A stretch of 64,000 bases of DNA from Tethya wilhelma. Its lineage: Eukaryota; Porifera; Demospongiae; Tethyida; Tethyidae. Under the pieces are notes generated by a model. That model ran no database searches. It had not been told where the DNA came from and was given only the letters and a program-made list of their open reading frames with translations. This document shows, piece by piece, positions 1 through 64,000 of the stretch (position 1 is the first letter of the stretch; each line of letters starts with the position of its first letter). The DNA is taken from the NCBI GenBank assembly GCA_964030475.1, contig CAXIPT010000006.1, forward strand, positions 529,231-593,230. The letters are read 5' to 3'. The translations under genes were made by a program, and so were the position numbers.

Positions 1-162
1 GTAGACTTCATCAGAATTGCGTCGCTGGACGGTATACGGTCTGTTCCTTCTGAATCACTCACCAGTTTTTTGTTACCTGTATAAAACAATCATACATGTA
101 ACAGATTTTATAGGGCAATAGTCTTTTACTATACATGGCTGCTAAAATAATATGTAGCTTAC

Positions 163-820
163 CCTGAATCGTCAATTCGACCTCAGTTTTTATCGAATTG
201 AAGTCCATCAGAGGTAAATTGTTATCTTGGCGATACGTTTGAATAATTCTGAAGCATTGGTATTCGCGGGCTGCTACCAATCCATTAACTAGAATCATTT
301 GATCTTCATCCGTGATTTCACCTCTTTCAAGAAGCCGACAGATCAAAGATGCCATCGTTTTGAAATTCTTGCCAGACATTTCGCACAAGTGAGAACACAC
401 ATTGCGAATGGTTCTTTTAACCTTTGGATCATCACGCACAGCAATGCATACTTTTACAAGAGCTTGGTGAAAGCGAAAATTTCTCGATATTTTAGGACTC
501 ATTGGATCAAACGGCTTTCGAATCTTCAACTCAGCAGGTAGTCGTGCAATCTTAGAATTCACTCTGCTTCTGTCCAAGAGCTCCAAAGCATAAATAAACC
601 GTGCAAAGAGTTCTTCTTCGTTGTAAATACCCTTTGTTCTGAAGGCTTTATACAGCCCAGAGGCTTTGTGGTCTACACTTTCTCGATTTTTTTGATTCAG
701 TTCAGTTCTCACTCCGATTAGCATGACTTCAACACAAGAGTTAGGCACTGCATCGTCAATATTCCGAGTGATCCATCCAAGTACTTGATCCACGTACCTT
801 TCAGGATCAAACTCAGCCAT
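163..820 (-). CDS. Tandem DED-like N-terminal exon of a gene running off the left edge
   Basis: The exon encodes about 219 residues from ATG at 820 and ends at a GTAAGC donor after position 163 (phase 1); the rest of the gene is left of the window. The protein is helical and close to the first exon of the next gene (1515-3878). Its second half (about residues 105-200) has the pattern of a second death effector domain: a leucine-rich helix pair, then LICRLLERGEITDEDQ, then a helix ending FRIIQTYRQ, comparable to the helix 5-6 end of caspase-8/FADD-type DEDs. The first half looks like a divergent first DED. DEDs bind other DEDs in death and inflammatory signalling. By analogy with the neighbour, the missing 3' part probably encodes membrane segments and an ectodomain. 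DED assignment is by eye. Confidence 0.6.
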
Positions 821-829
821 GATGCCACA

Positions 830-1115
830 TAGATATAGATATAGGTTGAGTCAGGTCTTAGGATGTGCAGCTACTGAAGATTGAACTGCATAATGACGGT
901 AGAACAATGCATGATCACATACACAAAACAATGCTGCACTTTGACATGCAGCCCGGCCCCGCCCACTATTGTATAGACACCATTCAAACACTGGGGGGTG
1001 TTTAGAAGCTACATGTTAAAACAGTTTGAACACTCACCGTGGTACGTTTGCCAAACTGAAAGCTCGCTCAGGAGCTAGAGCTAGAGGGTCACGTTTTTAA
1101 TTAATCACGTGAAAC
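830..1115 (-). promoter_or_regulatory. Conserved upstream block of the first DED gene
   Basis: Several stretches here recur in the same order upstream of the gene starting at 3878: TTTGACATGCAG followed by a GC box (CCCGCCCACT), an AACTGAAAGCTC block, and a GGTCACGTTTTT...ATCACGTGAAAC block holding a CACGTG E-box. The shared order and spacing point to a duplicated promoter. From 1116 to 1514 I see only AT-rich 3' flank of the next gene. Confidence 0.5.
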
Positions 1116-1514
1116 AAAAAAGTTCAAAGTACACAAAAGTACACATGCGACTGTGACAGTCATTATAGAACAAACCATTTAAACAATAACAGCAAATGGA
1201 TAGACTTGTGCATCTGTACATAAAATGCCCCGTAAAGCTAGCTGAGTCAGGGTCATGATTCTTAGCAATAGGCTATAGGGGAATCACTGGAGTCGAGGGA
1301 TCCTATAAAGTAAACTACATTTCATGTTAATGATGTCATATATTCATGCAGTTAATTAAGTAGTTATTAATAACTAAATTGTTGCAGTGTATATACATGC
1401 ATTATTAACTACAAGCTCATGTGATCATAGACACATAATAATTGTAATCATCGTACTCAGAAACTTTGAATTCACGAAGTCTTGTACAACAAACTTAATA
1501 ATAAAAATTATAAA

Positions 1515-3878
1515 TTAATAACAATGATTGGTGGGAGCACTGGGAGGAGTTTCTTTCACTCGTACATAGACTCTACTACCACTTCTTCTCCTCCTTCCTT
1601 GGTATCGTTTACGACACACACAAACACACACCACAAAGAGAAAACACACACCAACTAACACCATCCCTCCACTGACACTGAAACCTGTGTGCTTCACCCA
1701 CACCTTGTAGGGTTCAAAGTTCAAATTCAAGTGCCCTAACTTTTGAGTACCATTCTTGTCACCTTGAGACTTGATATCAGCTATGATACAGCTCTTTGAA
1801 AATGAGAAAGAAAAAATGAATGATAGAGTATTTTCAAGTGTATACTTGTTCCATACGGTAGGGGTTAGGTTGATATTGAGGATGGGTCCTTTTACAGTGA
1901 GAGAAGAGTTAAAATTTAAGCCCTGTGAATCGTTGAATGATGGATTGGTGTAAATCAGTAAGACGTAATAGTTCCGCCCACCAGATGGTATTGTTTGATT
2001 GAAGATTTCACACTTATCGTTCTTGAAATTGAAAGTCATTTTGCTGAACAATTTTTTAGTTACTTCTTGCTTACTAATACTAGAATTTTGAAAAAGTTTG
2101 AGATTGTTCAGTAGGAAAATGCTAATTGAAGTAGAAGAATATGTATCAGTGCATATGGTAAGATTGAATGAAGTGTGTGGATAGAGATACAACACTGTTT
2201 CATTAAGATCAGATAAACCTGTGATGCTTTTGTTAAAAATAACTTGATTTTGCTCGAAGGGAAGGTTACTGCAGCTCTCGTCAAATTGATACAGGTCTAT
2301 TTCGCGTGTGTCATTGTCTGGTCGATCCACAACCAATCTTTTGGTGAAAAAGTGGCTCACTTCTGATAAAATGACCACAGAGTTGTCATAGTAATCTCGA
2401 GTGTGGTTTCCATTGACAACATAGTTGGAGATGGTGGTCAAGGTCGCAAAGGTAATCACAACCAGTAGTCCCACAATTATGGCGAACACGATAAGAGTGA
2501 TAGCACACATTGTACTTTTCCTACAACATACTTTTGTTTCAGGAGGTCTACCACTTGGATTGGACGCTGGAACTGAATTTCGACGACCAATTCCTACAGA
2601 GGAATAAAATGGTCATCAAATCAAGGTAGAATAATTATTATGATAATTGACAAAGAAATACAAGGACAGATCTGAAAAGAAATTCTATTTTCTCTGACAA
2701 CCACACCCTAACTTCAACATACTTCGTTCTTTTTGTACTGTAGTATTTTCAGTTGTGGGATTTGTATTGTTTGAAGTGACACTTCCTGAAAGGAGAGGAA
2801 ACACAAACATGCATATATATATATAAAAAAATAAAAATATTAATCATGTAGTATTTCCCTCCCCCCAATTCATACTTACCCTCTATTGAACTAGACACTC
2901 TGCTTGCGTAGCTGCTGGTAGGAGTACTGGTATTTCTGGCTGTAAACTTGAGTGGATAATCATTGGGGGATTCTGTGTTTTCGGTCTTCCAGTTAGGGGG
3001 TGCATCTGTAACCATGCAATGACTATGCGTAAGTTTATTTCATCAATGCAAACAAACCAGAATCATCTGTCTGCTCTGACATCAAATCAGATATATCTCT
3101 TACCTATACATGAAATACTTATTAATCTACCAGCTTCCCTGCCTATGGATAGTTTTTCCCTCGGATAAGTAAAATGAAACCAGGATATAACAATTAACTT
3201 ACTTTGAAATGCTAATTCAATATCATCGTTGATCTTTTCCATGTCCATTTGATGTAGATTGTTCTCCAGGCGATACTGCTGAATAATTCGAAAGCAATCG
3301 ATTTCGTGACCTGCCACTAATCCTTTAGCAAGAGCCATCTGATCTTCATCAGTGATGAGTCCCTTCTCAAGAAGTCTGCAGATTAATGATACAACCGTCT
3401 TGAAAAGTTTTGAGGTCATGGTGGTTCCAGCAATGGTGCACAAGCGTGTGCATTGACTGATAACATTTTTCCTATCATTGGAATGAACATCACGCATTCT
3501 AATGCACACTTTGACCAGAGCTTGATGAAAACGGAAATTTCTCGATATTTTCGGACTGCTTGGATCGAACGGTCTATAATCATTCAATCCATCAGGTAGT
3601 CTTGTAATAGCAGCATTCACAGTACCTCTATTCAGCAATTCCAGAGCGTAAATAAACCGTGCCAACAGCTCTTCTTCACCATAAATGGCCTTCTTTCTCA
3701 AAGCACAGTACAGTCCAGATGGTTCGCGTACGCCATCTCGATCGTCTTGGTCCAGTTCAGTTCTCACTCCCAGTAACATGATTTCAATGCAAGAACTAGG
3801 AACTGCATCGTCAACGTGAGCATGAATCCATTCGAGCACTGTATCGGCATATCTTTCGCCTTCACTATCAGAATCCAT
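1515..3878 (-). CDS. Tandem-DED two-pass membrane glycoprotein
   Basis: Four exons: 3878-3203, 3005-2880, 2785-2723, 2590-1515; all introns are phase 1 and the model gives 646 aa in frame. Residues 1-225 form the tandem DED-like module. Residues 226-290 are a Ser/Thr/Asn-rich linker. A membrane segment at about 316-340 (ITLIVFAIIVGLLVVITFAT) is followed by an ectodomain of about 255 residues with many N-glycosylation sequons, then a second membrane segment (MVLVGVCFLFVVCVCVC) and a short basic tail. With the DED in the cytosol, both ends are cytosolic. The ectodomain resembles genes I, K and O (NSVVILSEVS near the start, ITGLSDL, NLTICTD). A likely role is a receptor or scaffold linking an extracellular module to DED signalling; no ligand can be inferred. 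Promoter layout matches that of the gene on its left. Confidence 0.7.
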
Positions 3879-3884
3879 GATACA

Positions 3885-4215
3885 AGTTGATAGATTGAGT
3901 CTGGTCTAACACACAACTGAGATTGAACTGCATTTGTAGAGTCAATGCATATGGTGACAAAACAAGGTACTGAAAAATGCATAATTTTGTCGTTTGACAT
4001 GCAGTCCCCGCCCACTTTCATGTACACACATAGGAGATTATTTAGAAGCTGCATGCGGGTGTTCCAAAGACTCTGGGTCTTATAATAAGAAACTCACCTT
4101 GGTTTCTTCGCCTAACTGAAAGCTCTAAGTCTGGCTAGACTTTAATAGTACTAGGGTCAAGTTTCTCGAGTTTCTCTGGTCACGTTTTTGGAATAAATAA
4201 TCACGTGAAACTGCT
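3885..4215 (-). promoter_or_regulatory. Conserved upstream block of the DED-receptor gene
   Basis: This is the counterpart of the block at 830-1115: GACATGCAGTCCCCGCCCACTTT at about 3996-4018 (GC box), AACTGAAAGCTCT near 4116, and GGTCACGTTTTTGG...ATCACGTGAAAC near 4179-4211 with a CACGTG E-box. It lies between this minus-strand gene and the plus-strand ankyrin-SH3 gene, so it may serve both directions. Confidence 0.45.
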
Positions 4216-4355
4216 TGGACGTGCGCGCAGGCCGCGCGCCGCGCCACTCGGTACTCGCAAATAGGGGGTGGAGCATCGTAGCACCGGGAGAAGCGACCAC
4301 AATAATCTCAGTGCAAGCGGGGCAAACCATAATAAACAACTTTTCAACGCAAACG

Positions 4356-5423
4356 ATGACTGCAGAATACCCAACTGAATGTTTACTGGTGGCCTGTAGC
4401 CACGAAGACTACGATTGGGCACGTAAAAAGCTCGAGTTGGGAGCGGATCCTCACGCTAGCGATTCTGACGGTAAAACACCAATTGTGTACGCCTGTGAAC
4501 ACGGTCAGTTGGATTTCCTCAAGCTTCTAGTGGTACAATACAAGTGCAATGTGAAACAAAGCTATGGTGAATGTCGTCAAAATCTAGTCCACATTGCGTG
4601 TAAAAACGGCCATCTTGATGTAGTTCAGTACCTTGTACAGTGCCGTGGATGTAGTGCAGTGGCTGGAGATGCATTTGACTGGAGCCCGCTACACTACGCC
4701 TGTAGATATGGACATCTTGATATTGTAAAGTTTCTAGTAGAGAAGCAAAAATGCAGTCTTGAAGTGACAGACAGTCAACAAAGAGTACCACTTTACTACG
4801 CTTCGACAAGAGGACACACAGACATTGAAGAATATCTCAACCCTGGTAAGCAGCAAGAATCCCTATTGTCAAAATGTTGCATGCTACATTATAGTGATGC
4901 CAATTGTAGCTAATTACTGTACATGTGTATCCCTTATTTTCAGGCTGCTTAAATCCTAAGACCTCAAAGCCTGTTCCAGTACACTACAAACGACCCAAGA
5001 GATTCGTCACAGCTACTTTTGATTACGTGGGACGGGAAGATGATGAACTCACATTCTCTGTTGGAGAAGTAAGCCTAAAATTAATATTGCCTTGTACAGT
5101 AGAACCTCTGATAGTGGACCCTCCGAGATAGGGACACTGTAATAAACCTCTCAACAAAGGACACTTAATTCTTATTCCTCAAAAATTCCAATTTCCCATG
5201 CAAGTCTTTGTTCAGAAGTTTTACCGTATAATTATAGCTGATTCAAGATGCTATAATAAAGTCAATAATTGTTACATCAACTTTGCAATGATGTGCAATG
5301 ATGTATAAATGATGTGCACACACATAGGTCATTGAAGTTGTGGGTGAAATAAGTGAGGATTGGTGGCAAGGTAAAGTGAATGGACAGTATGGGATGTTCC
5401 CTACAAATTATGTGCATCGCTAA
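4356..5423 (+). CDS. Ankyrin-repeat and SH3 adaptor protein
   Basis: Three exons: 4356-4845, 4944-5068, 5328-5423, giving 236 aa. Residues 5-165 hold about four to five ankyrin repeats (for example LVHIACKNGHLDVVQYLV, SPLHYACRYGHLDIVKFLV). The C-terminal 60 residues form an SH3 domain split across exons 2 and 3: ATFDYVGREDDELTF, then VIEVVGEISEDWWQGKVNG, then GMFPTNYV. The ALYDY-like, DELTF, WW and P-NYV positions that bind proline-rich ligands are all present. The frame is open back to 4215, but the ATG at 4356 follows the GC-rich leader directly and begins the repeat domain, so I prefer it. It is a soluble cytoplasmic adaptor. ANK-SH3 order is the reverse of OSTF1 and like the C-terminus of ASPP proteins; orthology is not claimed. 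Confidence 0.85.
5088..5165 (+). repeat. Possible dispersed-repeat end in intron 2
   Basis: ACAGTAGAACCTCTGATAG followed by GGACCCTCCGAGATAGGGACACTG looks like the end of a short interspersed DNA element of a kind common in invertebrates. I could not see a matching second end, so this is weak. Confidence 0.25.
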
Positions 5424-5791
5424 ACATTTTGAAACTATTAATTTTGATCATTGACAATATTACTCTTCACACATATTATACAAAAGTCATTTTTCATTTG
5501 TCGCTATTTATTTTGATCAACATTGCTGCATTCAATTTAATAGCTCAGACTGTCTGATATTACTAACATATCAGTTATTCCTAGTATTCCTCTATCATGC
5601 AGTATATCAGATTCTAAGGGGGTTCTCTATACTCGATCATTTCGATAGTGCAACACCAAAGTTTGCAAACCTGATTACAAAGTGATGTATAGATAAATCA
5701 CTTCGAGAAAGAACAAAACCAAACAGTCAAGTATGTATACAAGCTTGTACGAAAATATTTTGATGATTATACTCACGTGCAAACATAACTT

Positions 5792-6802
5792 TTAAATACA
5801 CACATAGATACGAAGACAAACAACAAGACTTAGTGTCACACTCAAAGCAAACAGAAAGGTTAATACCCACTGCATACCATCAGGAGGTGGAAGCATCCGA
5901 TACATCACTACAATGATGTGCACAATTGAATATTCGTCTTGTCCGTTCGAAGGATGAACATAGGCAAGTAAATATTGTCGCTCGTCCTGCAATAAGGAAG
6001 GAGTGGTGATGTTAGTGCAGTGGCCGTCTACTATCAGAGTACAATAGCCGAAATCTTTTTCGAAGTCTTTGTGATCGTAGAATGTCAAATGAACGGTTGC
6101 TCGAAAAGAGAAGTAAACTTTAGCCGGTGTAGAACACACAATGAAATATTGCATAGGGTAATTACTAGTCGAACGAAACTCAAATGATGTAAGAGCACTC
6201 TTGTTTTTAGCACCAACAGTGAAGTTTTTACGGAAGGCGGCATATCTCCTATACTCTTCATAGCCTGTCTGAGCATAATCCTGATAGTAATAGGTCTCAT
6301 TGAAAATGAGACACTCACCACTTGTCGTTGAAGAGTTTTTACTCTTTGCTTCCAACTGGTATTTGACCGACTCCATGCCATAAAGATACAAAAGACTACC
6401 GCTCTCAAAAGAAGCATCCGGGAGGTACTCTTCATTGCCAACATAATTTTTCACAGCAGAGTGAGTCATTAGTCTGGATTCGGGTACTTTATAGACATCC
6501 ACAGTCTTGTAGCTATCGAAACTGAAGAGGGATTGATAAATGTCCCAGCGAGCAGTCCAATATTGATTGGAGGAACCTAGTAGGACGGTTTCACCCTCGT
6601 GACCAACAACTGATGTGCCAAATGGTCCATATAGCATCCATAGGTAGAAAAGTAGCAAGAGTGATATTAGAAGAACTGGCACAGATGCAAGTATACCAAC
6701 TTGTATGTGAGTTTGAGATTTGGACTTGGTGGCTGACTTTGCAGGAAGATTTTTTGATATGACATTCTGCAATGGAGTTGAAAAATCTAATCCCTTTTCC
6801 AT
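5792..6802 (-). CDS. Intronless two-pass membrane glycoprotein, divergent family member
   Basis: A single open exon of 336 aa. Residues 1-34 are a polar tail without signal peptide features. A strong membrane segment lies at about 35-60 (ILASVPVLLISLLLLFYLWM). The ectodomain has several sequons and ends before a second hydrophobic stretch (VLTFLFALSVTLSLVVCLRIYVCI) at the extreme C-terminus. Topology and size match the tandem family at 15-58 kb. The GETVLLG start of the ectodomain and the FYDHKDFEKDFGYC...C block match the NDTVVVG and FY-x-x-DYD...C...C positions of that family. It lacks introns and a clear dileucine motif. It may be an early-diverged or retroposed copy. From 5424 to 5791 I see only its 3' flank. 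Confidence 0.65.
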   Translation of the reverse strand: MEKGLDFSTPLQNVISKNLPAKSATKSKSQTHIQVGILASVPVLLISLLLLFYLWMLYGPFGTSVVGHEGETVLLGSSNQYWTARWDIYQSLFSFDSYKTVDVYKVPESRLMTHSAVKNYVGNEEYLPDASFESGSLLYLYGMESVKYQLEAKSKNSSTTSGECLIFNETYYYQDYAQTGYEEYRRYAAFRKNFTVGAKNKSALTSFEFRSTSNYPMQYFIVCSTPAKVYFSFRATVHLTFYDHKDFEKDFGYCTLIVDGHCTNITTPSLLQDERQYLLAYVHPSNGQDEYSIVHIIVVMYRMLPPPDGMQWVLTFLFALSVTLSLVVCLRIYVCI

Positions 6803-7071
6803 CAGTATTGATCTTTAATATCCCAATGAATGAGAAACAAACAGTTACTGTGGCAAGAAGTAAACCATGAAGCAGTCTCACACAGATTACTCCACGTGGT
6901 TGGAACAGGGTCGATCAAACGTATGCGCGATCAAAATTTTTGATTTGGGCGGAGCTTCCGTTAATGCGATCATCTGTTTACTAAACCACTGAGCTTCAAC
7001 TTTTACCTGGTGAGCAAAGACAAAGAGATATCAATTTTTTTAGACCCACAGTAGAGAGAGAGTGAGTTGCC
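6803..7071. promoter_or_regulatory. Short intergenic region between divergent genes
   Basis: The minus-strand membrane gene starts at 6802 and the plus-strand vWA gene at 7072, so 269 bp must hold both promoters. I see no clear TATA box or named site. Confidence 0.4.
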
Positions 7072-8567
7072 ATGCCGCTAGATACCGTCCTGTTGTTGGA
7101 CACATCGGGGTCCATGGCTGGCCGCGGAATCAGGGAGCTGAAGCGCGCGTGTACCACTTTCATGGACGGCGTGGAGGAGACTGCACGGCAAACTGGACTG
7201 AAGGTGAGTCAAAATTTATGTTCAAACTTTGTGCTTCATTGCCACAGTCTGTGATTACACACAGCCCCTATTTTTAGAGAGAAAGTCAACTTAATAATTT
7301 TAATGACTAGCATGATCTTACACTGATAACAATTCTGAACTGAGCAGAAATCATGATTACTGATTAGTCAACTCTAGATATGAGCAGCTGCTGCATACAC
7401 AAAAGAATACTATGTAAATGCACAGACATAATGTTGTTATGGACCTTTAAATATCTAAAACTACTTCTGACGAATGTGTACTTTTTGAAGAGGTCGGCTG
7501 TGCATACCCGTTGCTGGTACACTTTTATATACCTACTGTAGCCAGACCAAGTGCTAGCTGAATGACTTGACCACAGAACAGTTTCAAATTAACTTTCAGT
7601 ATTGATAAACACAAGCATAACAATAACAAGCTGTAGCTAGTAGTATAGTTGCATGAATAGTAATTATTCCAGACTACAGGTGCCATAATATGTGAAGTAA
7701 TGGCATTCATTCACTTCTATAATGTATGCACATGTACTCTGAACCTTTATTCACAATACAATGTCACCCAGTCTAATTGTAAGAGCCTTGAAATGAAACA
7801 ATGTTCCAGCAATTATTGCCACTCAATTCCCAATAGATTGTGGGAGTAGCGCACAATACGTACCATGACTCTTAGCTCATAAGAAGGCTGATTGAATCTG
7901 TATGTATACTGATTGTATACTCAAAAGCTACTGTGTAAATGTAGCATACCAACTGAGCCATGTTGACAATAGACCATTAAGATTCAACAGCTAGCTTACG
8001 TTGTTTAGCTTTGATTACTGATCATTAAGTAGGGGGTTATTGAAAGCATGAAGTCTCATTCTTGTTATATATATATATATAATTATGCTAAATTTAATGT
8101 AGGATCTCAAACCTATATTTTAGCTCTCACTTGTCATATATATGTAGAAGAGAGAATTAATGACTATTAGCAAAGAAATGTTACATTATGGTGATAAGTT
8201 TACAGTACGTATCACCTGTATTAGTGTATGTGTACTATAATTATGTGGAAACCACTATTGGTTAATTGTGAAGCTAAAACCATAACAATAACAAAACTCT
8301 AAGAAAACATTTCAGCTGTGTACACACTACAAACTATTGTGGCTGCTCCACAGACAATGGGGGAACAACCTGCAATAGTATCCCTACTTGTGTGTGTGCT
8401 GGGCACACTGGCAACATTGGAACATTGCTTGAATTTCTCGAGAAGAATCAATGGCTTCTGAAATATTTCATCTCAGGTTTTAGATGATGTATACACATCA
8501 TGCATTGCTGAGCTCCAAGTTTTTGTCATAATGGCTTGATACGTACCCATGTTGTGTTCTTTACACA

Positions 8568-8639
<72 letters not shown>

Positions 8640-11162
8640 AGGAAAATGTTGGGATCGTAGAATTCAATCAGACAGCTAAGGTTCTTCAAAGTCTCACCAA
8701 CAACTATGCTCAATGTCGGAGAGCAATAGGTATAAGATCATGTGATGAATGTGTGGAGACTGCCTCCACAGAACCATGCATTAAGCTATTCATAGTGCAG
8801 ATATGCCAATATACTTCTGATATATCAATAGAGCTAACCAGTTTCATAACCCACCATTCCTTTGCATGGGGGATTAGGTGTATGTGCAGTGTTATTCTAC
8901 ATGGTGTGAATCAATTTTGCTCAAGTTTGAACTGACCCTTTGACTCTTGATATAGTTATGTAAACTACCTATAGGCTATAGGTGCTCTCTCATGGAAGCG
9001 AAAGTAAACTCAAAATTGCATTATGTAATGAACCTCCCAACAGAACAAGCCCGCGCAAAAATTAACTATAATGTGTACAAGTTTTTATGTACTACGGCAG
9101 TTTTGGACGAAAATGCCTGGCTGCTGGTAGCTTATGGTAAGCGCTTGAAATTTATCTCAAAGACAGTCAGTATAATAGCTAAAAAGTTGTGTCACCATGA
9201 GAAGTTCTGAGTCTGGGAACGAGACTAAGGTAGCACCAGTGCACTCTCAACTCCATTTGTTGGCTATGCAAGGCTCCTAAAACTCAAATACGCTTGCTTC
9301 TTGAGCTATCAAGTTACTTTTTTGCCTCCCTTTGCTTTTACTTCTTGGCTTTCGAGCGTTTTATTCGCTGAAACCAGACATGTGGACATTAGCAATGAAC
9401 TGCGACGTTTGGAAATAATTGCATTCCGATGACGTATATACATGGCCAATCAGATTTGAAAATTGATTTTTGGGCCACAAAATCAAACTAAAATCACTTC
9501 CATGAGAGAGCACCTTTAATATCTTGTGTCAATGGTTGAGATGTGATGATGTTAATGTTTTCTTTCCACAGAAACCCTTAAGGCTGGAGGACAGACAGCC
9601 ATGTTTGATGGGCTAATGACGGCACTTAAGGAAGTCATCGAACACGGTACGTTTAACTCAATTATCAAAAAGGTAAACTTTTCAGTGTATAAAGCTAAGT
9701 GGATATGTAGCAATTTTGATTTAGCTGATCAAAACACGTAATTTTTATGTAGCCTGTGTAAATTTAGTAGTAGCAATGAATACCATCAGCATTCTTCATA
9801 TTTCATGATATGTACGTTATATTGTTATACGATATCTTTAGCTATACAATTATTATAGTCACTCCAATAAAACATATAGTCTATATGATCATGAATTCTC
9901 TAAAGATTTTTTTTAAAAAATACCCACCTTCCTAATAAGGTGATACCAGTTCTCAAGATCATATGCTCGTGGGTGCATCCTACACTTTCTGACTGATGTA
10001 AACATAAACACATACCTGGTCCATGAAAATTTTTTCTCTTTTTTTTTGGTAAACAACTCTTCCTAGTATCTGTTGTATCTATCCAGGAGGAGTGTTGAGG
10101 GTGGCCGGTATCCCCATGACCCCTCGCATCATCATGATGACCGATGGACGACCAACAGACCCGAAGGTGAACGAGGACGAGGTATGTGTGTATGTATGTA
10201 TGTATGTATGTATGTATGTCCACATAGAGTACATGTATAGAGCTGGATAAAGATTCTGTATGAATATTATGTATGCTATTTTCATTGATTTTGAGAGCTA
10301 AGTTAAATGGGCTAGCAAAAAACTAAGTTCAAACCTTTCTACAGTTAGATTTTAACTATACTTTTATAATAGCCACCTCAATCCATTCAACATTTAGGCT
10401 CGTGAAAAAGTCCTCAAGGCTGCTCTATCGTTTGGTCCTGCCTGGAAGCTGGTCGGACTCCCATTCCCTGTTCCAATAGCGTGTGTTGGGTGTGGCGACT
10501 GTGACCCCTCCCTCCTCGACGCCATTGCCGACATCACTAAGGGGATGTTTGTCATCGTGGAGAATATTGACGAGCTCAGCACTTTCTTTAGACGACAAGT
10601 GAGAATAATGTATACTGTATAGGGGGAAAGTTTTGCGGGGTTTAACTTTCGTGGTTTTTGCGGATCACGATCTGTCAGTGAAATTCTCCGTAATGTATGT
10701 ATATACGTATGGGTGTCTTGCAGCTCATCTGTGAAACTTAAAATGCAAAAGTGTTTGACAAGAGACATCCGTGAGGTTAAACCTCGTGAAACTTTCCCGC
10801 TGTATGCATGGTATATTCATTCTTATAAGTTTCAAAATGTACATGCATACACATTATGAAATAATTATGATTGTGTATGTATGTAGTGTTACCACTATGA
10901 TAGAAATATGTGTGCACATTTTGCCCATTGTACAATCACACACTTTCTGAATAAGGTTCTTCTAATTCGTTTTGCTGCCAAATTTGCATCAGGTACACAT
11001 TAACATTAACATTGGTTGATGATGTGAAACATGTAAAAATGCTATTCATTGAATCACTCACTCATTCACACACCTGTACATCTCTCTATCATTCTTTCTC
11101 TCTCTATAACCGTGTGAGTCATTCTTTCTAGACTCATGATCATTCTTTCTCTCCCTCTCTCC

Positions 11163-11230
<68 letters not shown>

Positions 11231-11334
11231 NTCTCTCTCTCTCTCTCTCTCTCTCACAATTATTCTTTCTCTCTCACACACTCATTCTTTCTCTGGCACA
11301 CTCATTTTTTTCTCTCTCTTACACACTCTCTCTT

Positions 11335-11366
<32 letters not shown>

Positions 11367-12570
11367 CTCCATGATAAGATATGCAGCGTCTTCGATCTCA
11401 GCTAGCTCTGGCAGCCTTCTTGAGGGAGCTAGGTGAAGCTGTAGAAGAAGCTGAAGTGGTAAGTATTGACATAGTCTCCAAGAATATAATATTATAGTCT
11501 GTCACAAAAGCAATGACTTAATTTTCTCTGATTGTGGTTTTGTATATGTAAAGTTGTAAACTTAATTCTGTGACTATAACCTTAGCAACATTTTTGACAA
11601 TAATTATTATGTGTATATGAAATAATGAATTTCCAGTCTTGTTATTTTTAAGTGTTATATGGTCATTGTTCACAGTAAAAAAACAACTTTATCCGTACTC
11701 AATCCATCCTTGCAGGCTGGTATGCAGAGGTTGCTATTGGCGATGTTACAGATGGCCGATGATGATGACGATAGTGACGAAGCTCCTCCCACTAGGAGAC
11801 CGGGACCACCCAGCGGAGGACCGTCAGGAGGAGGCCCCTCCCCCAGAGCAATGTACGACGTGAGACCTAGCTGGGATAAGTTTAGTGCAATATTTTGAGT
11901 GGGGGGAAAAGGTCTGGTTCACTGCTTCCACTCAATCTATCATTTGGTAATAATAAAATTAATATGGAGCAACTAATAATAGTGACTTTTACTGATCATG
12001 ATAATTTATTAATAATATTTTTTTTGTCAGTTAAATTATTAGAAGGTCGTATGAATCTGGGATTGATACCATTGGGATTATAACAGCTTAAACTTTCAAG
12101 AGATTTTACATGGAGTGGTCATGTTGTTGAAATAAACAGTGTTTTGATTTACCCCCTGCAGTACATCCGGTCCCTCAACCTTCTCTCCACCTGGTGCTAC
12201 TGGGGGGACTTCTTATGGCCGATCTCGCTCACCAGGTCCCCCCAGTAGGGGTGCAGTGGTACGCCCCCCAGAGGGGAGGGGTGGACCACCCCCTGGATCA
12301 GCTGCTATCGTGATGGAGCAACGCAGAGCAGTGTATGTTGTTTATACAAAAAAAATTGTATGGTTAAATTTGTCATGCAGTTATTTTTGTATCCCTAAAA
12401 GCTTTAAAAATTGTTACATTAAAAGACTATTCAAGTTTTATACTGGACAGAAGTTTGGTGTCAGTTTCATATAGCTATAGTTGTTACGTAAGCTCCTAGC
12501 AAATGCTGTACGAAATTTATAATTTCTTTCATTGTTAGGTTAATTGTGCCTAGTTAAAATACATCATTAT

Positions 12571-12660
<90 letters not shown>

Positions 12661-12661
12661 N

Positions 12662-12701
<40 letters not shown>

Positions 12702-13125
12702 AGTCTCCTGGTTCCCAGACCTGGTCCTGGCCCCCCTCCCCCTGGCTCTTACAGACCCCCTGGGCAACGAGGTCCTAATGGGTACGTAATACCCTCAATC
12801 ATATTAATTTTATTGTATAATTAACTTGAATGAGCTGAGCTTGTGGAACTAAGTACTACTAGTACAATATCGCTATTAAGCTGCCGTTTTACATTAGTTA
12901 AAACAGCTCAAGAAGAAAGTGACAACCTTATAATATTGTTATGTATGGTGAATATACCTTGACAACATTTGAATGCTAAGATTTAATACCAATTAATCCA
13001 TAATCATGATTGTATCTGTATTGCTTTGTTGTAGAGGTGAACAATATTACTGTACTTTTTTATCTCAATGTATTATTGATGTATTTGCTTATTGTAGAGA
13101 TGAAGAAGAGTGTGTAATACAGTGA
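7072..13125 (+). CDS. vWA-domain protein with Pro/Gly-rich tail
   Basis: Ten exons close in frame to 358 aa: 7072-7203, 8642-8729, 9572-9646, 10087-10181, 10398-10598, 11387-11458, 11716-11852, 12162-12332, 12704-12781, 13098-13125. Residues 1-195 are a von Willebrand A domain. The metal-ion-dependent adhesion site is complete: DTSGSM near residue 10, the GGQTAM threonine near 80 and MMTDGRPTD near 117. There is no signal peptide or membrane segment, so it is probably intracellular. A short helix follows (LRSQLALAAFLRELGEAVEEAE), then an acidic patch (ADDDDDSDEA), then a Pro/Gly/Arg-rich low-complexity tail ending DEEECVIQ. The donor of exon 7 (after 11852) and acceptor of exon 10 (an alternative lies near 13034) are the least certain. 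The precise subfamily is not recognised. Confidence 0.85.
8571..8640. repeat. (CT)n microsatellite at the exon 2 splice acceptor
   Basis: About 33 CT units, with one TTT interruption, run directly into the CAG acceptor of vWA exon 2, so the repeat is itself the polypyrimidine tract. Confidence 0.9.
8980..9515. mobile_element. Non-autonomous DNA transposon in vWA intron 2
   Basis: Perfect 19-bp terminal inverted repeats, AGGTGCTCTCTCATGGAAG at 8980-8998 and its reverse complement at 9497-9515, bound a 536-bp segment with no credible transposase. Imperfect similarity continues further inward. I found no clear target-site duplication. Confidence 0.6.
10621..10800. mobile_element. Small foldback element (MITE) in vWA intron 5
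   Basis: GGGAAAGTTTTGCGGGGTTT at the left end and the reverse complement of a near-identical sequence at about 10773-10798 form imperfect inverted ends of about 27 bp on a 180-bp element. Confidence 0.5.
11127..11278. repeat. (CT)n microsatellite with unresolved base
   Basis: A long CT tract with an N at 11231, followed by further CT/CA-rich sequence to 11364 just upstream of vWA exon 6. Its length in the assembly is unreliable. Confidence 0.9.
12577..12703. repeat. (CA)n microsatellite abutting vWA exon 9
   Basis: About 60 CA units with an N at 12661. The repeat ends in the ACAG acceptor of exon 9. Confidence 0.9.
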
Positions 13126-13871
13126 TGAATGACAATCACTCTGGCCTGTTTGAGAACACACTGAGCAGAACTTGAATTATTTCAGTTTTGATGTTTGTCT
13201 GTCGACTGTGACTGTGTGACCTTTTGTCCCTGCTTATTACGTCTGTGGTAGTTATTATTGTTACTAGCTACTAATTAAAATTAATTATGCCACCTGAAGC
13301 TAGACATGTACTAGTAAGGTGCTTGCTTTATTGTTTTTTTAATCTGTTGGTGTCATGATCACAAAAAAAATTGATGCTCATTGTTTATAACAGACGACCA
13401 TTACCTATTAGCAAAATTAAATATGCGCTCGTTGCGCAGGATCATCATCCCATTCCATGCACTAAAAGATCAATGCAGGGGGACTGCTGTCTCGTAGTAG
13501 TAACAGTAATAAAAGTTAAACTATTAAAAAAATAGTTATATTTATTATAGTAAATAGTATACACAATGCTGCTGCACGCGCACATGAAGACCCGATAAAG
13601 TGTACAATACTCTATGGAGCCCCGCCCACTTTTCAGTGTCACGTGGTCCAGAGGAGTAAACCGGTACCGGGTGGAGTACGTTAGCTATAATATCCATGGC
13701 TAAAGAGATCGTGTCTATATCTGCTATATAATCACATCATCATGCAATGATGGTACTGAATTTTTTTTTTTTTTTTTAACAATAGGTGACCTATACTACA
13801 TGCAACTGCATTCACTAAGCTATCTAACAGCACTGGTTATCCTATAGAAATTCTTTTTCCACTGGTTCAAG
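13126..13871. other. Intergenic region, no gene seen
   Basis: This holds the 3' flank of the vWA gene and of the convergent minus-strand gene. It is AT-rich with a poly-T run at about 13761-13778. The short open frames have no recognisable domain. Confidence 0.5.
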
Positions 13872-14360
13872 TTATTCAGACATACTACGAATTGCAGAGA
13901 CTATGTCATCAGCTCGTTGGACAGGGTCATCCCACTCCCACCTCATGCCGACTCGGAGACACGACACAGACGATTCCATGCTCACTTCAATCTCCAACAT
14001 CTCAGGACGGACATCCCACAAGAATGATCTCAGACAGCGAGGCCAGTGTCCCTTTCCAATCTCATCCATCAGCTTCCAGCAGGCTCTTTGACCAATGCTG
14101 TCGTAACCATGGAGATGGACAGTAACAGGGCCTACAGTGACTGACCAGCGGTCTGGAGCAATGGCTGCAACAATATCCATGTTTCGTTCAAATTTCTTCC
14201 AAGGGTTGAAAGTTTCTTCGGCATTTCGATGCATTCGACGCATGCCTTCATCAAAGTTGCCTCTCATCTGGTCTACATTGTGATCGAATTCTTGTCTTGC
14301 TTGATCAATACTTTGTCTTGCTTTATCCACTTGCTTCTTTATAATATTATGGTGAGCCAT
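13872..14360 (-). CDS. Unknown 162-aa protein with N-terminal coiled coil
   Basis: A single-exon frame with ATG at 14360. Residues 1-50 are highly charged and helical with heptad-like spacing (KKQVDKARQSIDQARQEF), consistent with a coiled coil. Residues 60-155 look globular and Trp-rich (DRWSVTVGPVTVHLHGY, GKGHWPRCLRSFLWDV, RVGMRWEWDDPVQ). No signal peptide or membrane segment is present, and I recognise no family. Codon-like composition and length support a real gene. The downstream 14361-14964 region holds nothing I can identify. Confidence 0.55.
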   Translation of the reverse strand: MAHHNIIKKQVDKARQSIDQARQEFDHNVDQMRGNFDEGMRRMHRNAEETFNPWKKFERNMDIVAAIAPDRWSVTVGPVTVHLHGYDSIGQRACWKLMDEIGKGHWPRCLRSFLWDVRPEMLEIEVSMESSVSCLRVGMRWEWDDPVQRADDIVSAIRSMSE

Positions 14361-14964
14361 GGTAAATTCAGGCTACACAACTATTAATTACGTTTCTGAG
14401 TGTGACTTCCTCAGACAGTGAGAATTAATGGTTGTTTGATTTCTTCAAACAATTCTAGAAAATTTATAGCCTTCTAACTGTTGATCAAAGAACACATCCT
14501 AGTCAGTATTATAGTACAACATCGATCATCAAAACATTATATGGAGGATTGTATAAACTGTAATCCATATATGAATTACAATTAGGTGAAGAGGAGTAGA
14601 CAGGTATGAATTCATCATCCTAGCTATGTACATAGTACATACACTTACACTAAATTTTAAAGTGTGTATACTTATGCAGCATATAGCCGACAGTATTATG
14701 GTAACTCTACACATGTTTGACAAATTAATATTTCTTTGTGCTGACAAAACTTTTTATTACATAATGGTGTCACAAACATCAAGTAAAATTTCAACTAAAA
14801 TAATTGTGGAACCACACTATTTACTTTAGCTCACATGCATAGTTATACATTATTCTAACAATACAACAAAACTATAAAACAAAACCCTCAAAAAAACCCA
14901 GTCAAATGTACTATAGTATAGTATCGATACTAGTTAGATTTAGTAACTGAACATGTTTGTTTCC

Positions 14965-16458
14965 TTAGTGATGTCGGATTGTTTTTTTCTTCCAAACGAC
15001 AAGGCATATCCATAAAGCAGCAACAATTAAAGTGTAAAAAACAAGAAGAAAAACACCGAGAGCTAAACTGATTATAAAATCAGAGTCAGTCACAACAAAC
15101 CTTTGTGGTTCAGCTCGGGTATTCAAACCAATATAGGTTGCATTGGTTCCATCCTCTGGAACAGGACTATAGGCTAATATGCACCCATGCCTCTGGTTGA
15201 CTTCAAACACACAAGTTTGATTTGGATCAAAGTGACTAATTTCACAAGACTGATATAGACCAGTCTCATTGTCATAGTCTTGGATATCGTAGTAAAGATA
15301 GTCTGCTGAATATTCATAGTCAACAGTGAATTCCCCTTTAACACTCACCAATACAACAAATTCATAGCCATAGAAAAAGCTAAAACCTTCATAGATATTT
15401 TCTTCACCAACAGTTGTATTTTGAATAAAAAGGTCAAAAAAGGAGCAATTGAGTGGATTGATACCATGGCCAGCAATCTCAATGAAGCAGTTGAAGTCAG
15501 CAACATCAGATAAAACAAACAAAACCAATTTTGAATCTGCTTCAGTTGAATTCTTTACAATAGTTACATTCACAGTATAATTATTTGAAAGAGATTGAGT
15601 AAAATAGGCAAACTTTTTAATCACAAAGACTTCACCATCACTTAATGCAACATTGCTGGCTCCAAACGTTTCAGATTTAGTTGTAATAGGCACACAATCA
15701 TTTTGATTTTTTGTGAAGAGCAGGCTTAAATTTGTGTTAAGATCAAAGGAAGAGTTCACTTGTACTGACAGGGATTTATACGTTTGCGTATCAAAGTTAT
15801 CAGGAAGATCATCAATGTCAACAAAGTAAAGAGGAACAGTATCGCCTTGGAAGACACCTTGGTTTGACACAGCAGTAGTTGGGGATGGAAGGTATCCAAA
15901 AATATTTAGAAATATTATTACTAATGCTGCAATCACGATGACAGTAACAATTGTCAAAATAACTGAGCAGGAATAGAAGCAGATGTTTTTCCAATTCTTG
16001 GAATTAGTAACTGGAAAAAAAAAATTCAAACCTTGTAAAGTAACAATTGTAGACAAAATGATTAATGCTATGGTGATAATAATAATTTAAATCAGCTATA
16101 TTAATACAGAGCAAAGATTAAATATTATAGGTCAACATTAGCCTCTTATCCAGCTCTCCCCCTTTGACCTTTTACTCACGAAAATCAAGGAGAGAGCCTG
16201 GGTATGAGGCTAGGTCAACATCAAACTATACTATAATTATACCCCCACAATCATGTTTTTTTGCACGAGGCTCAATCCATTATCATTTGTGGCATCTATA
16301 GAATTTACTACTACACACAATGCAAAGGTCATGTATTCATGATTATACACAATGACTAAGTCTGCGTAATATTCTTGTGAAGCCTATTGACAATGAGATA
16401 AGATTGTATATTTCTGGTTAATCATTGTCGCAATGTCATGCTTCATGGCAGGCATGCA

Positions 16459-16551
<93 letters not shown>

Positions 16552-16564
16552 NNNNNNNNNNNNN

Positions 16565-16626
<62 letters not shown>

Positions 16627-17320
16627 CACACACACACACACACACATGCACACACACACACACACACATCATGTGACACAGCTGACTTTGATTATAGTAA
16701 GTATTATAATACTGCCGTTTATATCCAGTAAAAGTAATTCATTATAGAAATTTACTAATAATTATTAACAATCGATACAAAATCAAACAATAACAATAAT
16801 AATAATAATAATATTATTATCATCTTGCCCATGACAATGTCATACTGAATATGAACTTCAGTGCACTAACCTGGTTGCCGATTAGCTGGCTGAAGCAGTG
16901 GGGCTCTTTCTGAAGCAGATATACGAGTAGCAAGCCGACTTTTGCCACCCTTCTCAGACTGTTTGATGACAGCTGTTGAAGGCAGCTTCGTAGTCACAGT
17001 GTTAGTGGGGACTGTTGCTGCATTAAATTTGCCATGTGCATGTACATGTGTTTTATACTATGATCATCTATAGCAGTACAGCTCATGTACAGTTATTGAA
17101 AGTATTCTAATTATAATAATATGCAAGTCTCTCTCTTAGCTACAGGGTCCACTTAATTTTTATTTAGATTTGAAATTCACTATTATAATAGCTCACGATC
17201 AATGCTGTTGGTGGTATTAATGTTGGTATTCCTCTCCTCTTGTATGGAAATGTTTCCTGCATTCTGTACATTCCTGCCAGGGAGCGAGGTGTCTGCTTCA
17301 ATATTGGATGATTCGGCCAT
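14965..17320 (-). CDS. Two-pass membrane glycoprotein, array gene A
   Basis: Three exons, 17320-17197, 17017-16871 and 16010-14965, with phase-1 introns, give 438 aa. The cytosolic N-terminus begins MAESSN and contains the acidic dileucine signal ERAPLL in exon 2, which closely resembles the DERAPLI lysosomal sorting signal of LIMP-2. Exon 3 opens with a Cys-containing juxtamembrane piece, then a membrane segment (VILTIVTVIVIAALVIIFLN), then the ectodomain starting QGVFQGDTVPLYF, the array hallmark. Later hallmarks are VIKKFAYFT, DYDNETGLYQSC...CVFEV and GCILAYSPVP. A second membrane segment ends the protein with a short basic tail. Both ends are predicted cytosolic. No enzymatic motif is seen. 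Confidence 0.8.
16139..16215. mobile_element. Foldback repeat of the TAGCCTCG family, copy 1
   Basis: A 77-bp unit begins TTAGCCTCTTATCCAGCTCT and ends AGAGCCTGGGTATGAGGCTA. The ends are near reverse complements, and similar units occur at 45536 and 50358. It lies in intron 2 of gene A. Confidence 0.55.
16459..16668. repeat. (CA)n microsatellite with assembly gap
   Basis: A CA tract of about 200 bp is broken by 13 Ns at 16552-16564. Long open frames here in several phases are repeat artefacts. Confidence 0.95.
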
Positions 17321-17675
17321 CACTTCAAGAATTTAAGGATAAAACTTAAAGCATAGCAGTCAGTGCTTCAGTTAAAATTTGATTGTGATGGGTTTTTTGC
17401 AAACAAAATATATAATACCCCCAAAATTATATTACCTTACTATAGCCTCTCCTCTTAATAACTATTGTTAATAACAATAATGAAGGTGATTCCCCTGGGG
17501 AATTCCCTTAGATCATACCATGTGCCTTGCACATGCACACCATGAATCCATACAATGTCATGAATCTCATTTTATTTTATTAAAAAATTTCAGAAGGCAT
17601 AAAATTAATCATAGGGCCATAATAATAACACATTAGGCATACATCATGCATGACGATGATGATGACGTTGACCAC

Positions 17676-19035
17676 CTAACGACGTACAATAAGGTATAAA
17701 GTACAACATAAACTAAAGATTAGTAAAATAAACAAAGTCACACTAAAAGTCAGAAAAATTATTGATCTTGTTGTCCATCTTTCAGTTGCAGGCTCAGCAG
17801 TAACATACAGTTCAATGTATGTTGGTGGTGACTGCTCTGGTGCTGGGCTTGAGGCAAACAAGCATCCTTGCTTATGAACTTGAAAGTCACATGTTTGATC
17901 ATAGGGTGGTTGACCAAATTTAAAGGTACATTTCTGATAAAATTCATCATAGTTGCTGATGTTATATGAGAAAATTTTAGATAAATATTCAATGTCAACC
18001 ATTACTTCAAATTTTCCATTTATATCAGTATTAGATTTGAATTCACCATCACTGTCAATACCCAACCCAAAAGAATAATAGCCTGGATAAAATGGAAATA
18101 GATTAGTATTATCAAATACAATCGTTTGAGAAGTTGTTGTGTTGACGGTGGTATTGACTTTCGTAACTTCGAAATCACAAAAAGCCTTGTCCTCTGTTCT
18201 GAATTCATCAAAGTCCAAAATGCACAAATACAAACTATCATTTGTTGACAATGAACTCTCAATGATAGTGAAATTAAAATAGATTATTGCTTGGTACATT
18301 AAATAGACAAATTCTTCAAACATGAAAAAATTATGATCAGCACTTAAACGGATATGACTGCTGTTAAAATTTTCAATAACATTATCATATGGTGGCTCAC
18401 AGTCAATAGCACTCTTAACATAAACAAAGTTGACGTAAGACACTTCAGAATCCGTCATGAGATTAATACTGGGACGCATATATGGTTGTATAGACACAGA
18501 TTGGTATCCATCTACGTTCTCATGAGGCAATTCAGAAGACTCAGTAAAATAAAGAGGAATTAAATGACCATCTTGGTAGACTATTTGATTAGATGACATG
18601 GGTGGTGGTTTATCCAGAACCGGAAGGTAAAAAAAAAGGAATACCAATACAACAGTACACATTGCCAACACCATTGTTACAGTAGCAGCTAAATATATTT
18701 TGCTCCCAGTCTGTCTGCTACATAAACAGCAGGCGTTTGCTGCAATGGGAGTAAAACAAAAATAATAATAAATAAATAAGATATTAAAATTATTATTATA
18801 CAGGGGTTGTAATCAAGATTTAAAATTAATTGTATAATATTATACCACAACAGATAATAATAATTTATTATGTTTTAAGATAATTATAGCAATTGACATT
18901 TGCTGAGAGCCTCCAAGTTAATTGATATTGTGACAAATTGCATAGTTTATTTCAAGCTAAATTATGGTTTACATGCATATCACACACACACACACATGCA
19001 CACACACACACACACATGCACACACACACACGCAC

Positions 19036-19121
<86 letters not shown>

Positions 19122-19631
19122 AAAACACACATATTTGTCTAACATTCACATTGAGGTGATAGGAATTTGCCAATTACCTTGAACTTGTTGAGGATCATCA
19201 TTTATTCCCACACGATCAACTCTGGCTTGACGACGATTATCAAGCAGTGGAGTATTCTCTCCAGGTTGTGATGTAAACTCCCGATTGTCATTTTCAACAA
19301 CTTCTTCATCAACGTCATTGATAACAGCTATTTGTGTGTCTATACAATTACAAGTATTCAGCATGTAAAATTATAGAGTGTGTGTAATTAAAGCAACGTA
19401 CTAAACCCAGTGTATAATTGTGTGCCATTAATTTCAATCTACAGACTCACTATTTTCCTTGGTGTTGGTGATATTTTTCTCTCTTTTTTGGGCAGGAATT
19501 GCGTTTGGCAAGTGTTCAATATCCAAAAAAGTGCTTTTCTCCTGATCTCCTAGGCCTGCTTCACCAGCTATAGGGGCATCATGAAGGGAGTCTTCTGAAC
19601 CACTGGGTAAGTTGGAAGCTGACTCAGCCAT
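17676..19631 (-). CDS. Two-pass membrane glycoprotein, array gene B
   Basis: Exons 19631-19451, 19339-19178 and 18739-17676 give 468 aa, all introns phase 1. The N-terminus [14 protein letters not shown] matches gene G. Exon 2 is acidic and carries GENTPLL, an acidic dileucine motif, followed by a basic stretch. Exon 3 has a Cys-rich juxtamembrane piece ([11 protein letters not shown]), a membrane segment, the ectodomain hallmark [15 protein letters not shown], two conserved cysteines around [13 protein letters not shown]...CDFQV, and [16 protein letters not shown]-terminal membrane segment ends LIVRR. Roughly eight sequons lie in the ectodomain. The intron between exons 2 and 3 holds a (CA)n tract. 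Its neighbours are all same-strand paralogues. Confidence 0.8.
18980..19117. repeat. (CA)n microsatellite in gene B intron
   Basis: About 65 CA units with occasional TG/CG interruptions. Confidence 0.95.
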
Positions 19632-19989
19632 GTTCAAATACTTAACTTTTGCAAAGTTGTGTACACAGCACTTTTCTCTCTACTATCTCTAGATCAATGC
19701 ACCAGCAAACAGCTATATATGACAATATATAGCTGCCCCACCCTTTTTTTTTTACAACATTAAATTAATATTATTCATTGTCATCAATATACAATTTTAG
19801 TGGTATTAGTTCATGATTTTAATTGTGTATGAGATCCTAAACATATATTAATTCGGTGCTATCATTAAAATTAATTTTATCGACCCACTTTCAAACTTTT
19901 TTCATAAACTTTAAAAATTAATATACACAAGAATTTTTAGTACTGCAATTTAAAGGACATCGAATTACACAAACATTTAATTATTCTAG

Positions 19990-21245
19990 TAGGTTAGCAG
20001 TGTACAAATAGGTAGACAGTAACAGGCATGTACATAATATTGTAAGTAAGTAAGTAAAGAAAAATGCACTCAAAACGGGAAAAAATTGGATGTTGTTGTG
20101 AATCTCTTAGACTCAGTGCTGACACGTAATTCAACATAGGTCGGTTGTGATGACTTGGGCACAGGACTAGAGGCAAAAATACAGCCACGTCTGTTACGAA
20201 TTTTAAAATGACAGGTCTGGTCAGAAAATGGTTGACGAATTGTACATGTCTGATTGTAATTGCTGATGTTATTGAAAAAAACTCAGATGAAAATTCATAG
20301 CTAACTGTAACTCTTTCTTCACCATGCATAGGTTCTCAAGAGGAAGAAAAAATAGCCATATCCAACATGATGGAGTTAATTCTTTTGAAATTGTTGCATG
20401 GAGAGCTGGATTAACTTCTACTGCTTCTACTATCACTGGCAATCTTGCTCATCATTCATGAAGCACTTCAAGTCAGCACAGCTGCTAAAAATATACAAAC
20501 TCATAAGATATTATTATAGTGTGAGTCAGTCTCAACAACAACACTCACTTGATTGCTACAAGGCGAATTCTTTGATCACCAAGTCATGACCATGACTTAG
20601 AGAGCCTGTGCCATTGAAATGTTCCGAGTTGAAATTGTTTATCAGTGGCTCACAAGAATTAGCCCAATCTATGAAAAAAAAACTTGGACAAATGAATCAA
20701 TAGCAACCACTTGTACCGACACAGACTAGTAATCTTCCATGTGGATCCGGATCTCAGGTAAACGATATTGGTCTTGCCAGCCTAAATAAAGAAAAATCAT
20801 GCCACCATCTTGGTAGACTTTTTGATCAGTTGAAACGATACAACAAGGAAGGTATCCAGCAAAGAAAAGGTAACCAAACATACTTGTATTGATCATGAAT
20901 ATTGCAGGTATAGTTATGACGATAAACACACATTTGGTCACACTTTGGGTGTTGCTACAAATGCTTTGGTTACAGGCTCTTTTGCTGGAGCTTGAGCCTG
21001 CTATATAACAATTATTATTTGAAATTCAACATGTTTGATCAAGCTGGACTGATGCATCCATGGATTACCTACATACCTTGCAAGTAATTATGATTCACTG
21101 GTATCATGTTATCTTAATTGGTCATCATTCTGAGATTGATCGTTTAAAAGTAGTGGAGTTTCTATTTCTCTATCTGTATCGAATTCAAGCTGTTGTTGTT
21201 CATTGTCACTGGCTTCATCAGAATTGACAGTGACTGACTCAGAGT
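19990..21245 (-). pseudogene. Array gene C, decayed copy of gene D
   Basis: The ectodomain exon (about 21000-19990) is highly similar in DNA to that of gene D (21807-22816). It keeps the start TKCVFIVITIPAIF and YQDGG but is broken by stops and frame changes near 20725, around 20400-20600 and at about 20330, and it lacks a piece of the central ectodomain. Upstream, a linker exon at about 21245-21105 still has an acceptor and an ETPLL motif but runs into a TAA before any donor. Another short frame at 21286-21468 has no clear relation. No intact product can be made. Confidence 0.8.
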
Positions 21246-21806
21246 CTGTACATAATAAATTATTATGATGACCATCCAATATAATCTATGATATAATCAA
21301 TTTCTCATAGAAATACACAGACTGAGTGGAGTTCATCAAGCAGCCTGACTCACTATGGTTTGTCACGGTTTCCTCTGTAGGAATTCTTGGTATTAAATGG
21401 TCCACACCGGCGTCCAGAGCCAAGATAGTGCTTTCACGTATCTCAATCTCAGGCTTATTGATAGGCACAAAGAGAGTCTTCTGCTGGCTGGTTCGATATG
21501 TTCAACGTGTAAATAGCTAAGTGCAGAGTCTGAGCTAAGTGCATGTGCAAGTAAACACTGGCAAATAAAACCACATGACATGGAAACACCACCCCCTCCC
21601 TACACCCTCGCCTCCATATGGCAATGGTCGTCAACAATGAATACAAGAAGAAGCATTCATTGGCTTAGTGTTGTTCTGGAATATAAAAGAATATTTTTAA
21701 TAACAAAAGATACTATAGAAAAACATCATAATTATTGTACTACATGTAGTAGAATAATAATTAAGGATCAATCATCATAATAAGACAATTATATAGTCAC
21801 ACATTG

Positions 21807-24800
21807 TCAACTATAACGGTGTACAAATAGGTAGACAGTAATGCATGTACATACAAGTAAATAAAGAAAGAAAAATGCACTCAAAAACAGGAAAATATTT
21901 GATGATGTTGTGAATCTTTTAGGCTCAGTGCTGACACGTAATTCAACATAGGTCGGTTGTGATGACTTGGGCACAGGACTAGAGGCAAAAATACAGCCAC
22001 GTCGGTTGCGAACTTCAAAATGGCAGGTCTGGTCGGAAAATGGTTGACGAATTGTACATGTCTGATAGATTTGATTGTAGTCACTGATGTTATAGGAAAA
22101 AAAATCGGATGAATATTCATAGCTAACTATGATTCTTTCTTTACCGTATGTTCTAAGCAGAAAGAAATAATACCCATATCCAACAGCTATCGGAGTTGTT
22201 ACATGGAGACTGGTATTAACTGGCAGTGATTGTAACGGCATGCAGCCTTGCTCTGGTTGATCATCATTCACGAAGCAATTGAAGTTAGCAAAGCTGTTAA
22301 AAATATTCAAACTCAAAAGATCGTTCGAGTTTTCAATCAGTACGGTAACATTAATAAAAACGCTTGATTGCTGCAAGGCTGTGAAGTAGGCAAATTTTTT
22401 AATCACCAAGTCGTGAGCAACACTTAGAGAGCCAGTATCATTGAAATGTTCCGAGTTGAAATTGTTTGGTTCACAAGAATTCGGCCACTCTACGAAAAAG
22501 ATTTGGACGAATGAGTCGTCAGCAAGATTGTTTTTACCAAACACTTGTACGGACACAGACTGAAAATTCTCCATGGGGATGTGTGGTAAATCCGTTTGGT
22601 CACCTAAATAAAGAGGAATCATGCCACCATCTTGGTAGACTACTTGATCGGTTGAAACGATACGAGAAGGTAGGTATCCAGCAAAGAAAAGATAACCAAA
22701 CAGACTTGCAACGATCACGAATATTGCAGGAATAGTTATGACGATGAACACACATTTGGTCATACTTTGGGTGTTGCTACAAATGCCTCGATCAGCGGGT
22801 CTAGCTCGGCTGGAGCCTACATGCAACAAAATAAAGATTTCAGTTTGTCACTTCACAATCATGACATTATAATTACAATAATGGTGTAAATTGTCTATTC
22901 ATAATCGCATGCATCCACAATAAATCACTTCTTCAAAATTTCTTTATCTTATGGTTAGATTGCAAATTTCACACAATAATAATTATTATCATAATGGTGC
23001 TCTTTAAAACTAATGCTCAACAGTACCACCTCACCAGTTCAAAAGTTACCATGCACACTGTTCGTATAAACGTACACAGTGAATCTCATGATAGACCACA
23101 AAAATTTATCTTGTAACCATCACACAAGGTCACTGTATGTACTACATAGTATATAGGTATGTGTTTAATATACCACAAGAATGTAGAAAATTGAATGCTT
23201 GTAGTAAGTTAAACAACATAATACTTCCTGCATGGGTACAGTAGAAATAGTACATGCATGCATGACTTTACCTTGACCTTGTGTTACAGATCTAGAGTGG
23301 TGGCGATTCACTAGTACTGCATTTTCACTCGTCTGATTTGAAAACAGTATTTCTCTATCTGTATCTGTATCTGTTTCACTTTCAAATTCAAGCTCTTCAT
23401 CACCATTGATTGTAGCTACTTGTGTATCCACAGCAACTGTATTTATAATAAAATTATTATAATGGATTACAATACACACATACTGAATCATTGTCAATAA
23501 TGATTTTTATTGACCTCTAGCTAGTAAGTGATGACGATTCGTTGTCACATGAGGATTAGCTCTGGTTTCTGGATGACTGTCAGCAAGTAGTGGGGTACTC
23601 TCAGTAGGCTTTTGACTTCCAAGCTCAACTGATTCATATTTGTTGTAATTGGCACCTTCTGATTCGTCCTCATTGTTAATTATAGCCAATAGAGCATCTA
23701 CATAAACAGATACATCATTTTAGAGAGTGAGTATAATATTATATAAATTGTTTAATTCATATCAGGCATCATGATACGTATACGTGCATATGCATTAACT
23801 CTGTTTATTCGAGGCTTTTTTGTTTAGTTTGTTCTTTTTTTGGGGGTTTTTTTGTCACTATGTAGTCACAGTCTCATGCTGTTTTAATACTTATTCTTAA
23901 ATTTGTACAGGTTCTTTTTTTTCCTTTTCTGTCAATAACTACCAATTTACTTATAATACTTTGATCATTGTTTGTCTTCTTCTGTTTGCTGGGATGGTTT
24001 TATACTAGCACTTAGCTAGTTGCTATTGCTATTGCTCGCTCAGGCTCGCCCCAATCAGCTGAATCATGTGAATTATGCATCATAGTTTAGCATGCAGTGC
24101 TCAACATCATGATGCATGTAACACAAGAACTCAAAACAAATATAAATGGCAAAATTTTTATTGGTTACACTTCACTGATACGATGCGAAATAGTATCTGC
24201 AGTGTAACTGTTTTGGCATGACAGGTCACGGTATATAGCAGCTACTGCCATTATCTCATGCTGCCAGCCTGTCGTGCAAGCACAATTTGAAGTCAAGTTA
24301 CTGATAAAAAAAAACAACGCACATATATCTAAGCTCTGATAGTTCTACAAAGTGCTATTTCACTTGAGTTACTAACCTGGACAAGCCAACTAACTTAGAT
24401 TCAGTGAAACTGGTCCAACACGTCCTCTGCTGCCCATCCGCAAGCTCTACAGTGTTTCTAGTTAATGCACACCACATGGGCATGATCGATGGGTCACGTG
24501 GTTTCAAAGCCAAAGCACTAAGAGATGGACAAAAGTCTCAGATCACAGAAACTACAGTGTCTACACATCAAAGATAATTTTGATTCATGAACGTAAGTAC
24601 TTTCCATTTTGACTCTAAGGCTCAATGCTGTTCTCAGGGTCAGATAATTTATAACAGACACACACATGGTGGCACACACAAAACCAGAGGAGGTACGACA
24701 CGAGTGCGCCTTTGCTGAGCTGGCAAGTCTGTTAATTGCATTCCCCTCAATCATGTGACCACACGATACTTCACAATGAGAATTGATCACGTGCACCTTT

Positions 24801-25546
24801 TTGCCAGCTCAGCAAAGGCGCACTCGTGTCGTACCTCCTCTGCAAAACAACTACCATAATCTTTTGCACGTGCTACACACGCACCGAGGTTTAATTATGG
24901 CACCTTTACCAAATCATCTATAACAATGAAAATCAAACTATAATTATGCAAAAAAAAACCCAAAAAAACAGGTGAAATATTTTTCACCAACTGCAAAGTT
25001 CTGAAATTACAGTAGCTACATCCCCTTTTCATGTACTTGGCTTATATACTGACCTTGCAAATGATTGTGCACTACAGTGGTGCTATCTCGACCGTCACTA
25101 GCCTGAATTGAAAGTGGAGTTTCCATTTCTCTATCTGTATTTGTTTCAGTTTCGAATTCGAGCTGTTTGTCACTTTCACATTTGTCATCATCAATAATGG
25201 TTACTTGTGAGTCTACAGCGAAATTAATGTAAGTTTAAACTTTTGTGGTTACTTACTATCGAAATTCAAACTGCATTCATAATGCAGTCCACGGACATGA
25301 CTGTCTGTAAAAATGTTCCTATTAACATGTACACAACAGTCTATGATCTTACTGACCTTGAACTCTAACTTGTGAGTAATCATAATTTGCTGCCACTGAG
25401 GCTATACGATTAGCTTTGCCTTGACGACCATCGGCAAACAGTGGAGTTTTCTCAGTAGGCATTTTATTTCCAAGCTCTTTATTGTCACTTTCCGACTTAT
25501 CCCAGCCATTCTTGTTTAATGTGTCTATAGTATGACGATGCAGCAA
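21807..25546 (-). CDS. Two-pass membrane glycoprotein, array gene D, with extra linker exons
   Basis: The membrane/ectodomain exon is 22816-21807. Four upstream exons have good splice sites and phase-1 borders: 23436-23272, 23697-23515, 25212-25054 and 25524-25357. Each is a multiple of three. Reading through from an ATG at 25546 directly into the 25357 exon gives a continuous 568-aa model. Linker exons carry ESTPLL, EKTPLF, a degraded METPLS and SENAVLV, so this gene has several copies of the dileucine exon in different states of decay. The ectodomain has the full hallmark set (DQVVYQDGGMIPLYL, VIKKFAYFT, YNQIYQTCTI...CHFEV, GCIFASSPVP) and a final membrane segment ending YLFVHRYS. Which linkers are used in mature mRNA is unknown. 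The old first exon at 25627-25728 is broken. Confidence 0.65.
24685..24842. mobile_element. Perfect 42-bp inverted-repeat foldback element
   Basis: Arms at 24685-24726 and 24801-24842 are perfect reverse complements (left arm starts CAGAGGAGGTACGACACGAG) around a 74-bp spacer. The perfect arms suggest recent insertion of a small non-autonomous element. The rest of 23698-25053 shows no gene. Confidence 0.75.
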
Positions 25547-25626
25547 GTGAGAGAGTGTGTCAATTTTGATTTATGCCCAGTCTATTCACATGGTAATTTA
25601 CATCACTGACATGCATGCAGACTCAC

Positions 25627-25728
25627 TATAAATTAATTGGTCTTGTTATTAAATTTTGTCCTCTCCTCGTTTTGGGCAGGGATTCCAAGGCGCTTATTTT
25701 TATCCTGATCAGCTGGTCACTCGGCCAT
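25627..25728 (-). pseudogene. Broken first exon, MAE-stop
   Basis: The sequence aligns to exon 1 of gene E (28261-28135), including the CATG start context, the CTGCCCAAAA-GAGGA stretch and the GTGAGTCTGCATG donor. A small deletion makes codon 4 TGA, so translation from this ATG stops at once. It is probably the original first exon of gene D. Confidence 0.65.
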
Positions 25729-26052
25729 GTTCACAGAAATTTTGAGGTTAATGATATAAAAGCTTCTCAAGCAACAGCAAAGTGGACTTACTCTCTGGGA
25801 CTTACAATAGAATCACGTGGCATAGCCACGTGGATGTGGTCAGCTTGGTGAATTTGTGTGCATATTGACTTCAAAATGATTGTGTAACATGCAACTTGTA
25901 TTGTTCACACAAATGACATTAAACTTTGTGATTATCAGCTGTTTTTAGACTGAATCACACACTAGATAACTGTTAACAATTTGGAAATAATGTAACTGCA
26001 ACAACAATAAGAATGATAATACCAAGAAGTACATGCAAATATTGTTGAATGT

Positions 26053-28261
26053 TCAATCATGGCGTACTATAAGATAGAAAGTGATGCATACACTTAAAAT
26101 CAATAACAAAAATAAAGTACCACCTACAACCAGAATGATAATTGAGGTTGTTGTCAATTTCACTGGCTCAGCAGTAACATACAGTTGAATATACGTTGGT
26201 GGTGACTGTTTAGGAGCTGGACTTGAGGCAAATAGGTAACCTTTTTTGTTTAGAACTTCAAAGTCACATGTTTGATTGAAGGAATCAAGCCTTAAAGCAC
26301 ATTCTTGATAAATATTATCATCAGTATAGTTGCTAATGTTATAGGAGATAAATTCTGACCAATATTCAATGTCAACCACTAGTTCTCCATCAGTTGCATA
26401 TTCAGTTTCAATATCAATAACCAACACAAAGAAATAATAGCCATATGAAAATATATTTGAGAATAGCAGTGAAGTTGTGGCATTAACAGTGGGATTAACC
26501 GATTGTGTTGATTCAAATAGATAGCCACAAATATTATTAAATTTTAGTGAAATTTGTGGATCATTACCCGTGAAGGATTTGAATTCAACAATACTATCGA
26601 AGACGTGCAAATTCAAGTAAACTTGATATATTGTATTTGGAACTACCTCGAAAGAATTCTCAACAATTCTCAAACTAATATGTACATTGGCTTCGTCCAT
26701 GAAATAGGCATATTTTTTAATCACAAAATACGTATCATACGCATTTAATATGATGTTGCTGCTGATAAAATTTTCAGTGTTGTATAGTGGTTCCAAGGTT
26801 ATGTAAGCAAGATTGACACTATACGATTCCGTAGCAGCTTCTATAGAAAGATCAATACTAGGATTTACCATGACTGACAAAGACTGGTACTCATTGATAT
26901 TCTTATAAGGCAGTTCATAATGGTCAGCATAAAAAAGAGGAATTGGTTTATCATCTTGGTAGACTAGTTGTTGATTAGTCAATATGGGTTGTGGTTCATC
27001 AAGGTAGTGTATGAGAACTGCTAAGTATGATAGAGTACACCCTCCCATCAATGTTGTGATGACAAAAGCTATCCACATGCCTCTACAGTGAGACTCAGAG
27101 CTACAGCAGATAGTAGAGCCAGCTGCATAATTGAATCAAGAATTATACATTCAGTTAATTCATAAGATAAACACATGGGGAAACTCCAGAACTTCTTATA
27201 TAAATTCTGTCGTATCTTTAGTTTGGAGAAAGGTATAATCACGAAACAAAGTTTGCTACAAAGCTACATCTATCTACTACTTGCAACTATAGTTTGGTGA
27301 TATGAGCTAGTTCTCTTTTTGGCTCAGTGAACTACACGATTACAAAGGGGGTACCCCTAAAATCATGCATGTTTGCATGCGGGTAACTCCGGAAACTATA
27401 TAGCAATTTTTGCACAGCAAAGTGGAGACATAATTATTATGGTCTTATAGTGCTGACTGACCTTTGGAAATGACAAAATAGATAATAGCCAGCTGCTTAG
27501 GAAATGTCACAAAAGTGCTGTGGAGTTGAGAAAAATCTGAAGATTTGACTAGGAACAAAAAAACATAAGCTTTTTTTTGCGATTTTGAATGACTAGTGTA
27601 AACAAATTATTTTCTAGTTACAGATTCAAACAAGTTTAGCTAGCCAAACCAGCTGCACATGCCAAGTTGGGCAGTAGTTGGTGTATGTGTGGCCTAAGTT
27701 AGATCAGCTAAACTTGACGAAGTTCTGCAAAGGCTCAGCGACAAAGTTGAGTTTCCAGAGTTACCCCCACTTACCCCATGCACTTATATGCCTTAGTAAA
27801 CCTTTTTGATGTCGACATGCAGAGATACACTGAATGATTGTAAAACTCACCTAGTGGATTTACAGCAGCTCTGGCTTGATGACTGACAGCAAGCAGTGGG
27901 GTATCTGCTACAGGTATTCGATCTTCATGCTCTTCATAGTCACTTCCTGATTCATCCTTATTGTTGACAATGGCTGTGGCAACATGCAGCAAATTATTGT
28001 TCCATGAACAAGTGTACATGCAGTGCTCACAGAAATTGCACAGTAAGCAGCTTTATGACAGTGTGCTATTCCGGGCTATTAGTCTCGCTAGCCAGACTCC
28101 TATTTTATATTAAATCTCTAGCATGCAGACTCACCATTGATCTTGACACCAATACAATTCTTCTCTATTTCCTCATTTTGGGCAGGTTCCTGCTCACTGA
28201 CTGGAAAGCTAGTGTTTTTATCATGATCACTGGGTATACGTTTGTAAGCTGATTCAGCCAT
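26053..28261 (-). CDS. Two-pass membrane glycoprotein, array gene E
   Basis: Exons 28261-28135, 27973-27851 and 27122-26053 give 439 aa with phase-1 introns. Exon 1 encodes MAESAYKRIPSDHDKN. Exon 2 carries ADTPLL; here the acidic residue is one position closer to the leucines than in the canonical signal. Exon 3 begins with a Cys-containing juxtamembrane piece, then a membrane segment. The ectodomain has NQQLVYQDDKPIPLFY, VIKKYAYFM, YTDDNIYQECALR...CDFEV and [11 protein letters not shown], where the usual Cys after the second Cys pair is replaced by Tyr. It ends with a membrane segment and VRHD. A tail of 180 bp separates it from gene F. Confidence 0.8.
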
Positions 28262-28461
28262 GATGAAAGGTCAACAAACAACAAAACAGTATTATACATG
28301 ACATCATGCATGACCCTAGCCTCGTACCCCAGGCTCTGGCCTAGACCCCCTAGCTAGCTTAGCTGGCACCTCACCGCAAAAATTCAATCATAATAATAAT
28401 TATAATTTTAACAATAATAATTATTACATCATAATCAATTATGGTTATTATTGTTCAACAG

Positions 28462-30318
28462 CTAGTGTACAACTAACACGTAGAAAGTAATGCATACATT
28501 GAAGATAAATACAAAAAATAAAATTCCACTAAAAGCTATATAAATTAGAGGTTTTGTTGTCAGTCTTACAGGCTCACCAGTGACATTTAACTCTATATAG
28601 TGGTTTGAAACTGATTCCCTTGGTACTGGAGTAGAGGCAAATATACATCCCTGTCGATTATGAACTTTAAAGTCACACTTTTGATGCAAGGGACTAATGC
28701 CACCAAATTTTAAAGTACAGTTCTGATAACTATCACCGTAGTTGCTAATATTATAGTGGAAAAACATTGATGAATATTTAACATCAACTGTTACTGGTCC
28801 CTCATCCGTATGATCAACAGGTTGAAGAGTGTTAATACGCAATACAAAAAAATAATAGCCATACGAATATAATGATTCAGTAGAGATTACTAGTGAGGTA
28901 GTCACATTAACAGTATGATTAACTGGTAAAACCCAATCACAATAACCATAGTTATTTAAATTGTCATTATCCATCACGTATCTAAATTTAGCAAAATTAT
29001 CCAAAATGCACAATTGCAAGCCGGAATCATCATTCGGATCATTTGGATCAAATGGGAATGAACTTTCGGTGATAGTTAAGTTAATCTGCACATGTGCTTG
29101 ACCCGTGAAGTAGGCAAATTTTTTAATTACAACTTTATAAGCATTATATGAACTTAACATGACATGAGTGGCTGTGTTAAGTTCAGTATCAATATTATAC
29201 AGTGGTTCAATACAACCAACAGGACTCTTCACATAAACAAAATGGATAGTTTTCGTAACGAGATCAGTACTGGGATTTGCCACTACCGAAACAGATTTGA
29301 ATTCGCGTACATTCTCGAAAGGCAGTTCAGAGGGGTCAGCAAAATAAAGAGGAATTGCTTTACCATCCTGGTAGATTACTTGATTAGTTGAAATGGGTTT
29401 TGGTTCGACAAGGTAAGAAATGAGAACTCCTGAATACGATAGTGTACATACTCCCATCATTGTTGTGATGAGAACAGCCAGACACTTCTTTCCACGTTGT
29501 GTGCTACAGCAGCTGGTAGTCGTGGGGCCAGCTGTAAATAAATTATAATTATATGACCATGCAGGAATCAAAATTTAATGTATAATATTATAACATTGTG
29601 GGCTTGCATGAATAAGTATATATATGTCCAAAAAAATTCCACTCCATCCAAGTTGGAGTTTACAGTTGGAATAATGTAGCTGAACTATTTGGCAGCAACA
29701 AGCCTAACTGCATGGGTTATAATAATTATATCAGTAAAGTCATAATACTGTATTTTGGTTGCCATAATTATATGCAAGTACTATGTGCACATGCAAATTG
29801 TCAAATTTAAATTCGTCAATATTTTTATTTTACTTTCTACGTAGCAAACCATCAAATTTTGTGACTGTCAATATTTCTCACTTACATAAAATTAATTATA
29901 TTATGGTACTTTAAAAAAATACAACCAACCACTAGCTCCTAAAGGATCACGACTCATGGTCACACGATTATGACTGTTAGCAAGAAGTGGGGCATCTGCT
30001 TCTTCAGTGGAGGGTTCATTTTGCACTTTATTGTCGTTGTCTAATTCATCCCTAGGGCTCTCATTGATAATAGCTATCAGTGTGGCTATACATCATGTGA
30101 GCAAGTGTGCATGCATGTGTCAAGTTTAATTTACATGCATATTGGTAAATGACCATCTCAGTGACAGTGAGCAGGTTCTTGTTATCATAGTAGATCTTAG
30201 ACTCACATTTGTTCTTGACATTTATGCAATTTAGATTCTTTTCTTCAAGAATTGGAAATTGTTCATTTATATCTTGATCTCGAGCTCCAGGCTTACTGGG
30301 TAAGTTTGATCCAGCCAT
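28462..30318 (-). CDS. Two-pass membrane glycoprotein, array gene F
   Basis: Exons 30318-30207, 30085-29930 and 29531-28462 give 445 aa with phase-1 introns. The tail starts MAGSNLPSKPGARDQD and exon 2 has ADAPLL. Exon 3 starts with a Cys-rich juxtamembrane piece (TTTSCCSTQRGKKC), a membrane segment, then NQVIYQDGKAIPLYF, VIKKFAYFT, YGDSYQNCTLKFG...CDFKV and GCIFASTPVPR, and a C-terminal membrane segment ending FYVLVVH. Closest to gene E in the ectodomain and membrane parts. The ATG lies only 12 bp from the end of the open frame of upstream gene G. Confidence 0.8.
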
Positions 30319-30329
30319 GTTCAACTTGA

Positions 30330-32090
30330 TTAAAAATTTTGGATACAGATATCATGTGACTTGCATGCATTACCATGGTGGGTGGGCCCAAACTGAGCTG
30401 CATTTATACTGATTGCATTCATGATCTTTGAAAAAACTGCACAGTGACTGTCAATCACATGTATAATAGCTATATTCACACTGATCATTTGGTTGATCAT
30501 GTATACACTGTATAATATTGTCAGACTTAGACATGCACGAACAAGTATAAACTTAAAGGACAAAATTATATGTAATTGCATGTAATTTAAACTGAAGAAA
30601 ATTCCAGCAAGGGTTAAAAATACAATAGAGTTTGTCGTGAATCTTGCGTACACTGGCTCAGCACTGACAAACAATTGAATGTAAGATGGCTGTGATGACT
30701 TTTCAGTTGGTACGGGACTTGAGGCAAATATACAGCCAAGTTTATTTTGAACTTCAAAATGACACCTTTGTGATTTCCAGTTTGGATTTGAAGGACTAAA
30801 AAGACATGTATTATAAATGTTGTCATAGTTACTGATGTTATAGAAGCCACTTTCAGACGAGTATTCGACGTTGACACTAGCACTTTCTTTGTCATTACTT
30901 AATACAAAGAAATAGTAACCCCGCCACAGATCGTCTTTCTCTAGTGGGGTAGATGTTGCATTGAATGTGACAACAGGTTCTGGTGTACTTTCTACGGATG
31001 AGCAATTATTATCCATAAAGCATTTGAAGTTAGCTAGTTTGTTATAAAAGGCGTATAGACTCAAATTTGCAGCAAAACTTTCAACAATTGTTACGTTAAT
31101 GGACAGAGAAGACTGGCCAGAGAAATACACAAACTTTTTAATCACAAAATGATCATCAGTACTTAGATTGACATTGTTCACTTTAAAATTTTCAGGGCGC
31201 TGATCGTTCATTAGTGGATCACAAGAATGAGGCGAATTTACAAAAAAAAAAGTTGACAGTCCAATCATCAGTGACTATAACTGAGATCATCACTAGGAAC
31301 CACTTGTACTGACACAGATTGATACTTATTCACGGAGAAATCAGGATGGCTAGCTTGGTCAGTACTAAAATACAGAGGAATCGGATTACCATCTTGGTAG
31401 ACTACTTGATTGGTTTTAATGACAGGAGAATTAGGAAGGTATCCGGCAAAGAAAAGAAAACCGAATATGCTTCCAGTGCACATGAAAAATATAAGAACTG
31501 CCATGACAAGACACACACACTTAGTCACACTTTGGGTGCTACAGCGTCTGCTGACCACAGGTTTGGAACTGGCTGCTAGAAAACAAAGATTGCTTAAGCT
31601 TATCACTAAGTCTTGTCAATATATAGTACAATCATGATTATCGGATCGGAGTATCCACTTAGTTATAGCTAACATTGTGAGTGATTGTGAATCGAATTCA
31701 CTATTACTTTTTGTTCTTTATTGTTGTGAAGTAGTGGGGTATTCTCTTCTTCATCATCTTCGTCTTCATCTTTATCTGTTGCTGTAGGCTGTCCATCATT
31801 ACTAATATCCTCATCATATTCATCATCTTCATTGATAGTGACTATCAATAGAAAGCCCGTCAATCAGTGTGCACACGTGCAAGCATGTAAATTTGTATTT
31901 TAGTCTAAGAGCAGATTAACATATGCAGAGACTCACCGTTGCTTTGGTTATTGTTCTTCTGATCCATTTTGGAAACTAAGAAGTGTTCAAAACTCAAGGG
32001 AGTGCCTTTAATATCCTCATTTTTTACAGCACCACCAAGGATAGGAGAAGTTTCTGGCTCACTAGGGTAGTTGGAAGCTGATTCAGCCAT
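30330..32090 (-). pseudogene. Array gene G, frame disrupted in the ectodomain exon
   Basis: Exons 32090-31937 (MAESASNYPSEPE) and 31841-31674 (very acidic, with EENTPLL) are intact. The third exon starts at 31575 with a Cys-containing juxtamembrane piece, a membrane segment and NQVVYQDGNPIPLYF, but the frame ends at 31268. The expected continuation (WTVNFFFVNSPHSCDP) needs two frame changes within about 40 bases, one of them in a run of ten Ts at about 31251-31260. The rest of the ectodomain and its C-terminal hydrophobic segment are then open to 30330, with an unusual extension. It may be a recent pseudogene or a sequencing error at the homopolymer plus one real change. Confidence 0.6.
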
Positions 32091-32220
32091 TTATATACAA
32101 CATTTGCAGCAGAAATTTGAGCACAAATTAACTTAATCTCTCTTAATGATCACTGAATGATAGGCAAGCGTCAATCTTGCCCCACCCCCTAAAGCTTTTG
32201 GCAAGTGTCGTGTGATCATG

Positions 32221-32716
32221 AGTGGATGGGGCTGCCTTTTCTCGAAGGCATTGTGAAAAACAACATAATCATCATTGAAAATCTGCACAAAACCTTGTTT
32301 ATTTCACACATGTATATATAACATTGGGGCTATGTAATTCACTTCACAGTCACATCAAAAGTATTGTGATTCATCTCGTCAGGATCAGAGTGATCCATCA
32401 CTAGATTAAGAATCTTCTTGTGAAATAATTACGCATGATCTTACGTACATACACCACAGTCCAATCACTAATAAGACAAGCGTCAAGATCAATCCAAGAG
32501 TCAGACAAAATATTGACACCGCAGTAAACTTCTCATGTTCTGCAGTAAGGCTATTACAAAAAGTGCAGATAGCAAAGATGGGTGGGGCTGCCTTTTTCAC
32601 CCCATTACTCATTGACAGTCGAAAAAAACCAACCAAATAATTATTATAAGGTAGACAAAAAATCTGCACAAACTTGGTCTATTGGACACATGTATATAAC
32701 ATGGGAGCTATGTATA
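32221..32716 (+). repeat. Diverged direct repeats flanking a gene relic
   Basis: 32221-32343 and 32577-32716 share the order GGGGCTGCCTTTTYC, AAATCTGCACAAA and ACACATGTATATA.AACAT...GCTATGTA, indicating a local duplication of about 130 bp. Confidence 0.55.
32406..32560 (-). pseudogene. Relic of a C-terminal membrane segment of the array family
   Basis: The frame reads TAEHEKFTAVSIFCLTLGL, then a hydrophobic segment LILTLVLLVIGLWCMYVR, matching the end of gene H (VVHEQFTIPSVACLTFAG, then hydrophobic, then basic). Nothing of the ectodomain remains beside it. Confidence 0.5.
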
Positions 32717-32851
32717 TGCTGGGCAACAAAACACACTAACATACATACACACAATCAAACATATACATCACATAACCGAAAAATTATATTACAGTACCAA
32801 CAAAAATCCAAAACGTCATCCAAAAAATAGCCAAAAACTTCCTATTCGTCC

Positions 32852-34768
32852 TTAGGATTTCTTTCTCACTGATCTTCTAGCCGAGATCCATCCATAAGCA
32901 ATCAAACCGCTCAGAAAGAGAAGGAAAAAAGCACCAGCAAATGTCAGACAGGCTACGGAAGGAATGGTGAACTGCTCATGAACAACGTGAACGCTCAGCT
33001 CGACAAAACTTGGTTCTGCTCCATCATCGAGAATGGGACTGGAAACGAACAAACACCCTCGTCTGTTTGAGAGCACGAAATCACAAGTAGTGGTTCGTTC
33101 CTCACTGGGCTCGATGTTACAAGAACCAAAAGCATCATCTTTATCGTAGTCTGTGATGTTGTAGAAGGAAAATTGGGTTGTGTAGTCATAGTTGAATGTT
33201 ATCTCTTCTTCAGTTCGGAGAACAAAATAGTAGTAGCTCGAAACCGGGGTATAATATTCGAGTGAATTCAGACCAGACTTCAGCGGAATTATTCTTAAGA
33301 ATTTACAGTCGCCCTTTCTATCTTTGAAGCAATCGTAATCAGCTTGGTTCTCAATGACGAACAGTTCAACTTTGGTAGAAGGAGTGTCAAAGACGTTGAA
33401 TGTTAAATCGAGTAAAGTATCGGCTGTAAGATAACCAGCATCTCTGATTTTCAAAACTTCGCCAGAACTAAGGGTGATATTTTCCGATTCAAACATATCA
33501 GTCTTATCATGAAGAGCCGCACAAGCATCACTTCCTTTAACAAACACAAAATCCACATTTGTGTTGACAATTTCTTCATCAGAGTTAAGTCTCACCGAAA
33601 CAGACTCGTACCAGTAGGTATTTGGACCACGGGGGATGTCAGTTTTGCTGGAGAAATAAATTGGGACTGTGTTGCCTTGAAGGACTCCCTGTGTCGTGGT
33701 TTGAGTCGGGTAGGGGATGTAAGAGAGGGCTCCGAAGCCGGCAAGAAGGGTAGAGATGAGGAGGAAGGTGAGCAGTAGGGAGAGAGAGAAGTAGCAGCAA
33801 CAGCCACAGGAGGTGGTAGAATGTTTGGAAGAGGCTGAGAAATGCATACAATAGTACAAAAGACTGGTAATAGTTTAGAGAAGTACAATGTAATGAATAT
33901 TGGCATGATTTGATCGTGCATTGTCATCAAAAAGAGTTTGGTCTATGTATATTTGTATCAACTGTGCGTCTATAGGTATTATTATTATTCAGGCAATGAA
34001 TATTTTCCTATTAGCTCATAGCTGTATGTATTGAATATTCATGGTCGGCTAATACAACAACAAAAACACATGATCAACATGAGGCTATCAGATTGCTCTA
34101 TCAGTAGTGAGCTGATGATAGATTGGTAGTTGGGTACTTCAATAAAGTGTATCATTACCCTGTAGTACTACTATACATTATCTTCAATTGGTTTCATGCA
34201 ATGTTGCAGACCAATAGAGCATAATGAATGTCTAGTAAAATGTGAAAGCCACTGTGCTTTTATTAGAATCCCTATAATTATAAATTATTATGATTTAAAT
34301 TGAACTTTGGTACACCATAGCTCTGCCATAGCACACAGAAAAGTGGTGAAGTACAATACCACTCACTCTAAAAGGTTAATGGGGTTAGGAATTGAATAAT
34401 TCACAGTTAGATTTGTGGTGCTGTTTATGGTCTATTAGTTCCTTCTATGATTTCACCTTTGGGAATTGGGTATCACTTCCAAAACAACTAACAGTATTGG
34501 GAAAGTGTTCATTTAGTGGTCACTTAGGAGCAACAGTTACTGGAACTGTCTTGCTACCTCAAAAAAGTGTTATAGACTGTCAAACCACACAGAGACAGAC
34601 ACTGATACTTCAAAGTTCGAACACCCAAGTTTTCAACTTACTTTTCTTGGAGGAAGAAGAGACTCCTGACTGCTGACTTGTGTCTCCCTGCTCTGTCACT
34701 CCATACTGCTTCTCAGGATCCTTACTGTCAGACAAAAGAGGTGAGCCTTCTTTAAGTTCACGATCCAT
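32852..34768 (-). CDS. Two-pass membrane glycoprotein, array gene H
   Basis: Two exons, 34768-34642 and 33834-32852, phase-1 intron, 369 aa. The short cytosolic tail MDRELKEGSPLLSDSKD carries a canonical acidic dileucine signal (EGSPLL) within the first 15 residues. Then a Cys cluster (TSCGCCCYFS), a membrane segment, and the ectodomain: QGVLQGNTVPIYFS, YESVSVRLNS, two conserved cysteines around YDKDDAFGSCNI...CDFVL, NRRGCLFVSSPI, and a final membrane segment with a Ser/Arg/Lys tail. It has one fewer exon than A-F because tail and dileucine are in one exon. It is divergent from plus-strand gene I, with which it shares a short upstream region. Confidence 0.85.
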
Positions 34769-34949
34769 GGTCCAGGTCTCTAGCTCTATTGGGATATCAA
34801 ACGTGGTAAACGTCGACAGCGTAAAAAAAACATACGCACCATACATCGCATGAGCATAGCGCATGCGCACGAGCGAGCTCTAGCGAGCGATAACTGAGCA
34901 GGGGTGGTAAAATTGGCGGTTTAGCTGTCTATCTGTCCAACTTGACAAA
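34769..34949. promoter_or_regulatory. Probable bidirectional promoter of genes H and I
   Basis: Only about 180 bp separate the H start codon from the first candidate 5' exon of gene I (ending at the GTAAGT donor after 34999). The region is relatively GC-rich around 34850-34890. Confidence 0.4.
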
Positions 34950-35432
34950 GGACATGGTGCAAAAGCTGAAACTGAGTGCTATTGCAGAGTCATACTACGG
35001 TAAGTTATAGTTATTTGTCTTGCAAAACCGTTATGACCCAGTACCATATGGCATGCAGATCTGAGTGCGTGTTATTTAGAAAACTAGCAACGTGTAGACA
35101 TACCGCTGCAGTACGTCCATAGCGGATGTTTCAGACTATTTGAGTGTATAAAATGCACTCTATATCCTTTTTGTAGGCAGTTGACTATATGTATTCTTTA
35201 GTGTAACATGCTACACAGTGTATGTAGTGGCTAACTTATAATAGTGATTCAGCCTATGATTCGATATTCAGTGTCAGAGTGCATGGTGACTCAACTGATT
35301 CAGTACCACCTAATTCCAGGTATTAGAATATGATATTGTTGTGTTATTTTATAATTTTAGAGAAGACACTAGCTCTCTGACCGAACTGTTTCACCAAAAG
35401 AACTCGACTGAGCTAAATTGAGCAAGTTTAAT

Positions 35433-38376
35433 ATGCCGGGTCAAATCGAGAAGGAAAAACTCCTGCCAGTACCCTATCATGCAAACACAGGACACACTAT
35501 CTCTGGTAGCAATTATGGAATGGCATCAACTGAAGAAAATGCAGCTGTGAGAACACCATCAAATGGTATAGTATGAAATGCACAACCTTAAGAATTCAAT
35601 ATTAAAATTGAATACACATTAGCCTCTTCTTATCTGAATAAATTGTGAAAGTGACTCGATATTGTATATGTAACAATAACTTGCTATCAAAGCATGTGGT
35701 AATTCTCAGTATCTCCCTGGGGGTATGTTTTTTATGCATTACATGCCGTGATGTAAGCCATGTGATACTTTACCTACATTATCGAACAAATGAATGCTTT
35801 AAGCACCATGTAGTCCCCTATTGAGAAAATACACTGTCAATGCTTCCATATATTGTCGGATAATTTTATCACATGTTAGTACACTGTAAACCATGATGTC
35901 ATTGTACACTAGAAGTTGAAACACATAGCTATAATTTCTACCTAATTTTTACTCACCAACTATGTACGTTTCTTTGAATTGTGAATTTTTGAACCATGGG
36001 ATGAGTCACTATAGTTACTATACACACGATAATTTCTATTCATTTATGCTACTCTATATCGACTGGAGCCAGTCTGTGCCAGTGTTTCTCAACCATTCAT
36101 TGCCAAGAGATTGCTAATAATGGGCACAAAAGGGCTGTGGTTTCTCGTGTGTATTTGTGGTAGTGTAGTGATATTTAGGAAGTGTCGCAGTCACAACACA
36201 CACTGTAATAGCCATCATAGTTAGTTCTGTATAGTGCAAACACAGTATATGAACGTATATTATGAGACTGATTTGACGAACTCAACACTGTGCTTCATTG
36301 GTTATAACATGTGTTGTGCATTTTATCAGACTGTGAAGAACACATGCTGAACAAGTTAACAATACCTACCCACAATGTGGAGGGAACGTGTTGGCCATTT
36401 GTTTTCAGATGCTTTACAATAAACTGTTGTGTTGTTTTGTGTAAATATTATTTGTCCATGTCAGCAGGGCCCTTTGGTCAAATTATTTGTCTACCACGAT
36501 ACATATTCTGTTACTATTATAGTATATAGACTCTTTCCTTATTCTGTTCATGCATGTGTACAACACCCATTGCCAATCAGCTTTATTATCCAGAATTTTT
36601 TTGAGCGTCCATATAATGTACGTATCAAACACGCTTGTTTAGTTCCTATCAACTATGTCTATGTGTGTCAGAAGGGAATTGTGTTGCGGTTGAAAATTTG
36701 GCAAGAGTAAACAATTATTGTCCAAGTATACATGTCATCGTTTTGGTCAAGGATTCTGCTTCAGTAGTTTATGTCCTTGTTACTACAGTTACAGTAACAG
36801 TGATAGCTTCCTTATAGACAAAGATTCACAGGAAGGTAGATAGTGCGTTTGAGTGCTCATGCAGTTCAATTCATTTTGAAAATTTTTGTTAAGGAATTAA
36901 GCATTAAATTTCCAAGAATGATAAATCCTGCATATAAAGTATGATTGGATTTCGGGTGATTTCCATTTATAATAATTATGCCAAATTTATGGTATTGACA
37001 GGTTTAGACAGCTGCTCATTGCATGCCTCTCCAAATACCAATTACTCATGCCATGGATATGCTATAATATGGTAGTAATTATTATAGCTAATTGTTAGGC
37101 TCAATTATCATATTCCTGGCAAGGCTTGATCACAAAATTATCCTGTTTGTCTTATAATATAGGCTATTTATGAGACATAATGATAATTATTATGGGTGTT
37201 TCTGAGCTTTGCATCATCAAATTGTGGTTTGTACTTTGTACTTGTGTAAGGAAATTAGACAATATCCTCAAAAGGGACCTTCCTTTGATTGCTATTTGCT
37301 TACCACACAATATGACACAGCTTTATTAAAAAATCAATTTTTTAATAATTAAATATATTCATACACACTCACTGGCAGGTCGTAATTCAAAATTTAAACC
37401 AATTCTATACGTCTCTCTAAGTATAATCGTTCTTCTAGTCCTAACTGTCATAACAGTACTCATCATTGCAACAGTATACTCTCAATCTCTGGACGACTAT
37501 AGCAACTCACCTCGACTAGCCTGTGCCAATGATACTGTAGTAGTCGGAAGGGTGTCTAGCTTTTTTTACTCGTCCGTTACGATAACCGAATGCCTCAAGA
37601 GAAATGACTATACGCACGTTGGAGACATCTTTATTGAAGAGAGTAAGGATCTAGTCACACATAGTGAGTTTTTAGAGTATCACTCCATACACTATGATCA
37701 ACCTGATCCGTCTCAGATAACCGGGCTTGAAGATTATATCTATCTTCTTGAAGGATCTGAAGTAGAGTACACTATTTGTCTTTCTAGTGATACATCAAAC
37801 GAGGAAAAAGGATATTTGTACATTTTTGACGATCGGTCAGTCTACTTGAAGTACGCTTCAGATCCTAACGATTCAAAAAACCTCAAACAGTCTGCTTTCT
37901 CGAGCGTTTTAGAAATTGGAGCCAATAATCAGAGCATTTGTACTACTGTGTCTTACAGCGTAAATAATCCAACCTATCTCTTCATTGCTTGTCGTACACC
38001 TGGCTCGATACAGTACAACTACACTCTCTCGACACATAAGGTCTACTACAACCACAACGACTTTAACAAACTGCTCTGTCAAACTGGTGGCGTTTCATGC
38101 AACATTAAACTTCCAGGCGGGTTCTTCCATCCTCAAGATCTAGAAATCTTAGCCTACATCGAGGTTCCGGTATCTGCTGATCCCTTTACTACCCATCTCT
38201 GTATGACTCCTCATGTTTCGAGCACCTTTGCCGTTCTCATTCTGAGTAGTTTGTTCGTGGCTTGTGTGCTGTTCCTCTTTGTCATGTGTTTGACGGTTTT
38301 TGGAGTTCGAGCTAAGAAGCGAAGAAGTCGTAAAATTAGAGCACTCTATGGTAACTATAATACTGTTATTAACTGA
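35433..38376 (+). CDS. Two-pass membrane glycoprotein, array gene I (opposite strand)
   Basis: Coding exons 35433-35565 and 37379-38376, phase-1 intron, 376 aa. A noncoding 5' exon probably ends at 34999 (donor GTAAGT) and joins an acceptor at 35360, because the frame from an upstream ATG would hit a stop before 35433. The tail contains EKEKLLPV, an acidic dileucine form. A membrane segment (IIVLLVLTVITVLIIATVY) follows. The ectodomain belongs to the second subgroup shared with K and O: NDTVVVGRVS, PSQITGLEDYIYLLEGS, EYTICLSS, LYIFDD, YYNHNDFNKLLCQ. It ends with a membrane segment and a basic tail. The 1.8-kb intron shows no gene. Confidence 0.85.
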
Positions 38377-38807
38377 TTTACTAGCTAGATTTTAACAATT
38401 ATATATAGCAGTTAGTCCATGCCTAGACTATAGCTATAGTAATAGCTCACAAGGTGTTCAGGTGATCAAGTGACATAGGCGTTCTTGGGTCCCTTCATTA
38501 ACTTGAAGTTATGATTAATATAGTGATACGTACATTTTAAAATTATTATTATAACACATAAAGCTAAGTAGTACACATACACTGTTGATTTCATGCACTC
38601 GCACATGCATTAATGCATGCATAATGTTTTTGTTGAGTTTGTAGTATGTAAACATTAAAATTTCATATAAATAAACATCAATATATACACACAATGCTGT
38701 AGTTACTGTATTAATATCATGTATAGAACTGGTAATGGACTATATATGCATAACTCTAGTAATGGCTGATGAATACCATTAAGAACACATTACAGTTAAG
38801 GCGTTTT

Positions 38808-39275
38808 TCAAGCGCTATTTTCAATGAAATAGTGCAATTTAGTGCTCCCACCTCCATCAAGATCCATAGCTTTACTACGATAGTGCTTCACAAGCTTATC
38901 CAGCGTCTTGAATTCCTTTGCGCCTCTCAAATTAGCAATGGCGTACTTTCCATTCGGCCTAGTTTCCAAATCAATGTGATGTGCCTTGTCATTGTATATC
39001 ACAGATATCACGTACACTGGATCCAATCGTGCTGCCATTGCGTCGCTTTCTCGGACTAAAAACGTTCCATCTCTCCTGTCTGATTTCCTAAGCTGCTCTT
39101 CAGCTACGTGCCTGTTCATTCTACCGTGGAAGTATTGAAGCTCACGCATCAGTTCTTGGTTGTGTTGTGCCTTTTCTGATCCGGGTGCGTGCTCTTCAGA
39201 TACTACCATCCATCCTTCACATTCTGTTTCGCCGTATACCTTTTCAAATTGAGGTGCACGCCTTGCTCTAGCCAT
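38808..39275 (-). CDS. SH2-only adaptor protein 1
   Basis: A single-exon 155-aa protein. Residues 48-140 form a full SH2 domain: YFHGRMNRHVAEEQLRKS, GTFLVRES with the phosphotyrosine-binding Arg at residue 75, ISVIYNDKAHHIDL, GKYAIANL and LDKLVKHYRSK. No other domain is present. The N-terminal 45 residues contain a Tyr and the block GWMVVSEEHAPGSEKAQ, conserved in the paralogue. It should act as a phosphotyrosine-binding adaptor or a blocker of other SH2 proteins. It is intronless and lies inside the receptor array, next to a paralogue in the same orientation. Confidence 0.9.
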   Translation of the reverse strand: MARARRAPQFEKVYGETECEGWMVVSEEHAPGSEKAQHNQELMRELQYFHGRMNRHVAEEQLRKSDRRDGTFLVRESDAMAARLDPVYVISVIYNDKAHHIDLETRPNGKYAIANLRGAKEFKTLDKLVKHYRSKAMDLDGGGSTKLHYFIENSA

Positions 39276-39318
39276 TGTTTATCTCGAGAGCTTACTCGGC
39301 TTCGCGAACTGGTCATAG

Positions 39319-39382
39319 TCACGTGAGCTTATACCGCGCGTAATTTATGACATCATTGACCGCGAATCGTCACGCATGCGTA
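39319..39382 (-). promoter_or_regulatory. Conserved promoter elements of SH2 gene 1
   Basis: TCACGTGAG (E-box) at 39319-39327, TGACATCATTGAC near 39348 (CRE-like) and the palindrome ACGCATGCGT near 39372 recur in the same order upstream of SH2 gene 2 (40108-40177). Confidence 0.5.
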
Positions 39383-39513
39383 CTATGAATTTAGTTATTA
39401 TCGAACCACAAACGGTGGTCTATATAATACCAGTATTGACACACACAAACAACAGAAAAACAAACACTTTTATTGACAGCTCTCATGTTGTGTCCACAGT
39501 TGGAATGTTGAGT

Positions 39514-39984
39514 TTAAGCAGAGTTTTCCATAAAATACTTCAACTTGGTGTTCCCGCCACCTTCAAGGTCAATGGGCTTGCTTCGAAAGTGTTTTACAAG
39601 CTTCTCTAAACTCTTGTACTCTTTGGCATTTCTCAAGTTAGCAATGGCATACTTGCCATTGGGTCTTTTCTCCACTTCAACGTGATGGGTCTTGCCTTGA
39701 TACATAACTGATATGGCGTAGACAGGGTCACGTCTTGCCGAAACAGCGTCACTTTCTCGGACTAGGAAAGTTCCGTCAAACTGAGCAGATTTTGACAAGC
39801 GATCTTCTGCAATGTTTCTGTTCATTCTGCCTTGGAACCAAGGTGCTTTGTGCATCATCTCTTCCGTCTCTTGAGCGATTTCTGACTCATGAGGACGCTC
39901 TTCTGTCACTACCAGCCAGTCTTGGTATTCTGCTGTACCGTATTCAACGGGTTGTCTCGATCTGTACGATCCACGCGTGGCCAT
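39514..39984 (-). CDS. SH2-only adaptor protein 2
   Basis: A single-exon 156-aa paralogue of the gene at 38808. The SH2 domain spans about 49-142: PWFQGRMNRNIAEDRL, GTFLVRES with Arg 76, ISVMYQGKTHHVEV, GKYAIANL and LEKLVKHFRSK. I chose ATG 39984 (MATRGSYRS), not 40038, because it aligns with the start of paralogue 1. The added 18 residues would be hydrophobic (KLTIYQLLIIASV) and could act as a membrane anchor if used. The N-terminal region has two tyrosines (VEYGTAEYQDW). Confidence 0.88.
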   Translation of the reverse strand: MATRGSYRSRQPVEYGTAEYQDWLVVTEERPHESEIAQETEEMMHKAPWFQGRMNRNIAEDRLSKSAQFDGTFLVRESDAVSARRDPVYAISVMYQGKTHHVEVEKRPNGKYAIANLRNAKEYKSLEKLVKHFRSKPIDLEGGGNTKLKYFMENSA

Positions 39985-40107
39985 TGTGACACTAGCGATG
40001 ATTAGCAACTGATAAATGGTCAACTTAAGCTTGTTCACAATTTTGTCCAGATATAAGCTGATAACATAACAAGCTAGTTGCTGAGCAAGCTAGATTTGCT
40101 GACTAGC

Positions 40108-40177
40108 TCACGTGAGAAGGTAGGAAACCTTTATGACGTAAATTTCCGCAAGTGACGTCATTCGTTACGCATGCGTA
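40108..40177 (-). promoter_or_regulatory. E-box, perfect CRE and palindrome upstream of SH2 gene 2
   Basis: TCACGTGAG at 40108-40116, a perfect cAMP-response element TGACGTCA at 40153-40160, and ACGCATGCGTA just beyond. The order matches SH2 gene 1. Confidence 0.55.
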
Positions 40178-40283
40178 GATGAATGTAATTATTGAATATT
40201 GATAAGCACACAATTACAAGCAGGATAAGAAAAGAATAGTTTCCTGCACACACTTAAACACACAAAGCGTCACAAAAATGTCA

Positions 40284-41300
40284 TTACCTAACAATGTACT
40301 GACAGCCATACTTGAGTAGCACAACACTGAAAGTCAGAATGAGCAGTGCAACGCCCACAGCCAGGCAACAAAGACCGGGCAAGTTCCAAATATTATGTTC
40401 CACATTTACCCTCAAAGAGACATAATCTAGTTCAGGATCATTGTCCATAATGGCACTGTAGGCAAAAAGACATCCTTTCCTCCCATCTAGGCTGAAAGAG
40501 CACGATTTTCCTCTAGAGGCAATGTCACAAGGTGGACTATCAACTGTATCGTAGTCTGTCAAATTGAAGTAGTGAAAATACACGCTCTGTGTGTAGTTCA
40601 CAGTGACCATTTTATCCGTCAGTAGAACGACAAAGTAGTAACTTGGTACTATGGGTGCGAATTGAATCATTTCCTTTTCGGTGATTGATTGAGAAAAGGC
40701 ATACCCGCAAGCTGTGGTGTTGATACTACCTGTCGAAGAGTTGAAACATTTGTACGAATCAGCATTGTCTAGAATGTAAGCTGTGATCTTCTCGCTATTT
40801 TCGCCCGTGCTGAATTCGATTCTATCGGCTCTTGTTAGATACTGATACTTGAGTGTTGTGTGCAGCTTTTCCACAGTTTTATTCTGTTCATTCTGTTCGA
40901 TTGTATCATTGTGATCGGGCAGTGGAAAACATGCTCTATCACCTTCGTTGAAAATAAACGAAACTGTCTGATTTTCTTTCAAATTTGACTTCTCGCTATC
41001 CACCTCGACGTTGACGCTCAAGTACCAATAAGTATTGACGCTACGGGGGAGCTCCTGCCTATTAGCGAGGAAGAGGGGTATGGTGTCCCCCTGTCGTACC
41101 CCCTGCCTGGTGCTGGCCGAGGGATCGGGGAGATAGTGAAGGACGGCAAAGGCCGTGATGAGACCTGCCACGAAGATGAAGATGATTGTCAACCAAGTGG
41201 CGGTGCAGATTCGACTGGCTTTGTTTGGAGGAGGTTTCTTGTACTCTGCAAAATTGTGTGTATATGTATGTATGTGGATGAAAGATTATGTTTGTGTTAT

Positions 41301-41372
<72 letters not shown>

Positions 41373-42741
41373 GTTAGAAAATGAACCATTATATGATGAC
41401 AATTGAAAATCACATGTACAGTCATGCATTTTTGTTGAAATGGAGAATGGAGTGTTTCGACTTGCATTTAATTAACAAAACAGCTATAAAAATGCAAGCT
41501 CTGTACAAAAAGAAAACCTGTGCTTCTCTACTTCTTGTGACAGAAGCTGTGCATGTATGGAAAGCAGAACACTACACTGTTTGGTGTTATGTTCACATGG
41601 GATAGTGTGCATTGGAGGACAGTTCAGTTGTTTGTAAGTGGCCTGCTATCAGCTGCTGTATCTGACATAATCATCATCAACTTTGACCTCAAATGAAGTA
41701 ATTTTGTGAACTCACACCCAACAAAGCTCTGCAATATATATAGCTGTGTGGGGCTCAGCTGAGCTGTTATCAGGCAATCTATTTCTCCATGGCCACTTAT
41801 ATGGGCTGCACACAAACACANCTATCTCTCCTCTTATATGGGCTGCACACAAACACAATTATCACTGCTACAATATACAAATTCACACACAATGTGTGAG
41901 TGCCTTTACAATGCAACAATAATACACTGGGACTCGAGCCTATCCCCAACTTACACACCATGATCATGCTTTTTCAGCTGCTTTTTCATCATAATCAGTG
42001 TGTGAATCTTGCAGCTGTGTATGTACATGCATTTTATACTGGTTCATCCAGTTAGTTCAGTTGTGAAAAACAGGTTCTAGCCTGTAAAATGTTCAGTTAG
42101 ACTGTGTTTGTATGACAGTGAGTCCATGGTTTGAGGAAGCTATCTCTGTGCAGACAACATAGATGTGCTTGTAACGTTGAATAGAAATTTATGTAAAGTT
42201 TGTCTTGCTTGTTGCCACTTGTGAAAGATTGTTTTCTCTGGTGTATCCAGTTCTCGTCTGGTCAAACTCGTCAAGTTGGTAGCAATCTTAGACCATTAGT
42301 TGCTCTGTTCCAATAGCAGCCATGCTATAATACCACTATTGCGAGTTTCTGGTTGGGTATTAGCCATTAGTATTTATTTTTGTTCACAACTGGGTTAATG
42401 AATTAAGAACCACTATAAACAAGCAAGGATGTAACTGTGTAAGGCAACCTCGAACACATTTATGATGCAAAAAATGGAAAATATAAAAATTTTGCAATGT
42501 AAATTCTAGCTTTAACAATACCAAATTTTTGGGGGAAAGTATGCTCAATATTGCTACAATTTTTTCATGCCAACTTACTGTGGTGGTAAATGCTGGAAAC
42601 TGAGAGATTCACTTCTGTCGACTTGGTGGGGTTGCCCATTCCATAGTAACGCTTCCCAGATCTTGTTAGGAGCGGAGAAGTGCTAGCAGGAGGTCCACTA
42701 CTCCGTTCAGAGTCTTCCAAAGAATTATCGTTGACGTTCAT
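40284..42741 (-). CDS. Two-pass membrane glycoprotein, array gene J
   Basis: Exons 42741-42579 and 41245-40284, phase-1 intron, 374 aa. The 55-residue tail MNVNDNSLEDSERSSG includes STSPLLTRSG, which keeps the PLL core of the dileucine exon but lacks an acidic residue at the key position. A membrane segment (IIFIFVAGLITAFAVLHYL) leads into QGVRQGDTIPLFLAN. The ectodomain has about nine sequons, YDTVDSPPCDI...CSFSL, GRKGCLFAYSAI, and a last membrane segment. Closest to gene H in structure. The intron carries a (GT)n tract and an N. Confidence 0.85.
41303..41369. repeat. (GT)n microsatellite in gene J intron
   Basis: About 33 GT units; open frames here are artefacts. Confidence 0.95.
41796..41857. 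repeat. 25-bp direct repeat around an unresolved base
   Basis: The 25-bp unit beginning CTTATATGGGCTGCACACAA occurs at 41796-41820 and 41833-41857 with an N at 41821. This may be an assembly join, not a biological repeat. Confidence 0.6.
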
Positions 42742-43352
42742 ACTGGCGTTCTTGTTGTAGAGAAAGCTGAAACCACTCAGCTGAGTATGCGCAGTAGCTG
42801 AGAAATTGTATAGTCAGCAGGCACTTTACTACCGCTTGTTTCTTTTCTGAGTACAGTAGAAATAAGGAGCTACCTTGCGGCAGGGCCCAAAATTTCTGTC
42901 TGAATTTTCTCTTGTCTTCTTTCCTTTTGCAACGTTGCGAGCAAATTGAGGGGCGTGCCTCGACAAGCTGGTAAGCGGTCGACACTTTTACTTGTGTATG
43001 TACACTAGTCATGCATGCATAAACAGAGAATTCACAAATACGTACTTGGTCAAAAATACACAAAATAGATACAGTTTAGTCTTCATTTTTCATCAGTGTG
43101 TCTCTTCAACAGGCAATTGAGGGTTAGGGGACTGTCCTCTATCATTTATACCACCTGTATACATTATTACAAACAGAGAGAAAGAAAGATGGAACATGAC
43201 ACATGATAACCAGAATAAACTCGTTCAGAGCTTCGAAGCACTAACATAAACAGACGCAAATGATTCAGCAACTACTTACAATCTGAGAACACTATTTTGA
43301 GGTCTCAAGGGCCTACACACAGATCAAAAAATCTCAGACACAGTGGGTCTAG

Positions 43353-44051
43353 TCATTGAGTTTCAAAAAAGCTCAGTCCGACAGAAGCAACTAAAATAAG
43401 AGTTGGATAGAAAATTTCATACAAGAATGTGTCAACAGTACCTTGCTCTTGTGTAGGTGGTGGTGGTTGTGGTTCTGTTGGTGGGATCTTTTTGATGGCT
43501 TCCTCGACCATATTTGAAATATCTTTTCGCCCAATATCGCTCAACCATTTCGATAGCAGCTCTAATGACTCTTTCTCACGATCTAGCGACAACGTATCTT
43601 CATGAAGCAGTCTCTGAAACAACTTGACAGAGGTCTTGATCCTTTCTGAAGCAACTCCTAACTTTTCTTCAGGAATACGATTCGTTAATCTCCTAAGGTA
43701 GTCACCATTTCCTAAATGATCCGAAACATTAACTAGCAACTCAGTGAAATAGAGTTTAGGAATACGTTCGCTTTCAGGAGCTGGCAGAAAGCTCTCCAAC
43801 ATGGATACGTACTTCGGACTCACACCAGCTGATTTCAGAAGCCTGGTGAAGAGTGCGATGGTCCTTTCATTGTGTACAGATTTTATCTCACGGTGAATTT
43901 CAGGTATTTTCTTTGAGCTATCTTCAACCATTCCATATGGTACAACTGCTGCGGCCAAGAGACGCACCCTCTCTACTTGATTGTCAGTAGAAAAGCGGTC
44001 GATTTGAGACAGCACTTGTGGTAGCTCGGGCTCAGAGTCTCCGGTAGACAT
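43353..44051 (-). CDS. Tandem-DED protein N1 with hydrophobic C-terminus
   Basis: 232 aa from ATG 44051. Residues 5-90 form a first DED-like bundle (LPQVLSQIDRFSTDNQVERV start). Residues 103-190 form a second, clearer DED: YFTELLVNVSDHLGN, LRRLTNRIPEEKLG, VKLFQRLLHEDTLS, LELLSKWLSDIGRKDISNMV. This follows the usual six-helix DED order. A proline linker (PTEPQPPPPTQEQG) precedes a hydrophobic tail of about 20 residues (FLYEIFYPTLILVASVGLSF) that could anchor the protein in a membrane. Alternatively the exon may end at CAAG/GTACTG (phase 1, near 43442) and splice to an unseen exon. No catalytic part is present, so it is likely an adaptor or regulator. Confidence 0.75.
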   Translation of the reverse strand: MSTGDSEPELPQVLSQIDRFSTDNQVERVRLLAAAVVPYGMVEDSSKKIPEIHREIKSVHNERTIALFTRLLKSAGVSPKYVSMLESFLPAPESERIPKLYFTELLVNVSDHLGNGDYLRRLTNRIPEEKLGVASERIKTSVKLFQRLLHEDTLSLDREKESLELLSKWLSDIGRKDISNMVEEAIKKIPPTEPQPPPPTQEQGTVDTFLYEIFYPTLILVASVGLSFFETQ

Positions 44052-44131
44052 GTTTTGCTGACTGGATCACCTTAGAGGGGAATCTTCTAATTGACAATTA
44101 CATCACTATTACAACATCCACACGGAAGTTA

Positions 44132-44141
44132 GGGACTTCCC
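44132..44141 (+). promoter_or_regulatory. NF-kappaB-type site upstream of N1
   Basis: GGGACTTCCC fits GGGRNNYYCC and lies 81 bp upstream of the N1 ATG. The paralogue N2 has a degraded version (GAACTTTCC) at the matching place near 56590. Confidence 0.5.
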
Positions 44142-44316
44142 CTCTATCCATGGAGCCTGGTGCATGGCAGCAAATTAACAACTTATTTCTTTCTCTCTGT
44201 TCTTGAAGTAAATAAGGATAATAATATACACAGGTTTAGGGACATACAACAATTTTGTAAATAAGATGACAAAGTAAATAATTATAATTAATGATCACAA
44301 TAAAATATTTCACAAA

Positions 44317-45804
44317 TTACTCGAGGCTTTCATAACCACACCTAGACCTGTGCCATCCATATTTTTTTACTACACACACACAAAAAACACCAACTACTAA
44401 AACGACACCACACACAAACACACACAGGGCAACAATCATAGCAGTTGTCACAACATTCAATCTCATCGGTCGAAGTTCAAGATGTGTTGTCATTGGATCG
44501 TCAGCTACAGGCGGCTCCACGAAAGCTATGACATAATCTCCATGGTGAACATGAAGGACACAAGAAACAGGGTCATAAACTCCTTGGGGACATTCTTTAA
44601 CCGCTTCATCATAATTGACCGGATTGAGATAAAACTGTTCGATATTGTATTGATATTTGTACACAATGTTTCCAGGTGTTTCGGACGTTAAGAAATAGTA
44701 GCCTGTTTTGTTCACGATCCACGAGCTTAGCGACCAACAACGTGTGTTATTGTTGGTACCAAATTCAAGAACCTTGTGGTACATGGCACGGTCTGTGTCG
44801 TAAAGTCGGTAGCTTGTAAGGTCGTCAAAAATGTAGAAGGTTCCACTTAAGTCTTCATTGCTGTCAGTTACACTTGCAAGGCATATTGTGTAGTTGATAA
44901 CAGAGCTGCTTAGCAAGTAGATATAGTCTAAAAGTCCTGTCACTTGTTCAGGATTGGCTTGGTACTGTAGTGGTTGTTTGTCTACAAGCTCTCGTTTGTG
45001 AGGATTCAGAGATGAAGCTACGTAGAGACGAGAAATCTTGGTAAAGTCGTCTTCTTCTAGATGCTCAGAAATACTTACGCTTGTCACAAATGACCCCGTG
45101 ACCTTTCCGATAATGACCGTATCGTTGGAGTGTGCGAGAACAGTTTGACTCTTAAGTTGGTGGGCATTAATAAGATAGACAATAAAGTCTCCAACGCCTA
45201 CTAGGAAAAAAAACATTAAAAGAGCCAATCCAGACAGGTAGCAAATACGCTCAGATTTTCTACAATTGGACAAACATCTCGATTTCTTTCTTTGACTACT
45301 TTCAGTTGTCCTGCCAGAGGTTGATGTTGATATTGGAGGGGAAGTTTTTTCAATAGTTTCCCGATTTATAGATCCATACATGTTGGCTCGACTCGAGTTA
45401 TCTTCTGAATTTTGTAAGGGAGATTTGTAGCCGTTTTTTGGGAGGGGATGATCTCTTTCATCTGTATGACATTGTATACAAAAAGATCAGTTTTGTGGCC
45501 CATGCAGCACTCAAATTTAGTAATCAAACCTCAGTGTAGCCTCGTGCCCTGGCCCCTCCATTGCAAATATTTCCTTCAAAAATAAGCTAGGAAATTTGCA
45601 AGGGAGGAGCCTGGGAATGAGGCTGCTCATACTAAACCTCGTAAACCGTGCTTAGCAATATAAAGCACGCGGGGAGGCCCTGATTTATGAGGCTAACTCA
45701 TACCTACCATCTCCCAAACCAGAAAAGTGTGTTGGGTCAGTTTGGCTGTCGGTCTTGTGGGAGTGTGCTGTAGAATCCTGAGCTGGGGAACCTACATGTA
45801 TTGT

Positions 45805-45838
<34 letters not shown>

Positions 45839-46274
45839 TTATATGTGTGTATGTATGTCTGTGTGAGTAACATTCTACTACTCATTCTATTTTGGTGGCA
45901 ATTACCAAATAAATACAGTAGCTACATAGACATGTAACTACACTTATCACAGTACCTACGTACCAGACTCAGTGAATCTACTGTCATTGATACTTTCTGA
46001 GCACGAGATCAGATTTGGTCCAACTAGTTGTTGTGAGCTTTCTCCTGGCGGTCTTGTCTCAGAATAACCTAACAATCAAGAGTAGAGTCGTAAACTAAGT
46101 AGCCTTGATGATAAAATTATTAACACATATTATTCTTGATTTACATTATCATGCAAGCAAGATGCCTGCATTATATATATATATACTCACATGTGGCTTG
46201 ATGAGTTAAGTTCACATTGGATTCCTTAACAGTGTGAGGAGGGGTTGTTTGCTCAGCTACAGTAGTCTGTGGGC
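44317..46274 (-). CDS. Two-pass membrane glycoprotein K (5' end unresolved)
   Basis: Exons 46274-46191, 46068-45964, 45791-45708 and 45461-44317 join in frame, all phase 1; the three linkers are multiples of three. I could not find the first exon; a start inside the last exon (ATG 45381) is possible. The final exon has a basic, Cys-containing stretch, a membrane segment (LSGLALLMFFFLVGVGDFIVY), then the ectodomain: NDTVIIGKVTGSFV, LEEDDFTKISRLYVASSL, PEQVTGLLDYIYLL, VINYTICLASV, YIFDDLTSYRLYDTD, GNIVYKYQYNIEQFYL, VNYDEAVKECPQG...CVLHV. A C-terminal membrane segment with unusual Cys/Val content precedes a short tail. Nearly identical to gene O over the last exon. A tandem-DED exon like that of O may once have stood upstream. 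Confidence 0.7.
45536..45628. mobile_element. Foldback repeat of the TAGCCTCG family, copy 2
   Basis: Begins TAGCCTCGTGCCCTGGCCCC and ends GGAGCCTGGGAATGAGGCT; the arms also pair internally (AAATATTTCC...GGAAATTTGC). It sits in a gene K intron. Confidence 0.65.
45808..45838. repeat. (GT)n microsatellite in a gene K intron
   Basis: A short GT tract with one GC interruption just upstream of the exon at 45791. Confidence 0.85.
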
Positions 46275-46295
46275 CTGCATTATTATGTTATAGTT

Positions 46296-46355
46296 AGCAT
46301 GGGCCTCTGTACTGTATTGGCCCACCCTGGGCCAATACAGCACTGGGCCCATGCT
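46296..46355. repeat. Strong hairpin with nested inverted repeats
   Basis: A perfect 13-bp stem CTGTATTGGCCCA (46312-46324) pairs with 46328-46340 around a 3-base loop. Outer 10-bp arms AGCATGGGCC (46296-46305) and their complement (46346-46355) extend it. It is probably a tiny foldback element or a cruciform-prone site. Confidence 0.7.
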
Positions 46356-46691
46356 ATAACTGACTTATTGTATATCACTGTTAATGAATAGCTGAGCTGT
46401 ACAAACAGTATACTTAAACAGAGTACAGTACTTGTAAGGCTTTCTGTATGTGAGAATACAGGTACCTCTGTCTCCTAGGAGATATACAGTAAGTGATATA
46501 ACAGTCACTATAACTTGTGGCTTACATGTGCACACCACATGCACACAATAACAGTACCACTATGTTTATGTGTTACACTCAGCACATATACTTTCATGAA
46601 TAATCAAAAAAATTATCATGGCTCAAAATCTGCATACATAATTACATCAGCACATGCAGGAAATAAGAGCGTGTATGTTGCTCATAGAGCT

Positions 46692-47935
46692 AAAGGCATA
46701 TGGTGTAGTTGATAGCAGAGCCCATTAGCAAGTAGATGTAGTCTAAAAGACCTGTAAACTGTTCAGGATTGGCTTGGTACTGTAGCGGTTGGGAGTCGAG
46801 CTCTCGTTTGTGAAGTTTCAGAGATGAAGCTACGAAGAGATGTGAAATCTGGGTGTAGTCATCTTCTTCTAGATGTTCAGAAACACTTACGCTTTTCACA
46901 AATGACCCCGTGACCTTTCCGATAATAACTGTATCATTGGCATGTGCAAGAACAGTTTAACTCTTAAGTTGGTGGGCATTAAAAAGATAGAGAGCAAGGT
47001 CTCCAATGCCTGCTAGAAGGGCTACTGAGAGTAAAAGAAGCAATCCTAGAGTACAACAAATACGCTCAGATGTGCTACAATTAGAAAAGCATCAGATTCT
47101 AGAAATGCTCGATTTGCTCTTTTTTACATCTGATTCAGTCTTGTCAGAATCTGGATTAGGTCGTAGAACAGTAGTTTCTGTTGGAGTTTGGTCATCAATG
47201 CGCCAGTTAATGGATGTATTGTGGACTTTAACCGTCACTTGGTTGACTTGATCAGTGACTGAGGGTGGAGGAATTTGAAGGTGAGGTGTGGTTTCTTCTT
47301 GGGTCTTCTTTGCAGTACCTCAAGTTCCATTCAGCGGCTACTCCATCTCTATCGGTCATCTGCACAATGACACATGAAAAAGGTTAAAGGTCACAGTGGC
47401 ACACGTACATGCCCAAAGTTTTTATATGCAGTACAAAAAGGTCACGTACAAATCGCTTTTATATGCACCAGAGCTTGAACAGTGTCAGTATATCAAGAGG
47501 ATACCTAGCCCCATAGCTATAGCTCATTTAGTGTGAATTATATGTACATTTAGTCTTACTGCTATATTAATAATATTGTATAGCAGAGTTTATATAATAT
47601 ACAGCATCTGGATTTTGCCATAACTACACCATTGACTAGCTTTAGTTTACAAGCTGAAGCAGTAGCCACAGCGATCATAATAACATGTGTACCATAATCA
47701 GTATGTACATGTACGCTGTCCCTCCAGTATCATCTTACCTCTATGTCCATGCTGATCTTGGTAGTCTTGGACCACTCTTGCCACCTCAATCAGCTGAATC
47801 TCGTTCAGCACTTTCACCAGTAAAGTGACGTCACCTGGATACACCTTCGAGCTTCTCAGCTTGATAAAGACATCTAAATACTGAGGTCTTCTGGTGTTAC
47901 GATATTGTCAGGACAAATCGTACCGGTATCGGATT
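46692..47935 (-). pseudogene. Gene L, truncated broken copy of gene O
   Basis: 47360-46692 copies the start of the O membrane/ectodomain exon but is cut off in mid-ectodomain. It has CAA-to-TAA at the ectodomain start (about 46959-46961), and an insertion near 47090. A second part, 47749-47935, copies the 3' end of the O DED exon with an inserted segment and frame change. The interval matching O 58152-59104, which holds its linker exons, is absent. The copy is clearly non-functional as a receptor. Confidence 0.85.
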
Positions 47936-48638
47936 AGTTTTGCAATTTAACCGTAATTATATTTAATACTAAGCAGGTTGTCCAACTATGTCAATAATAT
48001 TAAATAATGATATAAATTTAATACTTCATATTCCTACCCAACCGATTGGAAACAATTTGAATCTATAAACTTGAAACTATGATTGTACAGATCGATATCA
48101 TTGCATGTATTTAGGTTACAAGATGATGAGGAATATATATATATATATATAATATAAAAAAAAGGGAAAAAATGAAGTATAAATTATACGGTAGTCATGC
48201 GCCGAAATTGAGACATTCCTTGTTTCATTACTTTTTCCCGCACTGACATGCCCATTCACCTACACTCTTTAATTTTTTTGGAATTTTTACTATTATATTA
48301 GAGATCAGAGTGCCGACCACTTCAAAATCCACTATGGAATATATTCGGTGCCGACATGCCGACAATGAATAAATTCAAGAACCAAAATGATCGATGACGT
48401 ATGTAAGAAATTTTTGAATTTAGAGTTTGTGCAATTTTAAGCGAAAGGGATATACTTTGCACTGTGTTGGGCAAAAAAATAATTATGTTATTGTAATTGT
48501 AAACTTCTGTACAATCATGATGAAGACTCAAGAGTCTCTAATAAACAATCATGACACTCATACCTCAAAAAACAATGATATACAGCAAAACTTATACAGA
48601 ACAGGTTTTTACAGAGCAACATTCATGTAGTGTAATGT
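47936..48638. other. Intergenic, no gene seen
   Basis: AT-rich sequence with a short (TA)n at about 48134-48152; only short open frames without recognisable domains. Confidence 0.5.
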
Positions 48639-50251
48639 TTACAGAATAGCTTCATGTTTTCGCCTCTCCTTATCTTCGAAGTCAGTCTCACCATCACTAA
48701 CTACAGATTGTACTGAAACTTCTTTGCAAAGTAAACACAGTTCACGCTGAAGATCATTAGCAGAGGGGCGTTCATGATGATCCCAACTGAGGCATCTCTT
48801 GACTAGAACAACAAACTTCTGATTAGCTCCTAGCTTCTTTTCCAGATCATACTGGTAAGATTGTCTGATTTTTTCAACACCCTTTAGAGCGGCTTGATTT
48901 GTTGATTCAAATCGTTTGATTACTACAATTGTCGAGAGGTGTCCGAAAGAAAATACGTCAGCTTTTAGATTGTATCTCACTTTACTAGAGCCTAGAGTTG
49001 GACTAAGAGTTTCAGGAGCACAGTAGAGCAAGTTACCAGGACGTTCAGTCATTGTAGCAATATCACTGGATGAATCAAGCTCAGTTATACGGGAATTTCC
49101 AAAGTCTGCAATTTTTGCAATACCATTTTCATTAAGAAGAACATTCTGTACTGTAAGATCACGATGAACGACATTTTCTCCATGAAGATATGCCAATCCT
49201 TTGGAGACATCATGTAACAGTTGGAGCATTGCTGAGTGAGCGAGATCAGGATTCTCCTTTAGATAGTTGTATAAACTTGTTTTCAGCAATTCCATGATTA
49301 AAAAAGGTTCCGGAATTTTTGTATTGCCACCAATATATTGGACAATGTTTGGATGTTGTAATTGTTCGAGTCTTGAAAGTATGTCAGCTTCCTTCTTTAT
49401 CTGTTCTATCATGCCTTTCTTTTGGTAAAAGAATTTTCCAGCGTACAATTTTCCTCTGTACCTAACTTTTTTCACACAGCCATATGAACCACTTCCGAGA
49501 GGGTTGTCAGGGTCAACGTGACTAATCTCTTCCTTTTTTATGAGTTGGGAATTGTGTCCATTACCAACAGATACATCTGAAAATGAGTATACAACATTTT
49601 ATAATGAATGTCAAATTGATTGCTTTTTAATAGTGAATCAGATATCTCAGGCTAAGCCCCGGCCCTGGCCAGCATGCATCATTACTGACCTCTAGAAATC
49701 AATCCAAGACCTGCTGTCTTAGCTTCATTTGGTTGTGAGGGATCACTGGCTATATTTGAGTCAGTATCATTCTCCATTAGTCTACTGGCAGGGAGGAGTT
49801 TTGAATATAAATATCTTGTACTAAGATCGAGATTCGGTGGGGTATCATCCTCCATTGGCCCAGGTATACCACTGAAGAGGGTGGCAGGTGCTTTTGAAGG
49901 ATCATGAATATATCTTGGATGGGGATTATCTGGACAATATATAAATGTAATGTACTATGAATGGCAAGTGAAACTACCTTCAAAACAATGTACAATTAAG
50001 TGAGTCTTCACTAGCAATGAGTCCTTTGCTTGGTGGGTTACAATTAGAGTTGAAAGGACATGTGCATGGGTTAAATGCATGCTATTTAGCTATAATTCAG
50101 ACATCTCAAAGACCACCAAATATGATCGATCTCCCTTCTTATTTTTGCGCATGCACACGCGTGCATAAATATTCACTGGGAAAGAGCTTGGGAACAAGGC
50201 TCCATACAGATCGAGAGCCTGGTATGCAAAATCACGTGAATGACGTTGCCT

Positions 50252-50293
<42 letters not shown>

Positions 50294-50843
50294 TGGTTTC
50301 TCTACTACAGCATACTAATTTTTCCACATGCACGCTACGTCATTCAGGTGATTTCATATACTAGGCTCTCCGCCTTCCTATTTTTCAGCATGCAATATTT
50401 AGGGAGAGAGCCTGGGAACGAGGCTACCAAATATGTACAAGAAATTGAGTGAGCTCAACCTCAAAGGAAGTCAGCTTGCATCATATTTAAGACATCCTGA
50501 CTGACTGGGATCAAAATTACAGTATAGTAACCCCAAGTTGATAACATTATTTTGGAAGGCTCAACCTAGCTGGGGAATTGAAGTTTGACCTTTGACTCAA
50601 TTATAAACATGCTGGCTGTATAATACATGTCACTTAGAGATCTAGTCCATACATGTGCAATCTACATCAGCAAATCTATACTTAAGATATAACAATAAAA
50701 TTATGTCTCAAGTCACTCGCATGCACTACTGAAATGAGAAAATGAGGCTAAGTAGTTCTACTGGTACTTTCCAAGCTCTGCATTGTGCACTAATGTGATT
50801 TGGCTTATAAGTACAAATACACACACTTCAACAGTACTTATCA

Positions 50844-50893
<50 letters not shown>

Positions 50894-53014
50894 TAGCCTC
50901 AGCAGCCGTCATTCTCTAGCTTGGAGAGTTGGTTGGAGCACCTGCAGTTGAGTCACCACCTCAAGATGCTCCACTCTCATGGAGTGAGCCAGGTCTTCCA
51001 GCTGTCAGGGATCACAGAAGATGTGAAGAGTACCAAGTTATTAATCTACTAAGATCATAAGACTAGTCTAACTGTGATCCACCGTACTAAGGATGAACAA
51101 CTGTACAGAGACATAGCAACACTACAGTACTATGACTGGTTGGCCAATTTCTGGCTGCTGGCTAGTCCGTTATAATGGGAGATTTGAGTCTGGCTAGCGA
51201 GACTAACAGCTGCATGGTAACTATCAGCACTGACTGTAGCCTCGTCCCCAGGCTCCTCCCTCACGAATATTTTCTTTATCAATGCATTCAGTGGCAGATT
51301 TAGGGTGGTTCCTAGGGTTCCATGGAACCCCTCTTTCAGCTGAGACCTCGCATAATAAATTAATTAACTGTGGGGACTGGAATAGTGCTAGCTAGAACCC
51401 CCCTTTCAACTTAAAAATACCAAAAGCAACTCAAAATATCACTGTATATCAGTCTTTGGTTTACGATAATATAGTTTCTCACTCTTTCTTTCTCCATTCA
51501 GGCCTTGTGGCAAAATCTAGCTGTCTGCACGCTAAAGGGGCGGGGCTTTACGAACGGAAGTGGGCGTGGCTTGGCAAAAATTTCCCGCGCGTTTCGCGCA
51601 CATTGGTTGGAACCCTTCTATTTCAAATCCTAGATCTGCCACTTTATGTAGAGATGGATTATGGTTATCATTGGGGCGAGCCTGCATGAGCGAGCCCCAT
51701 TGGAACGGTGAAACATTGAGGCAACTGTAACGGCTTTGACCAAACCGGAAATAGCAATGATGCTCAAATTATGCGAAAAATTAAACAACCTGGCCTCAGA
51801 TATATTTACGGTATTTCTATAAATTACACGCGCGCATGCAAAATCGAAGAACATTGAAAGAGCTATAGCTGGCCCGCTGGACGTGCACAGATCGATCAAG
51901 TTCTGAACAAGTCCTTTGAGCATATGTTTCATATTAGTTGCTGCTTTAGTCTAACAGTACTGGCAGTCTGCCACTCACAGTCAGCTCATCCTGACAGTAC
52001 TTCCACTCAAATCAGCTAAGCATGACAGTACTGCCACTCATAGTCAGCTCAGCCTGACAGTCCACTCACAGGTCAGCTCAGCCTAGCAGTACTGGCACTC
52101 ACAGCCTCACAGTCAGCTAAGCCTAGCTTGTTTCTTCACTCCTTCCCAGGCGAATGGGCAGCTCTGCTTGTGGCCTTGACTGAGTTGAAAATCTACTTAT
52201 AATAATTATTACTTAGGCTAGAATCATTTCAATTTTGCCTATAACAAGAGTAGGCCTAGATATAACCATGCTCTTATCTACTTTGTAATAGCATAGTCCT
52301 GTGAATGAAGATCCTTCGCTCAGGCTCGCCCAACGAATTCCATCTGACTAGTAATTATTGATCTGCATTTTTTGTGTTAATTATGTCACATACAACAAAC
52401 CACTAAGAGACATGCATATGGGACTATATAGAGTACCCTTATAGCTCACCTTTATGTGTATGTTGGTGTTGGTGTTGGTACTTTAGGACTATTCTTGCTG
52501 CATCATATAGGTGAAAATCACTTAGCACTTGTACTAGCAGCTTTACATCACCTGGATAGACTTTTGCTGCTAGGTAAAGAATTCTAAACAGTTCTTCAGG
52601 AGTGCCGATATTATCAGGATGAGTTGTCAAACAACATCTTAGATTCCTAAACTGTTCTTCATCCAATCCCATAATAACTGTCATGATCATTTCAGCAAAG
52701 GCAAATTCAGGCAGTTGTTTACATTCTTCCAACTGCTCCTTTGAACTGCCAAGTTTATCTACAACCTCAGAATTCACACCAACCATATACAGCATTGATT
52801 GAAGAATAGCAACAGCATTGGAGCTTAGGCTTGGGTACAGTTGAAGAAGCTGAAAGATGTCTGGAATACAGTAGGCCTTTTCCAAATGGATCGATCTGAG
52901 ACCAAGAAAGTAACTGATTAACTTGACCCGGCGACATTGGTCTTTGTTTGTAGCGTCCTTGAGCTCGCTAAGCAGCAGTGAAAAACTCCTTTCAGTATCA
53001 TCTGATTGAAACAT
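48639..53014 (-). CDS. Tandem-DED protein kinase M
   Basis: Exons 53014-52450, 49929-49690 and 49576-48639, both introns phase 1, 580 aa. Residues 1-188 are a tandem DED: RSFSLLLSELKDATNKDQCR, LFRILYLAAKVYPGDVKLLV and a final helix ending ARIVLKYQ. Residues 189-268 are an unstructured linker. Residues 285-555 are a kinase domain with GSGSYGCV glycine loop, AGK lysine, MEL hinge, HRDLTVQN catalytic loop, DFG metal motif and APE. All catalytic residues are present, so it should be active. It resembles tyrosine-kinase-like (TKL/RIPK-type) kinases more than receptor kinases. DED-to-kinase order differs from RIPK1, where the death domain is C-terminal. It is the closest DED match to gene O. Introns are 2.5 kb and 0.1 kb. 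A kappaB-type site lies upstream. Confidence 0.88.
50252..50288. repeat. (GA)n microsatellite in kinase M intron
   Basis: About 17 GA units; the surrounding short open frames are artefacts. Confidence 0.9.
50358..50429. mobile_element. Foldback repeat of the TAGCCTCG family, copy 3
   Basis: Begins TACTAGGCTCTCCGCC and ends GAGAGCCTGGGAACGAGGCTA; a related half-unit (GAGCTTGGGAACAAGGCTCC) lies at about 50184. The left end is shorter than in copy 2. Confidence 0.5.
50851..50891. repeat. (CA)n microsatellite in kinase M intron
   Basis: About 20 CA units. The next 150 bp include a short open stretch on the minus strand reading QLEDLAHSMRVEHLEVVTQL, possibly an exon remnant. Confidence 0.85.
51289..51644. 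mobile_element. hAT-like miniature transposon in kinase M intron
   Basis: Left end CAGTGGCAGATTTAGG and right end CCTAGATCTGCCACT are imperfect inverted repeats of the CAGTGGCGGAT-type known from hAT elements; a nested GGTTCC inverted motif is also present. The 355-bp interior has no transposase. Confidence 0.55.
51953..52125. repeat. Minisatellite of about 33-bp units
   Basis: Four to five imperfect units of the type CTGACAGTACTGCCACTCA plus CAGTCAGCTCAGC occur in a row. Confidence 0.65.
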
Positions 53015-53124
53015 AGTATAAAATAAAACCTACATGTATATACCTGACACTGTATTATGTAGAAGACTTTAGCAACAGTCCGTGTGCCTAAAATGGCTAT
53101 ATATATGGGGGGAATTAACAGGTA

Positions 53125-53134
53125 GGGATTTCCC
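53125..53134 (+). promoter_or_regulatory. NF-kappaB-type site upstream of kinase M
   Basis: GGGATTTCCC, a perfect near-palindromic kappaB decamer, 111 bp upstream of the M start. The wider context GGTAGGGATTTCCCTG recurs upstream of gene O. Confidence 0.6.
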
Positions 53135-53689
53135 TGAAACTTTGTAGACCAACGAAGCACGTGCATGCATGCGTAACATCAAGAGTATATAATAAAAAGG
53201 GAAGAGAGTATATCGAATGCGCTTTTTGCCCTGTACAATATGTATGCAGAAAATAACGTGATCAACTTCCTTTACAGTGCACATGATCTTGATGCTTTAA
53301 GATCATGTGCATGCGCTGTCAAGGAAGTCGGTCATGTTATAAATCTTCTCATCGAACTAAATCCTGTGGCCCTGTAGACTAATTCTGTTAGGCAACTCTC
53401 TTTTATTGCATGGAGGCAAAATAGAAGAAGAAAATACTGCAACAAATTCACAGACTGCTCAGTATCAACAGATAGGCACCTAGGAGGGACTATAGACTAT
53501 GTAGCCGGTATTAAAGCAAACACATACCGTAATAGTAAGTGAAGAAGTTATAGAAGCTCAGAAAATCAAGACAAGACTGATGCGCTTAGTACGTATTATC
53601 TATGATTTATCAAAATTTTATGTCAGACCGTTCACACTCAGCCCATGGAGAAGTACAGAGCCAAACTACTTTCTCAATATACACTGAAT

Positions 53690-53967
53690 AAACAAGTAAA
53701 AAAACCATTGGAAATTTAATGAGACACAGGAATGGCTAAATCGTAAAAAGAACGCAAACAAGATGGAATGGCTGTTAAGAGTGTGTGCAGAATTCCTGTA
53801 TATGGGCTGCATTTAACAATCTCCTTATTGAGTCTCTCATTTTGCCCACAGGAAGAATTCCTTACACACTCTAACAGCCGACCATCTTGTTCAAGTTGCG
53901 TTCTTTTTACGATTTAGCCATTCCTGTGTCTCAATGATTACATTTCCAATGTTTTTTTTACTTGTTT
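53690..53967. mobile_element. Long foldback element
   Basis: Arms of about 110 bp (53690-53803 and 53855-53967) are near-perfect inverted copies, for example GAGACACAGGAATGGCTAAA on the left and its complement at about 53914-53933. The right arm has small insertions. No coding capacity. Confidence 0.8.
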
Positions 53968-55037
53968 GTTCTCATTTTTCCATATTTCTACAAATTACAT
54001 TTGAGTTGGTGTGTGTAGCTAGCTACTGAGCTAGTAGTCTGGCAAGCCAGACTCACTGAGCCAGCAGCTGGCTGCTGAGCTGGTATTAAAGTTTGAACTT
54101 GTGTAGCCTGCTTGATACTGAAGTGAAACACACATCTCAGTCATTTGGAGGCAGGAGCTATATCATAAGATTTACTTGTCTTTCTATATGTTATGATAAT
54201 CAAAGTCCTGATTCATCTCTTAAGAAGAGCAAGGTATCACAAAATAGTTCAGGGCAACTTCAGTGCATTTAATTCCAAATAACGCACACTTATGTGTGTG
54301 GAAAGGGTCGTCAATTCGAATTTTCTCGAAGCTAATGAATTATGCATGAGTGTAGAAATTAATGGCGGGCCATATGGTGGAGGCGCTAGCTACTTAATGA
54401 GAGGCGCTAAAAACCTATGGCAAAAGCGACTGTACCGGAAGAAACCAAGTTCGTTCGTTCAAGAATCAGCTTCTAAAAGTGAATGGTCTCTGAGAAAAGT
54501 TGACTGAGCCAAGATAGAAAAAGAAGAACTTGAGAATGGGCTATTCCATTTAATAAGCATACATCCCCTGTAGAAGAGCGATAATTACGGGAAGGGGGGT
54601 GTTTTTCCACAAAACTAATTACTGTACTATGGGGGTATCTTGGACAAGAAGTTAATGTCCAGGGGGATATAAGAAAAATTTTAAATGTATCCAGGGGGGC
54701 AACTTGAGTTCCATCACATTGTCTAAGGGGGTGAATTGAAATGATTGTAATGTTGTCCTAAGAAGCCTTTTAGTGCTAAGCGCTCAGTTTTGCAGAGTTA
54801 TTCGCGTGAATATTTGTAAAAAAATTTGCGCTAATGGGCCATCCGTGCCATTCCTGTGTACCCAGTACTACCGTACTGGGAATTACCTTGCCTACTGGAC
54901 AAAACCAAAGCTCTAATCACTGTCCTGGGAGTTGCCTGGACTCCAGAGAAACAACTTCACTGACAATGAAAAGCACTAAAGTGCTAAACCCTCGGCGATC
55001 GGCGCGGCGAGCTCACATGCATTGCGGGTTTGCGATC

Positions 55038-55343
55038 TCAGAACAGGTGATTCAAGATCGGAACTTTGTGAAACTTATTGCTAAATCTACGATCAACTCT
55101 CTGCTGCTCTGACTCATTAGTACGCTTGGATACTTTTGACCTACTATCACTTACTCTACGATAAGCTTTCTGTTGCTCTGTTTCACTAGCTCTTTTGACA
55201 GCTGTACATTTCTTGTCTTGGTTTCTACGATTCGACAAAATTGCTAGCAGAGTACAAGATATAGCTAGCAACTCACAACTCAAAGAACACCCAATCAGCG
55301 GATTAAAGCAGATATCTACGAAGAACATAGTAAGGGCTCGCAA
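55038..55343 (-). other. Arg/Glu/Gln-rich repeat remnant
   Basis: The frame contains KRASETEQQKAYRRVSD and KRTNESEQQRVDRRFSN, two copies of a charged repeat reminiscent of repeats found in Helitron-type and other transposon-associated proteins. It is short, with no catalytic domain, so it is listed only as a possible mobile-element relic. Confidence 0.3.
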
Positions 55344-55469
55344 AAGCAGTCGGACCGTGTGTAAATTCTAAATACTGCACACCTACTTGGGCGTATACAA
55401 TAGGCGTGGCGTAAGCCTTATGCATGCTTCAATACAAAAGTACGAAGCCTCAGATATTGTGTGTTCATG

Positions 55470-57720
55470 CATAAACAGAGAAAATTCACAAATAATTGAG
55501 ACAAAAATACACAAAATAGATACAGTTTAGTCTTCATTCTTCATCAGTGTGTCTCTTCAACAGGCAAATGAGGGTTAGGGGACTGTCCTCTATCATTTAT
55601 ACCACCTGCATACATCATTACAAACAGAGAGAAAGAAAGATGAAACATTAAATCACACAATAACCAGTTGAGAGCTTCGAAACACTAACATAAACAGACC
55701 CAACAGATTCAACAACTACTTACAATCTGAGAACACTATTTTGAGGTCTCAAGAGTCTACACACTGATCAAAAAATCTCAGACACAGTGGGTCTAGTCAT
55801 TGAGTTTCAAAAAAGCTCAGCCGACGGAAGTAACTAAAATTAAGAGTTGGAGAGAAATTTCATACAAGAATATGTCAACAGTACCTTGCTCTTGTGTGGG
55901 TGGTGGTGGTTGTGGTTCTGTTTGTGGGATCTTTTTGATGGTTTCATCGACCATCTTTGAAATATCTCGTCTCCCGATATCGCTCAGCCATCTCGATAGC
56001 AGCTCTAATGACTCTTTCTCACGATCTAGCGACAACGCATCTTCATGAAGTAATCTCAGAAACAACTTGACAGAGGTCTTGATCCTTTCTGAAGCAACTC
56101 CTAATTTTTCTTCGGGTATACGATTTGTCAACCTCCTAAGGTACTCACCATTACCAAGGTGATCTGAAACAAGTACTAGCAACTCGGTGAAGTAGAGTTT
56201 GGGAATATGTTTGCTCTCTTGAGCTGGCAGAAAGCTCTCCAACTCAGATACGTACTTCGGACTCACACCAGCCGTTTTCAGAAGCCTTATCAAGAGTGGG
56301 ATGGCCGTCTCTGGGTGTCTGGACTTTATCTCGCGGTGAATTTCGGGTATTTTCTTTGAGCTATCTTCGACCATTCCATATGGTACCACTGCTGCGGCCA
56401 AGAGACGCACTCTTTCTACTTGATTTTCGGTGGAAAAGCAGTCAATTTTGGACAGTACTTTTGATAGCTCGGGCTTCTTTTCAGAGCCTCCGGTGGCCAT
56501 GTTTTGCTCACTATCAGTATTGAGGGGGATCCCCTGTATGTTAATTAACAAATACGTCACTATTGCGTCATTATCCTCGCGCGATCGCGGAAGTTACGAA
56601 CTTTCCTTTCACCATAAATGCATGGCGGCAGCTGAAAAGAAGCAAATTAGCACGTTAATTTTTTTCCCTTTCTTGAAGTAAATAAGGATAATAATAAAGT
56701 GACATAAAACAATTTTGTAAGTGAGAAAGTAAATAAAATGATCACAATAAATTTCACAGGGATTCATAACCACACCTAGACCTGTGCCATCCATATCTTT
56801 TTACTACACACGAACAAAAAACACCAACTACTAAAACGACACCACACACAAACACACACAGAGCAACAATCATAGCAGTCATCACAACACTCGATCTCAT
56901 TGGTCGAAGCTCAAGATGTGTCGTCATAGGATCGTCAGCTACAGGCGGCTCCACGAAACCTATGACATAATCTCCATGGTGAACATGAAGGACACAAGAA
57001 ACAGGGTCATAAATTCCTTGGGGACATTCTTTAACTGCTTCGTCATAATCGTCCGGATCGAGATAAAACTGTTCGATATTGTATTGATATTTGTACACAA
57101 TGTTTCCAGGCGTTTCGGACATTAAGAAATAGTAGGCTGCTTTGTTCACGATCCAAGAGCTTAGTGACCAGCAACATGTGTTATTGTTGGTACCAAATTC
57201 AAGAACCTTGTGGTACACGGCATGGTCTGTATCATAGAGTCGGTAGCTTGTTACATTGTCGAAAATGTAGAAGTTTCCACTTAAGTCTTCGTTACTATTG
57301 GTCACACTTGCGAGGCATATTGTGTAGTTGATAACAGAGCCTCTTAGCAAGTAGATGTAGTCTAAAAGTCCTGTGAACTGTTCAGGACTGGCTTGGTACT
57401 GTAGCGGTTGTTTGCCTTCGAGCTCTCGTTTGTGAAGTTTCAGAGATGAAGCTACAAAGAGATGTGAAATCTGGGTGTAATCGTCTTCTTCTAGATGTTC
57501 AGAAACACTTACGCTTTTTACAAATGACCCCGTGACCTTTCCAATAATGACTGTATTATTGGCGTGTGCAAGAACAGTTTGACTCCTAAGTTGGTGGGCA
57601 TTAAAAAGATAGAGAGCAAGGTCTCCAATGCCTGCTAGAATGGCTAAGAGTAAAAGAAGCAATCCTAAAGTAGAACAAATACGCTCAGATGTGCTACAAT
57701 TAGAAAAGCATCCAGAAATG
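55470..57720. repeat. Segmental duplication, copy 2 (genes N2 and O)
   Basis: Matches 43010-45380 over both genes and their flanks. See copy 1. Confidence 0.8.
55817..56500 (-). CDS. Tandem-DED protein N2
   Basis: 227 aa from ATG 56500 (MATGGSEKKPEL), chosen because it aligns with the N1 start; the frame is open to 56560. It has the same two DED-like bundles as N1 with about 85-90% identity, for example YFTELLVLVSDHLGNGEYL and LELLSRWLSDIGRRDISKMV. The C-terminal tail (FLYEISLQLLILVTSVG) is shorter than in N1 because of two small compensating indels and an earlier stop, so the possible membrane anchor is weaker. The CAAG/GTACTG potential phase-1 donor is kept. It lies 254 bp downstream of gene O in the same orientation, as N1 does for K. 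Confidence 0.75.
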   Translation of the reverse strand: MATGGSEKKPELSKVLSKIDCFSTENQVERVRLLAAAVVPYGMVEDSSKKIPEIHREIKSRHPETAIPLLIRLLKTAGVSPKYVSELESFLPAQESKHIPKLYFTELLVLVSDHLGNGEYLRRLTNRIPEEKLGVASERIKTSVKLFLRLLHEDALSLDREKESLELLSRWLSDIGRRDISKMVDETIKKIPQTEPQPPPPTQEQGTVDIFLYEISLQLLILVTSVG

Positions 57721-59869
57721 CTCGATTTGTTGGTCTTTACATCCAATTCAGTCTTGTTCGGGTCACGATTAGGTCCTAGAACAGTGGTTTCTGTCGAAGT
57801 TTGGTCATTGATATGGCGGTTAATGGATGTATTGTGGACTTGGTTGACTTGATCAGTGACCGAGGGTGGAGGAATTTGAAGGTGAGGTGTGGTTTCTTCT
57901 TGGGTCTTCTTTGCAGTATCATCTGTTGCTACTCCATCTCTATCATGGTCATCTGCACAATGATACATGAAAAAGGTTAAAGTCACACTGGCACACATGC
58001 CCAAAGTTTTTATATGCAGTATATATGTGTCCAAAAAGGTCACATACAAATCATTTTTATATGCACTAGAGCTTGAACAGTGTCAGTATATCAAGAGGAT
58101 ACCTAGCCCCATAACTATAGCTCATTTAGTGTGAATTATATGTACATTTAGGTATACGAGACCAGTGTATAACTTTGACTATGCACGTACCTTCGGCTAA
58201 TTTAGAAAAGTTAGCAGACATATTTGATGACAGCTGTGAATGATTAGGACTGACTCCACCTGAATGTACATGTGCATGTATAGAGATGCCTGTATCATAA
58301 ATATATAATGGCCACAAACACACCATCATATACACTTACCACTAGTACTGTCACTGCGATGATATTGGCTGCCAATGGCATGAGGCATTCTTTTCATCTG
58401 TGGGTAGACTGCTTGAGACTTTTCTATCGGGTGCTGTCCAGACTCTGTGAGACCTGTTACAGCATAATGGAATTGCAGCTTCATTAGCTACATACAAGCC
58501 AGATTTTTGGACATAAACATACATAACAAATTATAGGATAAAAATATACAGCACTGTTGTGCTTTTCTCCAACACAAATCATGCACACATAACTAAATTG
58601 CTTACAATTTGTTTGACGTGTTAGTAACTGTCCAGATTTTCCTGCATTAAAACAACAACAACCAAAATTATAACATTACATGTATATATGATAGTGAATC
58701 ATAGGTAAACAAATATTCATCTCCCATGATAATAATTGTAATACATGATGATCATGCACTACTATAGTGACTTCATTAATTGTTGACTTGTACAATGTCA
58801 TGCACGTGCAAAACACATGCACATGGCATGCTTACTACTAGAATTTTCTCAATGGCATTTTCACAGCTCATTAGCACATACCACACAGCTTGAATTAAAA
58901 TGATACAGTTTTATACAGTGGACTTCTGGATGTGGAGTACCTTGAGAAATTAAGGCTACAAAATAACTGATCTTCAAACTCCATCAGCCCATGATGTTTG
59001 AAAAGGCTATATAGGTGGGAATGAGGCCAGCAAGTATACGTATCATAATACGCTTGCTATGTCTAGAGATATGGTAGTCCATATAGTTTCCTACTGCTTT
59101 TGTATAGCAGAGTTTATATGTAACATATAGTATCTGGATTTTGCCATAACTACACCATTGACTACAATGTATTTAACTTTAGTTTACAAGCTGAAGCAGT
59201 AGCCACAGCGATCATAATAACATGCCCTGTGTACCACAATCAGTATGTACATGTACACTGTCCCTCCAGTATCATCTTACCTCTATGTCCATGCTGATCT
59301 TGGTAGTCTTGGACCATTCTTGCGGCATCAATCAGCTGAATCTCGTTCAGCACTTTCACCAGTAGAGTGATGTCACCTGGATACACCTTCTCAGCTTGAT
59401 AAAGACGTCTAAAAAGGTCTTCTGGTGTTACGATATTTGCAGGACAAATCGTACCCAAACATTTTTCACCAACAAAGAACTCTCGCAGAGCTTTAAAATG
59501 TTCATCACCCAGTCCCAGAATGACAGTCACAATCATTTCAGCAAAGGCAAACCTAGGCAGTTGCTTACATTCTTCCAACTGATCCTTTGAGCTGCCAAGC
59601 TTCTTTACCACCTCGGATTCCACACCAACCATATGGAGCAACGTTTGAAGGATAGCAACAGCTTTGGAGCCGAGGCTTGGGTGTAGTTGAAGGAGCCGAA
59701 AGATTTCTGGAATACAAACACCCCGTTTCTCTATGTCCACATCGCTCCAGTTGAGACCGAGAAAGTAGCTGATCAACTTGACCCGGCGACATTGGTCTTT
59801 ATTAGTAGCGTTCTTCAGCTCTCCAAGTAGAAGTGAGAAACTCCTGTCGGACTCAGCAGCTTGCGCCAT
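56754..59869 (-). CDS. Tandem-DED two-pass membrane glycoprotein O
   Basis: Exons 59869-59281, 58641-58606, 58453-58340, 58289-58191 and 57952-56754 join in frame to 678 aa; all introns are phase 1 and all linker exons are multiples of three. Residues 1-196 are a tandem DED (RSFSLLLGELKNATNKDQCR; DLFRRLYQAEKVYPGDITLL; ending AARMVQDYQDQ). The linker is His/Ser-rich. A membrane segment (LGLLLLLLAILAGIGDLALYLF) precedes the ectodomain (NNTVIIGKVTGSFV, PEQFTGLLDYIYLL, VINYTICLASV, VKECPQG...CVLHV) and a last membrane segment with short tail. I chose ATG 59869 because it aligns with the M start; 59938 is also in frame. The ectodomain is nearly identical to K, and the DED is close to kinase M. Two kappaB-type sites lie upstream. 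Confidence 0.85.
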
Positions 59870-59998
59870 ACTGAATCTACCTGAGCTATGATAGCATGCA
59901 CTATTAAAGTACACCGTGGCAAAAGCGATAACAAGCAAATTAAGAAGCTGTGGGGGGTATATACGTCTAGCAGAAGCCTACGTAGCCGTAGCCTGGTA

Positions 59999-60019
59999 GG
60001 GATTTCCCTGGGACTTCCC
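59999..60019 (+). promoter_or_regulatory. Two adjacent NF-kappaB-type sites upstream of gene O
   Basis: GGGATTTCCC at 59999-60008 and GGGACTTCCC at 60010-60019 are separated by one base, 130-150 bp upstream of the start. The first shares its flanks with the site upstream of kinase M. Confidence 0.6.
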
Positions 60020-60231
60020 CACTGACCGCATGCAACATGTACTTTGCACCCTGATTACCGTGGGGCAATGTCATTGGGCATTACAAAAACTAAAAGGCAA
60101 CTGCACATAACAAGCAAACACTCTAACAGCAAGTATAAACAATATAGACTACCGATGCACAAATGTATAAAAAAAAAAGCATTACAACTCTTGCAAAATA
60201 ATATTATAGCAGAATATTGTCAATTCTTCGA

Positions 60232-63200
60232 TCAGAGAATCATTTCACGTACTACTCCCTGCCTTTCTTCTTCTGAGTTCTCACTATCACTAGATTGTGT
60301 TGAAACTTTTTTGGTACAAAGTTCAGAGAGTTTACGCTGAAGCTTATCAGCAGAAGGGCGTTCGTGATAGTCCTGACAGAGACATGTTCTGACTAGGACA
60401 ACGAATTCATGATCAGCTCCAAGCTTCTTTTCCAGATCGTGCTGGTATTTCTGTCTTATTTTTTTGACACCCTCGAGAATGACCTGTTTCTTACAATCAA
60501 ATTGTTTGATAACTACGACAGTGGACAAGTGGCCAAAAGAAAAAATGTCAGCTTTGTGATTGTATTTTACTTTTTCAGCCAAGCCATCCTCATCAATTGT
60601 TTCGGGAGCACAATAGAGCAAGTTACCAGGATGTTCAGTCATGGTAGCAATATTTGATAACTCAAGGTTAAGCTCGATCACACGGGAATTACCAAAATCT
60701 GCAACTTTAGCGATAAGTTTGCCATCGGTATCATGGGTTAGAAGAACATTGTTAGCAGTGAGGTCACGATGAATTACATCACATTCATGTAAGTACACCA
60801 ATCCTTTAGAGACTTGATGCAACAAGTCAAGAATCGTTACAAGAGGGAGCTCAGCATTATTCCCAGACTGGAGGTACTCACAGAGGTTGGTTTCTAGTAG
60901 TTCCATGATCAGGAAAGGCTCAGCAATCATTGTATTTCCACCAATGTATTGAACAATGTTAGGGTGTTGGTATTGTTGGCCTAAGAGTTTGGTAAGTATT
61001 TCATCTTCCTTCTTGATCTGCTTTCTCATGCCCGGTTTTTGAAAAAAAAACTTGCCAGCACAAAGTTTCCCTTTGTACCTCACTTTTTTCACATAGCCAT
61101 ACGAACCACATGGAGGCTCGACATCAGGGTCAACATTTTCAATTTCTTCCTTTTTGATCATCATGCCAGCACTATGTGAATCAGTATCGTCTTCTGAACA
61201 TTGACTAGCACTATTTTCTACTCCCTGATCGTGACTGTCTTGGTATGCTTTTACTATTTGGACTAGAAACATACACTTAATAGCCTGTGCTATCAGAGTC
61301 TCCAATAGCACCTGAACACTATTTGGACAAATTATCCTTGCTTGGTAGAGATGTCTAAAGAGATCTTCAGCTGTTTCATGCAATGCTATCAGAATGAGCT
61401 TGAGTCAAGTGTCTGTCCTTGATCAAGGCAGATTTCAGAAACAATAATTTTTCATTATTGTCTAGCTCACGAATAACTTTCAGGATCATGCGTGCAAAAT
61501 CGAAGCCAGGTAGACTGTTGCATTTTTCCAGCTCTTCTTGTTTACTCCCCATTTTGCTTACAATGTCACTATCTACACCAACCATCTGTAGTAGTGATTG
61601 AAGCACTGCAGCTGCTCTTGCCTCTGTCGAATGATTCACAAGGCAGACATAGATGTTTGGGATGGAATCCACGTTTTCGATATCATCCCAGCTAATTCCA
61701 AGAAACAGGCAGACTAGCTTGATTTGGTGAAATTGACAGGCAGTAACTGTGCCTGCAAGTTTCTCGAATACACTCAATACTTGTTTATCCACTCCTTCAT
61801 GAACCAAGCTTGAGAATGTACTATCAATGCTCTTTTCATTACAATCTTTTTCTCTCTCAGCAACAGAAACATCTTCTTTATTTTGTTCAGCCAACATTCG
61901 ACCTTTTTGTACCTCTAGAAGCTCCAAGACTGTTTGAGCTGATGGTCTTTGTGCAGGACTATTATTCAGACAGTGTTTGCATAGCAAAACCAACTTGTGT
62001 TGTTCTCCCAGTTCTTTGTACAACTCCTGGAATACATCTTCGCGACGTTCAACCTCAGTACGAGCAGCAAGTCTTTGTGACTTTGAGTCAAGATATGTGG
62101 CTGCTTTAAGATCAGGAGACTGACGAGAAAGAGTGTAAATGGCCAAATTACCATACGAAAATATGTCAATAGAAGTGGAATAGCATGGATTGTCTGTAAA
62201 TGCTTCAGGTGGCATGTATACCAGAGTTCCAGGAATTTTCGTTAGGCTATTAGTGGATTGATCACTCAAAATCCTGGCTGTACCAAGATCACCAATCTTA
62301 GCAACCATTGAGGAAGTAAGGAGCACATTTCGAGCTGTCAAATCACGATGGATAACAGGAGGTAACTGACTGTGTAAGAAAAGAAGTCCTGCAGCAACAT
62401 CACGAAGAATAGAGACCTTTTGATTGAAATATATACTCCTACTTTTGTTTTGAAGAAGTTTGTCGAGATCCATTTGAAGTCGTTCCGTGACTAGCGAGGG
62501 AAAATGAGAGCCTGGCAGATAGTATATACCAAGGAACTGGACAATGTGACGGTGACGAAGACGACTTAGGATGGTGCACTCCATTAGAAATTTTTCACCA
62601 ACTGATTCAACCTGCATTAATTATGATGGATAACAAAAATTACTCAACATAGATAATTTCTGAATTCAGTATTGTAGTTCTTGATGGCTGGGCTGGAGTC
62701 CGACCTTCAGTATACAGTCATTTAATTACCAGGACTAAGGCCTAGCTAGCTATGATGCATCAGGACATGTTACTGATTTTACAATGTTAGAGCCCACATA
62801 CCAATGATACCATGCATGCACATGCAGTAGTAGGGGGTTTGAGAAGCTCAGGCCAGGGAAATGTAGAGGGGAATGTATACATGAGGGGTCCAAATTTATG
62901 TGAGTTCTAAGTTCCGGGGAACTAACTTAGGGGGGGGCCCAAATTTTGTACTATCGTGTGCCCTCTGCGCATGTATATTTCCGGGTACGCACGTATACGT
63001 ACGTGGTTTTCAGAAACATACCTCATGATGATCGTGATAAAATACTTTGTGGATTGTCTTTGCTGCACAAATTACCCCATTAACACTAACTTCTTGAACA
63101 GAACCATAAGAACCAATTCCTATATCAATGCCAGTGGGCTCCACATCCTTGAGCAGAAAGCGTTTAAGATCTGGGTGTTCAAAACGTTGACGTTTCACGA

Positions 63201-63276
63201 CTACCTCTCGGCCAAAATCTGGATCTGATCCAGTGCGAATGTCTTGATCATTGCTTGGAGACTGATTATTCCCCAT
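60232..63276 (-). CDS. Double-kinase protein P with a central tandem DED (frame break)
   Basis: Exon 1 is 63276-63022 and exon 2 is 62611-60232 (phase-0 intron). The N-terminus MGNNQS fits an N-myristoylation signal. Kinase 1 has GIGSYGSV, AAK lysine, HRDLTARN, DLG in place of DFG, and PPE. Residues about 330-500 match the tandem DED of M and O (VLQSLLQMVGVDSDIVSKMG, FDFARMILKVIREL). At about 61385-61395 the frame shifts by one base: the first frame stops at 61376, while the second resumes with the expected AEDLFRHLYQARIICPNS. Kinase 2 follows with GSYGYV, AGK, HRDLTANN, DFG and APE, closely related to the kinase of M. Without the shift it would be one protein of about 880 aa; with it, a kinase-DED half and a DED-kinase half. 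Cause unknown (sequence error, polymorphism or real break). Confidence 0.8.
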
Positions 63277-63827
63277 ATAGAGTCACAAGGTGGAGATGGA
63301 ACGTTATAACTGGCGAACTACGGTAATACTTGCCTTTGGCTTTGTCTTTGATAATTTTTGAGGGCCGCGGCCGGGCATGTAGCTAGCTACGTATATACGT
63401 AGATCGATTTCACGGCGCGCCGGCGCCCGCGGAAAACCGCCCATTTGACCGCAGATACTCGACATACTCATGCTATAATACTGGATGCATTGAATCCTCA
63501 AGACAAAAACAATAATTTATTGGTTGCATTTAGGATTACAATACTTTTAAAAATCTACACAATGAGAGATCATACTGTTGTTATATGTCAAATACATGCA
63601 ATAGAGTCAATTTACACTGTAGCAGCTAGACCATACTAAATCTTGTGCATCATCTTTCTCTGTCTCTTCACTATTGCCATTCCTAGCTGGACAGGGAACA
63701 AAGGTACAAAGGTGCAGGATGTGAAGAGGTTTGATCTATACACACTAATAATTATCAAAAACAAAAAACTAAGGTAAAAATTAACATTTTAAGTAAACAC
63801 TGGGCTATACTTGGCATTAAAAAATCC
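63277..63827. promoter_or_regulatory. Upstream region of gene P and 3' flank of gene Q
   Basis: A GC-rich patch with GGGCCGCGGCCGGG and GGCGCGCCGGCGCCCGCGG at about 63361-63431 stands out from the AT-rich surroundings and probably marks the P promoter. Confidence 0.45.
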
Positions 63828-64000
63828 CTATAGAGTAGCTTCAAGCTCTCGTCTCCTCTCCTCAGAATCAGTCACACTCTGAGTCGAAGCCTCTTCTTTG
63901 GCACAAAGTTCACAGAGCTTCTCCTGAAGAGAACTAGCAGATGGTCGTTCATGAGGGTACTCACCAAGACACTTTTCGATAATCCTAACAAGTCGATGGC
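63828..64000 (-). CDS. C-terminal end of a further kinase Q (cut by window edge)
   Basis: The last 57 residues read RLVRIIEKCLGEYPHERPSA and continue into LQEKLCELCAKE and a Ser/Glu/Arg-rich end, stop at 63828-63830. They align with the ends of kinases M and P (VVLVRTCLCQDYHERPSADK), including the HERPSA motif of the last kinase helix. The catalytic core lies beyond 64000. It extends the kinase cluster to the right. Confidence 0.8.
   Translation of the reverse strand, partial: HRLVRIIEKCLGEYPHERPSASSLQEKLCELCAKEEASTQSVTDSEERRRELEATL

What the first reader, a model, noticed from the sequence alone, without database searches (positions are those of the whole stretch)
1515..59869. DED domains fused to two-pass membrane glycoproteins
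Genes at 1515-3878 and 56754-59869 join a cytosolic tandem DED-like module to a membrane segment, a glycosylated ectodomain and a second membrane segment. DEDs are usually in soluble adaptors and caspases. A receptor with its own N-terminal tandem DED would bypass a separate death-domain adaptor. Gene models close in frame; the DED call rests on visual helix pattern.
Basis: partly seen in the sequence, partly recalled or inferred. Interest (0 to 1): 0.88.

Follow-up and report, generated by a model that had tools for sequence, protein, structure and literature searches.

The report
Membrane receptors carrying caspase-8-like DED pairs
In an unnamed animal's genome, predicted genes join a pair of death effector domains, predicted to fold like those of caspase-8 in the better-tested gene, to a predicted two-pass, sugar-coated membrane receptor, which would likely let the receptor start death-domain signalling without a separate adaptor protein.

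Summary

T1 is one of four tandem DED-then-membrane units; three are complete with the same four exons. Identity drops from 53-63% to 25-32% at the DED donor. DED and membrane exons look constrained (dN/dS 0.23-0.26 and 0.35-0.46). A second species has both exon types on contigs listed with the same length. The ectodomain family has no known relative.

No transcript was available. Adaptor bypass is plausible, not shown; a FLIP-like decoy is the main rival. A single-pass DED receptor is already predicted in oysters (PMC8195603), so this is a new variant, not a new category.

The parts
59281..59869 (-). Gene O exon 1: tandem DED module, residues 1-196, ends in a phase-1 donor
58606..58641 (-). 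Gene O exon 2: linker
   Evidence: GT-AG, phase 1 in and out; also chosen by the splice search
58340..58453 (-). Gene O exon 3: linker (acceptor uncertain)
   Evidence: prefers an exon from 58368
58191..58259 (-). Gene O exon 4: linker (acceptor uncertain)
   Evidence: prefers an exon from 58233
56754..57952 (-). Gene O exon 5: end of linker, TM1, glycosylated ectodomain, TM2, short basic tail ending GYESL
   Evidence: dN/dS 0.35 against the 44317 paralog; modelled as TM helix, all-beta domain, TM helix
3203..3878 (-). Gene T1 exon 1: tandem DED-like module, residues 1-225
   Evidence: second half aligns to O DED2 (E 1.4e-6, 0 of 100 shuffles) and to in-genome DEDs (0 of 60); first half marginal (1 of 60)
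2880..3005 (-). Gene T1 exon 2: linker (exon starts at 3005 or 2939)
2723..2785 (-). Gene T1 exon 3: linker
1515..2593 (-). Gene T1 exon 4: TM1, ectodomain with 11 sequons, TM2, basic tail
163..820 (-). Paralog T0 exon 1: DED module; its exon 2 starts at 76 and the rest lies left of the window (down to C6:527477)
   Evidence: 60% identical to T1 over the DED exon, dN/dS 0.26
46694..47874 (-). Degraded O-type copy: DED2 remnant 47740-47874 and ectodomain remnant 46694-47260, the latter with stops
44317..45404 (-). Intact O-type membrane/ectodomain exon (81-84% identical to O); no intact DED exon was found directly ahead of it
52439..53014 (-). O-type tandem DED exon (69% identical to O) ahead of a protein kinase exon: likely DED-kinase gene
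   Evidence: Pfam DED 3.5e-5; identity
48639..49475 (-). Protein kinase ORF downstream of the 52439 DED exon
   Evidence: Pfam Pkinase 4.9e-36
60232..62617 (-). Kinase, O-type tandem DED, kinase: DED1 shares a reading frame with one kinase and DED2 with the other
   Evidence: Kinases by Pfam; DED halves by homology to O, not by Pfam
43353..44051 (-). DED ORF of the same family directly behind the 44317 membrane exon; partner unknown (the next same-strand membrane exon is 40284-41192)
   Evidence: Pfam DED 1.4e-6
55817..56560 (-). DED ORF of the same family directly behind gene O; partner unknown
   Evidence: Row of A2, where 11 of 11 rows match Pfam DED at E up to 0.1; dN/dS 0.21 against 43353
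14965..41192 (-). Array of further two-pass members of the ectodomain family (14965, 17676, 21807, 26053, 28462, 30330, 32852, 40284); no DED exon was found among 14965-33859
   Evidence: homologous to the O ectodomain by profile comparison (E 1.5e-8)

Best explanation
The two loci are likely single genes for two-pass receptor-like membrane glycoproteins that carry an N-terminal tandem DED predicted to lie in the cytosol, and that would seed DED assemblies with DED-caspases or DED-kinases directly when the ectodomains cluster. Shown by the sequence and calls: the exon order, the open phase-1 models, the tandem-DED profile of O, two hydrophobic segments, sequon enrichment between them, and tandem copies of the DED-plus-membrane unit. 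Predicted: the tandem-DED fold of O, the N-in/C-in topology, and the splice join. Inferred: the first DED of T1; that ligand or self-clustering brings the tandem DEDs together; that they nucleate homotypic DED stacks as caspase-8 and cFLIP do (recalled); and that these recruit effectors with DEDs of the same family, namely the kinases beside gene O and a caspase on contig C4, so that no FADD-like adaptor is needed. Whether the protein sits at the surface or in endosomes is open: two relatives without a DED carry acidic dileucine signals, and O ends in GYESL.
For: Open phase-1 models of O and T1. Two further complete T paralogs with the same four-exon, all-phase-1 plan, and a fourth DED exon with the same donor. 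Identity cliff at the DED donor in 6 of 6 pairs of 4 paralogs: 53-63% exon side, 25-32% intron side, so the DED exon ends there and must be spliced onward. dN/dS 0.26 and 0.23 in T DED exons (2 of 3 pairs; in T1-Ta dS was saturated) and 0.36-0.46 in membrane exons (3 of 3 pairs); O DED against the kinase DED 0.25 and O ectodomain against 44317 0.35. O as tandem DED. A second species: ectodomain P0001 (55%) and DED P0002 (62.5% to O, 56% to the kinase DED), each on one contig with longest contig 1,576,675. Possible effectors: caspase frame 2 kb behind a same-strand O-family tandem DED and O-family DED halves in one frame with kinases. 49 DED and 54 caspase matches, fragments included, in this genome.
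Against: No transcript. All introns are phase 1, so a DED exon could in principle join other phase-1 exons. My splice search did not rebuild T0, Ta or Tb; T0 and Ta were placed by hand after T1, and of Tb only the DED exon was modelled. Tb's membrane region lacks a second hydrophobic segment in the frame read. Linkers evolve fast (T1-T0 dN/dS 0.68 and 1.11; the other pairs could not be computed). O's DED2 has LIDA where RxDL is expected, which argues against ordinary polymerisation. 9 sequons also lie in O's putative cytosolic part. The second-species pair rests on equal contig length; their distance is unknown. No topology or signal-peptide predictor was run, only hydropathy and charge.
Confidence: 0.5

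Rival explanations
1. The proteins are membrane-tethered inhibitors or decoys: a tandem DED without an enzyme would cap or sequester DED assemblies at a membrane, like cFLIP or viral FLIP.
For: Tandem DED with no catalytic domain is the FLIP make-up (recalled), and MC159 and cFLIP are among the best fold matches. The RxDL Arg is lost in O DED2, so polymer growth may stop at it.
Against: A large constrained glycosylated ectodomain and tandem copies suggest an input signal, which a plain decoy does not need (inference).
Confidence: 0.25
2. Two separate genes lie next to each other: a soluble DED protein and a two-pass glycoprotein whose translation starts in the membrane exon; the fusion is a modelling error.
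For: No transcript. In T1 an ATG stands right before TM1, and T0 has ATGs in the membrane exon ahead of TM1. Family members without a DED exist with short N-tails.
Against: The DED exon ends at a conserved donor, not at its stop. Ta has no ATG in the membrane exon ahead of TM1; its two upstream ATGs lie in the intron. Three paralogs keep two linker exons in frame at the same phase. The pair recurs four times in tandem, in O, and in part on contig C10.
Confidence: 0.15
3. The DED module is a sorting or scaffold domain, not a death or immune signal: the proteins are endolysosomal membrane proteins and the DEDs only hold them together.
For: Two relatives without a DED carry EGSPLL or ENTPLL in the modelled N-tail, and O ends in GYESL. 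PEA-15 shows a DED protein in endosomal trafficking (title and start of abstract only, PMC8494857).
Against: Close DED relatives are fused to kinases and a more distant one lies beside a caspase frame, which points to signalling.
Confidence: 0.1

Closest known systems
Caspase-8 / cFLIP / MC159 tandem DED (FADD as single DED)
   Different: Soluble adaptors, caspases or inhibitors there (recalled); here followed by a linker and a two-pass membrane protein, with no enzyme
Oyster (Crassostrea virginica) expansion of about 50 proteins: Cys-rich ectodomain, TM, DED, TRADD-N (PMC8195603, passage seen)
   Same: A DED on the cytosolic side of a predicted receptor, in a lineage-specific expansion
   Different: There the ectodomain is N-terminal with one TM and a TRADD-N follows; here a tandem DED is N-terminal, the ectodomain follows, and there are two TMs
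Amphioxus direct-connection genes such as TNFR-caspase and DED-NACHT (PMC2575513, passages seen)
   Same: Shortcut logic: receptor and downstream module on one chain
   Different: The fused part there is a caspase or an NLR core, and in the first case the receptor part is a TNFR; no TNFR domain was found here
Death receptors of the TNFR family (recalled)
   Same: Would work like them: ligand clustering to death-fold assembly
   Different: Those use a C-terminal death domain, one TM, and need FADD; here the death fold is N-terminal, there are two TMs, and it is a DED
BAP31 vDED (PMC3742741, abstract and passages seen)
   Same: Membrane protein once described as carrying a DED
   Different: Its 'DED' proved to be a coiled coil; that is why O was tested by fold and profile here

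Membership tests
Death effector domain (gene O) | Sequence-profile homology to known DEDs | tested here: met
   A2 profile: FADD 1.6e-10, cFLIP 7.5e-6, PEA-15 7.4e-5, caspase-8 8.6e-4; Pfam DED matched by 11 of 11 rows at E up to 0.1, O itself 22 bits, below the 35.9 cut-off
Death effector domain (gene O) | Six-helix death fold, in tandem | tested here: met
   Template-free prediction pLDDT 80.5, pTM 0.76; tandem-DED chains top both lists (Foldseek best E 0.008, probability 1.00). A prediction, not a solved structure
Death effector domain (gene O) | RxDL charge-triad motif (functional motif, recalled as common but not universal) | tested here: inconclusive
   O DED2 reads LIDA and 52439 reads LYDA; 5 of 11 A2 rows read RxDL or RxDI (alignment, read by eye)
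Death effector domain (gene T1, second half) | Profile homology to known DEDs | tested here: met
   To O DED2 E 1.4e-6, 0 of 100 shuffles; to 16 in-genome Pfam DED segments E 7.5e-4, 0 of 60 shuffles; Pfam hit in 1 of 5 family members, Tb 3.6e-5
Death effector domain (gene T1, first half) | Profile homology to known DEDs | tested here: inconclusive
   End-to-end alignment but E 0.045 local and 0.068 global, 1 of 60 shuffles as good; shuffles as good: 2 of 100 against O DED2, 12 of 100 against T DED2, 37 of 100 against O DED1
Death effector domain (gene T1) | Death fold | not tested
TNFR-family death receptor | TNFR cysteine-rich ectodomain | tested here: not met
   No Pfam match to TNFR in O or T1 membrane exons or in any of 11 family members
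TNFR-family death receptor | Single-pass receptor with C-terminal death domain | tested here: not met
   Two hydrophobic segments and a 19- to 32-residue tail
Oyster-type ectodomain-TM-DED-TRADD-N receptor | N-terminal ectodomain, one TM, DED after it | tested here: not met
   Order is DED, TM1, ectodomain, TM2
Two-pass ectodomain family of this genome | Homologous ectodomain between two TMs | tested here: met
   hhalign O-T E 1.5e-8 (probability 95.5), O-array 1.5e-8 (95.5), T-array 2.7e-4 (41.8)

The most novel reading that the evidence does not exclude
A class of adaptor-free death receptors: one two-pass glycoprotein scaffold has been fitted with caspase-8-type tandem DEDs, with O and T types so unlike that the fitting may have happened more than once, so that receptor clustering itself would nucleate the DED filament that recruits same-family DED-caspases and DED-kinases.
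Probability: 0.4. Interest if true: 0.8.

Novelty: new variant of a known kind. Interest (0 to 1): 0.62.

Why it matters
In vertebrates the extrinsic death pathway needs three links: a receptor death domain, FADD, and caspase-8 (recalled). A receptor with its own caspase-8-like tandem DED would show that the adaptor can be dropped, and would give a simple system to ask whether membrane clustering alone can seed a DED filament. It also adds a two-pass, likely all-beta glycoprotein family without a known relative, found here with and without DEDs in one cluster, which makes the effect of the DED testable by comparing paralogs.

Full report
Setting. The window is C6:529231-593230 of an unnamed 124.6-Mb genome in 204 contigs. 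Introns, 49 DED matches and 54 caspase matches (matches, not genes) mark it as an animal (inference); a sponge is my guess and no call shows it.

Gene models. On the minus strand, gene O runs 59869-56754 in five exons and 668 aa; gene T1 runs 3878-1515 in four exons and 647 aa. All seven introns are GT-AG and phase 1, with no internal stop. The DED donor and the membrane-exon acceptor of both genes were also chosen by a splice search fixed at the start and stop; inside the linkers it chose other acceptors, so linker residues are uncertain.

Independent support for the join. T1 is one of four tandem copies that extend left of the window. T1, T0 and Ta are complete, with the same four exons in phase 1; Tb has the DED exon with the same donor, but its membrane region is divergent and shows no second hydrophobic segment in the frame read. 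T0 and Ta were placed by hand after T1, because the splice search failed on them, and of Tb only the DED exon was modelled. At the DED donor, identity falls from 53-63% in the last 60 exon bases to 25-32% in the intron in 6 of 6 pairs, while the six donor bases are 83-100% identical. The DED reading frame beyond the donor is thus not conserved. dN/dS is 0.26 and 0.23 in the DED exon for the two pairs that can be computed (T1-Ta is saturated) and 0.36-0.46 in the membrane exon for three pairs; the linkers give 0.68 and 1.11 for T1-T0 and could not be computed for the other pairs. For O, the DED exon against the kinase-linked paralog gives 0.25 and the ectodomain against 44317 gives 0.35.

Other copies. 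Contig C10 has an O-like ectodomain exon (4e-36) with a DED2-like exon (Pfam 0.0032; 1.6e-6 to the 52439 DED) about 2 kb ahead on the same strand; no DED1 was found. Contig C1 has a T-like DED exon (33% to T0, 4e-31) followed by a hydrophobic segment and a short T-like motif, in a frame that appears broken; tblastn found no ectodomain match there. In the window, 46694-47874 is a degraded O-type copy. A protein database search with the ectodomain profile gave one relative (P0001, 55%; 7997 candidates scored), and a DED search gave two hits among 4455 candidates, one of which (P0002) is 62.5% identical to O's DED against 56% to the kinase-linked one; the other (P0003) is 27% identical to O and nearer to the DED ahead of the C4 caspase (52%). 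P0001 and P0002 are each on one contig listed as 1,576,675 bases long, so they likely lie on one contig of a second species. Their distance is unknown.

Membrane part. By hydropathy O, T1 and Ta have two segments, and T0 three windows, two of which overlap; ectodomains are 246-261 residues with 4-5 cysteines; tails are 19-32 residues and basic. Sequons in the four ectodomains number 30 against 15.9 expected, 0 of 2000 shuffles; O's cytosolic part holds nine as well. The O, T and array ectodomains are one family, the T-array link being the weakest. It has no significant Pfam or PDB match. The predicted model is TM helix, all-beta domain, TM helix with modest confidence, and no known fold stands out.

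How it likely works. The DED-bearing N-terminus is predicted cytosolic; no signal-peptide or topology program was run. The effectors for a DED assembly are at hand: O-type DED halves in one reading frame with kinases next door (60232-62617) and an O-type DED exon ahead of another kinase (48639-53014); a caspase frame on C4 2 kb behind an O-family tandem DED on the same strand. Ectodomain clustering would bring tandem DEDs together and seed the stack directly. This is inference. The loss of the RxDL Arg in O and the enzyme-free make-up keep a FLIP-like decoy alive as the main rival.

Evolution. O's DED is 69% identical to that of the neighbouring DED-kinase, while the T and O DEDs are linked only by profiles. 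At least one exchange of DED exons between receptor and kinase genes is likely; separate origins of the O and T fusions are possible, not shown.

Novelty. A predicted oyster expansion has an ectodomain, one TM, a DED and a TRADD-N (PMC8195603, passages), and amphioxus has receptor-caspase shortcuts (PMC2575513, passages). Passages were also seen of PMC4704026, PMC12909245, PMC5094078, PMC6321704 and PMC3742741. The tandem-DED-first, two-pass design did not appear in what I saw of my searches, which cover an open-access library only. I rate it a new variant of a known kind.

Noticed in passing
60232-63171: A likely gene with kinase, tandem DED and a second kinase on the minus strand; DED1 shares an ORF with the first kinase and DED2 with the second.
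   Followed up: partly
14965-41192: Array of two-pass glycoproteins of the same ectodomain family without a DED exon found in 14965-33859; two modelled N-tails carry acidic dileucine motifs (EGSPLL, ENTPLL), typical of endolysosomal sorting (recalled).
   Followed up: partly
20007-20992: Broken copy of the ectodomain family with many stops.
   Followed up: no
43353-44051 and 55817-56560: Two close DED ORFs, each directly behind an O-type membrane exon; whether they are whole genes or first exons is unknown. The 43353 ORF lies about 2 kb ahead of the 40284-41192 membrane exon on the same strand and might join it.
   Followed up: no
38808-39275 and 39514-40038: Two SH2-domain ORFs (Pfam 2.8e-16 and 8.8e-15) among the membrane protein genes, some of whose tails hold tyrosine motifs such as GYESL.
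   Followed up: partly
L023:716-3085 (C6:503716-506085, plus strand): A death-like exon with a phase-1 donor lies ahead of another T-like membrane exon with a phase-1 acceptor; the death-like domain has 59 matches in the genome (a lower bound) but no Pfam or PDB hit.
   Followed up: partly
L013:887-5007 and L011:1-7135: DEDs of the O family beside kinase and Roc-COR frames (COR-A 6.6e-12 and 2.8e-11).
   Followed up: partly
4215-5068: Plus-strand ankyrin-repeat ORF (Pfam 1.8e-31) whose modelled next exon looks like an SH3 domain by eye.
   Followed up: no
T1 against Ta, 1515-3878 and C6:527022-523758: Membrane exons are much closer (74% protein identity, dS 0.36) than DED exons (43%, saturated), as if ectodomains were homogenised by gene conversion or swapped.
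   Followed up: no
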